From NCBI RefSeq assembly GCF_035083965.1, contig NC_089723.1, positions 1,240,001 through 1,304,000 of the forward strand: a stretch of 64,000 nucleotides of DNA. The letters are read 5' to 3'. The notes beneath the pieces were generated by a model. That model did no database searches and was not told the DNA's origin. It was given only the letters and a program-made list of their open reading frames with translations. The first letter of the stretch is position 1, and each line of letters starts with the position of its first letter. The DNA comes from Branchiostoma lanceolatum (taxonomy: Eukaryota > Chordata > Leptocardii > Amphioxiformes > Branchiostomatidae). Below, in pieces: positions 1 through 64,000 of the stretch. The translations under genes were made by a program, and so were the position numbers.

Positions 1-2640
1 CTGAGATTACTGATGCAATATCATATATCATCAGACATAGAATAAAACTTTAATTTAATCTATACTACTGGATTAGAATATAAAGATATTAGACGTTTCA
101 GATGTCCTTCCAACATCTGTCTTCAGTGATTCAAGATAAGATTTTCAATTTCCTGGATGACTAATATCCACAAACCAATGATTAGACAAACTTAGTATAC
201 ATCGTGTTTTAGCAGGATTTTGGTAGTTGATATTATGTAACATTTGCTTTTACAAGGACAGCAACGGAAAGAAAGTAAATCAGAAAATGCTAAGAGGATT
301 ATGTTTTCTTGTTTCCACTTTTACATTATAATATACCCTTAACTCACAACACAAAAAGTGAAACACCTTATCTAAATTTCCTTAATAGTGTAGACACCTC
401 GAAAATGTTATCTGCTATAGGGACCTGTTATATGTGGAAAAAATCTTGGCGCAGAAAATGGTTTTAAAGTGAACTGGTTCATCAGTTTTTGAATCATATT
501 GCTAACATGCCGCTGTCCATATGTTGGAAATAGTACCAACATTCAAAACAGAAAATTACGAGAATCTCAACTTTTTATAGTCTTCGACAAAGACGACATC
601 GAAAAGGATTACAGGAAAACATTTTCTCTTGTTTCGAGGAAACCAATTTCCAAGTCATGCGGAATCAGCTAACGCTTTTTCTAGACAAACTTCAAAGCAA
701 GTAATGATATTTGCACCAATAGTCTAGAACCAGCTTAGTGATTACAATAACATGTATTGTTCATGTCATCATTTTTTTTTATCTTTCAAAGTAGTTTCCT
801 TGATAGTCACGACTTGATGTCTCTCTGATCCCTGTTCATATCTATAAATAATCATATTTTGATAACATACTTTCTCGTAACGTAACGTCTACAGTTCTGA
901 GATGTTACATATTAAAACTTTGCTTTTATTGGTGTTCATTGGGACACCAGAGCCAAAGTCTCTGGAGAAGCACCATTTGCCGACCTATACAGCACTGATG
1001 TTGTGGGAGCATCTAAGGTCTAGGGTGTTTATTGGTGTTTCGGCTCTTCTTTAGCTGCTTCTACTGCCTGGTAGCTAGTCTTCCAGGAGAGATACATACA
1101 ATACAATACACATGTAACATGATATTACGGTCACCATACGACTAATTGAATCATTTCAAGCAAGATTAAACAGGTCCAACGTGAGCTTGTGGTTTTAGTG
1201 AAAAAAGTTATAAAACTGCATTGAACCTAAAGTTTAAGCACCTGAATGGCCTCAGGAACACAGCCATGCTTCAGGAGTCATTTTTCGTATGACTTGCTTT
1301 CCTTTCTGCAGTCAATGCAACGTTAAGTCAGTGGCCCTCCCATGTATTTGTAACAGAGAAAGTTTGCTAGATACCTTTTTGATACCTGATTAATAAGGAA
1401 TCCTTTTGTTATAGCCAGTAGGCAACACAACTGCCAATACAATTTAATAAGTTTTTTTACTAAAACATTCATATCTAATACGCTACAATAGATCACTATA
1501 TTTCTTTTTGAACTATTGTTTTGACACACAAATGATCATAATTTCAGAAAGAGGGGATATGTTAAAGAAAGTAGTCCAAGTGAAAACAGTGAGTGTAGTT
1601 TATATCTTCAGTGCTCTACAAAACTGTATATTTATTTCTAATGTGACTGGACGTAAGAAAATTTAACAAATATGTGAAATGTCAATAAATGAAGCACAAC
1701 TGCCGGAAGCGTGCCGTCACTTGTTTGACCGTAGAGTGTACTTAGTGGAAGCTACCGGATCAACGTTTAAGTACAACCCGTTTCTACCTGCAAAACGTAC
1801 ACCAAGCTTGAGTGACAGTTACAGTCAAAATCTCAATCAATAGGTAAAGGTATTAATAAAAACGTTTGGTTTAAGATAAACTTTTGGAACTTGTCCATGG
1901 TGCATTTTCGTTTTTGTTACTTTGTGGAGATCCATGATTGCCGAGACAGGTTGTTACATGTGTCAATAGATTATATCAATCTCACCGTTTTGCAAATTGT
2001 TGTTAAGTAATGTATAAATGCTTTTTACGAAATAAAGTCAAAGCTCAAGCATTGTAGTATTTTCCACCACCTTCTACATTATGAAAGATTTCCATACTAT
2101 TGAAGTATTTTTCAACAGAACTAGAAAAGCGATCACCTCTTTGTTTTTTTTATACGACTGGAGCCTTCCTTTATGAGTTTGTCATAAAAACGATCCCTAT
2201 GTGATATATTACAAGGCAATTGCAATATGATATCCTTTACAATACTTTTGTTAACCCCATAGATTGTTAGTGAGTCTTGTCTTGATCCAATACAAGATTT
2301 TTGAAAGTCTGAGGCACTTTTTCGCAGACACCTGTTTAACGATAGAGTCCGTTTACACTTGTGCACATACTCAAGTTTGCATGAGTTGCGTATAAACATT
2401 TGTTTGGGTTTAAGTTGAGTTTGCGGGGATGAAGTTTTTTTTAATTACTTTAACCAACCGTTGTGCAGCCTGGTTATCGAAACGATTTTTTTTTTCGGCC
2501 GCAAAGTTTATCTCGGACAAAAATGTCAATACACACCTCATACGGACATATCATAAAAGCAAAATTTCCAATGACATCTAATGTTTTAGGACAAAAGTTA
2601 ATTTGTCCATGAAGGTTAGATATAGGCAATAATACACAAT

Positions 2641-2745
2641 AGCAAAGTTACTCAAGCAACTGGATAGTTATGTAAACGGTCAGACGTTTTAGATAGGATC
2701 TACTATACTTTACCAGTAACTGACGAACGATAGTGGGTGCTTTCT
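2641..2745. repeat. Dispersed repeat with CAAGCAACTGGATAG core (copy 1)
   Basis: Contains CTCAAGCAACTGGATAG followed by a GGTCAGACGTTTYAGATA block. The same two blocks recur near 7,470-7,590, 38,236-38,362 and 54,660-54,862, in one or both orientations. This is a short non-autonomous dispersed repeat, and this copy looks partial. Confidence 0.55.
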
Positions 2746-5700
2746 GAAAAGGTCATTACTGTGTGCCGCCGTCTTACGTTTGCTTCTGACTCGTCTCGGT
2801 GAATCCACAATTTGTTAAACTTTTGAGTACCTTTGCTGCTTTTGGAGCTTTCCCAAACATGACCAAGCCTTAATTACTTAATTTTACGAAATAATTATCG
2901 TTTTGCACATAGACTGTTTCAAACAATTACTAAGTTTACAGAATCCACCGAAAGGTTTGACATAACCATTCGTTTAAAACAAGATTGCCATTTCGTTATT
3001 TACAAGAAAGAAGTTTCATATTTAGAATGAGATAATGATAATCATTACAGTGTGCAAATTGGTAAACACAAAATCTTTACATGTTAGAAGCTGTAGTGCA
3101 AACTGTACATACTGATACACACATGTGGTTCATATTTTGTACGTATGTTAAATGCATTTGTATTTTTTGGGTGTATTTCCAGTTGCAGAAGCCCTCACGA
3201 AAGTCATTGTACTTTTGTTGCGTAACTGAAATATTCTATTTATGATAGAAATATATAGCTTAAAAGTAATCTAAATATCATTCTATTCTGTGCACAAGAC
3301 ATAATTCGTAAACAACTGACTTAAGGTTTGACAGGCTGAATAAAACTGAACTATGCGGCTCCAGATGTCTTAATGGGGGATAACTGCGGTGTGAAAGATG
3401 TCTGAAGTGCATTGTACTGAAGTACATCGGTTTAAGGACAACTTGAAGTTAAGAAGAAATGCTGCTTCTCGGTCTGTCCGCGATGTAAGTGATCCAGTAC
3501 CTTCACGACAAAGCTTATATTCTATGCTTCGTTCTTGTCGCTATTGGTGTTAAAGGTTTTGGAAAAAAAGCATTGCGTTTACAAAAGTTGGTAAGAGTAC
3601 CATATATACTTGACAATGTATTGGATATTTCATTACTTTGTACAACTGAACTTTTACCATCACTAAAAGCCACTGCCCAGTACAGCTTACAACCAGGAAA
3701 ATAAAGTCCCGCCAAAAAAAACATCATCCGCACGATTGAAGCATTTGTTTTAAACTTTGTGTGCAGAACACCGCTGGGAGGGCTTGATATGACAAGCCTT
3801 ATAACTTTTCGTCTTTCCTGAAAATAATAGAACAGTGAACTGTAACTCCGATAACTTAACTTTCTTTTTATCTTTATGCGATGATAGTTTCATATCGTGC
3901 TGTACATTTATACGCTCTTGAGTGGTCAAATGCAAATAATGTCTTCCTAGAACTCGTATATTTTTATCAACCATGGGACAATATACACAACTTATCTACT
4001 AGTATGGTACAAGTTGCACACACAGTAGTGAGAGTGGTTTAAAGTTGTGTTTTCGTGCAGTTTTTAGTATCGTGGTATCACTTTAGTTGTGTTTTACTCA
4101 GTGCATGTTCAATAATGGTTTGTAAGACTGTCCCACTCAATAAAAACAACATATTGGCCTAATAAGTAGTCTGAGAAAAACATAAACACGTAATTCGTCC
4201 TTAATGACATTGCTCTTCTATGTTCTCCCATAGATGACTAATCTGGAGATGCGAAAAGGAAAACAAAAAACAAAAAACAATATGCTTACAAGACTCATAC
4301 CAAAATTGTGATATAAATCTCCGTTTATCGTTTTTGAAACCGAAGCAAAAGTGCAAGAAAGGTTACTTTGTAATCTCAAATACTAGTATAGTGGAAGTGT
4401 CAAGATAGCTTTCTTGCCAAAATTTTGAAAAGTGTCCAACAATATTCTCTTGTACATTTTTCTCAAAGTTGATGCTATAACGCCTGCATTGTGAGTCTAG
4501 GGGAAAACTAAGTCCTTGCTTACAAGTTCGGAAGGGAACATACGTGACACATCAGCTTTAAGTGATGTATCAAAACAAAAAGTATTGCAACAAAACTGTC
4601 AGTCCACGGGTACACCTCTGAGGAATGTCTTTATTTCTGAAGTGTGCAAACTGGCCTTGGATTTTTCTAATGCTTCATTATTAGATGTCTTCATCTTCAC
4701 TGTTGATGTTGTTAATATTTTTGCGTACCCGGAGGAATTATAAAAGTTGACGTTATACTTAAATACGTAACAGTAGATGGAGGAAAATTGCTGGTGTAAG
4801 ATGCAATAACTATAGTTTGGCTAGATATCAATGCCGTGTTGTCTTATCGTTCTAATTATGTTTTTATGAGTCAGATGCGTGGCTTCGTCATGATCATACC
4901 TTCAGTATTGATTCAACTTTAATTAAAATATCCACAAGAAAGAGCCCATACCAAAAACAACTCCTGAAAAATGATTAAAAATCTTTGTAGCAAGCGGCTA
5001 CATAGCAACATTTCATCAGTTTGTCCAAGAACTGTTTGATAACCATTTTTCTATTCTTAACCGATGCGCGATGTGAACAAAAATCAGTTTATTTTCCTTA
5101 TATCTGCTTTTCGTTATATGTTATTTCGGAAAATCGCTGCGACAATGGTAAAGAGAAACTTCAACCAAACTTCGAATCAGTCGCCATTTTCCTTTTCGGG
5201 TGGCTCATGTCCGCCATGTTGGATCGCCATATTGCTTTTTTGAAGGTCGTCATATCTTTATTATTGATCGTTTTCTTTTTATCTTCCTTTGATAATTTTA
5301 GTTATATTGTAATTTGTTGATGGTGAAATAGCACCAAGGACATGACACGGGTAGAACACCAAAAAAGGGGTCCCCCACATGTTCATCGATCGGGGCTCTA
5401 CATAACAACAATATTCACTCGCCATAGAAGAAGTTATACTCTCCATAGCATCTGTGCATTGATTGTATTGTGTCTACATAGCATAGGAGGCCTAGGTGAC
5501 ACGTTGGCTTGGTTTTGAGGAAAGTTAGTTCTCATAACTGCTTGTTTTTCCATTTCCAAAATCTAGCATTAGCATCTTGTTTGGAAGTTATGTGTTTGAA
5601 AAGTTCGTTTTCTCCAGGTGTATATTGATGAATGGATTCCTGCTGCACTGTTTGTCCGTGTAGTCAGAACTTGACTATGAATCTATTGACAAAAAACACG

Positions 5701-7467
5701 AGCGCAGCGCCGATATAAAACTCGCGTATTAATCAGCGAAAAATGTTTTGCAAGTCAACACGTTTCCTGTTTCTGTCAGATACATGACATCATCGTCAGA
5801 TCTTGCCATATAAGTACCCGTTCATCTATTGTCTCTACTTTCCTACTCAGCATATTCTTATGAAAGTCAGAATATGTTTCATATAATAGAGGGAATTCTC
5901 CGCAACAGTATTAATAACGAATTCGAACTGCTGCGCAGTGCAGCTGGTTAAGCTTGTCAATAACTCCTTGGCAATAAACACATAAAGAAGACATGGATGT
6001 CATCAACATTATCAAAACTCCCCATGCTGAAGTGACAGCCATGTTCACATACTTGTCACGTCCAACTGACAGCGGAGGTTGTTATCTCTAATGCAGTGCG
6101 AATTTGAAAGTACAAAAAGGATTTGGGAGTTGTCGGACGACATGGAGTCGTTGCCTTTGTTCTCTTTTTTTTTTTACTAAAATGCCGCCATTTTCCCCTG
6201 GGCCTTTCCGGTGCGCCGCAGAAACCGCAGAAAACAATCTAACCAGGATGTGAACGACAGGAACTTGGAACGGTACCAAATATCACACGACCGTGGCGTG
6301 ATACGGTCCTGGTGTGCTCATTGGCTAACAGCAGAAGTTAGTCATGCTTATCGTCCAATCGCGACGCTGCAATTCGTTCCCTGCCTTCTGATTGGCAGGC
6401 ACAAACATCAGACATATTTACTCGTCGAGGCGAATCGCGGAAAATGAGTCGGCGGATGACGACATGCCAAGTGCCTGAAGTGCTTCTGAATCAAAGTCAG
6501 GCCTGATTTACATAGAAGATCGATATGTTTTTGACAGCGTAGCCCTCTACCGGGGATACGGTAGGCTTAGTGAAGGGGCCTTTCGTCTGCTGTAACTACA
6601 CACGCTCCGGTTACCGTTACATCAAAGTAGCGATTGTGACATATCACAAGAACACTACACATTACAGTGTCAGAATTGTAACAGTCTCAGAGAATTACTG
6701 TCATGGTTTAAAATTCGCTGAATTAGAAATGCGAAAGGAAAGCAATGGGTTCATCGTTAGACAGAAGTATTCCAGGAGTTGATTCGATGTTGTTACTCGA
6801 ACACTGGTCCTGATTCAACTATCAGTACCTGCTAAGTGTATTACCATAGACGGTCTCCGTACAAAGGCCGGATGGTGTCCAGTGTATATCTGTATAACTG
6901 AATTATTATATAAAGTGCTAGTTTTGATTCATTAGAGTAAAAAACGTGTCTTATTTAACAGTTGTTGTAACTGAAAATGTTTTTCCCGTTTGGTTCTTTC
7001 ATCCTGTCAGTATCCCGTATGTTACATGTGTTAAAACTAGAAAATAACAGTAACTATCTCCCTGACTTTGTTTTTATTTAAGAATGCCAAAAATGCATGG
7101 ACTAAAACCACTTACACGTGGCTGGTTTTTCGCTACAAAATTTACAATGCCACATGTAAAACAGAACTGCGCAAAATAGACCAGTTATTAGTAAGAACGT
7201 GGGTACTATATCAATGTCCTCTGTCTGTCTGTGAATTAAAGAATCCTTTGACTTTGGTATGTTAATGTTGTTATTGTTTTTTTCACCTCTGATGTGATGG
7301 ATACTGGCAGGTAACCGTTACACACCATCACGTGCCCAGTCCCACGGGTACATCAGTGACGTGCCAAACTTCAGGACTGCGCGACTCGGCTGATAGTCAG
7401 GCCCCATTCCACGGCAATCGCACTGAGACCTAAATTGGATTTGTGTAACCTTTGACTTCACACGTTG

Positions 7468-7595
7468 ATAAAAGTTAGACATCCAGGTAGTAAGATATGC
7501 CAAAAGTAATTATTCAAGCAACTCGATAAAATTTTGAAACAGTCAGACGTTTCAGACAGCATGCACTGTCTGTCGTCAGTGAGCACATCAGCTAC
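7468..7595. repeat. Dispersed repeat with CAAGCAACTGGATAG core (copy 2)
   Basis: Starts with a TTAGACATCCAGGTAGTAAG block, then a diverged CAAGCAACTCGATAA core and CAGTCAGACGTTTCAGACA. The first block also precedes the copy near 38,240, so the two are members of one family. Confidence 0.55.
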
Positions 7596-8195
7596 ACAGG
7601 CAGTATACATTTATGCTCAGTTATTCACGTCTTTGTCAATCGCCATTACTTCTGTTTTTTCACACAATATTCAAATCATGTTTCCGTTATTTCAGTTGAC
7701 CTCTGAACCCTCACTTTGACTTCACAATTGGAATATCGTGCAATATGTAAAAGTTTGACTTAAAAGACAACAAAACACACGAAACGTAAAAATCGCACTG
7801 TCAAATGACTCGGTCGCAGGGCGGTCGCAGCAAGGTCGCCGCTCTAGCGGAATGGGGGTGTTACAGTTCTGTTGGTGTAGAAACCAGCCCGACCGTTTAG
7901 CCTTCATCCGGTAAGATTACACGACAATCTGTCCTGTTTTCTCGTGTGTGGAATATGTGCGCAGACTACAACCTTTTCTTTTTTAATATTTTTTTATTTC
8001 TATTATTTATTCATACAATAAACAAGAAATAATACAGACTACAACTTACCACATCAGCTACATCAGCTACACAGGCAGTATACATTGATGCTCAGTTATT
8101 CACGTCTTTGTCAGTCGCTATTACGTCTGTTTTTTCACACAATATCCTAATCATGTTTCCGTCATTTCAGTTGACCTCTGACCCCTCACGCTCAC
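7586..8195. repeat. Direct repeat pair of about 120 bp
   Basis: The stretch 7586-7715 (ACATCAGCTACACAGGCAGT to TTGACCTCTGAACCCTCACT) recurs with few changes at 8055-8185. The two copies are about 470 bp apart in the same orientation. This is a local duplication with no coding sign. Confidence 0.7.
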
Positions 8196-8449
8196 TTTTA
8201 AGTTCATGTTTTATTTAATTTACTATCTAATAATTGTATAAGTTTTGTTTTTGTTAATGATTCGATTGTATATAATGTAGATAGACTCCAGCAAGAATAG
8301 TGTATGATTTGTGAAAACTATACACTAATGGAGATCTAAATAAAACAAACAAAAACAAACAGGCTGTAGTGATAGACTTCCCACATATTCGTTATCATGA
8401 TGTTCTAAGCTTAAAGATACGTTCATCGTCTTCTCGTACTTTAGATGTA

Positions 8450-8770
8450 TCCATGGTAACAGTGGTGTTGAATGGTCGAAAGGCTAGGATATCAGGCACG
8501 AGATCATGAGGTCAAGGGTCGATTACTAGCGTTCCTTGCTAGACGTTGTGTCCTTGGGAAAATCACTTAATACGACTTTTCTCACCCCACCCAGGTGTAA
8601 AATGGGTACCTGACTTCATTTGGGGAGGTAAAAGGCGGTGGAAGGAGAGAGTTGGGCTCCACCTTCTAATACCTCCCCTAGACACAGTGGATAACAACCA
8701 ACTGCCCCTACGGCCTCAAAAAGGCTATGGGACTACCTTTACTTTACCTACCTTACCATTGTTACCTACA
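8450..8770 (+). repeat. Possible SINE-like dispersed element
   Basis: The block includes TGTGTCCTTGGGAAAATCAC, a CCACCCAGGTGTAAAATGGG segment and a tail of short CTTTAC/CTTACC units. This word order looks like a short interspersed repeat of marine invertebrates. I recognise the style but cannot name the family. A GCGCCATAGGGCTTAACTGG tail near 59,450 may be a related 3' end. Confidence 0.35.
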
Positions 8771-9704
8771 AAACAGACGGTTTCTGAAATGAATATCTGA
8801 GACTATGTGTTATTTATGTCCATTACCTTTCCTTCTGAGATGGTGTACATCAAACTTTGTAACCTACATCAATATCTACAAGCCAACCTTTATTTCTGAA
8901 CGGACGCCTCCTGTGCCACGGAGAAATGATTGTCGGAACTACTGACTTTCTCGTCAAGCTTACGTGGTTGAGTCCGTACTTGTTTTTAAAAGAATCAACA
9001 GAAACGACTCTAGCTCGTTATTCATCTATTCTGCCCACAAACACTGACAGCTCATCTATATGGCCATATTTGGTACGCTCGATGCTGCGATATGTATTTC
9101 ATTTTCCGTTCTTCGTGTGTCTCTGCTGGTGCCACAGAGTTGGTTTCTGATGTTATCGTGTGAGCTTATTGGACTTTACTATTATATAATAGATCGACAA
9201 CTCCCAGACACACCTGTTGTATTGATTTGTTACATCCAAATAAAGTCAAAGTTGTCGGTGAAGTCCCATATGACAAGAGCGGGGGAGAAGTCGTATGACG
9301 TAGCCGGATGTGACGTCACATGATCTATTTTTCAGGCATGGTAGTGAGGTAACCCGTGATCGATCTGCAGCATTCTGGCATGTTCTGTATAATCCGGATG
9401 GATTTTACTCATTTCCAAAAGGGCGGAAATCGGAACGAAAACATTCCGATTCTCAACACCACGATCGTGGATCATCATGTGGCGACATGACTAGTGAAGA
9501 AATCAATAGTAAACCATGTATTACAGTTTCAAGGAGGAAGCGAACAGCCCGCTCAATGAAAGGACATCCCAATTTCTTGAGAAGAACGTCCTCACTTTGC
9601 AGAATCCTTACTTCGTGTTTTTCGTTTAACGTTCATAACCCGCCCCGTAAGATATGTTAAACGTGGTCCACATGTCTAGCTTGCACATGTAGGCGTCTCC
9701 TCTA

Positions 9705-10125
9705 ACTCTTGGTATGCCAGTGACAGTAGCGGAAATGTAGGACAGGAAATGATGTCACACGCTTTACAACGTGACATTGGACTATAAGCTGATGTGGGGG
9801 GCAATTTAGATCCGCTTAATCATTGGAGAAAATGAGTGCCTTATGTGCAGATAAGTTTCGAATTTGAGCATTTGGCATATATCAGGGTGGAATATCATAG
9901 AATACAATGGCGACATTTGGATGATACGCAGGACCTTAGTTCGTGCTCCAATATGGGATAGGTTTTTGTGAGGAGCCAACATTGCAGAAATAGACCGATT
10001 GGGAGAGACGCAGATGCGTATGCCAGTGACAGTACTGGAAATGTAGGACAGGAAATGACGTCACGCGTTTAGCAACGTGACATTGGACTATAACCTTGAC
10101 GATTTAGATCAGCTTATTCATCTAA
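9705..10125. repeat. Direct repeat pair, unit about 95 bp
   Basis: A unit starting TATGCCAGTGACAGTA and running through GGACAGGAAATGA to CAACGTGACATTGGACTATA occurs at about 9713-9790 and again at 10018-10095. The surrounding lines also repeat GATTTAGATC or its variant. This is a local duplication, not coding. Confidence 0.65.
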
Positions 10126-10715
10126 AAATAGACACGGATGCAGAGAGACGCAGATGCGAGGATTTGTGTAAAAACAGTTCTTGGGATTCATTTTTGGCGC
10201 GATTCTAAACAGCACATGAGCACTTCGTATCGTCAAGCCTTGTTAAAGTGGGCGGCATGATATAATGACCAGTTCTGCAGTTCACAACAGTCCACAGAGG
10301 TTTAAGAGCGCCACCTGTCGGAGCAACTGCAAGATGATGAGAACGAACAGTAACCTTTTGCATTGAGTAGATCAAAGACGCCCTCTACTGATTCGTCCAC
10401 AAAGTACCACGAGTGGATGTCACTGTCGGCTTCTTCTGCGACAGTCACTGGCTGCTACCTTCTGTTTTATAAACGAAAACGTTGATTAACTCCATGAAAC
10501 GGAGTTATTGTTTTTGTGCGTTTGTGACGGTAGCGTCGTTCCACAAATTGGCATTTGAATTCTAGACACGTCGACACTAATAGAAAGTTGTGTCAACAGC
10601 AAAAGGTCAAATACAGTAGGTGTTAGCTCAGAGTTCGTAGAGCTACTTATAAATCAAACATGACAGAGAGTCAACCCTCTTTAATTTTGTTTGGTTTGGA
10701 ACAAGTAGGTCCTAT

Positions 10716-12502
10716 TTAGCATACAAAGTCGTCCGGCGTCAGTGTTCTCCAGAAGCGGTCCTTCAGACGGGGCGGCCCCTCGCACGTCATGATGTCGGGA
10801 GTCTCGATGGCCGGTGCGGTGTTGTTGTTGTCGATGTGTTCCTTCAGCCAGCGGAGATGACAGTCACACGTCCACGGGTTTCCGGAAAGGACGACGTTTG
10901 ATAGCCGGGGCAGAATCCTGCAGGAGCCAAAATATCCCCAGTCATACATAAGATCTCATATTGATGCCACTAGAGGCACAGAAATTATCTGCCCGACATT
11001 AGAACCTGGTCCAATCGCAAATTTTTAAGCCCAAAATAAGCCAATAATATCTAAAGGAGAGAAGAATCGTACTGACCGTGTGTCCAGTACTGCAGGCTCC
11101 AAGGTGGTTAGGAGATTCCCGTCCAGGTACAAGGTTGTCAGGTTCTTCATCTCCTGAAAGGCTCCAACAGGCAGACTGGAAACTCTGGTGCGAGACAGGT
11201 ACAGTTTCCACACCCCTCCCAGGCCGGCAAACGTGGAACGAGTTATCCTGTCTATCCCGGTGGACGTGAGGTCAAGGACCTGCAGCTTGCCGAGTCCGAG
11301 GAAAGCGCCATCACTGATGGTGACCAACGAAGGCTGTTGGAAGAGTACCAGGGTCTGGAGATCCGTCAGATTAGAGAACACTTTGTACGGAAGGTGTCGG
11401 ATCTGGTTACCTGTGAAGGCCAGGTTGTTAAGACTTACAGGTAGATCTAAAGGCACGTGGGTCAGGTTGTTGTACTTGAAGCTAGCGGTCTTCAGTGCAC
11501 TTGCAGGTTTGAGGGCACCCGGCTGGATGTATGTGAGATTGTTTGATTCAGCGTGCAGCTCCTCTAACTTCTGTTGGTTCGCGAAGGCATCAGAGTCGAT
11601 GATGCTGACCTGGTTGGAGGAGAAATCGATAAAGACGAGATCTGTCAGGTTCACGAGCGAGTCCGCGGTTATATGGACCACTTTGTTCGACACGAAAAAC
11701 AGATGAGTCACCTGTGACGGAAGGTTTGGTGGGAAGACGTTGAAGTTTTTGTTCTGTGACAGATCCAGGGTTCTCAGAGAGGGGGTGTCATCAAATGTGC
11801 CGGGATGGATCCCGGTAATCATCAGTTGGTTCAGACTCAGGTCGACGGATCGGAGAGAATGCAGTCCTGCGAAGTCATGCCTGGATACAGTCGTGATGGC
11901 GTTGTACCTGAGAAAAGGGTACAGAGATTTAGGATAAGTCCGGGCCTGTACCTGTGCCTGAACTGTTTGACAAACTAACATGTAGTCTTCAATGATGGCA
12001 GAAACATGAATAACAGTTAGCAAAATATTTATTTACTAAATAGGCTTCCACAAGTAGCTTTTGAAGAGGAGGACCGCGCTTTCGAGTGGACCTCAAATCA
12101 AGGATGGTGCTCATTTCAATGCCCATACAATGTTTTGATCTTGATACTGATATTTGAAGTGAGGAATAACACGTGTTCAGTAACAAAATAAGTCAAACGG
12201 TTATATAGTTAGTGTTAGTCCATTCAGGTACCGAACTGTTACATTATGTTCCGGTATTTCGGACCTGTACCCAAAGGATTTTTACGATACTGTAGCGGTA
12301 CATGTCCCTACCTGAGGTCCAGGACCTCCACGTCTGTCGGCAGATCTGCGGGGACTGAGCTGAGGTCCAGCCTGTTGCAGTACACCTGGGTGGTCCCTTT
12401 CCAGCAGTGGCAGGGCCGTGGGCAGTCAGACTGTCTCACCGCTCCAGCAGCGATAAACACAAGTCCGCACACAAGAACGGCGACAGCTCCTACAGACGCC
12501 AT
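10716..12502 (-). CDS. Secreted leucine-rich repeat protein A (LRRNT-LRR-LRRCT)
   Basis: Three exons on the minus strand: 12502-12312, 11907-11077, 10917-10716 (1,224 nt, 407 aa). I chose the ATG at 12502 because it aligns with the starts of the two paralogs; an in-frame ATG lies 9 nt upstream. A hydrophobic signal peptide is followed by an LRRNT cap (CPRPCHC plus a fourth Cys), about nine LRRs with LxxLxLxxN spacing, and an LRRCT cap (NPWTCDCHLRWL, then MTC and a final FVC). The protein stops at the last LRRCT cysteine, with no stalk, transmembrane or GPI segment, so it should be secreted. The caps resemble lamprey VLR and GPIb-alpha types; described lancelet VLR-like proteins share this layout. 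The ligand is unknown. Both introns are phase 2. I saw no AATAAA within 250 nt downstream. Confidence 0.85.
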
Positions 12503-13091
12503 GTTGGTCATGGTCCAAAGGGTAGGGACTGCCGAATGATGTGTGCTCAGACTAACCTTTGACCTGAGTCATAGATAGCAGGAGTCTGCCGACTGATAGG
12601 TGCTCCGACGCTAACCTTTGAGTTATAGATAACAAGGTTTTACATGTATCTCCAAGCAGATATTGATTGGGAAGATTGTAACCTTTTCATATGCCCCGTT
12701 TTCTTACACAATCCTCTGATGCTTTCTATTGTTCCATGGCATTACTTTACCCGGTGTTCATTTATTAGAATGAGTTAGGAGTGATAGAAGGAAGCAATAC
12801 TACTGTCGCAGGACATCTTTTTGACTTGCCGAACTTTTTCATTGTCTACTAAAATCAACACTGCCTCGATAAGTCTGATGAAGAAGCATAGTCCATACAA
12901 ATTTATTTTCTGAAGGGATATATTGCTGATGATACAACGAGTTTACGTGCTAATAAGCTTCTCTATTTGCACAGATTTCATATCGAATTCCTTACATCTG
13001 ATCAAAAAGCCACATTCGTTGACTTCATCGAGCTTGAAAGACCTTTTTCTTTACGTTTCAGTAAAGATAAACGGAGGTTTTAACAACTCAA

Positions 13092-14838
13092 CTATCCGCA
13101 CACAAAGTCCTTGGCAGTGATCGTGTCCCAGGCCCGGCCCTTGAGTCTGGGCGGTGCGGTACACGTCATAACGTGCGGAGCGTCGATTGTCGGAGCGGTG
13201 TTGTTGTTGTCGATGTGTTCCTTCAGCCAGCGGAGATGACAGTCGCACGTCCATGGGTTTCCCCATAGGTAGACTTCCGACAGGTGAGATAGGAACCTGC
13301 AAGGATTTAAACCCATGATTACCTTTTCATACCCAAACAATCATTGTAACGTATTGCCTACATATACACAGTAAAAGGAAAAAAGGAAAGGAAAGGAAAG
13401 TGATCTCGATCCAGTTTTAGCTCACTGAAGAGCTATTTTTTCATTGGTCGTAACAGAGAGGACAGACGCTATGTGCAGTATCTACAGGTTTCTTGTACGG
13501 GGAATTTCCTCTAGCTCTTTTCGACAAGCACAATGAACTGTGGGCCACAGCTTAACGTCCCTTCCTTAGGACTGCGACCCTTTCCGGTAGCGTGCATGTC
13601 GGGCGACACGGGAACAATCAATATAATGTTACATATTACCTAGAGATACACAAAAAGGACATAACACTAAGACGCTGTTATGGTAGTCGTAATGTTTTGC
13701 TCCAATAAGTTATGTATTGCATATTCTTTAATCCACCTACTCTGTACGATTTTCCGGCATAAGATACAGTACAAAACCTACAGATTCAACACAAGTGAGT
13801 CCGTACAAACCTTCTATCGAGAACCCCCGGGTCCAGCGTTTTGAGCAGGTTCCCATCCAGCCACAGCGTCGCCAGACTCGTCATCTGGTGGAACGCGCCC
13901 ACAGGGACGGCCGGGATCTTACACTCCCCCAGGACCAGCTCTCCCATCCCGCTGAGCCCGTTAAACGTGCCGTTAGACAGTTTGTTGATCCCCGTGGAGG
14001 AAGCGTCTATACCCTGTAGTTTACTCAGTCCGTAGAAAGCGTCGTCATCTATGGTGGTGAGAGTTGGCTGCTCCCAGAACGCCAGAGACTGCAGTTCCGT
14101 CAGGTTCCGGAAGGCTTTGGGCGGAAGTTCCTTGATGTGGTTCCCGACCAGGTCCAAGGCCTGGAGACCCACGGGGAGATCTACAGGCACGCTGGTGAGC
14201 TGATTAAACCGCAGTCCAAGATTCTGGAGCTTCTTCGCAGGCTTGTAGACACTTGGAGGGATGCCGTCGTCTTTAAGTTTGTTGAAGTCGCAGTAAAGCA
14301 CCTGAAGTTTCTGCTGGTTCTTGAAAGCCCCCGGTGCGATGGTCTCCACCTTGTTATCAGAGAAGTCCAGGTGGACGATCTCTGTCAGGTTTGCAAACGC
14401 GTCATCGCTGACGTAAACAGCGCTGTTGGAAATGAAGTACAGATACGTCAGACGTGAGGGGAGGTAGGCTGGAAAAGCGTCCAGGTTCTTGTTGTAGGAC
14501 AGGTCCAGCGTTCCGAGGGAGGGCAGACCGTCAAAGGTTCCGGGGGAGATTGACTGGCTGTTCAGCTTGTTGTCACTGAGGTCGATCGACTCCACGGAAG
14601 TGAGATTAACGAAGTCGCTTCTGGCGAGTGTGGCGATGTTGTTGTGCTCCAGGATGAGCTGCTGCACGTCTGTGGGGATGCCGGAGGGGACTGACGTGAG
14701 ACCCAGCCGGCTGCAGTTGACGATCTTCGTCCCCTCCAGACACGCACAGCCCTTAGGACAGGCTGTCTGGACCAGAGAAGCCCAGGAAAACACCGCAACT
14801 ACCAGAAGTAGTAGGGAAACAGCTTTCACGGATGCCAT
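13092..14838 (-). CDS. Secreted leucine-rich repeat protein B (LRRNT-LRR-LRRCT)
   Basis: Two exons on the minus strand: 14838-13811 and 13296-13092 (1,233 nt, 410 aa). The ATG at 14838 opens a clear signal peptide (MASVKAVSLLLLVVAVFS); an in-frame ATG 33 nt upstream would put charged residues before it, so I prefer 14838. LRRNT is CPKGCAC then NCS. About ten LRRs follow, including a DFNKLKDDGIPPSV segment shared almost exactly with paralog C. LRRCT is NPWTCDCHLRWL ending DFVCG. Only the phase-2 intron before LRRCT is present; the intron after LRRNT in A and the mid-LRR intron in C are missing. AATAAA lies about 190 nt past the stop (12902-12907, minus). Secreted, ligand unknown. Confidence 0.88.
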
Positions 14839-15464
14839 TTTGTATGGCCAGGACTTTGTACCTGACGTCAAAGTACAACATGTACGGTTTACCTAAATCA
14901 ACTAAGGATCAGTTGTCCTCGTGATCGCCAACCTTTGATATGGTAGATCATAATCGCCTGGTTTAGTCCTCAACCTCAAGTACACAACGGTTCAAACGCA
15001 GCCACCCTTTACTCATAGTATGTACTATAGTCAGAACTTTTAGCTGCTGCCCTTCCGATACTATAAGCTTAAACGAAAGGTTCTACACGTTACCCACACA
15101 TGGCGTACACAGGGAAACTGTTCAAGGAATGGAACCTTTTAATATATGAATTCGTGTTACATCAGGCGAGTTTTCACGACAATCGATGATCGATATTGGT
15201 AATCGAAGATAATCGATCGACGATGTACGAGAAGCTCTCTGACAACACAATTGGTACAGCTACCCATTTATTACGAAATGCCTCAATAACATAACACAGG
15301 TGGCAATTGAATACTTTTTACTACTCAAAACGAACCGTAACTTTACTTAAGCATTTGGTTGCTTTACTCAACTCAAGCTTTAGTATTGTTCATTGGAGTC
15401 TTAGCTGTTACCATGTTAAAACGGCTCTCAAATAGAACGATTTTCTCATTTTGGTGGTTTCCTG

Positions 15465-17704
15465 TCAACCACACACAAAGTCCTTTGGGGAAAGCGAGTC
15501 AAAGGCCCGCCCCTTGAGTTTGAGCGGCGCGCTGCACACATTGAGGTGGGGTGAGTCGATGGTCGGCGCGGTGTTGTTGTTGTCGATGTGTTCCTTCAGC
15601 CAGCGGAGGTGACAGTCACACGTCCACGGGTTTCCCCACAGGTAGACTTCGGACAAGCGGGGCAGAATACTGCAGATGGAAAGAACGAGTCTTTAAGTAC
15701 CTTGCTCTAACTGATTTTTAATGATTATGTTACCTATTTCTAAGAGGCAGGGCCTTTCGGATTAGCACTCCATGGCATGGTGGTAAATTTGTACAAATAT
15801 GAAAATTTTATTATTATCAAAGGAAGCTGGAGTTCCAGTGTAAAGATGTACGCCATACGTTTTTTTTTTCTACCTGGCGTAAATCAACTCTCTGTATACA
15901 CTTTATCTATCTCCTATTAGCTACATGTGCCCTCGAATCTATTTTCAGTGAAGTTTGCACCGTAAAAGGGAACAGAAACAAGGACTTCGTTCACACCTCG
16001 TGTTCAAAACCTCCGTGGGTAAAAGCGGTTTTATCATTATAAAAGAGGAAGCTTGAGTTCAGTGCAAAGATACGCCATACATTTTGCATTCTGTATACAC
16101 CTTTTTAAGTAACTGGTGCACAAGTGGAACAGAAACAATGACGTAGTGCACAGACCAATGACGTAGTACCCACCTTGCGTCCAGAACCTCCGGAGAGAGC
16201 GTGTTGATGAGGTTTGCGTCCAGCCACAGTGAGGACAGGTTCCTCATGGCGTGGAACGCTCCGGCCGGGACCGCCGGGATCTTGTTCAGCGACAGGTACA
16301 CCTCCCAGGCCCCCGACAGGCCGTCGAACGTGCGGTTGGTGACCTACCGGAAATAGTTTCAGTGGGTTAGTTAATCAATGGACCGTTCCCGTCGAACACC
16401 ATATTGATGATATAGGAGCCCCTGTTCTATCTCGAAGAGGTTTCAGGGCCAAAAAGGAAGGCTAAGCCGAAGTCAGTCCTCATTATTGACAGCCAAGCGT
16501 ATATGGTCATTTTTTTTTCACCAAACGCTGTTTTTAACGGAGGTGTTCGAAATAGAACAGTGGGCGGGGCTTATGGTGTTTTAACATGCTATTAGGTTTT
16601 TTTTATGTACATAACAAGAAGTAACCGTAGTCACGTTGGAGAACACATTATTTTCGGGATACTTACGTCACAATTGCTAATAGACAATTTACTTCGCATT
16701 GCATATTGATACTCAGGACATCTCATCCTTGTTGTCAACCATCACAAGGTTTTACACTAATGAAGACAGCAGACAGACTGTAGAAACGTTTGTGGAGGAA
16801 AAAATAAGGTTGTGTACATAGAAATTGTGTTCAAATGGATGGTGACCTTGTTTAACCCCGTGGATGTTGCGTCCAGGATCTGCAGCTTCCCCAGGCCGGC
16901 GAACGCGTCATCATCGATGGTGGTGAGGGAGGGCTGGTGCCAGATCTCCAGCGTCTGCAGCTGCGTCAGGTTGGAGAACACTCTGGAGGGCAGATCCACG
17001 ATCTGGTTCCCGACTAGATCCAAGTGTTCCAGACCTGCTGGAATATCTACCGGCACACGAGTCAGTTGGTTAAACCTCAGGCCCAGGATAGAGAGCTTAC
17101 TGGCAGGCTTGAAGACACTAGGAGGAATGCCGTCGTCTTTAAGTTTGTTGAAGTCGCAGTAGAGTACAGATAAGTTTGATAGGTTCTGGAACGCACCGGG
17201 AGCGATGCTCTCCACCCCGTTGTAGGAAATGTCCAGGTGGACCAAATCGGTCAGGTTTGCGAAGGCGTCCTTCCTGACGTGAATCACACTGTTCTGTGTG
17301 AAGTAGAGAGTCGTCAGCTGGGAGGGAAGGTACGCGGGAAGGTCGACAAACTTGGTGTTGTACGACAGGTCCAAAGTCCGGAGGGAGGGGAGATCGGCAA
17401 ACGCGTCTGTCGAGATGCCGTGACTATCTAACTGGTTGGAGCTCAGGTCTAAGAACTGGAGAGCTGTTAGCCCTCTGAAGTCGCTCCGTGAGATTTTAGC
17501 GATGTTGTTGTTCTCGAGGATGAGCTGCTGCACGTCGACGGGGATGCCGCGCGGGACGGACGTGAGACTCAGCCGGCTGCAGTTCACGAGCAGGGTCCCG
17601 TGCTGACACTCGCAGTGCTGCGGGCAGGGGAGGGCAGCCGCCGCGACCCAGGCCAGCAGGACGCCCGTCGTCACCAGGAGGAAGACTGATTTCAGAGTGG
17701 CCAT
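15465..17704 (-). CDS. Secreted leucine-rich repeat protein C (LRRNT-LRR-LRRCT)
   Basis: Three exons on the minus strand: 17704-16847, 16343-16174, 15669-15465 (1,233 nt, 410 aa, the same length as paralog B). The signal peptide is MATLKSVFLLVTTGVLLAWV. LRRNT is CPQHCEC then NCS; about ten LRRs follow; LRRCT is NPWTCDCHLRWLKEHIDNNN ending DFVCG. A phase-0 intron splits the LRR array at LNK|VTN, a site uninterrupted in A and B. The pre-LRRCT phase-2 intron is shared by all three. AATAAA sits about 195 nt past the stop (15266-15271, minus). The start lies 423 bp from the divergent paraoxonase start, so the two may share a promoter region. No membrane anchor is visible. Confidence 0.88.
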
Positions 17705-18127
17705 TTTCTACTGACTTTTCTCACGGCAATGCTTGAGTTGACCTTTAAACTCTCGGGATACAATTAACCTTTGGAATCGCTGCACGTCTCGAGTGGGAGG
17801 GTAGGTGTATCGGTAGTGGACAGGTGTCAAATATTTGAACAATTGACAAACAAACATTGCCCTGTGAAAACATCAATACTGTTTTGAATTTACAAGTACG
17901 TGAGTCCGTGTCAGTATCACCAGGTACAAGGTACCTTTGAAGTATAGACGCGATGTTTTTGTCTTAAGATCGCATTGTCGATGTAAGACCAAATGTCACA
18001 ATAACAACGATTGTGGACCAAAGGCCATAGGTCGAAGAGTTCACAACAACAACTCTTAGGATGGAACAGTTCAGTGAAATTTGGACCGTGCCTCCCCTAC
18101 CGCTGACTGGGCACACTTGTAGGTAAA
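17705..18127. promoter_or_regulatory. Divergent intergenic region, LRR C / paraoxonase
   Basis: 423 bp separate the two start codons, which face away from each other, so both promoters and 5' UTRs must lie here unless upstream exons exist. I saw no convincing TATA box. Assignment as a shared promoter rests on geometry alone. Confidence 0.4.
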
Positions 18128-21100
18128 ATGGCAGTCAAAATTTTGGTCCCGCTCGTTGCTGTGATTGTCTATTTCGTGTTCCGTCCGAGACTTCAGTTCG
18201 GTGACCAGAAAAAGACGGTGTACAATCACGTGCCGGGGGCGTGCCATGCGGTGGAGGGGGTCGTGCACGGGTCTGAGGACATCGTGCGCACCCGGGACGG
18301 CCTCGCTTTCATCTCCACGGGGGTGCGGCCCGCCCCTGTCATCACTCCCGACCCCTGGTTCCTGCAGGGGGTGGGGAAGATCCTCCTGTTCGACTTTAAG
18401 AACCCCGGGGACGGAGTGAGGGAGTTGAAGATTGATCCGGAGGAGAAGTCGGAGGGTCTGGAGCCGCACGGGCTGAGCCTGCATGAGAACCAGGAGAGTG
18501 GGGAGATCAGACTGTTTGTTGTTAACCATCACAAGGTTTGCTGCATTTTGTTTTCAGTAATCAAAGTTTGTGCTCGCAACATTTTGGAAATATCGATCGA
18601 TGGAAAATATGTCATATTGTGGAGGTGACAAGTGCCTGTTTTGAGCCTGTATGATAGCATTTTAATGTGGCGATAAGGAGGTTCGTGGAATCAACTGCGC
18701 ATGCGCAGTAAAATGCATTGTAGGTAAAATGTCAAAGTTCATGGCCCCTGACACGTAAACAAAACACGTCTAGATATGTAAAAATTATTGTAGCCAAAAA
18801 TTGGTTACAAGTTTGTGGCCTTCACCTTTGACACATTACCTAAAATATAGTTCACTGCGCATGCGCAGTTGGAGCCATGAATTCTCTTATTTACAAACAC
18901 TGGAGAGTCTGTTTCCTTTCCCGGATACGTCATCCAGGTGGCGATTGCAGCATTTTTTGTCGATCTGTTTATTGACCTTTTATAGATTTCCGCCGTAGCT
19001 AAGTAAGCACGTCGTGGGGGTATAGCTCAGTGGTAGAGCATTCGACTGCAGATCGAGAGGTCCCTGGTTCAAATCCGGGTGCCCCCTGTTTTTAACATTT
19101 TCTGTGATGTTGGATGGATAAAGTAGGTTTTACAAAAAGTGCGACAACATTGATGCTTTACACCAATGATTTAGGAAAAGCAGTACTGATACACTCTTTG
19201 GTCGTTATAACCTGCATTGCTTGTAATGTTTTTTAGGAAGGCGATCGGATAGAGATATTCCAGTACTCCAAGAGTAGCGCCACCCTGCGGCTGGTCAGGT
19301 CGGTGCAGCGCCCCCTGCTGTACAACGTCAATGACGTGGTTGCCATGGGAACGGACTCGTTCTACGCGACCAACGACATGTACAGTGTCAGGCCCTGGGC
19401 AAAACGTCTGGAGAGGTAGGAATGTTTCAAACGTCATATTGGAGAGGGAATCAAATACTTTACTGTCCGTAATCAATGGATGCCGTCAGAATAGCGCTTA
19501 TGTACAAGTATACAGATGATACAGAGTACATCATGTTAATTAGACGTTGGGCTGTGGACAGTAACTTTGGGGAAATTTGAATCCTGTATTCTGGGTATGT
19601 GAGAAGATGATCAACAAATCAACAATATTTGCCTGTCATAGCGGTAATAGATGACAAACCACAACCCTTATTCATCCAGTAATAAGCCAATGCAATATTG
19701 GCAGTTTGTTCCCTATACATTTACTAGTACACATGTATACATGTATTTCACTAACAGTACCTTGTCTGTTTTTTCTGTTCTCCCAGATTCCTTTCGCCGT
19801 CCTGGTCTAACGTGGTTTACTATAACGGCTCTGACGCCTTCGTCGCCGCGGATGGATTCGCCTTAGCGAACGGTATCAACGCGCCCCCTAGCGGAAGTCC
19901 CGTGTACGTCTGCGACACGGGGCGGCAGGCCGTCCAGGTGTACCGACGTCGTCATGACGACAGTCTCCAGCTGGAGCGGGAGATCCACCTGGCCACGGCC
20001 GTGGACAACGTCGACGTCTGTCCGGACACAGGTATCACATTTCACAACCCCGCCATGGGCTGTCTGGCTGCTGTATATTCAAACTTTTTACCTTTCTATT
20101 TCCCGTATCTTCATTTACCTTTTCCACCCTCTATTTCTTGAGCTGTAAACACACCTTTCTATGAATTTGCCTGGTGATAATCCGGACTGCATTTATGCAA
20201 TGAAGCAAACACGCAAGGATAGCGTCAAGGATAACACAGAAAAGTAACCCACACTCATCACTGTAAGGCCTTCCTCAGGATAAGTGACGCCATTCCTTTG
20301 GACACTTGGCCTTGATGACACGTGACTCTTGAAGGTCAAATGTGACAAGGATAACGGTATCAGGTTTCTTGTAGAACACCAAGAAGTCCGGATTATCTTG
20401 TTTGGTGCTGTTGTGCGTTTTCCTCAGATGACCTGTGGGTTGTTGTGTGTTGACCTCAGGTGACCTGTGGGTTGTGTGTTGACCTCAGGTGACCTGTGGG
20501 TTGTGTGTTGACCTCAGGTGACCTGTGGGTTGTTGTGTGTTGACCTCAGGTGACCTGTGGGTTGGTGCACATGAAGGCTTCGCCAGACGCGTGGAGGACA
20601 GGAGGAACCCATCATCATCACAGGTGGGAGATGTGGGGAGGAACGAGATGAGAATGTGAGGAGGGGGGTGGGGGAGGTGGAGGAAGCTGGCCGGTTATGA
20701 CTGAGTTTACTGTAAATGCAGAAATGTTCGCCGTGGTTTTATGCTCGCGGTTTATCGTGTTTACCTCTTTACCGCGAACAAAAAGCTACCGCGAAAAGCT
20801 GCTCCATTGTGTGACTGTAGCGCTACTATTGCTTCACTAACGCGAACTCAAAACCATCACGAACACTCCATTTTATCTCTACCGGGAAATAAAATCCCCG
20901 CGAACATTTCTGCATTTACAATATCTTCATACAAATGCACGGTTACTCACCACGTCTATCTGGATGAATGTTTTCTTTCTACCAGGATATGGTGTCCGGG
21001 TGGCGATTGCATCATGTTTCGATCTGTTTACGTACAAATGTTATTATTTCCACCGTATCCCTTTTTGTACATCGTGGGGGTATAGCTCAGTGGTAGAGCA

Positions 21101-21720
21101 TTCGACTGCAGATCGAGAGGTCCCTGGTTCAAATCCGGGTGCCCCCTTCTTTTGTTGTATTAGAAATTTTACCGAAACATTGTTCATATTATTTCATAGT
21201 TTTTACTTTCCTGTTACCAATATATTTTACCAATCATTTTACTTTAAAGTGGCTATTCTTGTGAAGAAAATCTATGCAAAAACAATTATTGTGTACATCG
21301 TATTTACTCCCGCGATCTTCCCACTGGCACTTTAATATCAATCATGCGGTTTTATGGCAACGAATGGCCATACTGGTGCCCCGTTGGTGATAACTCTTAG
21401 CTGAAATGTGATTCGCTAAAATGCTGACAGGACACCAAAATGGCGTCGGATGTACATATGACGTCATATGGATACGCTCCATTGAATAGAAACTTCCAGA
21501 GTGAGCGTTCTACATTTAGTTTATATCATTTTTGTTCTACGTCCCCCAGGTGCTGCGAATCCAGACCCCCGCGGGAGCCTCCCCGGAAGTGACGTCACTG
21601 TACACTAACGACGGGCGGCAGCTGAACGGGTCCAGCGTGGCGGTGGTCTACAACAGGCGCATGCTGATAGGAACCGTGCACGATACGCTGCTGTACTGTG
21701 ACGTCACCGTCCCGCTGTGA
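18128..21720 (+). CDS. PON: Paraoxonase/arylesterase-family lactonase
   Basis: Five exons: 18128-18535, 19237-19415, 19787-20031, 20550-20623, 21550-21720 (1,077 nt, 358 aa; human PON1 is 355). The uncleaved hydrophobic N-terminus (KILVPLVAVIVYFVF) fits a PON membrane or lipoprotein anchor. Family residues are present in order: Cys39 of the disulfide pair, Glu-Asp in GSED (E50, D51), His114 in PHG, His134 in VVNH, N168-D169 in NVND, Asn in FALANGIN, Asp-Asn in AVDN, the DLWVG motif, and the final YC. These match the calcium ligands and the His dyad of the six-bladed propeller, so lactonase or arylesterase activity is expected. Splice phases 0, 2, 1, 0 all agree. Exon 4 has a repeat-derived array of decoy acceptors just upstream. 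AATAAA lies near 21,921. The copy is intact; orthology to a particular vertebrate PON cannot be settled by eye. Confidence 0.93.
19016..19087 (+). tRNA. tRNA-Cys (GCA), copy 1
   Basis: 72 nt. The acceptor stem GGGGGTA pairs with TGCCCCC (one T-G pair). The D arm is GCTC/GAGC, the anticodon loop CTGCAGA gives GCA, and the T arm is CCTGG/CCGGG with loop TTCAAAT. Discriminator is T; no intron. It lies in paraoxonase intron 1 in the same orientation. Copy 2 has identical sequence and related flanks. Confidence 0.96.
20176..20397. mobile_element. MITE-like element with 13-bp inverted ends
   Basis: Ends are GATAATCCGGACT (20176-20188) and its exact reverse complement AGTCCGGATTATC (20385-20397). 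No coding frame lies between them. It sits in paraoxonase intron 3. I could not define a clean target-site duplication. Confidence 0.6.
20426..20552 (+). repeat. Minisatellite built from the paraoxonase exon-4 acceptor
   Basis: About five copies of a 29-32 bp unit containing TGACCTCAGGTGACCTGTGG precede exon 4. The last copy is the true intron-3 acceptor plus the first bases of exon 4 (CTCAG|GTGACCTGTGG). Each upstream copy therefore carries a decoy 3' splice site. Using a decoy would bring in-frame stops such as TGA from TGTTGACC. Confidence 0.8.
20711..20920. mobile_element. MITE-like element with 21-bp inverted ends
   Basis: TGTAAATGCAGAAATGTTCG at 20711 is matched by its reverse complement ending at 20920 (21 bp each, exact). 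The internal sequence is rich in CGCGAA-type words on both strands. It looks like a widespread MITE of marine invertebrates. It lies in paraoxonase intron 4, just left of tRNA-Cys copy 2. Confidence 0.7.
21076..21147 (+). tRNA. tRNA-Cys (GCA), copy 2
   Basis: Identical over 72 nt to the copy at 19016. The left flank is also related: both have GGTGGCGATTGCA...CGATCTGTTTA and TTTCC.CCGTA before the gene. The pair therefore arose by a segmental duplication and not by independent insertion. It lies in paraoxonase intron 4. Confidence 0.96.
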
Positions 21721-21920
21721 CGTCATGGTATCCATGGCAATCGGAACTCGATCGTGACGTCACCTTTGTGAACACTGAAAAATCATGACTTGTCTGACGT
21801 CATGGTCTGACTGTAATTACAAATAGAAATTCAAATTTACCCAGCTTCCAGGTTGAACCATCCAATATGGCGGACAATATTGACGTCATAGTCACGTGAG
21901 TGCAAAGCTAGCCTTTTTTG

Positions 21921-21926
21921 CAATAA
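21921..21926 (+). terminator. Polyadenylation signal AATAAA, paraoxonase
   Basis: AATAAA in the context TTTTGCAATAAAGCAATG, about 200 nt past the paraoxonase stop codon. It is the first such hexamer downstream. Confidence 0.6.
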
Positions 21927-21929
21927 AGC

Positions 21930-24390
21930 AATGAAAAAATTAATTTCACATTCGTCTCTGGCTATGAACCTTTTCCGTCTTAAGACAGCCGAATTTTGTA
22001 CGACACATCCAACACCGTCCCACAAAAGACCACACACAGATGCTGTCTTAAACCGCGTTAAACCTATCGCACGACAATTGGTACCGGGCTTTACGCAAAC
22101 ACTATTTCCGCTATGTTCTTATAATTATGTATTTATGCATCATGTTACCTGGAAGTTGTTTCGTAGGAAAGACAATCGTGTCCTTGCAGTAATATCCATA
22201 ACCGCCAGGCGTCGCTCGCCCTAACCTGGATCAAGGACAGGTGAACATACCAGCTGCTGTTATCTGCGACTCAAGTGTTTGTGGCCGAGCGGCGGTGTAA
22301 ATATTTAAGTTAACGGATATATATAAAGCACTTGGGAGGCACGGTATGGATGTTTGTAACTGAACGTTTGATTAAAAAGATAACCCAATTCTGTCGGTAC
22401 ATTTATTGGGAGTAAAGTTTCAAAAGATGTAAAACCAATCCCCGTTGTAGCCATACTACTTTACTTTCTTTTATTGCGATGTATAGAAACAAGATACATA
22501 CACAGTCAGTAGTGTCGCGCTCAAACCTACAGTTTATGTTGAAGGCTTGAGCAACTACTTTATTTTGGTTCCGCCCAAGTTTCAGTGTTTAGGAACATAT
22601 TCGCTCCGGTTTCCTCTCAAGCTCGTTTCGATTCAATTCCCCCACTTAACCGCCGATTGCTTCAAAAAATTGTTTAGTTTTTTTTTTAAAACACACGACT
22701 GCCCCTCTTTTCTTTGCTATTCGACATGGACTAGTCAAGAATGATAACGTCTTTACTATAACCGAGAGGTTTTTGTTTGTTTTGCTCAGGTGCTGACTGG
22801 TGATTATTTGCTTAAGGCGGGGGTTGCGCACTGCGTCACTACACAGTAGAGATAGCACCATCAAGACGCTTCATTGGGACGCGTTCCAATTTGTGTCTAA
22901 ACCCGTTTGTATCAAAGCGCCTTGCGAAAGTTGGCATTCGAAATCTTTTGTCTCAAATACTTACTGAAAAGTATTGCTTTAAGCAGCCACAGCATCCGTC
23001 ACTAAAGCTTAAAGTGAGAATCCTAAAGCTTAAAGTGAGAGTGATTGTACCAGTAACGTTTTAACGGCAGGGAGCAGGCAGTAGACGCCACCTAAAACAC
23101 ACCGCCCAGTTGGTGTGTCGGAATCAACAAAATAACAGACATCAGTAAACACAGCTAAGCGGTAGTAAACACCGGAGATGTTAGACTAACATGACCAGTG
23201 CCCGTTGAGTATGATAATAATCGGTGGCCTGTGTAATTTTGTCACCTTTGTAACCACCGTCTGAGAAAAATGCCTGAAAACAAAATCACAGGTGTTAGAT
23301 AGGTAAGGCAGGCAGCTGCACGCTCCAGTAGTTAGGAAACATGAAGGGTTAGTTGCAGTTGCGGCTCGTTAGTTTGGCACTTATGTGTAACTGTATTTCT
23401 TTTAAAGCAGTGAAAGCTTTCTTCTTGGTTTGTTTAGGGAAGGTGGTACGAAAAATCATCCTGTAAACATTTCAGAACGACAGAGTTAGACGGAGAATAT
23501 AATATGAGCTATGTTTTAGCAGATATAGGATAGTTGCGATATAGCAAAACGTTTCTACGACATTTAGTTCCCCACCATAACAAAAGAAGGGGGCACCCGG
23601 ATTTGAACAAGGGACCTCTCGATCTGCAGTCGAATGCTCTACCACTGAGCTATACCCCCGTGATGCGGTTATGGCCAGTTTGTAAGCGACTCAATCCATG
23701 CAACAGCGATCTGACAACAGACAAATGGTGGAGCATGCACAGCGCACGTGCTTCACTCGTTCCGTTCTTCAGTTAGGGTTCATTTGGAGACTAGTAAGTG
23801 ACTAGTAAGTGACTATAGTAGTGACAGTAATGTACAGTAAGACTACATTATAAATTCAATAGACTATATTTCTGGTCAGATCAAAAACTGCTGAGATGTA
23901 ACATTTAACCAGTCCAAATAAATAGTTTATTGGAAAAACATTTTTCTTCGTCGCTTTCTTGCTAACTTTTCATGGCTTTTTAAAGACTTTGCCATTCCGT
24001 TTTGCTGATGTTCTTATATCATTTATGCCCTGGTTAGACAGCAACGTTCAGCATTGTTAATGTTTTTCATATGATTTATGCTCTATTTGACAGAAAATCG
24101 GCTGCTTGTTCCCACCTGCTAGCGCTGTACAGTTGACACCTGTCGCACTGCTAAACACATAAAGAAATACTAGCTCATCAATAAAGGTATTCCTTGTACT
24201 TTTTTATCGCAAGTCTTTTTAAAAGTTATTGTAAGCCTCAGTATTCGTTTCGTTTATGTTCTGATATGGTAGAAAATGGGTGGATTTTTCTCACCTGTAT
24301 TGTGCACACCTGTCGGACAGGTAGACAGGTAAGTACCCGGTGATAGCGTTTAATCATCCGAGGAAATAAAATTACCCCCCGGAGGACAGA
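21930..24390. other. Intergenic, no protein gene seen
   Basis: No recognisable coding frame. It contains one minus-strand tRNA-Cys copy (listed) and a short direct repeat near 23,005-23,040 (CTAAAGCTTAAAGTGAGA twice). Confidence 0.6.
23588..23659 (-). tRNA. tRNA-Cys (GCA), copy 3, T-stem mismatch
   Basis: Same 72-nt gene on the opposite strand. One difference from copies 1 and 2 changes the T arm from CCTGG to CCTTG, giving a T:C mismatch in the T stem opposite CCGGG. Acceptor, D and anticodon arms (GCA) are intact. It may still fold, or it may be a decaying copy. Confidence 0.85.
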
Positions 24391-24403
24391 CGCGATCGGG
24401 TAG

Positions 24404-24437
24404 CCAATCAGAGCGCAGAGTGCGGACAGGTATTAAA
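24404..24437 (+). promoter_or_regulatory. Possible CCAAT/TATA promoter
   Basis: CCAAT at 24404-24408 (in AGCCAATCAGAG) and TATTAAA at 24431-24437 have ordinary pol II spacing. Transcription would begin near 24,460, about 1.35 kb before the filament gene's start codon. The sequence just before that ATG has a pyrimidine-rich ATATATAG|CC or CCAGACAG|TG acceptor candidate. This could therefore be the filament gene promoter with a spliced 5' leader. Inference only. Confidence 0.35.
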
Positions 24438-24492
24438 TTCCCCTCCCAGGGGACGCGTGGTGGTGTCTGTTCCTGTGTGACGCTAACAAGAA

Positions 24493-24576
24493 ATGACAGA
24501 ACGAGAGAACGACAAAAGGAAGAAGACGCAAACGACGGTGTCAGTGAAAAAAAAAGAAAACTCTGGGATGGATTGA
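24493..24576 (+). CDS. Small unrecognised ORF of 27 aa after the possible promoter
   Basis: An ATG about 30 nt after the predicted transcription start opens a 27-codon frame rich in Lys, Arg and Glu (begins MTERENDKRKKTQ), ending in TGA. It could be an upstream ORF in a 5' leader, a tiny coding first exon, or chance. A GGTGTCAGTG donor-like site lies inside it. No family recognised. Confidence 0.15.
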   Translation: MTERENDKRKKTQTTVSVKKKENSGMD

Positions 24577-25809
24577 TGTCTTTATAGAACCTTGTGGTTG
24601 CTTCCCTGATGGGTACAACTTAAAACTTTCAAAGCCAAAGGCGAACAAACATCTGTCTTCACAACCCAGCTAGTGTAACCCAAATCATTTGTGTGGCTCT
24701 TAAATGAGCGTTGCTTTGTGGTGAATTGAAGTATATAAAAAACAAGGGAAGAAAAAAGAGCACAGTTAAAACGAGTTAAAGGTTTGATCAAGGACGTTAT
24801 ATTGTTGTTTTGATGGAGGAACATGCACATGCATTTTCGTGTTTTCTATGCGTGACGCTTTAGATTTTGGACAAGGCCAGAACGACAGAATGGGCAAACT
24901 AGTCTTCCTATTTTCTACCTTACTAGTGATGATACATTGTGTTACACTAACTATCAGACAGTGAATTGTCCTAAGAAATATGTGTCCACTTTCCCATGTT
25001 CCTGATAATGAAAAAACAATGGAATATTTATATATGTTTCGTTGTGGGTGCAAGGAAATATATATATGCCCCACATAAATGCCTATGCCAAATATCGTGT
25101 GCCGTTGTTTTACTTAGCAACACCGTCCTTATTCCCCATACATTAGGGCAAACCAAACGATTTTTGAAAGTTTTAGTGGATCTGAATCTTTACGCAGCAC
25201 TGTGCCTAGTTGAATTTCTTTTTAAAGATTTATCACAGCGATAAAAGATACAGAATGACCAGGCTACTAGTTCCCGCACCGTGTTATGGTCTTAAGGCTG
25301 TCCGTACAATGCCCCAATGCTGCGCCCCGGTCGTGACATGGTGTGCCTGACCTCTGCATTGTTATCTGTACCCACGCACTTAGAAATACGCGTCCCGATA
25401 ACCTCCACTTGTTGTCGTTTTCCTTCTTTCCCAAACGTCCCAACACCCAACACGGCGTGTTCACACCGCGCTACACCTCTGTCTCACCTGCGTAAAGGTG
25501 AGAACAAAGCCAGCGCGCCGCCAGGTGAGCGTGTATAATAGGCGGGGACACGCCCACCCGGGGTTGGCACGCTAGCGCGGTGTCATTCAGCCCGTGACCT
25601 TTAGTCGGCAGAGTTGGCGCTGGGAGGGCGAGCCGACATGGCGGCCTGACGTACGGTTTGTTTTCCCGCGCGATTGCCGCCTGTAACTCCAGTCGGGAGA
25701 GTTCCAGAGTTCGTACCGAGGGCGGGTAGAGCCGTGCTGACGGGTGGGACACATTCTGCTGATCTGTGTGTGTCTAATATATAGCCAGACAGTGCGAACA
25801 GCCGTCACC

Positions 25810-28800
25810 ATGAGTGCTACTGATAACGCAGACGGTATGGAGGACTCGGCGACTTCCGCCTCTGTCGTCACGTCGTTCACGTCGAGCGACGCCGACGACG
25901 AGGGTCTGGGGACGACGACGTACAGCGTCAGCACGTCGACGTCTGACGCGGAGAGCACGGCCAGCAGCTCCACCGTGACCGAGGTGCGACACAAGCGGTA
26001 CGTGGTGACCAGCTCCGCGGGCAGACTCTCGAGCATCCCCGCCGGCGACCCGGTGGGTCCCGAGCCCCCCTCCGCCCCCACGGCCGACATCGTGGCTCTG
26101 AACGCCCGCTTCATGTACTACGTGGACCGGGTGCGCTTCCTGGAGCAGGAGAACCGCACGCTGCGCCACAGTGTGACGGAGTTAGAGATCCGCTCCGTGT
26201 CGCCCGAGATGTACCGCACCTTCCAGCAGGAGATAGACCGCGGCCGGCAGAAGGTGTCCGACCTGAACGCCGAGAGGTCGCATCTACAGGTGGAGGTGCA
26301 GCGCCTGGAACGGGAGATGCGCGCCTTCAACTACAAGTGAGACCTTGTTTACTTGTTTATTTGTTGTTGTTGACAATGTCACAACTGGTCATGCCATATG
26401 TTTTCTTTTGTCGTTTTCAGTTCCTGTTTTTGGTACTCACAGAAAACTATTTGAAGTGTTATTGCCATACGGTTTCTAGAGTCATAACAATACAACGCCA
26501 ATCAACCACAACCACACGTACGACTTTGTTTATTTGTCGAATGTGTTGTACTGTTACGTTACCTGTTATATTTTGAGTGCTCCGTAATGATTCTATGTAA
26601 TCTAGGGACGCTTAAGAATTAGGTCATTGATCCGAGTGTAGTGTGCTGGTAAAATAGATAAATTGAATTGAATTGAATATTGATAATGTAAAAGGATCAT
26701 AACACATGCCTTTTTGTCGCTGAAGTTTTTTTTTTCTGGTACTCGCAGAAAACTATTATAAGTGTGGTTGTCAAACATATGGTAATTTGTATAGTCATAA
26801 CGATACAATACAATCATTGTCAATATTGACCGACGTGGGCTATATATAGAAACACAACACCGGTCTAAGGCCCACCAATTCATTTTATGCTTCTCGTATT
26901 TGAAAAAAAAAGAACTGGATTAAAAGACCAACATAAAAATAGAGTCTGTACCTTTGCACACATATTTTCAGGGAGTAGATATACATGTCCTACCTCCCCC
27001 AGCCCTCTTTTTTCATCCTGACCTTATGCCCAATTTGTGCTATATAGGATTTCTGAGACTAGAAAAATTAACTGGCGTGGTCTAACACCTGTAATTTGCT
27101 ACAACGGAGAAGCCTATGTTACCCCCACCCCCAACCACCCCTCACTGAAACTGCTATCAGTGTTTCGTGAGGGAATATTGTTCTCCTCGAGCTCCCAGCC
27201 CTCTGTTTTCATCCCGACTCTTTGCTGAATTTGTGCTATAGAATTTCCTACAATTGGTGGTGACTAACACTGGTAATATGCTATAGCGGAGGAAGCTATG
27301 CCCACCTCCCCCCCCCCCCCCTCCCTGACATATGTTCTACTATCAGAGTTCGGGTTGGTGTCGTTATCAGTGTATAGGCGTGAGCTGGTACAACCCACCC
27401 TACACAATCATGTTTCACATGTCTGCGGACGGTTTTATCGGCTCAAGTTTCCTGGCACGAGTCATTTAACCCTCAAAACGTCACTGCCCGACTGTCCCGT
27501 ACATGTAATGGTGAACAGCGTTGGCACTATGAGGGTTAATCATTAAAGTTTTGTTTTAACCCAGTTATTGGGTTGTACACATGAATCTGGGTTAGTTTTA
27601 ACCCTCCGAACGTCACTGTTCCGTACATGTACTGGCCCAGCGTTGACACTATGGGGGTTAATAATGAACGTTTTGTTTTAACCCAGCTGTTTTGTTTTAG
27701 TACACATGTATCTGGGTTAGTGCTGTTTGGGTTGTATCAATACAGTATGTGTACAGCCATGCTGTACTGAAGTACCCACATGGCGTGTATGTACATTAGG
27801 GCATAGGCCGGGTCACATTCATTGTGTGATAGATTTATGGTAGCAAATCGGGGGCATTCTTTGGACAGTTGTAGCTGTGTCGTACACAATTCCGCCGTCT
27901 TCTAACATATAATGTATAATGTCGTCGTATGTCCTTGTCAACATTCGCGTCTGTCGATAACCTCGAAAAAGAATGCTACGACAAAACAAATTTGTTCGAC
28001 GTATGTGATAACCCCATAGTAAGGCACCATGGCAGGCTAGGCGGGTAGATGCGGCCAGAGTGACGGCACGCGTTTTCATATTTGTTGGTTGCCGAGGAAT
28101 TCTAACTGCCCCCCTCCCACGATGGTTATCAGGGCGTGTACCCAATACAATGATGAGTCTGCCAAGGTCACATTGAGGCCACCATGTTTGTTGTCGTCAA
28201 TTAGGGACGTACCAAATGTTATTGTGGGGGCGGAGTTCTAGACTTCAGAGTACTAGTATTAAGTTAAGTAGCCGCTTTACTTGCGACAAATTTTAACTTT
28301 TCACTAATTTCTCAAGAAACGTAAAACCTTAAATCAAACTCCTAACCCTGATCCCCATTTCGTTCCTTCCTCCAATAGAAAGGAAACCACGTTCTCTTGT
28401 CCGAGAATAAACCTTCGGCCGAGGACATTAGATAAAATAATTGTCCTTGCTTTGACCAATTAAAATGCAACTTGTCATTCTCGAATTTGCACAGGGAAAA
28501 CTCTAAAGTAACAGTAGGTAAACGTCCTGTTCTTCTGCTGAAAAAAAACACAGAAATAAAACCGTTTCATACGAAACATCACAATTATTAAACAATTGAA
28601 TAGATCCGCAGCAAGTTTTTTTGACATTTTCGGACAGTCAGTCCCCCTTCTGTGATTCAGTGGTTTCTCCCCCCCTGATTGACATGCGCAGCGCGTCGCG
28701 CCGACGTTGCGTGAGTCGCCCCGTCCCAAAGTGGCTCCGATGATTTATCATATCAGTCATATCGGAACATCCGATAGTCTGGTAGTCTGGGACCGCGGCC

Positions 28801-31800
28801 AAACGCAACGGAACCTCCCGGGATCGCTTCCAAACGACACAATAACTGATTGAAAACAAGAGCGACTTATAGGATTTCACTTTCATCTCTGACAAAATGT
28901 CATCCACTTTAACCACTTGTTCAGACATGTCGTAAAACTGGTCTTACATGACGTATCATAAGTATATCAAATAGAACATACTGAAGTCATTTAGGATATG
29001 AAGCGAAAAGCACCGAGGCAAAAGTTTTACGTTTCAAACCCCAAACCCACGCACTCATGAGTCAACATCTGGGCGTTACTTTAGTAGGAACAAACTTAGC
29101 AAACTACACAGGAAATAACACAAAACACCTGGATCGTTTTACAGTGACCAATGTACATCTTACGAACAGTTGCAAGAATGGTACTTATCATTTGTATGCC
29201 TTACGAACAATTGTGTAAGAATAGTACTTGATCATTTGTATGTCTACCTTTTTGGTGGAGCTGTTATGTTAGCAAGGCCCTTTGTAACCAGAGATTCCTG
29301 TCTGAGATGCCCTTTTGTTCCATGTATTGTCCGTGTGAAACTATCGATGGAAACCTTAATCCAAGACCAGGGGGGAGGCTGACTTACAAATCTAGAAAAC
29401 TCTCAACTTTAACCGTAGGGAGATTGCGCAAAAATCCCCCAGTGTAACAGAGACACCTACACATGTAGACATAGATCTTGCAAATCCCCCGTATTATGGG
29501 CATTGATGATATTGCCAACCTTTCACAGTGCATACCGCCCAGATACCGGTATCAATGCGACAATGGCGACTCAAGATGGCAGCTAAGCGTTTTATATTAT
29601 GTTTGGAAGTTAGAAAACAATGATAAATGCATAACTTTTCTGCCTTACGTCGGATAGGCCGAACGCCATTTTATTCCCTCATGGACAGATACACATGAGG
29701 ACTCATTTATTGAGCACTATGTATTTTGGGATGTAAGGCATAATCACAGTAAAGCGACGGTTTCTGTTGTGGTCGGTGTGGAAATTTAATTGCAGAGCGG
29801 GTTGAACAGCCACCTATCCAGGTAATTTACCTGTGTCAGGTGACCTCTGACCCGGCGTGTTGAAAGGTCAATGACCTGTGGGACAGTTACCCCCCGTCAG
29901 ACAACAAGTGTCACAAGTTGCTTGGTTCGTGTTGAATAACTTTCCAACACAATTATCCTTCAAAACGTGATGTGCGTCCTTTCACATCCCACTGCAGTCA
30001 GAGAAGACAAGCAGAAGTCGAGTATCCCCTGCCTTTAAACTTATGTGTACATTGTATACAAGTTACATATATATAACCTCTGTGCACTCTGGATTGTTCT
30101 TTGCCCGATGGCTTGTTAAGTTACAGCTATCCTTCTTGGTATGAATTTTCAAGGACGTTTCTGATATAACTTTCAGCTATGACAATTCTTAATGCGTATC
30201 TCCTCCGATTTGGAATGTCAGAAAAAGACCACCATGGTAGATATCATCTCAAAGTCAAGATGTGAGGAACATGTGAACGCGTTGTGTTGTCGTTTCCTCT
30301 TTCCCTTCTCCATTTTTTTATCGTTACAGGTTCTGATAAGTAGTTGACCCGTAAATACCGCGCAAATTGTCCGCCGCATGCCGCAACATTAGCCTGGGGG
30401 AGGGAGTGAAGTGGTAACAACACAGCAGAATGTCCTCGAATTCATGGCGCCTAATCAAAGTGTCACGGACGATATCATTAAAGACTGGCTTAGATAGTGG
30501 GCAGATATGGCAGAGGATAAATAGGGAACGGCTACAGTCAAACCTGCCCAAGAAGACCACTCAGGGGACTGATAAAATCTGGTCTATGTGCACAGGTGGT
30601 TACTACAGACAAGATTCTTTATTCTTGTGTCAACTTTTGAAGGAAGTATCTCCGGGACAACCAAAAAAGTCCCAGTCCCAAAGGCACCAGTATTTTCCCC
30701 TGGTAAATAAATATAAACCAACTAACAAACAAACAAATAATCATTTACCAGGTGTCCTTATATAGAGGTGGTCATTTCTACAGGTTTGACTGTAGATACG
30801 ATAAGTAGCGTATATAATATAACCGGCATGTATGCTGTAATAGATAAGAAAAGAACAGAACTTCCCCCTAATATATCGTCTTATTTTCTCCCCTTCAGAG
30901 TGTTCGAGGAGAGCAAGAGCCGCAAGGAAGCAGTGAGGGAGCTGGAGAAACTAAAGACGGTGGGAGCAGTAAATTTATTTATTTATTTCTGTTTTCTTTA
31001 TCCAGGGTGGACGCACTCAGTGCTAAACGCACTGCTTTTCAGGCGTGCCCTGCACAACGAATGAATGAATGAATGAGTGAGTGAGTGAGTGAGTGAGTGA
31101 GTGATTTTTTATTGTGCCATGCCAAAGAATTTCCCAGCTCACATTGGCTTATGTAGCACAAAACTTTGAGGTTTTTGTATTACAACACATGTAGGTACGT
31201 AGCTGAATCACACTTCATGTCATAAAAGATACACATATGATGCCCATAGCTTTGTAAAAATGCTATTTAGAAATATACTACAACTAATATTCTTATCATC
31301 TTGAATATTATGTAGATAGAAACAAAATTGACGCTGTCCTAATTGAACCCCAGATACCGAGATACCGCGGCTAATCTTTGCGTTACTTCCACACGCCGCG
31401 CTGTTTATATACCGGTAGTGTTAATGCCGTTTAGGAAAGTCTATGGTTCTTATAAGATCAGAATTAATAGCTCGGCTATTCCTCAATGACGTTACACAGC
31501 CAGATTAGGTCGTGTCGGCTTTAAAGGGAGGGGGTCGGTGGATCCGTGCGGAACAGCTGAAGTCATCTGTCACTAGACCGGGTCCCTCTTTCTACTGATG
31601 CACCTTATATCTCCTCTGTAGTTCACACATAATTCATTGCTAAAGAAGTGTATTTTGTAAGTTGTTTGTGTTTTGTTGTCTTTCGAATCATACTTTACAT
31701 CATAGATCATATTCAATGTGTCTAGTAATGAATCAGACAGATCCTGTTTTGGTCGCTCAGCGATCTCCACCCAGTGGATAGGGGTATTAGGAATCGAACG

Positions 31801-34800
31801 TACCGTCTGTGCCGACTCGGGTTTTGCCAACAAATATTGTGCATTTCACCAAGGTGAATAAATATGGTTTCATGGTGCGGCACATGATATTTGGGTATTT
31901 GCCAGTTCACCCTACAATGATGAACTCTTGTGAAGAACATGCCAATATCACTGTAACTGCACTGTCCTATCATCACTCTACAGAAACACTAGATCGCTAG
32001 TCAGTAATGGTGTAGATAATAGCTTGTCCTTTGGAACAATGGCGGGTGAACTTGAGTATAGACCCAGTCCGACATGTTAGCTGATGTATTATTGAACATA
32101 ATCAATAATTTAGCGGCACCGTTTTTCAAAGCTGTCCCTGGTGCAGAGGCGTCAGGTCATTTCAATGATTCTGGTAACATCGACTCATTTGGGTTTTGGT
32201 TCCACAAGGGAAACATAAGGGCACACCTGGCCTGTTATTCCGTCTGGGTCATTCTTATGACAATTAATGCAATGTACATGGAGCACACTGACAACTTATC
32301 TTTATTTGGTATGTAGCATAATGTAATATCACATGATATCAAGGTATCTGCGTTTGTATATGTAGCTGGTATAACTACCCTTCGGCGTAACACAGCGGCT
32401 TCAGCGTTTGATCGGTGATTCGTTTGTAGAAGATAAGGAAGGACAAATTGAATTCCCGGGGGTGATCTTTAAATTTGTTTAGAGCTTACTTTTGATAAGG
32501 CTACGATCGTGGCTGTACAACATGAGTACGATACGTCAATAACAACCTGACTTTGTTGAGAGGACAACATCTATAAGACCGAATGATCCCTGCAAACGTT
32601 CCATTCACCAAGCGGTCCGACCGGTGGCTGCCTGACCTCGGACGAGCTGACCCGGAACTAATTCTACATTTACCCAACAAACCTCGAGGTCATATCTATT
32701 AGAATGTGTCCCTTTAGAGAAATCAGTGGACCAAGTAACAACAAAGGCCGCCTGTCCAGTCTGTTCTGCGTTTCCAGAATATTTCCTAAACTGTGTCAAT
32801 GAGATGCAAACACACAGAGTCTTACATGTAGTTCGTGGGACAAGGTGCTTATTTGGAAACATCAGTGATATAAGTGGCATTGCCGGCTCTTCTGACACGG
32901 TTACCATGGCGCCCTAGGCCTCTAGCTGCGTAGTCTTTTGGAAGCACAGTTTAGAAGCGCTGTACTCATTTTGAGACCAAACACTGTGAACCCAAAACTT
33001 GAAATATCAGGGTGTGTTGACAGTGTTTATTATGTATGTTTAAGTGTATGTTTGAGGGGCTTAGAACTGCCAAAGAAGAATGTGGTAGACAGATAAGCGT
33101 AACGCTATTTCACATAATGTCCGATTCATCTAAATCACTACTCTGCTTAGCTGGAGTCCCGTGGAAAATGATGATATAAACCGTTTACATATTGTGACCA
33201 TCCACTTTAGTACTGAATGTCCATTGTCTCTCAGAGACCCGGGCTCATGTCTACCGTACTGTCTATCAGAAAGTTTAATTTCCTTCACTGGGATCAAATA
33301 CCCACCAAAGGGTCGCCATGTTTAGTCAGTCTCGCACTTTCATGTGCCTGTTTAGAAATAAGGCTAACACAACATTGCCTCCGTATTAGAAGCGAAAAGC
33401 TGTGACTAACCTCTTTGTGATCTGCAGAAGGTACTTTTCGCTTACGACAAAGATTGTTGATTGCTTGTGAGTTTCTTAATTTCCCATAAAAAGGCCAATC
33501 ATTAAGAACACACACAAAATAAGCTGTGACTAACCTTCCCTTCCCCCCCCCCCCCACACACAGGAGCTGTACGAGACCAAGAAGGCGTACAAGGACGCCC
33601 AGGACAACCTCCGGCTCAAGGCGCAAGAACAGGACTTCAAGACACGCACACACGAACAGGTGAGTAGGAAAGGGCTCATTGTAAAGACACACAGGATCGT
33701 CCAAAATACAAACTATTAGACATAGTTTTGATTTCATTTGAATGATTTGTATAAAAGACATACATATTATAATCGGCGTAGGTAACATCGTCTTTGATTT
33801 AGAACTACAGCCGCACGATTAGGGACTTGTAAGGTGTTTGCGATCACGTAATTGTGACGTATGAAACTATAGTCCACCATGCCGAACGGTGAAACCTGGA
33901 AGGTACGTTTTATAAACGGTTACAATCACGAAGAATGACATTATTATACATATCATCCTCATCATTTTTTGTCGTGTCCGTACTGTGACCAGTTCAGGCC
34001 GTCTAGGTGGGCTTCATGTAGGTCTCGATTGGTGACATTTTGACACAGTTTGCACTCACTGTGAATGTGTCCCATAGTTGTGTTAGGATGAACACATCGA
34101 CATTCACCCGTCCCCATTTCAGGACGATATCTCTAGTTCTACCTGCTCCGCTCCTGGCTCTGTTCAGGGCGGCCCAGTCCCTCCAGGGCAGGTAAGTATC
34201 ATGTTTTAGGGACTCGCAAGGAATCTGAAGAGCTTCATTTTGTGGTAGAGTGTCGGAAGCTTCCCAGCGGTCTAGTCGGTATTTGGCAGAGTCCGCAGGG
34301 TTTGAGTTTTGTACAGAACATCTTCTTATATGCTGGTAGTGGTGTAGAGCACAGTCTTGGTTCTAGCTCTTGCAGAAACATCTGAGTCAAGGAGTGAGAA
34401 CCTCGTCGGATGCTGATGGAAGGTGGTGCAATACTTGCTGTTAGCTGGTATATGGCATACAGGGGTATCTGTTTCAGCGCTCCTGTACGGCAAGAGGCGT
34501 TAAGCTCAGCATCCACTTTTTCAGTGTGGCAGGACTGTTCCCATACCGGAGAGCAGTATTTGGCTGTAGAGTAGCATAACGCTGCAGGCCGGGCGGTAGA
34601 TCGCAGGGATCACAAGGATTGCATTATACACTTGATCATGTATACAGGTCTGACTCTTCCTTCATCGAACAACCAACATGGCGATTGTGACATATATCAG
34701 AGTTGACACCATGAGCGTGCAAGTTCCATTCACGCACCTGCCTCTGATTTTGAATGGGATGCCGGATCCTCGAAGGTTGGTATCCAGGCTGGATCTGTGC

Positions 34801-37800
34801 CGCTGCAGGTACGATATCTCTAGCTAGAGTTAGACGCAGTATTGTAATTTACGGTCGTTTGATTGTTCTCTATCTTGTCTTGTCCTTCAGGAGGTTAATG
34901 AGGTTCGTAAGGAAGTCCTGAACATCTCCCTGGAGCTGGAGAAGCTGCGGAATGAGGTGAGTCATTACTCATACGTCACGTGAGGGTTACGTCATGACTG
35001 CACCAATAACAAGGCTGCAGGGTTCCAAACACGATCATCGTATCTATTCTTCAAGCAGAGGTTTCGGTCGGGGGGTAGTAGTGGCCTGAATTATATCTTT
35101 GTCGGCCTCCCTCCACGAAAAATTGCAGCCACCACAAGCCCGTCGACCGAAAGCACTGCTTGGAGAATATACATTTTGTTGCCTCTTGTTAAACTGGAGC
35201 AAAGAAGACTCCATGATACAAAACGGGATTTTCATCGCAACTCACTGTACACATGTATGTTAGTAAGCGAGTAACATTGACCCAGAACTTTAAGTGAAAA
35301 AAAATTTCATTGCACCTTTGGCCCTGAATGTCAGTTCAAACGACGATGCATGATCAAATAAATCTTAGCAGTATTTTTTTCCGTTCCCCCGATTCGGTGT
35401 TTTGAAAACCAGTCCAATGACAGATGTGTGAAGCCGTCAGGGCTGTAAATGAGCCGTGGAGTAGGTAACCATAGTGACAATTGTCTGGCTAAGTACTGGA
35501 CCGGGTTGTAGCCCATCGGGCCCGTAAATAACCCGTGCAATTGGCCACTGATGCGGGCGGTAGTAGGTATAGTTTTCCGCCAGTGGGATGCGGCTTGCTC
35601 ACAGGTGTTAGACCAACATCGCCTACACGACATACATGTAGTTCCGCCTTTCCAGAGGTTTACATTGAGTTCGAGGTTAAACCAATGTTGAAACTTCGCG
35701 TCGACACTATGAGCCATCCTTCATCGTTTTGAAGGCAAGACCGGGCTCATGTTGACTTTGATTTAATAAAGAATAGAGAGAAAAAAACACTGTGCTACTC
35801 ATGCCTTTGGTAAACTAGTTTGTTAGAAGGTAACGAGTTTATCCATATTGACTCGCGTTGTTATACTTTTTATACGTGTCATGTCTGCAACGCCTCAGGC
35901 TGTGGGATTCCGCATGACCATCTTATAGCCTCATTATTTGTTGAACCATTATAGACATTGTTATAGACATTGACCTGCAACTTGATTTCAGAACACGAAG
36001 GTTGAGATTGACATCCTGGGGACGAAGGGAGAGCTGCAGCAGTACATCACCGGAAGCGAATTCGAAGGGGTAGGAGCCGGTCGCCCCCCTCCCCATCATG
36101 GCGGTGCTATTGTCTTAGGGGAACAGATTTTTAAACCTTACTAACCACATTTCTAGTACTACTTAAGCACAACCCATTAGCAACAGTTCCCGGGGTGAGA
36201 GGTCGAAAAGGTCTATTCTTTAGTATTTGCTATATTCAGAACATGGTGACAGGACTATCCTAACGGTCAAAAACATACTTATTTCTTCCTTTCTCAAGAT
36301 CTTACCCTATAACGTAGGTCCTCCTGTGCCTACAGTCATATTGGCAGTATCCATCTAGACGTGTCGGCTGCCGCTTCCTTAGTCTTTTTAAATTTGCAGA
36401 GGATGTTAGCTCTTTCCAGGTACTCTTGGAAAGCTTTACGCCAGGTGTCTTTGGTCTGCCTTTCTGGTCTGCCTCACCTGGTGGTGCCCAAGTCTTAGCA
36501 GTCTTTGAGTGTCGCTGACTCGGAAAGCGTGGGATGTGTCTTCCTACTTAGTAATACATTCTTGTCTTTGACAATGTGATGATGTCACGCAGTGGTTTGC
36601 ACTTGACCCTTCTCAGGATGTTTTCGTTGTCGTTGGTGATGTGTTCTTCACTTCTAGGACTTTCCTCATAATCCTCTGGTGAAGCACATTGCTTGGTTAG
36701 TCTAGTAGCTTCCATGTTGCACTTGCGTGTATTGCTGTAGGCAGGATTATACTGTTATAACGACGGAGTTTTGTATCCAGATCAATGCGTTAGTTGACCA
36801 AAAGCAGCGCATCCTTGGATATTAGGCTCAACCTCGCCGCTGTTTCAATGCTGCTAAGGTAGCTGGACAGCTCTGCTATTGACACTGATTTCGAGGAGTG
36901 GTTGGGTTTTTTTTTCCCACTTCCATTGCCTTGCCGGTCTTCTCTATGCTCACACGCAGCCGAACGTTCCCAGCAAACTGTTCTAGCTTCCTCAGAATGT
37001 CTCAGGCTCTGCGGGTCTTGGTTGTATTCAGATAGCAGGGCTGCCAGAAACGGTTCATCAGCCCGGTTAGCATCTCCAGTGTACATCATGCATGTTCTCT
37101 CAACACCATCTCTGACTATAGCATACAAGGTCCATGCGTCATATTTCTTGGCTGCTTCCTTGTACTCCGAACTTTTCTTTTCCAACTAATATTTTTTGGC
37201 TGTACGGTTGTTCGTTTTCACTTGAAGGTTTAGTTGCATGGTATTGGTGTTTCCTTTCATTGTCTTCAGATTTAGCTCTTTCTTCAAATCTCTTTCACCC
37301 TTCATCTTCATCTTCTTTCTCTGAAGGGCAGCTCTTTGTTACTTGACGGTCTTGGTCACGGTACTGGTGCTTTCTGCTTGCCTTCTCTTATCATTAGTGT
37401 AAAGCTGAGCGTGTTGTTCCGTCCCAGAATGCACAGCTGGAGGCGGATGTTCGTCAGGTAGAGCATTACCTGACCGCAGCTAGATTACAGAACAGACAGG
37501 TTGAGATTGACATCCTGGAAGCGCAGGAGGAGCTTCAGCTGTACATCACCGGCAGCGAAGGGGTAGGAGCCCCCCTCCCCAACATGGCGGCACTGTGGGT
37601 CTCTGGGGAACCATAACAGAATTTTCACCTTCTTATTACTAATCGCATCCCTAGTGACACTTCAGGAGAAACCACTTCCGGGTGAGAGGTCGACAAGGTC
37701 AAATCTATTTGTTATGTTCGAAACATGGGAACAGGGTTATTTCTGAGACTGTTGCTTCTTTATTGGTGTAAAGATGTTCGTATTGTTTCTACCCAGAATT

Positions 37801-40800
37801 CACAGCTGCAGGCGGAAGTTCACCAGGTTTCCCACAATGCCAGCACGGAAGTGACGCAGTACGTGTCGATGCTGGAGAAGAGGGAGGTCGAATTAGAGGT
37901 GAGGCAAAAATGGACGGTAATGGACAAAAAACCTGCTCTTGGCACGACCTCTTGTTAAGAATTTTATTCGACACATGATATGGCCTAGACTGAAACAAAC
38001 TCGATGGTGTTAAAGAGGAACTGTCGCCAACATTTAGACGTAGTAGGCATATCACTGTCTACTTTTACAACGTGAAACTTGGAAGAAATCATTCGTCAAA
38101 TAAGTATTGGTTCTAACTGTAACAACCAACCAATCTTCGAGCAGATCTTCTGGTGGCAAAACAGTATCCACTGGCCAGCGGAAGACCTACTTGGAGATTA
38201 ACCATCAACTTTGTCATCACATGTTATTACGTTGATGAAGGTTAGACATTCCAGGTAATAAGATACGCCAAAAAATTGTTACCCAAGCAACTGGATAGAA
38301 TTTCGAAATTTTGTCTAATTCCATCCAGTTGCTTGAGTAACTGTTTTTGGCGTATCACATGTTATTGTTAGTCAGCTTTCCCTACCATAACCTATGGGCT
38401 GCAGCTAACCACCCCCTTATGCTAGCACCATTTGCCTACTGACATGTTGTGTCCCCATACAGACTCTACACCACAGTCTGCAGGAACAGCGGGAGGAGTA
38501 CGAGAAGCTGATGCACATGAAGCTGGACCTGGAGCTGGCGCTGAAGCACCACGGACTGGACTACACCACCATACAATACGAGTCAGTTATGATCATGGTC
38601 ATCTTCTTTTCTTGGCTTTCCATCCTTTTTATGGGGCAAAAATGATTCAGGAACAATGAGTGAGTGAGTGAGTGAGTGAGTGAGTGAGTGAGTGAGTGAG
38701 TGAGTGAGTGTGTAAGTGTGAGTGAGTGTTGAGTGAGTGAGTAAATGGGTGAGTGAGTGAGTGAGTGAGCGAGCGAGGTGTGAGTGAGAGCGAGTGAATC
38801 AGTGAGGAGTGAGTGAGTGAGTGAGTGTGAATGAGTGAGTGAGTGAGTGAGTGAGTGAGTGAGTGAGTGAGTGAGTGAGTGAGTGACGGTTCTCATACAG
38901 ATAAGCAATATACTGCAGCATGTAGTGTGAAAACATATTTGTTTAGTGGGGACAGGATCAAACTTTCGACTTAATTCAATTCAATTCAATACAAATTTCA
39001 TTTATTGATGAATCAGTTATGCGAAAGAAGACAGCAGGCATGTCAGTAAATTTGAGCAATTTTTGTATTGGATCAAAACTTTATTAATCAAATCAAATGT
39101 GTAAAAAACTTTTTCTCTCTTTGTTTGTTTTCCAGTGTGCACGACTGGTCCCCGTCCCACCACCACAGATCCTCCACGCCGAAGGGCACGCCGATCCGCC
39201 GCCGCCCCCTCCGTGACATGGACCATTCCAACAAGAAGCGGAAAACCGAGCACCCCTCGTCTGCAGATGGTTCCTTCCTGGCCGATGAAGCTGCTTATGT
39301 CTCTGCTGAAGGCGGTGGTTCTGCCAGCTTCGCTACTGGTGAGGGGCGCGCTAGGCAAGATCTAACAAACCGCTATGCTGCTAATAATGCGGGGCTATCC
39401 CAGAGTTTCGGAGATCAGGGTTTTGGAACCCAGGGGTTTGGAACCCAGGGTTTTGGAACCCAGGGTTTAGGAACCCAGGGTTTCGAATTCCGGCCAAGCC
39501 CTGTTGGTGTGGGTGTTAGTGGTGTGGGTCTTGCTGCAGACACCCATGCGGGTCCAGCTACTGCTGCAGGTACATACCAAGGTTTGAGAACCCAGGCTAG
39601 CCCTGCAAGCATGAGTGTGAGCGTTGGTGATGTGGGTCATGCTACCGCAACCCATGCGGTTTCTGCTGCAGATGCATACCATGTTTTGATAACCCACGCT
39701 GGTCCTGCTGGCGTGGGTGTGGGTGTTAGTGGTGTGGGTCATGCGACAGAGACCCATGCGGGTTCTGCTGCTCCCGCTTTCCCCCAGGGATTGGTGACCC
39801 ATGTTGGTCCAGCTGGTATGGGTCATGCTGCAGAAACCCATGCGGGTTTTGTTTCAGGCGCAGCTTCATTCCAAGCAGCTGGTGCCCGTCATGCAATGCA
39901 AACCCATGCGATGCAAACCCATGCTACGCAGACTCATGAAATGCAAACCCATGCAATGCAAACCCATGCTACGCAGACCCATGCAATGCAAACCCATGCT
40001 ACGCAGACCCATGCGGGTTATACTATCCCTACAGGCCAACCACAGACCCGTACCCCCCATGCCGATGTTGACGGTGCAAGCGCGGTTCTTGGCTCTCATG
40101 CCGAGGGTCGTGCTGGTTTCCCCGCGGCTGGGTCGGTGGGCCTATACCAGGCTGGCAACATCGGCCTCCCTCCTTCCTATCAGCCTGTAGTGTCCCCCGT
40201 CTCGGCCTCTGTTGCTGCTGCAGTCCCAGCTCCTGCGCTTGTTTTGTTGCCTTCTGGGGAATATGTGGTGGTGGACTCGAGCTCTGGTGGTGCGAGCACT
40301 TCTCTTCGTGGTACCACTACCACCGTCGTCACTAGTTTCACTGCTGCCACTAGTGCCCTTGCCGTTACTAGTGCCATTACTGCCACTAGTACCCTTGCAG
40401 TTACTAGTTCTGCGGTAGTCACCAGTATCCCTACAGTTTCTTCGCTTGCTGCCGCTCAAGTTGGAACTACTGTTACATCTAATTCATCCTCTTCTCTTGG
40501 TCCTTCGGCGAAAGCTATAATGGTAGCAGCACCTGAACTTCCTGGTCCAGAACGCTTGCTTCTTCCTTCTGGTGAATATGTGGTGGTGAATTCTACTGAT
40601 AAACGCACCACTCTTGCCGGCAGTATCAGTACCACTGTTGTCACCGGCGCTACTTCTACTGCACCTTCCCTCGTGATGGCTGACGTTGAAAAAGTCTCCG
40701 TTTCAGAGCTTGTCGGTCCAAAGCGTGTTCTGCTACCCTCCGGGGAATATGTTGTGGCGGATTCTAGAGGTGGGAGTACGCATCTCTCTAGCGGCTACCG

Positions 40801-43800
40801 CACCACCGTTACACCCGGAACTTCTTCTACTGTTTCTGTCTCTAATGTGGGTGAAGTTGAAAAGGTGGTGGAATCTGAAGTTGTTGGTCCAAAACGAGTG
40901 CTCTTGCCCTCCGGTGAATACGTAGGGGTGGATTCTACTGGTAAAAGTAGCACTTTCGTTACTACCACTACTGCTGGTAACGGTACCATTGGCAAAGTGA
41001 CTCATGTTGGTGGTACTGCTACCATTGATGAAGTGACCCATGCTGCGGCTGGTACTGGTACCATTGGTGGAGTGACTCCTGTTGCTGGTGGTACTGGTAC
41101 CATTGATGAAGTGACTCCTGTTGCTGGTGGTACTGCTACTATTGGTGAAGATACTCCTGTTGCTGGTGGTACCGCTACCATTGGCGGAGTGACCCCTGTT
41201 GCTGGTGGTACCGTTACCATTGGCGGAGTGACTCCTGTTCCTGGTGGTACTGGTACCATTGGTGGAGTGACTCCTGTTGCTGGTGGTGCCGGTACCATTG
41301 GCGGAGTGACCCCTGTTGCTGGTGGTACCATCGGTGGAGTGACCTCTGTTGCTGGTGGTACTGGTACCATTGGTGAAGGTACTCCTGTTGCCGGTGGTAC
41401 CGTTACCACCGGTGGAGTGATTCATGTTCATGCATGTGATACTGACACCATTGGTGGAGTGACTCCTGTTGCTGGTGGTACCGGTACTATTGGCGGAGTG
41501 ACTCCTGTTGCTGGTGGTACCGGTACCATTGGCGGAGTGACTCCTGTTGCTGGTGGTACCGGTACTATTGGCGGAGTGACTCCTGTTCCTGGTGGTACTG
41601 GTACCATTGGTGGAGGGACTTCTGTTGGTAATGGCACTAGTACCACTGTTGGAGTGACTCCTGGCACTGGTACCACTGCCGTTTTGACTTCTGTAGTCTC
41701 CGGTACTGGTACCATTAGTGGTGTTACTGCAGTTGGTGTTGGTACTGGCACCACTGTTGAATCCGTAACTCTCGTGGAAAAAGTGGGAAATGCGCCTGGG
41801 CTGAGTGGTCCGGAGCGCATAATCACCCCATCTGGAGAATACATAATGTCTTATCCAGATGGAAGTGCTGATGTCATTGACAGTGCCAGTACCACTGTAG
41901 TTTCCGCTAGGGGTGTGGGTGAAACAACAGCTGTAGGATACTCGGCTGTAGCTGATACTAACATGGAAACTGCCATTGCCACCAGTACTACTTACAGTAC
42001 AACTGTAGCATCAGCAACCACCTTGGGGGAAACGGTGAAGGTCTCTGGCTCAGTTAATCCAGAGGAGGTGAGAACCGTGGTGTCCGCTAACTCTGCTGAA
42101 TCCCGTGACGTAATGCCTTCCCCTCACTTTGACGAGCCCGACACTCCCTTCCACAAAGGCGCCCCTGATCTTGCGCTTTCTGCCTCAGCTTCAAACGCCG
42201 TGCAGTCCCACAAAACCCCGCAAGCTGGCACTGTTGTCTCTGGCTCTGCTACACATGGAGGCAACACAGCAACATTTCGCATTGGTGAAAGCTATGGTGT
42301 CGTCACGAACGTCGTGCAGTCCCCCCGAACTCCGCAAGCTGGCACTGCTGTCCCTGGCCCTGCTACCCGTGAAAGCAGCACAGCAACATCTCGCATTGGT
42401 GAAGGCTGTGGTGTCGTCTCGAGCGTGATGACTGCCTCTGGTGAGTACGTAATGGCTGCAGAAGGCAAAGAAGGTGAAACAACAAGCAGCCAGGGCGCAG
42501 CTGTAGGAGGGGGAGCTGCCGCAGACGGAACCAAATTCGCTGTTGCTGCAGTTACAACAGTAGCCGGTGCAGGAGTGCAGCAGGGCTTCAATGGTGGTAA
42601 GCAGGGTACTTATAGTGAGATAGTGACAGGCCATAGCTTGCTTGAAGCACAACAGGTTAGCGACGTGTTGTCCGCTGATGACACTGAACCTACTGTTGAA
42701 TGCATGTCGAGCCTATCAAACGCGCCTGGTGCTACTCAGAGCATAAGCAATACAATCAACGCTCATAAAGTCATGGAAAAGAAACGCGAAACTCCTTTCG
42801 CTGGCGCTGATGACACAACAGCTCCTGGTGGTGACCAAGCAGACGCTGCCGCGGGTGTTACAGACTCGGAGCTTGCGGGTGAGTCCTTCAGCAGCACAGT
42901 CGCTGTTGCTGGTAGCTATGTTGATGTTGACGGCAGCATAAACGCGCCTGTTGTAAGTGCTTTCATTGAGGAATATGTAAGTGGGGAGCCTTCGGTGTTA
43001 CTAGAAGGTGCTTGTTATCAGGGCGTTAGCTTGGACAGGGCTGTCCAAGCGGCCACTGCATGTGTTCATCTCGCTGCTGTGGCTAAAGCTGGGGTCAGCA
43101 GCTTCATTGTCAGGTCTGATAACGAGAACCCCAACAGCGCGCACGGCATTGGCTACATCGCCAGGCCTGTGGACGGGGTACCAGACAGCGCGAACGGCAT
43201 TGGCGACGTCGTCACGCTTTATACAGAGAACCCCGACAGTGCGCACGACATTGGCGACATCGTCAGGCCTGAGGACGAGGTGCCAGACAGCGCGTACGGC
43301 ACTGGCGACATTGTCAGGCCTGGGGACGAGGTACCAGACAGCGCGAACGGCATTGACGACATCGCCAGGCCTGAGGACGAGGTGCCAGACAGCGCGTATG
43401 GCATTGGCGACATCGCCAGGCCTGAGGACGAGGTACCAGACAGTGCGTACGTCACTGGCGACATCGTCAGATCTGATGCAGATAACTTTGACAGCGCGTA
43501 CAGTATTAGCGACATCGTCAGATCGGATGAAGAGACCCCCAACAGCGCTCACGGCATTGGCGACATCGCCAGGCCTGGGGACGAGATACTAGACAGTGCG
43601 TACGGCATTGGCGACATCGCCAGACCTGGGGACGAGGTACTAGACAGTGCGTATGGCATTGGCGACTTCGTCAGGCCTGGGGACGAGGTACCAGACAGCG
43701 CACACGGCATTGACGACTTCGTCAGATCGGATGACGAGGTACCAGACAGCGTGCACGGCATTGGCGACATCGTCAGGCCTGGGAATGAGGTACTAGACAG

Positions 43801-44758
43801 TGCGTACGGTCATGGCGACTTCGTCAGGCCTGGGGACGAGATACCAGACAGCGCGCATGGCATTGGCAACATCGACAGACCTGGGGACGAGATGCCAGAC
43901 TGTGCGTACGGCATTGGCGACATCGTCAGACCTGGGGACGAGGTACCAGACAGCGCGAACGGCATTGGCGACATCGCCAGGCCTGAGGACGAGGTGCCAG
44001 ACAGCGCGTATGGCATTGGCGACATCGCCAGGCCTAAGGACGAGGTACCAGACAGTGCGTACGGCACTGGCGACAACGTCAGATCTGATGCAGATAACTT
44101 TGACAGCGGGCACGGTATTAGCGACATCGTCAGATCGGATGACGAGATACCCGACAGCGCGCACGGTATTAGCGACGACGTTATGCCTGAGGACAAGAAC
44201 TCCGACAGCGCGTACGGCATTGGCGACGTCGTCAGGCTTGAGGACCAGGTACCCGACAGTGCGCACGACATTGGCGACTTCACCAGGCCTGTGGACGAGG
44301 TACCCGACAGCGCGTACGGCATTGGTGACATCGTCAGGCCTGAGGACGAGGTACCAGACAGCGCGCACGGTATTGGTGACGACGAACCATCCACAAAGAT
44401 TAACGATGCCCCAAAGAAAATGGACGTCACAGAACTCACCCAATCTGCACCATCCCCTGCGTCGGGCGTGGCAGTGACTTTATCCGAGGTCTCAACCGAC
44501 GCCACGTCTAGGCCACTCGCCGTAGCTACGTCAACTTACGTAATAGAGACGGAAACTGTTGTCCCAGGGACATTCAAGACTGTTGGCAGCGAAGTGTACA
44601 GTTTAAACGCAATTGTCCCTACCGATGATGAAGACGACCTCATGGAGCGAACAGAGAACAGATTTTCTGATTCAAGCATTGCCTCTGGCATTTCCTATGA
44701 ATTATCACCACCTGATAGTGGGACCATATCTATTGGTAACTCTGAATACGTAAAATAA
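25810..44758 (+). CDS. Same gene, long KASH-less isoform ending in a giant repeat exon
   Basis: If the phase-1 donor at 39338|39339 is not used, exon 9 reads on without interruption to a stop at 44758. The product would be 2,268 aa (6,807 nt), with AATAAA about 130 nt later. The extra 1,800 residues hold GTQGF repeats, an A-x-Q-T-H pentapeptide array, six SGEY motifs, a 13-14-residue TIGGVTPVAGG array and 25 copies of a 17-residue RPEDEVPDSAYGIGDIV unit. The SGEY motifs match those in exon 10, which supports the stretch as genuine coding sequence of this gene. The form keeps rod and KKRK signal but has no membrane anchor. It could be an alternative 3' terminal exon, or part of a still longer transcript through internal phase-1 donors (42440, 42878, about 44730). 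Confidence 0.65.
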
Positions 44759-47700
44759 CTTTGCAAATGCTTGAATGGCGGAGTAAGCTTTCAACAACAG
44801 TACGTAGTTAAGGTACGCTGAAAGTATGGCCATCTTTCCTAAGCTTTTGAAATAATGCTGATATGCAATGCATATGCTTTGGTGTAAATAAATACACGTG
44901 CATTTTAATTCAAGTGGTGTCTTGTCTGTATACGTAGGAAGATATGGTAATAAAGCATATACTAGTGTTTGTACTTTTTCAACATGTCATATGATAAGAA
45001 TGTTAATTGATTTAGACTTTTAACTGTTATTAGAGTTGTGTGGGCATTGAAAAACATGTAAGTAAAAGTTAAATATAGGAACTGTAACAGCAATTTACTT
45101 TTTCTACTTTCTCGCAGAATCCGGAGGACACTCAGGATGCGTCATCTCCGAGAGTTACACCATCGATGAGAGCACGTCACGACGGCAGACGAGGCTCGGT
45201 CAGACGAACGGGACAGCGGGAGGTGGCGGCGACGGTCAGCTGGCGATGGCGGAAACTCGTGCCGTGGACGCCCCCGGGCTTTCTGGCCCGAGACGAATTC
45301 TGACAGCGTCCGGGGAGTACGTCGTGGCGTCCGCCACATCCACGGTCCGTCACAGCGGGGAGGCAGGAGACACGGCAATGGGGATGACATTCGATCAGAC
45401 GACTACGGTACGAGACGAGGACCGACCGGGTCTCTCTGGCCCGAAACGCGTTCTTACCGCATCAGGAGAGTTTGTGATGGAAGACCAGACAACAACTACA
45501 ACAGTCACTACCGAGGACCGCTCCGGTCTCTCTGGCCCGAAGCGCGTACTGACCGCATCAGGAGAGTACGCCGTAGTCACATCATCTTCAGAAGATCAGA
45601 CAACAACTTCAACGGTCACGACCGAGGACCGGCCCGGGCTTTCCGGCCCGAAACGCATCCTTACCTCATCTGGAGAGTACGTAGTGATATCGTCGGAAGA
45701 CCAGACAACAACTACAACGGTCACAACCGAGGACCGGCCTGGGCTTTCTGGCCCGAAACGCGTCCTGACCGCATCCGGAGAGTACGTAGTGATGTCATCG
45801 GAAGACCAGACGACTACAACAACGTCCGTCCAAGCGGAGGACCGCCCTGGTCTCTCTGGCCCGAAGCGCGTCCTGACCGCTTCCGGAGAGTATGTTGTAG
45901 AAGACCAAACAACAACTGCGACCGTCACAACTGAAGACCGTTCCGGTCTTTCCGGCCCGAAACGCGTCTTGACGGCGTCAGGGGAGTACGTGGTGGTGAC
46001 TTCGTCTTCAGAACACCAGACAACGACTACAACCAAAGGCGGCGTGAGCACTGAACAAGTGAAACGCGTGGCTGGCGCTCGTGAGGCCGGGACAGGAGGC
46101 TATCTGGGGACGGATGACGTCGACGGCACCAGAGTGACGTCGGGCGGGTACGTTGCTGAGTCGTCCACTGAACAGCGCGTGCGCGAGGGTGGTGAAGGGA
46201 CCCAGAAGTACTCGATGGGCGTCACGGAGACAACTACAACAAAGAAACGCCGATCGAAAGGAGGCAAGGGCCACGCAGAAGGTTCTACGACATCCTACAG
46301 TTTACACCAGGAAACACAGACGGTTAGTCTTCTCCATCTGTTAATTTTATATGATGAACAGTGCCATGCTCGTCAGAAGACTTTTAAGATTGTGGTTGCC
46401 AGTTATCCCGATTAGTATACTTTAGATTGTATTATTGTTGGGAGGTGGTAAAAAGCAAATGCCTTCTAAAGAAGTTGCGAACATATCACAAATATTTCAC
46501 TTCCAGAAGCACCTGAAGGTAGACGGCAGTCGTGACGAAGTGGATTATAAACAGGACAAGAAAGTGGGCGTGCTTGGGCATGCGCAGTTGGATGTGACAA
46601 ACTGGAGTTCCGTTAGTCCTGTTTTTAACGAAAAAGTGGTACATCTGTCGTGTTTTTTAGCCTCAATTTGGATGGTAGAATAGATGGTATTGATCAAACT
46701 CTAATGGACGTGGATTATCTGTAACTGAACGCCTGTCACTTTTTTTAAACCTCGCGAGTTTTTTCAAATTATCAGTTTTGCCTTTTATAGTTGCCACAAA
46801 TCTAATGTCGTATCTTCATTAGACTGGTGACTTGGAAACACATGGCCGATCGACCGATGACGTATACGTAGCACCTAGTGCCGTAGCAACAACAGCTGTT
46901 GCAACTGCCGATATCAGTGAAAAAGTGGAGGGCAAAATAAGCATGGAAGATAGCGGTGTATCTGTGACAATAAAGACTGACAGGAACGCACATAGGGAGA
47001 ACAGTCAAGAGGAGACCGTCGTCACAACGCACTATCTGGGGGTACAGATTTTCTAGTGGGCGCTTTTTAGGGTCTTTTTTATAAGGCGCTGGGCGACAGA
47101 GGTGCATGTGGACCGTATGGTATGCCCATGCATTCCATCCTAGCATGTTTCTTTCTTTCCCTTTGGAAGAGAGGGCCGCTCCTGTAAGCTGCGAGACTAC
47201 AATGGTGGCAAATGCGCACGGTTATAGAGAGTTTTATTTGCAAGTTCTTGCCCGAGGGCTAATTGCAACATGAAACAATGCATAGAAAAGGTAAACAGAT
47301 AGTGCGAGTTAATAATGCTGACAAGTGGAACAAATGACTATTCTTAGAACTACTACGGAATACAATCTACGCTTTTTGGTTTTGACTTCTTTTTGGAAAC
47401 ACATACACGACGCGGCTGACATTAAATAACCTTCCTCCTTACTTAACTATTATAGAATGAACCCCTGGTGAAAGAGGATTTTGAGGAGAGAGGCATGTCT
47501 GGTCGAGAAAACGCACAGGACAAGACAACAACAGAAGCAACTTCGTTTTCCGGTAACACCCAGATGGGCGTACATATGTGGGGGAAGTTTCCCACCACGC
47601 AAGCACAGACGGTAATTTAATCCCTAATACCGTTCCGCTGAATGGTGAGCTAGGAACGAGGAGCCTCGACCTGGGGTTATGCTGTCATTGGTTCTCAAAT

Positions 47701-50700
47701 TTTCTTCGGCTTTTATGGTGGCACATGGATGAGGGATTGGTGTGGTTGTCTACACCGAGTATCGGTATTGAGGTTTTTCGCACGATTTAGTGTATGACGA
47801 TATTTGAGGCTGGTATACACACTAGTTACACTATTTTTCAAATTTTCTTAGCTCTGATGGTGGCACATGAATGAGGGATTGGTATGATTGTCTACATATC
47901 GGTGAAAATATCGGTATTGAGGTTTTTCGCACGATTTAGTGTATGACGATATTTGAGGCTGGTATACACACTAGTTACACTATTTTTCAAATTTTCTTAG
48001 CTCTGATGGTGGCACATGAATGAGGGATTGGTATGATTGTCTACATATCGGTGAAAATATCGGTATTGAGGTTTTTCGCACGATTTAGTGTATGACGATA
48101 TGTGAGGCTGATAAACACAGTGGTGGCGGCAAGTTTGACCAGTGTAAGGGAAAGGCATACATGACAAAGTGGTGAACGAACCTGCGCATAATTAGTGAGC
48201 GGGAAAAGGCGAGTTTACTCAAGAGACCATGGAAACGTTATTGTGAGTGAACATTTTATTTGTAGTGCAAGAACACCGTTGCTACGGTCGTATCCTCGAC
48301 TTCGTCCACGAAGCCATGTAGGAAAGGGGCTTCAGACACCGTCATCGGGATATCTGAATCCGGCGTCAATGTGACAACATCCGGCTCCAGCACCAGCTCT
48401 TCCGGATCCGGTCTCAGCCCTTCCGAATCCGGTCTCAGCCCTTCCGGATCCGGTCTCATCCCTTCCGGATTCGGTCTCAGCCTTTCCGGATCCGGTCCCA
48501 GCCCTTTCGGATCCGATTCTAGCTCTTCCGGATCCGATTCCAACTCTTCCAGTACTAAACCGCAAATCCTGTCGAAGACCAACAATACTAGCACTCTGCT
48601 GAATTCACAGCTGGCGGTGCATCTTTGGGGTCGACGTTTTTCCATGAAAAGTTCACCATCGGTAAAAATATCAATTGAATACATTGTGCACATGTGGAAT
48701 GGTTGACCATGGTGGTGACCTGTCTTTTGCAGTGTAAGTAGATGCCTGCAGCATACTGGGTTTCCTGTTACACATGCTAAGTTGTAATGGTGGCTCGGTT
48801 CCAGGTTTCTTCTTTGCAATAGTTTGCAAGTTGCAGTAGTGTTTAATTTATTCCAGGATGACTGTGAACCAAATAAATAGTTGTTAAAAGGGTAACACAT
48901 TTTGCAGAAATCTGTGCCTTTCTTCTTGCTTTCGACGACGCCGTGGCTTTCCTTTTACCATAGAGGCAGTTTTAATACCACCGTGTGAGGGAACAAACTG
49001 CACCAAAGTAGCGTACACTTGCTGGCTCCTAGCACGACAGCCTGAACACTTCAATTTTGCTAAATGTGTTTCTTTAATAGAAATTTTACTTTACCTTCAG
49101 GAAAGACAAACCTTGTCGGACATAAAGGCAGAGGGAGCGCCGTTGGGAGGGCCGTCTGGTGGAGACAGTCATTCCGTTACAACCGTAACATCAAGCTCTA
49201 CCTCAACAGAACTCACTAGCGCCGATGGTGCAGAAACACATCCTGTCCACACCACCAGTACATTCTCAACAGACAATACAGCAGAGGTATCACATATATA
49301 CTGACTGGACATTTTTATACATTACTCTGAATTTTGCCTCAGCTTTCAGTAACTCAACCTCTGCCCTAGCCAATCTTCCTTCTATAAGGTCCAACAAGAA
49401 AAAACGTAGCGGTGCAATACAGTGGAGGTGCCACACAAAATACTGATTGAACATTTTATACACTTGCTTGAATTCTCAGAAACTCAACTTCTGCCGTAGC
49501 CAGTCTTCCTTCTATAAGTTCCAACCGGAAAACAAGGTGTCGCTTTGCCTTGGCTTGGGATTTTAAAGAGCATTACTTCAGGTCATGTACCTCACATGAC
49601 ATTTGGTGCGTCTTTGTGGTGCCATGGAAATGATTATGGTTGCAAATAGATGCTTATTGTAATTTGCTTCCTCCTTACAGTTTTACATACATCGTTGTGG
49701 TATCAGACGGAATTGCTGTTTTCAGGTTCAAGAATCGCTGGGTGCCTCTCCCACAAAATCCGATTGGTGGCGCTTTTTCGGGCGACAGTCAACAGTCAAG
49801 ACTACCGGACTGAACTCCCCGTCAGTGCAGTCAGTGACGTCACAACGCGCGTCCGGGTTTCAGCAACTGGAGTCCAACTTTTGGGGCAAGTCCCTCGGAC
49901 GGGAGAGCACGCTGACGGTAAACTTGGTCTGTTTCACTCTTGGGTGCCGCCATGTTGGTTTCTGACGTCATTGGTCGGCCATCTTGTATTAAGGTCTGAT
50001 TGACATGCTTCCCACGTATCCCACTCTCTCGTGGACCCGTATTGCCTATATGATTCCTTGGATTTGTTATGGAAAAGTGGAGCTTTGCTTTGCTGCTTTT
50101 TTTTTAGTTGAAGGAGTAGATGTTAGCCCGCAAGATTCTCATCGCTCCTTCTGGTGGTGATGGTTCCCACATTGCCTCGGTGAATCTGCTGGGAAGTTTC
50201 TGCTGACGCGAAAAGGACCAGGGTTGCAAATGGTGCTACTTCCTTTTATCCCTTAGGAACTTGCCATGGGGAAATGTACTTCACCAAACTTTGGTGATTC
50301 TTAGTTGAATGTATGCTTATCCATACGAATCTTCTTCCATGTCACTCCTATGTCACTTAACAAAACTATTACCTTCAGCAGAGTCCGACCGACACTACTG
50401 AGCCCACAGTCAAGTCGAGCTGGTGGAGCCGTCTGTTGGGCGGGACCAGAGCAGCCGCCGCCTCCACTGCTGCCTCAATACACGCACAACAAACCGGGGC
50501 AAGCATCTACAATGAGGTGTTCATGATCGTTTCACCCCTCAGTTTTCTCCAGTTTTAATGATAGGACTCGCTTGTTGGTAGCTAACTGCTGCTATGTGGT
50601 GCTGAATATCTCTCCGGTGAATAAAGGTACCAGAGACAGCAGGACAACAGCAATACTTCTTTAATCTGCGCTACTGTCAGTCTGGTGAAAAAATAAGAAA

Positions 50701-52230
50701 TGACAATTTACAAGGATAAATTCCAATCTCCCTATATGCTGTCAGTGCCGGTTGCTCACTTAGAGGTCTGTAGATGCCCTTCAAGGAGTATAATAAAGCA
50801 TCTGCTAAGCTTGGGTTTCAGGATTTTCGCAATAGTAAAACCTGGTGCTTGTGGTACATGTAATTGGGAATCCTGTAACACTGTTATTGTTTTGTTTTCA
50901 GACGTGTCATGGATTGTATGCATTTCATACATGGTCATGCACAGCCAAAATGTTACTCTCTACACTTATCGAAGCTCTCTAATTTGCAGATTGACCATTT
51001 CAAGTCGATGACGACGACACCAGTTTTACACAACAGCATTACATTAGCTTACAAATCATCAACTCGTAATGTCTGAGACAAAATTGTTGTTTACAGGATG
51101 AGGATGCTTCTTCTGCAAAATCCGGCTGGTGGCGCTTTTTCAGCCGACAATCGACAACGTCAAGTACGACACAGTCCTCCCAGTCCGCACAGCGCGACGT
51201 GACGTCACACAGCGCGTCCGGGATGACGCAACTAGGATCAAACTCCTGGGGCAAAACCGTCAGGCGGGAAACCACGCTGATGGTAATTTGTTTGGGAACT
51301 TCTGATTCCCTAGCTTGCCGCTTATCCCATTCTTGCACAGGATCTGCAGGGCCACGGCACGTATTCCTCTGCAGGGCGAAGGGCTTCAGGCTGCTGCTGC
51401 TGTTGTTTGTGTGACACTTTCGCGTGGTGCTTTTTTAGGCTGCTGCGCCGATAAACAGCACCCGGTGCATGCTTACACGCTCTTATGCTTGATGACTTGA
51501 GTTTGCACTGGCAAAACTTTTCCGCTTGTGACTGTTGGTGACGCATGTTCTACCGCTCGCAGCGCTTCGCTTGGCACGCATGTTGCAGGGAAAGTTTACT
51601 GTAGTGCCATTCTGCCGTATTGACCATGTATGTCTTCTGTCAACTACTTGCTTGCTTTTCATCAGGTAAACCTATTTCTTCTCTTGATTGCAATTTTAGA
51701 TCTAACTACCTTTTCTATTTCTTGCAGCGTGGCGTTGACGAGACAGACACCTCGACAGTGTCTACTTCAGCTGTAACTTCCACTGAGAGGTAGGTCTCCT
51801 CACGTTAATCAACGGAAGATCTAACGAAACTAAGGTCGGTTTAAGTCCACTAACAGAAATCTTTCAAAAAGCATCATAATCGTTTTTGTGTTTAGTAATT
51901 GTAAAAAAATTATGCTTAAACATTTTTCCACCATTCACTTTCAGTAGCGTTACAAGTGGCAGCAAAACAACGTCGGAGAAAGGGGCCTACCTCGTGGATG
52001 AAAGCGGTAAGGCCTCCCGGACCTGCTTCGCGCGGATTGGCCGCCTGTGCGTCTGGCTGCTCCCGTTGTTGTTCCTCCTCCTCCTCCTCTTCTTCCTCCT
52101 GTCCTCCCTGCTCCCAGGCGGGATGCTGGGGATGTTCCTGGGATGGGAGAGAGGAAGTTGTCACCTGCAGAACAGCTTCCGACAGTCATGGAGGTTCATG
52201 CTCAAGCACAGGAGCCCCCCTCCCATCTGA
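25810..52230 (+). CDS. Intermediate-filament rod protein with C-terminal KASH domain (anchored isoform)
   Basis: Twenty exons: 25810-26336, 30899-30959, 33564-33659, 34891-34956, 35992-36069, 37428-37562, 37797-37898, 38463-38581, 39136-39338, 45118-46322, 46507-46638, 46823-47041, 47456-47611, 48266-48661, 49101-49286, 49726-49917, 50379-50516, 51097-51282, 51728-51789, 51945-52230 (4,545 nt, 1,514 aa; phases all agree). Residues 1-90: Ser/Thr-rich head. About 92-394: filament rod, with coil 1A LNARFMYYVDRVRFLEQEN and rod-end EEYEKLMHMKLDLELAL. 396-434: SP/TP sites and KKRK. 463-864: seven GLSGPKRVLTASGEYVV repeats. 865-1453: Ser/Thr-rich tail with W-containing repeats. 1455-1476: transmembrane helix. 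C-terminus: Cys1492, N-x-F, M-L and terminal PPPI, as in nesprin KASH. No lamin Ig tail or CaaX. Expected in the outer nuclear membrane bound to SUN proteins. AATAAA follows near 52,330. Weakest points are the exon-9 donor and the exon-11 and exon-17 donors. Confidence 0.82.
26985..27725. repeat. Two local tandem duplications in filament-gene intron 1
   Basis: Unit one (CCCAGCCCTCT, TTTCATCC, TTTGTGCTATA, GCTATRGCGGAG words) occurs at about 27,000-27,130 and 27,195-27,310. Unit two, about 130 bp (ACCCTCMRAACGTCACTG, CCGTACATGTA, TGTTTTAACCCAG), occurs at about 27,469-27,600 and 27,600-27,722. Neither is coding. Confidence 0.65.
28140..30520. other. Intron 1 sequence, no further gene seen
   Basis: Part of the 4.5-kb first intron of the filament gene. 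No exon-like segment with family similarity was found on either strand. Confidence 0.5.
30532..30795. mobile_element. MITE-like element with 15-bp inverted ends
   Basis: CTACAGTCAAACCTG at 30532-30546 is matched exactly by CAGGTTTGACTGTAG at 30781-30795. The interior has no coding frame and includes GACCACTCAGGGGACTG. It ends 103 bp before exon 2 of the filament gene. Confidence 0.7.
31059..31104. repeat. GAAT/GAGT tetranucleotide microsatellite
   Basis: Three GAAT/ATGA units pass into about eight GTGA units. Intronic. The same tetramer forms the much longer tract at 38657. Confidence 0.9.
34123..34191 (+). other. Candidate optional exon (linker L12) of the filament gene
   Basis: Bounded by CATTTCAG| and |GTAAGTATC, 69 nt, phase 0 on both sides, open in frame (begins DDISSSTCSAPG, rich in Gly, Pro and Ser). 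It falls exactly where a short-type rod needs the flexible L12 linker between coil 1B (end of exon 3) and coil 2 (exon 4). Including it would give 1,537 aa. Inclusion cannot be shown without transcripts. Confidence 0.45.
34200..34640 (-). mobile_element. Degenerate non-LTR retrotransposon fragment
   Basis: Read on the minus strand, broken frames give VWEQSCHTEKVDAELNAS-like sequence followed by PLYAIYQLT..IAPPSI and RRGSHSLTQMF. This pattern of words is typical of the segment after the reverse-transcriptase core of LINE elements. It is frame-broken and inactive. Confidence 0.5.
35045..35169. mobile_element. Short TIR element, TAYTCTYCAAGCAG family
   Basis: Ends TATTCTTCAAGCAG...GTTTCGGTCG and the inverted CGACCGAAAGC...CTTGGAGAATA form inverted repeats of about 25 bp. 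The outer 14 bp match the ends of the palindromic element at 54995. Intronic; no intact target-site duplication seen. Confidence 0.6.
35992..37760 (+). repeat. Internal duplication of rod exons 5/6 with flanking intron
   Basis: Exon 5 (35992-36069) repeats the second half of exon 6 (37428-37562): both carry VEIDIL and end QxYITGSE...G. The downstream intron starts are also alike (GTAGGAGCC, CCCCCTCCCCA.CATGGCGG). The intron ends before exons 6 and 7 match too, as do their starts (AATKCACAGCTGSAGGCGGA). All are phase 0. Confidence 0.75.
36380..36560 (-). mobile_element. Possible LINE 3' coding remnant
   Basis: On the minus strand the broken frame gives RQTKDTWRKAFQEYLERANI, like the conserved GRPKxTWRRxxxxEL region near the end of many LINE ORF2 proteins. 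It is preceded by stops. Inactive fragment inside an intron. Confidence 0.35.
38236..38362. mobile_element. Hairpin MITE, CAAGCAACTGGATAG family (copy 3)
   Basis: GATACGCCAAAAA...ACCCAAGCAACTGGATAGAA is followed at once by its near inverse TTCCATCCAGTTGCTTGAGT...TTTTTGGCGTATC. Two arms of about 42 bp form a long imperfect hairpin. Intron 7 of the filament gene. Confidence 0.7.
38657..38886. repeat. TGAG tetranucleotide microsatellite, 230 bp
   Basis: Mostly pure (TGAG)n with a few interruptions (TGTAAGTGTG, GCGAGCGAGG). It lies 75 bp past exon 8 of the filament gene. Open frames through it on the minus strand are artefacts of the four-base period. Confidence 0.95.
39136..39338 (+). other. 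Lamin-like flank: SP/TP sites and KKRK signal after the rod
   Basis: Directly after the rod the peptide reads VHDWSPSHHH, STPKGTPIRRR, then HSNKKRKTEH. Lamins have the same order: CDK1-type SP sites, basic residues, and a TKKRKLE nuclear localisation signal. The segment ends at a G|GTGAGG donor whose phase 1 matches the acceptor of exon 10. Confidence 0.7.
39415..40014 (+). repeat. GTQGF and A-x-Q-T-H coding arrays
   Basis: GTQGFGTQGFGTQGLGTQGF lies near 39,420-39,480. About eight or nine pentapeptides of the form A(M/T)QTH (15-bp units) lie at 39,891-40,012. Between them are longer imperfect units with THAG(P/S)A and V(G)VSGVGHA. Frame is kept throughout. Confidence 0.85.
40235..42461 (+). 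repeat. Six SGEYV motifs in the giant exon
   Basis: Copies: LVLLPSGEYVVVDS (about 40,235), GPERLLLPSGEYVVVNS (40,540), GPKRVLLPSGEYVVADS (40,714), GPKRVLLPSGEYVGVDS (40,881), GLSGPERIITPSGEYIM (41,797), VMTASGEYVMAAE (42,426). The core is G-P-(K/E)-R-x-L-x-x-S-G-E-Y-V, shared with exon 10. Confidence 0.85.
40975..41640 (+). repeat. TIGGVTPVAGGTG coding minisatellite
   Basis: About 17 tandem units of 13-14 residues (39-42 bp), consensus GTGTIGGVTPVAGG, with unit variants EVTHAA, EDTPVA and a shortened unit. Several reverse-strand frames are also open here because of the repeat period. Confidence 0.9.
43120..44390 (+). repeat. 25-copy 17-residue coding repeat (51-bp unit)
   Basis: Consensus RPEDEVPDSAYGIGDIV, strongly acidic, 25 units. 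Units 4-8 and 16-20 share the same rare variants (DSANGI, SDADNFDS, then RSD), so a block of at least five units was copied 12 units (612 bp) downstream. There are no spacers and the frame never breaks. Confidence 0.92.
44759..45117 (+). terminator. 3' UTR-like stretch with AATAAA after the long isoform
   Basis: After the TAA at 44758 there is AAATAAATAC near 44,886 and another AATAAAG near 44,950. Either could end the KASH-less transcript. In the KASH transcript this stretch is intron, ending at CTTTCTCGCAG|. Confidence 0.5.
45270..46035 (+). repeat. Seven-copy GLSGPKRVLTASGEYVV repeat, exon 10
   Basis: Seven tandem units of 30-40 residues, each with (G)LSGP(K/R)R(V/I)LT(A/S)SGEYV, an acidic EDQTTTTTV stretch and a TEDRP/S joiner. 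DNA copies are near-identical, pointing to recent unit turnover. Function unknown; the units present basic (KR) and acidic/Thr-rich faces in turn. Confidence 0.92.
47688..48110. repeat. 149-bp tandem repeat, about 2.7 copies
   Basis: GCACGATTTAGTGTATGACG recurs at 47780, 47929 and 48078, exactly 149 bp apart. The two later units are near-identical and the first is diverged and partial. It lies in the intron between exons 13 and 14 of the filament gene. Confidence 0.9.
48385..48550 (+). repeat. SGSGLSP heptapeptide array in exon 14
   Basis: About eight 21-bp units coding S-G-S-G-L-S-P with variants (SESGLSP, SGFGLSL, FGSDSSS). This is a flexible, Ser-rich linker. A 214-codon frame is open on the other strand across the repeat, which I treat as a shadow. 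Confidence 0.85.
49275..49540 (+). repeat. Tandem duplication covering the exon-15 donor
   Basis: About 147-bp unit. The first copy has AATACAGCAGAG|GTATCACA (the exon-15 end) and the second has AATACAGTGGAGGTGCCACA. Both continue with CTGAYTGRACATTTT and ATCTTCCTTCTATAAG. The second copy is a relic of exon 15's 3' end. Confidence 0.75.
51945..52230 (+). other. KASH-encoding terminal exon
   Basis: Codes SGSKTTSEKGAYLVDESG, then CFARIGRL, a Leu/Phe transmembrane segment (CVWLLPLLFLLLLLFFLL), a 15-residue luminal spacer, and a 23-residue tail starting at Cys and ending MLKHRSPPPI. Vertebrate KASH tails have Cys, N-x-F, a Ser, M-L-R and PPPT/PPPL at the same spacing within one residue. The Cys is positioned to bond with a SUN Cys, and the PPPI end to enter the SUN pocket. 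Confidence 0.88.
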
Positions 52231-52330
52231 TCACGTGGTAATCACGTGCCCGCATCATGATCACGTGGAGATCACATGGTCATCACATGCTGTCATCCTA
52301 ATCATGTGAAAAACAGTTACATGATCTTGA

Positions 52331-52336
52331 AATAAA
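52331..52336 (+). terminator. Polyadenylation signal AATAAA, KASH transcript
   Basis: AATAAA in CTTGAAATAAAAACATG, about 100 nt past the stop codon. It is the first canonical hexamer downstream. Confidence 0.65.
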
Positions 52337-52339
52337 AAC

Positions 52340-54390
52340 ATGCTATATGATAGACCAGATATCAACATCTTGTAAAATCATCTCATTTAACGTTCATGTG
52401 TTTGGCTAGTCAGATATTTCCTTGCGATTACGCTGTTATGACACTGGAACAGTTTCAGTTTATTGTTTAGCCAGGCGAATGCATGTCAGATCTAGACTGT
52501 GACCTGTACTTCCCTATAATAAGACTATGATACACATTTCATACCATTAGATCCTGCATGTTTTGACTGTTATCCCAAGTCGAACGCATGATGGGGCGAA
52601 ATCAGCAACCTTTGTGTTTTCTATCATCATCTGTTAAACTATACTGCAATTATCTTTGGGGTTGTGTCTTTTAAAGCTGCATCATCAGGGCCAATGGTCA
52701 GGGCCAGTATACCAATAACCAGTTTTAGGTTATCTCTTGTTTTATCTTGTGAGTTGTGTGAGATGGTTATCTCATTTCTTATTTTAAAAGGTGCAGGCAT
52801 ACTACAGTCATGATAAAGCAGTGGATGAGATTATTCTATGCAATGCTTTAGTAGGGTCTTCCAGGTATTGTATAAGGTAACTCAAAGTAGTGCAAAAATA
52901 TAAGCATAAGCTAATTAGATACAGGTATATTGGACTTGCTTGGGGCCTTAAGATATAGCTTATGAGTATATTTTTTGCTCATGAACATGTAACTTTATGG
53001 TAGAAACTTGGACCAAATATGTATATGTCTATTGAGGTACAGTGGGCGTTGGTGGAATAACGTGTTCAGACGTGATAGTATTTATTACATTTATGTTGTT
53101 GAAAATATTTGTTTCGTCCAAAGAAGGCACACGATGCAACGATACTTTGCTCTTTATATATGCATATGTTTATGGTATATTCAGTGTACCTACAAACGCC
53201 GCTGAGGTTCTGCGTTGCTTTTTTAAGTTCATCAATAGAAACTCGACCATACTGGATCTGATCTTTAGAGTATCATTATAGAGATAGCAACACAGCTGTA
53301 GGTTATGCTATCGGTGCTTCTTCTATTGGTGCAATATCTATCATTTGTCATTTTCAGCCGAACAGGCGGTGTATTCTGGTGTTCAAAAAGTGGATTTTAT
53401 TTTGGTGAGTAAAACCTATCAGGGACAAAAGGTTTGCGTCGTTTTTTTCATTATCTGATAGGCAAGTATGTCACATGTTATCTTTACATAATCTGAGCGC
53501 GCCCCCGGTGGTGTTACAATCTTTATTGACACAACACAATTAAAGTGACTTTCGTAAGGTCTACTACATATATACATAATATACAAACGAATAGGTGCAT
53601 ACAAATGAGTTTGATTACGCACAATCATATGGGATAGAGCAACATATCGAAATTTAACGTCCGTACACTCATACATTGCTTGTTCTAATGTCCACTTCTT
53701 TGATGTATTTACCTATCTGTACACAGTAAGGGTTATCACCTAGTGTTACATGATGGGGAGTGCTGGGTCTATAAACGTCCAGGGACAGGGACAAGGATCT
53801 TTCAGAAAAGTTAGAACTTGATGGGTTAGTTTCAAACATTTCTCCCCTCCCTTCACAGAAGTCATGTAGTTTCGAGTCCGAGAACACCCCTCGGAGTGGG
53901 AGGCAAGGAAATTCATATTTTGACCTATGAGTCCTAGATCGTCCGCTGATCAAGTTTAGGCAAACCTTTCATTTTAATAGCTTCGGGTATTCCAGTATGA
54001 AAATATAAGCTTGGTCACCTTCTAGAATTGTCAACGTGTACTTGCATAGTCAGTATTTACGTAACCGGTAGACAAAGACGCCAAGTTCTCCCCAACTTCA
54101 CACCAGATTGGTCTGCAACATTCGTGGTTTGCCCAACTCCATGTTTATCAATATCTAACGGGGGATGGAAGGGATTTCCACAAGCTGTTTGCTGTGCAAC
54201 ATAGGAAGAAGGCAGTTAGTACAAACAAACGTTTAAGGATTATCTCAACATTACTCTCCTGGATGAAATGCATACATTGCAGATCAATCTCTTCCAAAAT
54301 AACGTCGCAGACAATTAGCGGTTGTTTTTAGAGCTGCAAGCTGATATTGCGTGCACAGTCTGTACTCGATCATTCGGTACGTCCTGCTGC
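52340..54390. other. Intergenic, nothing recognised
   Basis: About 2 kb between the filament gene and the Link-domain gene. No open frame with family similarity, no RNA gene, and no clear repeat was seen. Confidence 0.55.
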
Positions 54391-54391
54391 C

Positions 54392-57300
54392 ATGGCGCGG
54401 CGGGCTCCTGACCTTCCCGTCCGGAACCTTCGGGCAGACCGAACCAACGCCCCCGGAGTCAGCGGACCGCAGGACACCAGGCAAAAGGTGACCATCGGAG
54501 GCCGACTGGTGGAAGACGTCATCAACCAGCTGCACGCCAACCCCTTTTACAACTCCAGGGAATCTACAGGTTAGTACGAAATTCAGGGTGAAATGTAACA
54601 TTTGGGGGCTGATCAGGAAAGGTAAAGATGATGAAAATTGAAAATGATCTGAAAGGTGCATCCAGGTAGCAAGATACATAAGACAACAGCTACACAAGCA
54701 ACTGGACAGATTTTGGAAAAGGTCGGACGTTTCAGATACCATCCATTATCGACTACCTTTCGTCAGTAACTGGCACAGAGGCAAGGTAATAAATGCTACC
54801 TGAAACGTCTGACCGTTTCAACGTCTATCCAGTTGCTTGAGTAACTGTTATCGTGCGGATTTAAAAGGTACTTTAAAATAATTTCGCAATTAGATGACAG
54901 AATACAATTCTGAATTGAAGGAAACCGTGGAAACGGCCCCGGGGTCCTCGGGCCGAACGGGCGGCAGGACAGAAGCGGGGGACCGGGGGTGCACTACTCT
55001 CCAAGCAGAGGTTGAATGGGCAGATCGTCACCGTTTTATCATATGCCGTCATTTTTTGTCGCTAGCCCATTCTGAATGGGCTAGCGACAAAAAATGACGG
55101 CATATGATAAAACGGTGACGATCTGCCCATTCAACCTCTGCTTGGAGAGTAGGGTGCACGCCAACACTGCCGGCGGCTCGACTGAGTCCTCAGGTCAGTA
55201 TTGTTCGTGTACATCACATGTAGGATATATAGTGAGCCCGTCTCCGAGCAGATGTGGAGTAGATGATCATGACTTTTTCTGACTGCCGAGATTCTAGCTG
55301 AAAGTCGACACTTTTGGGCTAACCCCACATCTGCGTGGTCAGTGATTAGGCGACACCATTTTATAAAGAAACAACCTTACTGAAAATGCACTTCAAATCT
55401 CTAACCAGCGCCTGAGATCTTTCTTGAACCCCGATGTCGTTTTCAAATGCTTTGACGGCAATATCACAGAGTACTGTGTTGTTACATAAAGCATCATTAC
55501 ATCTTGTCGTTCCAGTAAACATAAATACTCAACAGTTAGAAAGGCAAGGATTGCGTTTGGGAGGGTAATTTGAAATGACCGATACTGTTTTTCTTTTATG
55601 AGTCTTCAGGGTGACCCTTCAATTCACACAATTTGAAGCTCCTATTGTTGATGTTACTGTGCGAATCGCTGTGAAAATAGGCAGGATGAATGTCTTTATA
55701 AATATCACTTCATGTTGCAGATGAACCAGAGGAACGAAATGGCTGGCGTGGTCGAGTACGTCATTTTCAGTCATTCCCCCGGCTGGTCAGCGTTGTCAAG
55801 ACGACCGTCGTCATAGTAACATTGATGACATCTCTTGCACTCATCCTGGTGCAAATCACCACCCCACAACCGGATTTTGACGCGGTCAGTTTCTCCTTGC
55901 TTCTCCCTTTGTTTTTGCATGAGTTTTAACTATAATGGACAAAGCCTTGTCGTAAGTACGTTCTTTAGCAAAGTTTCCATGTATAAAAGACTAGCCTAGA
56001 CACGAAATCTATCTATCAACAAATGAGCACTTAAGAACATATGATTTTTTGTTAAAAGCTTATATTTTTGCTTCTTTTCGCCACAGTTTATCAGCCGGTC
56101 AGCACTGGTCGGCCGTCTTCAGAACCTCGAAAAAGGTCTCCAAGACCGCGAAACTATCTTCAGCCGTCTGGCAGACACAGTCTCCGCCCTTAAGGAACAA
56201 GTCGAGAACCGGTCAGCATTCATCAATCGTCAAGAAAGCAAAGCATCCACCCTCGAGAAGCGACTTGACAACTGCTCGGCACTGGACAACCACCTCACTA
56301 AGAACAGCTCTTCACTGCCCGGCCATTTCAAGAACGAGGTATCAACCGGAGAGGGGTGTTTTTTCTACCGTTCAGAACTAGGCCACCTTCTGGAGGACCG
56401 AGTATCGACCCTTGAAGATCGCCTTGAAAACCGCTCATCCATTGCCAGCCCTTTTGAGAACCGAGTATCGACACTTGAAGAACGCCTTGAGAAACAGTCA
56501 GCCCTTGCCATTGCCAATCCTCTTGAGAACCGAGTATCGACCCTTGAGGAACGTCTTGAGAACAGTGCAACGCTGGGCAGCCATTTGAAGGACGAGCTAT
56601 CAACCCTTGAGAAACGCCTTGACAACCGTGAAGCACTAGTCACCCGTCTGGAGGACCAAATATCGACCCTTAAAGAGCACAGCAAGACCTGCTCAGCACG
56701 TGTTGGCCGTCTGGAGGGCCAACTATCAAGCCACAACCAGCGACAAGAGCAAGGAAAAGTCCTGTTCAGCCGCGGGCAACACAAAGTATCGGCATTTGAG
56801 AAAAGTCTCAAGACGCGCGTAGATTTGGTCAACCGTCTAGCGGTCCGAGTATCGGTCCTGGAGGAACGCCTCAAAAACCAATTAGCACTGGAGGACCAAG
56901 TATCAACCCTTGAAGAGCAAAGCAAGACCTGCTCAGTTGGGGTCAGAAATCTGGAGGGCCAAATATCAAGCCAAAACAAACGCCTGGAACGCCTAGCGAC
57001 TACCGTGAAGAAACGCCTCAAGACTCGCTCAGCAGACATCAGCCATCTGAAGGACCAAGTATCGGCCCTTGAGGAACGTCTCGACAACCGCGAAGAGCTG
57101 TACAGCCAGTCAGCCCTTGAGACACGCCAGGACAAGAAGCAAATCGACCACGTGCAGCCGGCGATACCACCACAGTCGAACCCGAAGGCTGGACTGTGCA
57201 ACAAAGCAGGTTCGTAGAAAAGTCATTGGAAGAGTACTAATACGAGCACAATATTGCTATTTTGTTCGAAAGAAAGATCTGTGTTCGTAAAATGCAATGG

Positions 57301-57914
57301 CAAATATGTGGCTATGTTTGACACGACTAACATTCTGCAATTTCTTAGCAGCACTCATTGTAAAACCACCTTTCCTCCAGTTGTGGTTTGATATTCTCAT
57401 GCGAAAGCCGATAATGTTGCCGTTTTCTGCAAAAGGTAGACTGAAAACAGGGAATTTTCTCTTGCCTTTAGCTTTTGTAGGACACGTTTTCAACATAAAG
57501 TCACCCGACGGCACGTACAAGTACACATTTGAGGAAGCTCGCCAGGCATGCGCAGAGAGGGGAGCCGTCCTGGCGTCCCTTACCCAGATGCTCCAGGATC
57601 CGCCGAACACAAATTGGGTGTGCAGATGCGGATGGTTGTCGGACGGCAGAGCTGGCATAGCCATGCACACCGCCAGGTAAGTGTGCGAGCAAGGCAGCGC
57701 AGTCTTTAATACGTACCTACGATCAAATTTTTAGTAATTTGACTGAAGTCCATTGGGACACAGCACAGACCTTTTACAGAACTATGTCCACTTTGCTTAC
57801 AATTCATTTTTTTTAAGGTCGGACTGTCTGAATAGGACAGGATTCTACCAGTGCACCAGCCGCTTGCTGTGGAACGCCTGGTGCTTCTGCCCCGCCGGCA
57901 GTCGTCACGACTGA
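54392..57914 (+). CDS. Type II membrane protein with coiled-coil stalk and C-terminal Link domain
   Basis: Exons: 54392-54569, (54921-55193, interrupted), 55721-55884, 56087-57209, 57481-57676, 57818-57914. Skipping exon 2 keeps frame (phase 1 to phase 1) and gives 585 aa. The short cytosolic N-terminus is Arg-rich. It is followed by one hydrophobic helix (about residues 84-103, TTVVIVTLMTSLALILV) with positive charges on the N-side, so N-in, C-out. Residues 115-488 are a long coiled coil of imperfect units such as RVSTLEERLEN, probably a trimer or dimer stalk. Residues 489-584 fit a Link (hyaluronan-binding) module: VFNIKSPDGTYKYTFEEARQ, CRCGWLSDG, a middle Cys pair and a final WCFCP. It would present a glycosaminoglycan-binding head at the cell surface. 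AATAAATAAA lies near 58,222. Hyaluronan as ligand is inferred from the family. Confidence 0.78.
54660..54862. mobile_element. MITE, CAAGCAACTGGATAG family (copy 4, both ends)
   Basis: The left end has CAAGCAACTGGACAG and GGTCGGACGTTTCAGATA; the right end has the inverse, GAAACGTCTGACCGTTTC and CTATCCAGTTGCTTGAGTAA. It is the most complete copy in the window, in intron 1 of the Link-domain gene. Confidence 0.7.
54995..55151. mobile_element. Perfect palindromic foldback element inserted in an exon
   Basis: 157 bp with 78-bp arms that are exact reverse complements around one central T (55073). It is flanked on both sides by GGGTGCAC (54987-54994 and 55152-55159), an 8-bp target-site duplication as in hAT-type transposition. 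Ends are TACTCTCCAAGCAG, as in the element at 35045. It adds an in-frame TGA to exon 2 of the Link-domain gene. The perfect arms imply a recent insertion, gene conversion between arms, or an assembly foldback; the target-site duplication argues for real insertion. Confidence 0.88.
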
Positions 57915-58217
57915 TCCGTTGCGGCGAGAAGAATCAAGACCGAAACCGATACGGCCATGTGGTACAAGTAGTTGCTACATATTTAGTACCTGCCACAATG
58001 TTGCAGTTGTCATGTAGGGTTTTACGTGTTTATCAGAGTTTTGTAGTTTTGAATTTTTTTCAGAGTTTTGTAGTGCCACATTTGGAGGAAAATTAATTTA
58101 TATGAGCATGCGTTTGCGTAGATGTGGATTATAGTCTGTTTAAACCTTCTTACTTCCTGAAGCTGTTTGCGGCTTCTAGCTTTCAGGAACTTTAAACAGC
58201 TGTTTTTGATCTTGATG

Positions 58218-58233
58218 TATAATAATAAATAAA
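58218..58233 (+). terminator. Polyadenylation signal cluster, Link-domain gene
   Basis: Overlapping AATAAATAAA hexamers about 305 nt past the stop at 57914. Confidence 0.5.
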
Positions 58234-58431
58234 TGTAGGACCTTGATTGCATTTATATGCTCTTACAAGCTAACTGCAGGTCATGGTAATGAAGCAGGCC
58301 AACTACAATGATAATGATTTCCTTCTTCAATAGAACCACCAAGATACACAAATAACATCATTCTGTTATTCCCCTGATGTAAAACATGTGCATTATACAC
58401 ATGTGCACCAGACATGATTCTCATTGTTACC

Positions 58432-58690
58432 TGACCGTCGGAGGATTCTGCAGAACACCTTCCTGGGAATAGACAGCAAGGTTATTCCCCGCCAGTTGTC
58501 GCAGTTGCTTCGATCTCCCTTCTTGGGAATCTTGAAGATGAGCCCTTTGCTCCAGTCTTAAGGAATGACTTCGTGTTGCCAAATTTTGGCAAAGAGGTCG
58601 GTGAGTAGCAGCGTAGCTGTAGCACAGTCTGCCTTCAGAAGTTCTGTGATAGAGTTAGCTGGTCATAAATATGGCATATGGAACCTTTTG
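58432..58690 (-). mobile_element. LINE reverse-transcriptase fragment (inactive)
   Basis: The minus strand reads ITELLKADCATATLLLTDLF, then DWSKGLIFKIPKKGDRSNCD followed by NWRGITLLSIPRKVFCRILR. This is the conserved first reverse-transcriptase block of non-LTR elements (WxxGLIxxIPKKGDxxNCxN WRGITLLS). One internal stop and no flanking domains, so a dead fragment. Confidence 0.85.
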
Positions 58691-58699
58691 ACAAGTTGA

Positions 58700-60366
58700 G
58701 ATCTAGAACAATGCGCATGTTAAAGGTGCATAAGATGTGGCTGTATGTGTGGTGGACATGCAAGGAGTAGCATGTATTCGTGTTAGTTCTGTTCTAGCAA
58801 AAATGTAAGAAAATTTCAACTGACAAAGGCTGTTGATGTACTGAGGCTGAAGATAATTATGTGTTTCAAATCAACATACATCTACGTATTTTGTTACCAA
58901 CACGCAATGGTGGACATTGCCAAAAGAATTCAAGGTTGTTGTACTTTAGTGTTCTTAGTAGAGAAAAGTCAGCCATACTACAAAGTCCTGTACTGTTGTC
59001 GTGATGTTTGAATACATCCATACGTGCTGAATACATCCATAAAAAAACAGCTGTATAGTGCCTATTTAGTCTTTTAAAAGGTGTAACGTGATGACATCGA
59101 GTGTCTATATTTAGAATTCTAGATCGTCTTCTGGTGATCGTGAATAAACCTATCTTGAAAAAATGGTGTACCTTTCTTTCATTCTAGCATCCTTTCAGGC
59201 TCTAATGTGATTTTGTTTGTCTGTGCTAGGATAAAATGTTCTTTACCATCAGACGATCACGCAAAGATCTCTTCGAACTACATTTTATTCAACTCACATG
59301 ACAGAGACCCTGTGTCCAGTCAACTCCCGGTTTGACACCCGACCTCTCTCCCAGCCCAGGGTTCTCTCTTCCCTGGGTTCTGGCCAATACCATTCTCTGG
59401 TGTCGGGGAGGTGACACCTGTCATATAACAGTCTGTAAATCAGTCTCTAGCGCCATAGGGCTTAACTGGTTTACTTTAAATTCTGCAACACAAACATGAG
59501 GAGGTCTTTGTCCTCTGGACTGACTATCATAGACACTAAGCAAATATTGAAAGTACAAAACCTGTCAGCTTCATCCAGCTATGGCTGCCTTTCTGCGAGA
59601 CATTTCGTTTATCATTCAATGAGTCTGTTATGCAGAACTTTCACCGTCAGCTTCATAAAGGTTCAATTCAGTTGCTTGAAGTAATACATTCAAACTTGTG
59701 CTCACAGCTTGTGACACTTTTGACACATGCGGATAAAACTACCAATTTATCAATCAGCCATGAGAAATCCCATCTTTTGCATGTGTTAATGCGAGTGCAG
59801 AAGAGAACAAGGTCGGACCGCGCTATAGTGACACTTTGCTCACACCTCTACAGACAATATAGATGGCATAAACCTAGGTACTCTTTACATAATCTCATAT
59901 TTGATAAATACATAACACAGATATAATATTATACGCACATATTCTATACTTTCAGTTCACATAGATCCACAATATGCCTTAATCATGAAACCTATCAATC
60001 AACCTCACCTCCACATATACATCTTACACCAACGGATGAAGACATAACTATAGGCATACACTTACAAATATTCTATACTTACATATTTCTCCACAGTATG
60101 CCTTGATTATACGACCTCTAGTAAGTTTTATCACTTAGCTACAAACGTTTTTTTGTTGGTGTTCTTTTGTTTTGGCCCGTCTGACCTGTGACCTCTTACG
60201 TCATCGTGACGTAGTCAGTTAAGCTAAGCGGTGCCGCATGTCAATTTCGTGTCTCGTTTCTTTGGATATTGTTTTGTACGTTTGTGAGATTGTGTAGGGT
60301 AATTATCCCGTAAGAGAGGTCGTTATGTAGTTTCGATTATCACATTAAACCTCCTGCTTGTGGTGA
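58700..60366. other. Intergenic, no gene seen
   Basis: No frame resembles a known protein. Bases near 59,310-59,480 look like a degraded dispersed repeat (GCGCCATAGGGCTTAACTGG tail). The rest is AT-rich and featureless by eye. Confidence 0.5.
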
Positions 60367-63300
60367 CTATTCTTTATTGTAAGCGGCCTTTTGGTTTTTG
60401 ATAAGGTCTCTAGTCATAGTCAGACCCTCAAGTGTTCGTTCAATGTCAGGATGTGCGGTATCCTCGTCATAGATACTCCTACTCATCTTCAAGGACTGTT
60501 CAAAATAGCCGACGGCTTCTGTGTTATCACCAAGATTCGCACAGATGACACCTGAATTGTGAAGTGACTTGGCAATTTCAGGATGTGCAGTGTTCTCACC
60601 AAAGAAAAGCCGCCTCATCTTTAGTGCCTGTTCAAAATATCTGATGGCCTTTCGGTGATAACCTAACTTAGACCAGGCGATACCTAAGCAGTCAAGTGGC
60701 TGGGCGATGTCAGGATGTGCGGTATTCTCACCATAGGCCTTCTGCATCATCTGTAGTGACTGTTCATAATAGCTGATGGCTTTTCTGTGATCACTAAGGT
60801 CATCCCAGGCGACACCCAAGTTATGGAGTGACTTCGCGATGTCAGGATTTGTAGTGTTCTTACCGTAGATAGTCTGCCACATCTGTAGTGCCTGTTCATG
60901 ATAGCTGATAGCGTTTTTGTGATCACCAAGGTGACACCAGGCCTCCCCCAAGTTGTTAAGTGACGCCGCGATGTCAGGATGTACGGTGTTCTTACCATAG
61001 ATAGTCCACCTCATTAGTAGTGACTGTTCATGATAGCTGACGGCCTTTCTATAATCACCGAGGTCCCTCCAAGCGTTACCCAGGTTGTGAAGTGACCTGG
61101 CGATGTCAGGATGTGCATTGTCCGCACCATAGATACCCCGCCTCATCTGTAGTGACTGTTCATGATAGCTGAGGGCCTTTCTGTGATTACCAAGGTGCCT
61201 CCGGGCGTCACCCAATGTGTTAAGTGACGCCGCGATGTCGGGATGTGCGGTGTTATCACCATAGATAATCCGCATCATCTGTAGTGACTGTTCATGATAG
61301 CTGACGGCCTTTCTGTAATCACCAAGGTGACACCAGGCCTCACCCAGGTTGTGGAGTGACTTCGCGATGTGAGGATGTGCAGTGCTCTCACCATGGATAC
61401 TCCGAATCATCTGTAGTGCCTGTTCATAATAGCTGACGGCTTTTCTGTAATCACCAAGGTGACCCCAGTCGTTACCCAGGTTGTTAAGTGAAAACGCGAT
61501 GTGAGGATGTGTATTGTTCTTACCATAGATACTCCGCATCATCTGTAGTGACTGTTCCTTGTAGCTGACGGCCTTTCTGTAATCACCAAGGTCACTCCAG
61601 GTGACTCCCAAGTTGTTAAGTGACGACACAATGTCAGGATGTGCGGTGTTTTCACCGTAGATATTCCTGTACATCTGCACTGACTGTTTAAAACAGCTGA
61701 CGGCCTTTCTGCGATCGCCAAGGTCCCTCCAGGCGATACCTAAGTTGTTAAGTGACGACGCGATGTCAGGATGTGCATTGTCCGCACCATGGATACTTCG
61801 CTTTATCTGCAGTGCCTGTTCATGACAGCTGATGGCTTTTCTGTATTCACCGAGTTTGATCAAGGTGGCACCCAAGTTGTTGAGTGATGACGCGATGTCA
61901 GGATGTGCGGTGTTCCCACCATATTTAGAGATATCATTTTTAAGTGCCGATTCTCTACACAGTTTCTCTTTTTCGTACTCACACAGACTTTCATATACCT
62001 CTGCTTGTAATCTTGGTGAATTATCAAACAGTATGGGCGGTGGCTGTTTTTGTAGTTTGATTTTTACAGGTTCTTGCATAAAAGATTTTAAAGGCCTTGC
62101 TGTGTAGTGATACCTCATCAGTTGTTTGGTGTTTGAGAAGTAAAACACTTTCCTCAACTTCTCCCCGATATCTGTGTCGGCAGACATGTACGATAAGGCT
62201 GACATGTTCTCCACCTGCCCACGGTTGTTCATGTATGTCCGCAGCCTCAGTTCTGCTGAGATGCTGACCAACACCGTTAAGTGATGCGCGTTCTCACTGT
62301 TGATGACTCCGTTCATGTTCATCTTCTGAATAGTCTCCCAGATTGTGGTGCGTTTTATACCACGCAGTAATGCCCAACACGACACTGCAAGGGTTGAAAA
62401 TCGATATATTTCTTTCTTCACATTCAGCAGAGTAGATGTTGGGGATTTCAGTGTGAAAAATTTATCATCATTTGTTTCTTCGGTCATTATGTCCAATGCT
62501 TGTATCATAGATATTGCCCCATTATTACTTTGGAGTTGCCATGTCCATAAAATGGAATACACATCGACCAAGTCCTGCTCTCCTGTGATCAAACACACGT
62601 TCCCCAATATGCTGGCCAGATGGTAGTCTTTCTCTGTATAAAGCTGCATGTCTTTCTTTAAGATGTTTGTCATCTCGGTTGGTGTGTGAATAAGTCCGCA
62701 CGTTTTACCCCTGCCCAGTGGAGTCTTGCATGCATGCGGCATGGCTCCATCAAACGAAAACCCGCGCGGTGTGACAGAGTCGTAGAACCAGTTGTCCAGT
62801 GGGTTGTCTGAGGAGAAATCGTTGAGTGACTTAATCGCCATGGCCGGGAGAATGGTTTCTCCCAGGTTGATGACTTTGAGGTGCAGATAGTGAGTGAGGT
62901 TGCGGAAATATTCAACGTTATTCTCTGTTTCCTCCTCTATCAAGATGGCGAATTCCAGATCAGAGTACGGGGTTGCTAATCCTGTAGCCTGTGAACCTAG
63001 GCCTATCATGGCGTACTTACAGGGAGGGGGACCCATTACCTCCATACACTCATCTACAAGGCTAGCTATGAAAGTTTTTCTCTGTTGAACAATAGTCTGA
63101 AACAATATTATGATTACTTCCGCTCTTTTCTTCTCCACTTCTCTTATCTTAGGATCATCGTCATCCAGGCTGTAGGGATCTATCTCCTGCTCGATTCCTT
63201 TGATCTCATCTTCCACATGCCTCCGACTTTCCGACAAGGAGAACTTGTGTTTCTCTATTTCGCTGATGTCCACTGCTTGCTCGATCCCCAGCACGTGCTC

Positions 63301-63579
63301 AACAAACAACTGGCTAATTGTTAGGATCGTTTGTTTGATACCTTCTCTGCCTTCTAGCCTTGCTCTGACCAGTGCTGCATTACAGAGTGCTGCAGCCTTA
63401 GTGAAGTCACTTCCGTCTTTCGACTGCATTCCTCTCTTGAGGTAGACATCGCTCAGCTTGTACAGGGGTTCCACTTCTTTGTCGAACTGCTCTGAGACTG
63501 AATCTGAATGAAGCAATAGTTTCGGGTTATGAACTTCAATGACATTTTTAGTATGACTAATCGGCAATATTTGCAACAT
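60367..63579 (-). CDS. Nucleotidyltransferase-like protein with TPR array
   Basis: One uninterrupted frame of 1,070 codons on the minus strand. Residues about 190-215 hold a nucleotidyltransferase signature, [20 protein letters not shown]: Gly-Ser, then D207 and E209, in the G-S-x11-D-x-E pattern of the DUF294/GlnD-like fold. Residues 554-1040 are about 11 tandem 42-residue TPR units of the kinesin-light-chain type ([20 protein letters not shown], then [16 protein letters not shown]). The N-terminus is uncertain. The ATG at 63579 is usable, but a TTCATTCAG| acceptor-like site near 63,505 means upstream exons may supply the true start. Similar nucleotidyltransferase-TPR proteins occur in invertebrates, with unknown substrate. 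Presumably cytosolic, with the TPRs binding a partner. An AATAAA hexamer lies inside the last codons (60374-60379). Confidence 0.85.
60460..61920 (-). repeat. 126-bp coding tandem repeat (TPR units)
   Basis: About 11 units of 42 codons plus a final half unit. Units are alike at DNA level (CATCCTGACATC, CAAGGT, TGAACAGTCACTACAG words recur), which suggests unequal exchange has homogenised the array. Confidence 0.9.
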
Positions 63580-63840
63580 GCTAGTAAATATTAAAACCTG
63601 TTCAAACTTACCGTTATTTTGGCAACCAATAAATGTTTATGATTTATCATGTGCCTTTAGTATTTTACATATTTGATTCATGGAACTGGGTGATTAAAAA
63701 TCTTAAACGGCGGGGGATGATAAGTTGATAATTTTGCAAAACGCAACTACTCAAAAACAAAATACGATACTTCAATCAGATTTGTATTAGAGATTTTGAG
63801 GAAATAATGTCTTCCCCTTTAATGCTTCGGTCACAATTGG

Positions 63841-64000
63841 AAAAAGGGGCCCTGCCGGGTAGTTCCCGGGCTTTCGTTTGGCACTTCCGTGCGGGACCCC
63901 TACGTGGCCCCGTGGGGCACCCTGCGGCTACCAGGATATTTTTTGGCCCGGCGGGGACCCGAGAAAAATTTAGTTCTGACTTAAATTCTACCCGGGCCCC
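63841..64000. repeat. Abrupt GC-rich stretch at window end, possible repeat
   Basis: After AT-rich DNA the sequence changes to GC-rich, with recurring GGGACCC, CCCGGGC and GGGGCACC words and partial palindromes (GGGGCCC, CCCGGG). It may be the edge of a mobile element or satellite. It runs off the window, so type is undecided. Confidence 0.35.

Follow-up and report, generated by a model that had tools for sequence, protein, structure and literature searches.

A Branchiostoma lanceolatum gene model that joins an intermediate-filament rod and a KASH domain

A single spliced gene model of the lancelet Branchiostoma lanceolatum contained both an intermediate-filament (IF) rod and a KASH domain, with the exons between them joined in phase. 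The model lies in a stretch of 64,000 nucleotides of contig NC_089723.1, here referred to as the window. This composition is best read as a new KASH-protein architecture, namely a one-piece link from filaments to SUN. We assign a probability of about 0.68 to the proposal that one gene encodes a tail-anchored IF-rod protein which links filaments to SUN within one molecule. There was good support for the claim of the initial annotation that rod and KASH domain belong to the same gene: a B. lanceolatum protein of 2,627 aa (here named P0001) is annotated with this arrangement, and Filament and KASH were both precomputed for it. P0001 is already public, as an entry with the name "GFAP".

The chain of 20 exons that had been reported to join in phase over 26 kb was rebuilt from the sequence (25,810–52,230). 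All borders followed the GT-AG rule, the exons were in phase with 0 internal stops, and the chain coded for 3,313 aa, with its start codon (ATG) at 25,810 and a stop codon that ends at 52,230. The reported exons were thus recovered, but the chain was incomplete. A splice-site scan revealed one overlooked exon of 69 bp (34,123–34,191) with good splice sites and phase 0-0, coding for DDISSSTCSAPGSVQGGPVPPGQ. Its residues were found at the corresponding place in P0001, behind those of exon 3. The corrected model consists of 21 exons and codes for 3,336 aa (Table 1). Downstream of exon 21 an AATAAA was present at 52331.

Further open frames surrounded the gene in the window. Upstream, an arylesterase-domain frame was located on the plus strand (19755–20138), and three long open frames with leucine-rich repeats were found on the minus strand (11028–17707). 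Downstream, an extracellular Link-domain frame (57291–57677, plus) adjoined a coiled-coil frame with RVSTLEERLEN repeats (56045–57214, plus). A 1089-aa open frame on the minus strand (60370–63636) carried many TPR repeats, including a match to the Nephrocystin-3 TPR profile, as well as a DUF294 nucleotidyltransferase match.

Table 1. Exons of the corrected model and the stop codon behind exon 10 (positions in the window)
Feature	Position	Strand	Support
Exon 1: start codon, Ser/Thr-rich head (residues 1–92), coil 1A (LNARFMYYVDRVRFLEQEN), first part of coil 1B	25810..26336	+	173/176 identical in P0001
Exon 2, 61 bp: coil 1B	30899..30959	+	21/21 identical in P0001
Exon 3, 96 bp: last part of coil 1B	33564..33659	+	32/32 identical in P0001
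Exon 4: Gly/Pro/Ser-rich, L12-like linker	34123..34191	+	splice-site scan; 23/23 identical in P0001
Exon 5: start of coil 2	34891..34956	+	22/22 identical in P0001
Exon 6: coil 2, VEIDIL...YITGSEFEG unit	35992..36069	+	26/26 identical in P0001
Exon 7: coil 2, second VEIDIL...YITGSEG unit	37428..37562	+	43/45 identical in P0001
Exon 8: coil 2	37797..37898	+	34/34 identical in P0001
Exon 9: divergent rod end (EYEKLMHMKLDLELALKHHGLDY)	38463..38581	+	40/40 identical in P0001
Exon 10, 5.6 kb, 1868 residues: basic stretch (KKRK) followed by a long tail of Ser/Thr/Gly-rich repeats	39136..44735	+	1049/1320 aligned residues identical in P0001
Stop codon reached if exon 10 is unspliced; possible end of a KASH-less isoform	44756-44758	+	weak
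Exon 11: SGPKRVLTASGEYVV repeats, family common with exon 10	45118..46322	+	365/396 aligned residues identical
Exons 12–20: KASH-proximal tail, repeated WW and WGK/WGR motifs	46507..51789	+	
Exons 12–16	46507-46638, 46823-47041, 47456-47611, 48266-48661, 49101-49286	+	
Exons 17–20	49726-49917, 50379-50516, 51097-51282, 51728-51789	+	
Exon 21: transmembrane helix, 30-residue KASH lumenal peptide ending PPPI, stop codon	51945..52230	+	92/95 identical in P0001

The rod was recognized by the Pfam family Filament at residues 93–380 of the 20-exon model with 82.2 bits (E 6.7e-23); the Pfam cut-offs are 40 bits for Filament and 23 bits for KASH. With the linker exon the Filament match was 73.5 bits, in two stretches, and a rescan of P0001 gave 63.5 bits for Filament and 27.0 bits for KASH. 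Filament was consequently above the cut-off in 3/3 scans. The closest solved chain to the rod was vimentin (E 1.5e-8, 37.7 bits), followed by lamin A/C, and inclusion of the linker exon lowered the vimentin match to 30.4 bits. Since the second queries were also trimmed, the linker exon may not be the sole cause of the lower Filament and vimentin scores. Neither in the rod piece nor in the KASH piece was any other Pfam family above its own cut-off.

The segments of the rod were arranged in the order coil 1A, L1, coil 1B of vimentin length, L12 and coil 2. According to our reading of the alignment, exons 2 and 3 end at vimentin residues 208 and 240. Their sizes, 61 and 96 bp, also occur among the exons of vimentin-type genes. 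The location of exon 4 right after the position of vimentin residue 240, together with its Gly/Pro/Ser content, suggests that this exon is the L12 linker. Heptad bias was higher than in shuffled sequences in 5/5 coil segments of 1A, 1B and 2 (p 0.0005–0.02, uncorrected and for segments chosen by eye) and was not above shuffles in L12 (p 0.13). The initially annotated coil 1A in exon 1 carried the helix-initiation motif, in which 13 of 19 residues were identical to vimentin.

At its other end the rod was less typical. The helix-termination motif of IF proteins is TYRKLLEGEE. An IF-type rod end had been proposed for the gene, and half of it was found: EYEKLMHMKLDLE aligned to EYQDLLNVKMALD of vimentin, but neither LLEGE nor LEGEE was present in the whole protein and the rod end reads KHHGLDY. 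Coil 2 matched vimentin with just 8.2 bits and was broken up by two VEIDIL...YITGSE units. The common unit of exons 6 and 7 (35992–37562) represents a duplication inside coil 2.

The missing LLEGEE, the two interruptions and the low coil 2 score would all be expected if the rod were a relic whose coiled coil serves for dimerisation only. In that case the protein would be a KASH anchor for some other partner and not an IF subunit. We consider this rather unlikely, given the helix-initiation motif and the Filament matches in all scans. The rod was identical to that of P0001 in 313 of 315 residues, which also speaks against a relic, although such an identity is equally compatible with one. The initial annotation regarded the protein itself as a filament subunit. 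The rod layout of chordate cytoplasmic IF proteins and the initiation motif agree with this, whereas the absent termination hallmark and the remodelled coil 2 do not. Because the LLEGEE hallmark is missing, we infer filament assembly with caution and refer to the rod protein as a putative filament subunit. A search with the rod only, in a protein database of 5.8 billion sequences, returned 0 relatives at E 0.001 or better among 8000 candidates scored. Probably a single rod scores too low in such a huge database, as even vimentin reached just the score given above.

Between rod and KASH domain a tail of 2,847 residues was found (418–3264), of which 25% were Ser or Thr. In a composition count, residue types that favour disorder accounted for 73% of the tail vs 63% of the rod. 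The fully stretched tail would arithmetically measure ~1 micrometre. Tandem arrays were located at 40,971–41,663 (39-bp units), at 43,134–44,380 (51/102/153-bp units) and within 45,416–45,995 (105-bp units). No Pfam family was found in exon 10 at E up to 1, and nothing passed the cut-off in residues 2562–3241, which cover the end of exon 11 to exon 20. In the KASH-proximal part, a WG[K/R] motif was repeated in exons 14, 15, 17 and 19, and a WW motif was present in exons 17, 18 and 19, in a looser form in exon 18. The exons with WW and WGK/WGR motifs within 47456–51282 look like repeated exon duplications. When compared at the protein level, exons 15, 16 and 18 had no counterpart in P0001. Exons 15 and 18 carry the WW or WG[K/R] motifs and are for this reason probably real but variable; exon 16 is without such support.

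The tail also contained two basic stretches that were conserved in P0001, a KKRK behind the rod and a KKRR encoded by exon 11. These could be nuclear-import signals, and a location at the inner nuclear membrane is conceivable on this basis. The protein would in this case be a lamina-like filament protein which faces the nucleoplasm and has a KASH peptide that binds SUN located in its own membrane. Such an arrangement appears highly improbable to us, since coil 1B is of vimentin length (the end of exon 3 corresponds to vimentin residue 240), scans of P0001 and exon 10 gave no lamin-tail domain, and the terminus is PPPI, not CaaX. A lamin origin was rejected on the same short coil 1B and the same lack of a lamin tail in P0001 and exon 10. 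What the lancelet protein shares with lamins is the IF family and, putatively, the association with the nuclear envelope; it differs from them in the short coil 1B, the lamin-tail domain, of which none was found, and the missing CaaX.

The last 62 residues of the protein matched the Pfam family KASH with 34.4 bits (E 2.7e-8), and the 34-aa lumenal peptide alone scored 24.0 bits, narrowly above the cut-off. The KASH match disappeared in 3/3 decoys that had an intact helix and a shuffled lumen, while it stayed with 33.2 bits in the one decoy with shuffled helix and kept lumen. A match caused by the hydrophobic helix alone was rejected by these decoys, which place the KASH signal in the lumenal peptide. 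Compared with solved structures at E up to 10, the lumenal peptide had four matches and all of these were KASH peptides, namely nesprin-3 (the best, E 0.001), nesprin-1 (two) and nesprin-2. For the whole last exon, seven matches were obtained at E up to 10. Three were nesprins (best E 0.009) and four were taste-receptor chains that aligned along the helix.

The alignment with the nesprin-3 chain 6wme was free of gaps and showed 11 identities in 23 positions from SC to PPP. The lumenal Cys aligned with the Cys of the nesprin-3, -1 and -2 peptides. Its previously given position of -23 is correct if the last residue is counted as -1, but becomes -22 if the last residue is 0. The transmembrane helix and terminal PPPI that had been described for the last exon were both found again: hydrophobicity was highest in a stretch immediately ahead of the KASH lumen (19-aa mean 3.06 at 3276), and the protein ends with PPPI. 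One further hydrophobic stretch (769–791) reached 1.72, just above the threshold of 1.6. According to structural work, the triple-proline end sits between SUN protomers, and the Cys of KASH1 forms a disulphide with SUN2 (accessible text of PMC7800377). SUN binding and a localisation at the nuclear envelope are predictions from sequence for the lancelet protein. Together, the PPP end, the matching Cys and the rod point to a direct link from filament to SUN.

P0001 was the sole relative returned by a search with the full model among 7,999 candidates scored, and a search with the tail again returned only P0001, among 1719 candidates scored. Candidates were restricted by length and, in the searches with the full model and with the rod, also in number, so that a sole relative does not exclude others. 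The head was identical to P0001 in 89 of 92 residues, and over the last 76 residues of the KASH exon 75 were identical. In the middle region (461–3180), 1575 of 1923 aligned residues were identical and 797 of 2720 residues were unaligned. Both ends were closer to P0001 than the middle (Fisher p 2e-22 for the rod and 2e-5 for the KASH exon, with residues taken as independent).

The stop codon reached by an unspliced exon 10 is followed by AATAAA at 44887 and 44949, the first of them with a GT-rich stretch behind it. Such a composition would be compatible with two adjacent genes, an IF gene with its end near 44,758 and a separate KASH gene downstream of it, which were wrongly joined by prediction in both models. 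If the join were false, the finding would not stand. However, AATAAA is common here and occurs 14 times on the plus strand in 25–55 kb. P0001 spans the same junction: it passes over this intron, in the same phase, to the corresponding residues of exon 11 and fits a donor after 44600. An alternative exon 10 donor at this position would give the junction found in P0001. Additionally, repeats of the family GPKRVL..SGEYV flank the exon 10/11 intron with 4 strict copies in each exon, and the in-phase exons run on to KASH. The B. lanceolatum annotation used spliced alignments of B. floridae proteins and prediction but also drew on RNA-seq assemblies (accessible text of PMC9673378), and P0001 presumably derives from this annotation. 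Taken together, we regard two wrongly joined genes as improbable.

The stop codon and the AATAAA signals after exon 10 could also mean that the gene has two products, of which one stops at 44,758 as a soluble IF-like protein and the other is the complete form with KASH. Splicing or polyadenylation would then regulate the nuclear anchoring. Nesprins make many isoforms, as indicated by the titles of papers, but AATAAA alone is weak evidence at the frequency given above, and P0001 as the sole relative found is the full form. We would put two products at a little less than even odds. Two genes seem less likely to us than an isoform without KASH.

Among known proteins nesprin-3 (SYNE3) resembles the lancelet protein by a KASH tail of equal length, which aligns without gaps in 6wme, and by its link between nucleus and intermediate filaments. 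In vertebrates nesprin-3 binds SUN by its KASH peptide (accessible text of PMC7800377). It differs in its spectrin repeats and in reaching filaments indirectly via plectin (according to the accessible text of PMC6886330), whereas the lancelet protein has an IF rod. No spectrin family was found in the first 442 residues of the 20-exon model, in its residues 2562–3241 from about the last third of exon 11 to exon 20, in exon 10 and in the whole of P0001. With the type III proteins vimentin and GFAP the lancelet protein shares the rod layout, the helix-initiation motif, the length of coil 1B and the exons of 61 and 96 bp. Unlike these, it lacks the LLEGEE end and has a giant repetitive tail and a KASH membrane anchor. 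Nestin and synemin are similar to the lancelet protein in that their IF rod precedes a very long tail of low complexity, which includes one giant exon. We know of no transmembrane KASH end in nestin or synemin. A chordate cytoplasmic IF gene may have captured a nesprin-3-like KASH exon, which would make a filament subunit the SUN ligand and give lancelets a one-piece LINC link, with the choice between splicing and poly(A) after exon 10 switching between free and nucleus-anchored forms; we put this forward only tentatively.

As a tail-anchored protein of the outer nuclear membrane, the product of the gene could work as follows. The N-terminal rod would pair with or dock onto cytoplasmic intermediate filaments, and the low-complexity tail of roughly 2,850 residues would serve as a long flexible tether. 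The C-terminal helix is predicted to insert in the outer nuclear membrane, so placing the KASH peptide in the perinuclear space, where it would bind SUN trimers. In this way a single molecule might do the job of nesprin-3, plectin and intermediate filament in vertebrates. IF rods pair as dimers, and SUN is a trimer. It was suggested that the two SUN trimers of a 6:6 complex are bridged by a KASH dimer (accessible text of PMC7800377), which would accommodate a dimeric rod. The missing LLEGEE, the 8.2 bits of coil 2, the lower Filament and vimentin scores with the linker exon and the weak best solved match of the lumen (E 0.001) speak against this mechanism.

The initial annotation knew of no described IF-KASH fusion, and our literature search is in agreement with this. 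No description was found among the matches listed for KASH and filaments, for KASH or nesprin in lancelets and for lancelet filament proteins, nor in the accessible parts of PMC5630835, PMC9035595, PMC6886330, PMC7800377, PMC4448529 and PMC9673378. Furthermore, the search gave no paper joining KASH domain, intermediate filament and amphioxus.

Nesprin-1 and -2 reach actin, nesprin-4 reaches microtubules and nesprin-3 reaches intermediate filaments via plectin (accessible parts of PMC9035595 and PMC6886330). A natural fusion of filament and KASH, if true, would mean that an adaptor of the plectin type is dispensable. The combination of rod, tether and KASH would then offer a simple construct with which the transmission of filament forces to the nucleus could be studied, and the fusion would mark a gene-fusion event so far found only in lancelets.
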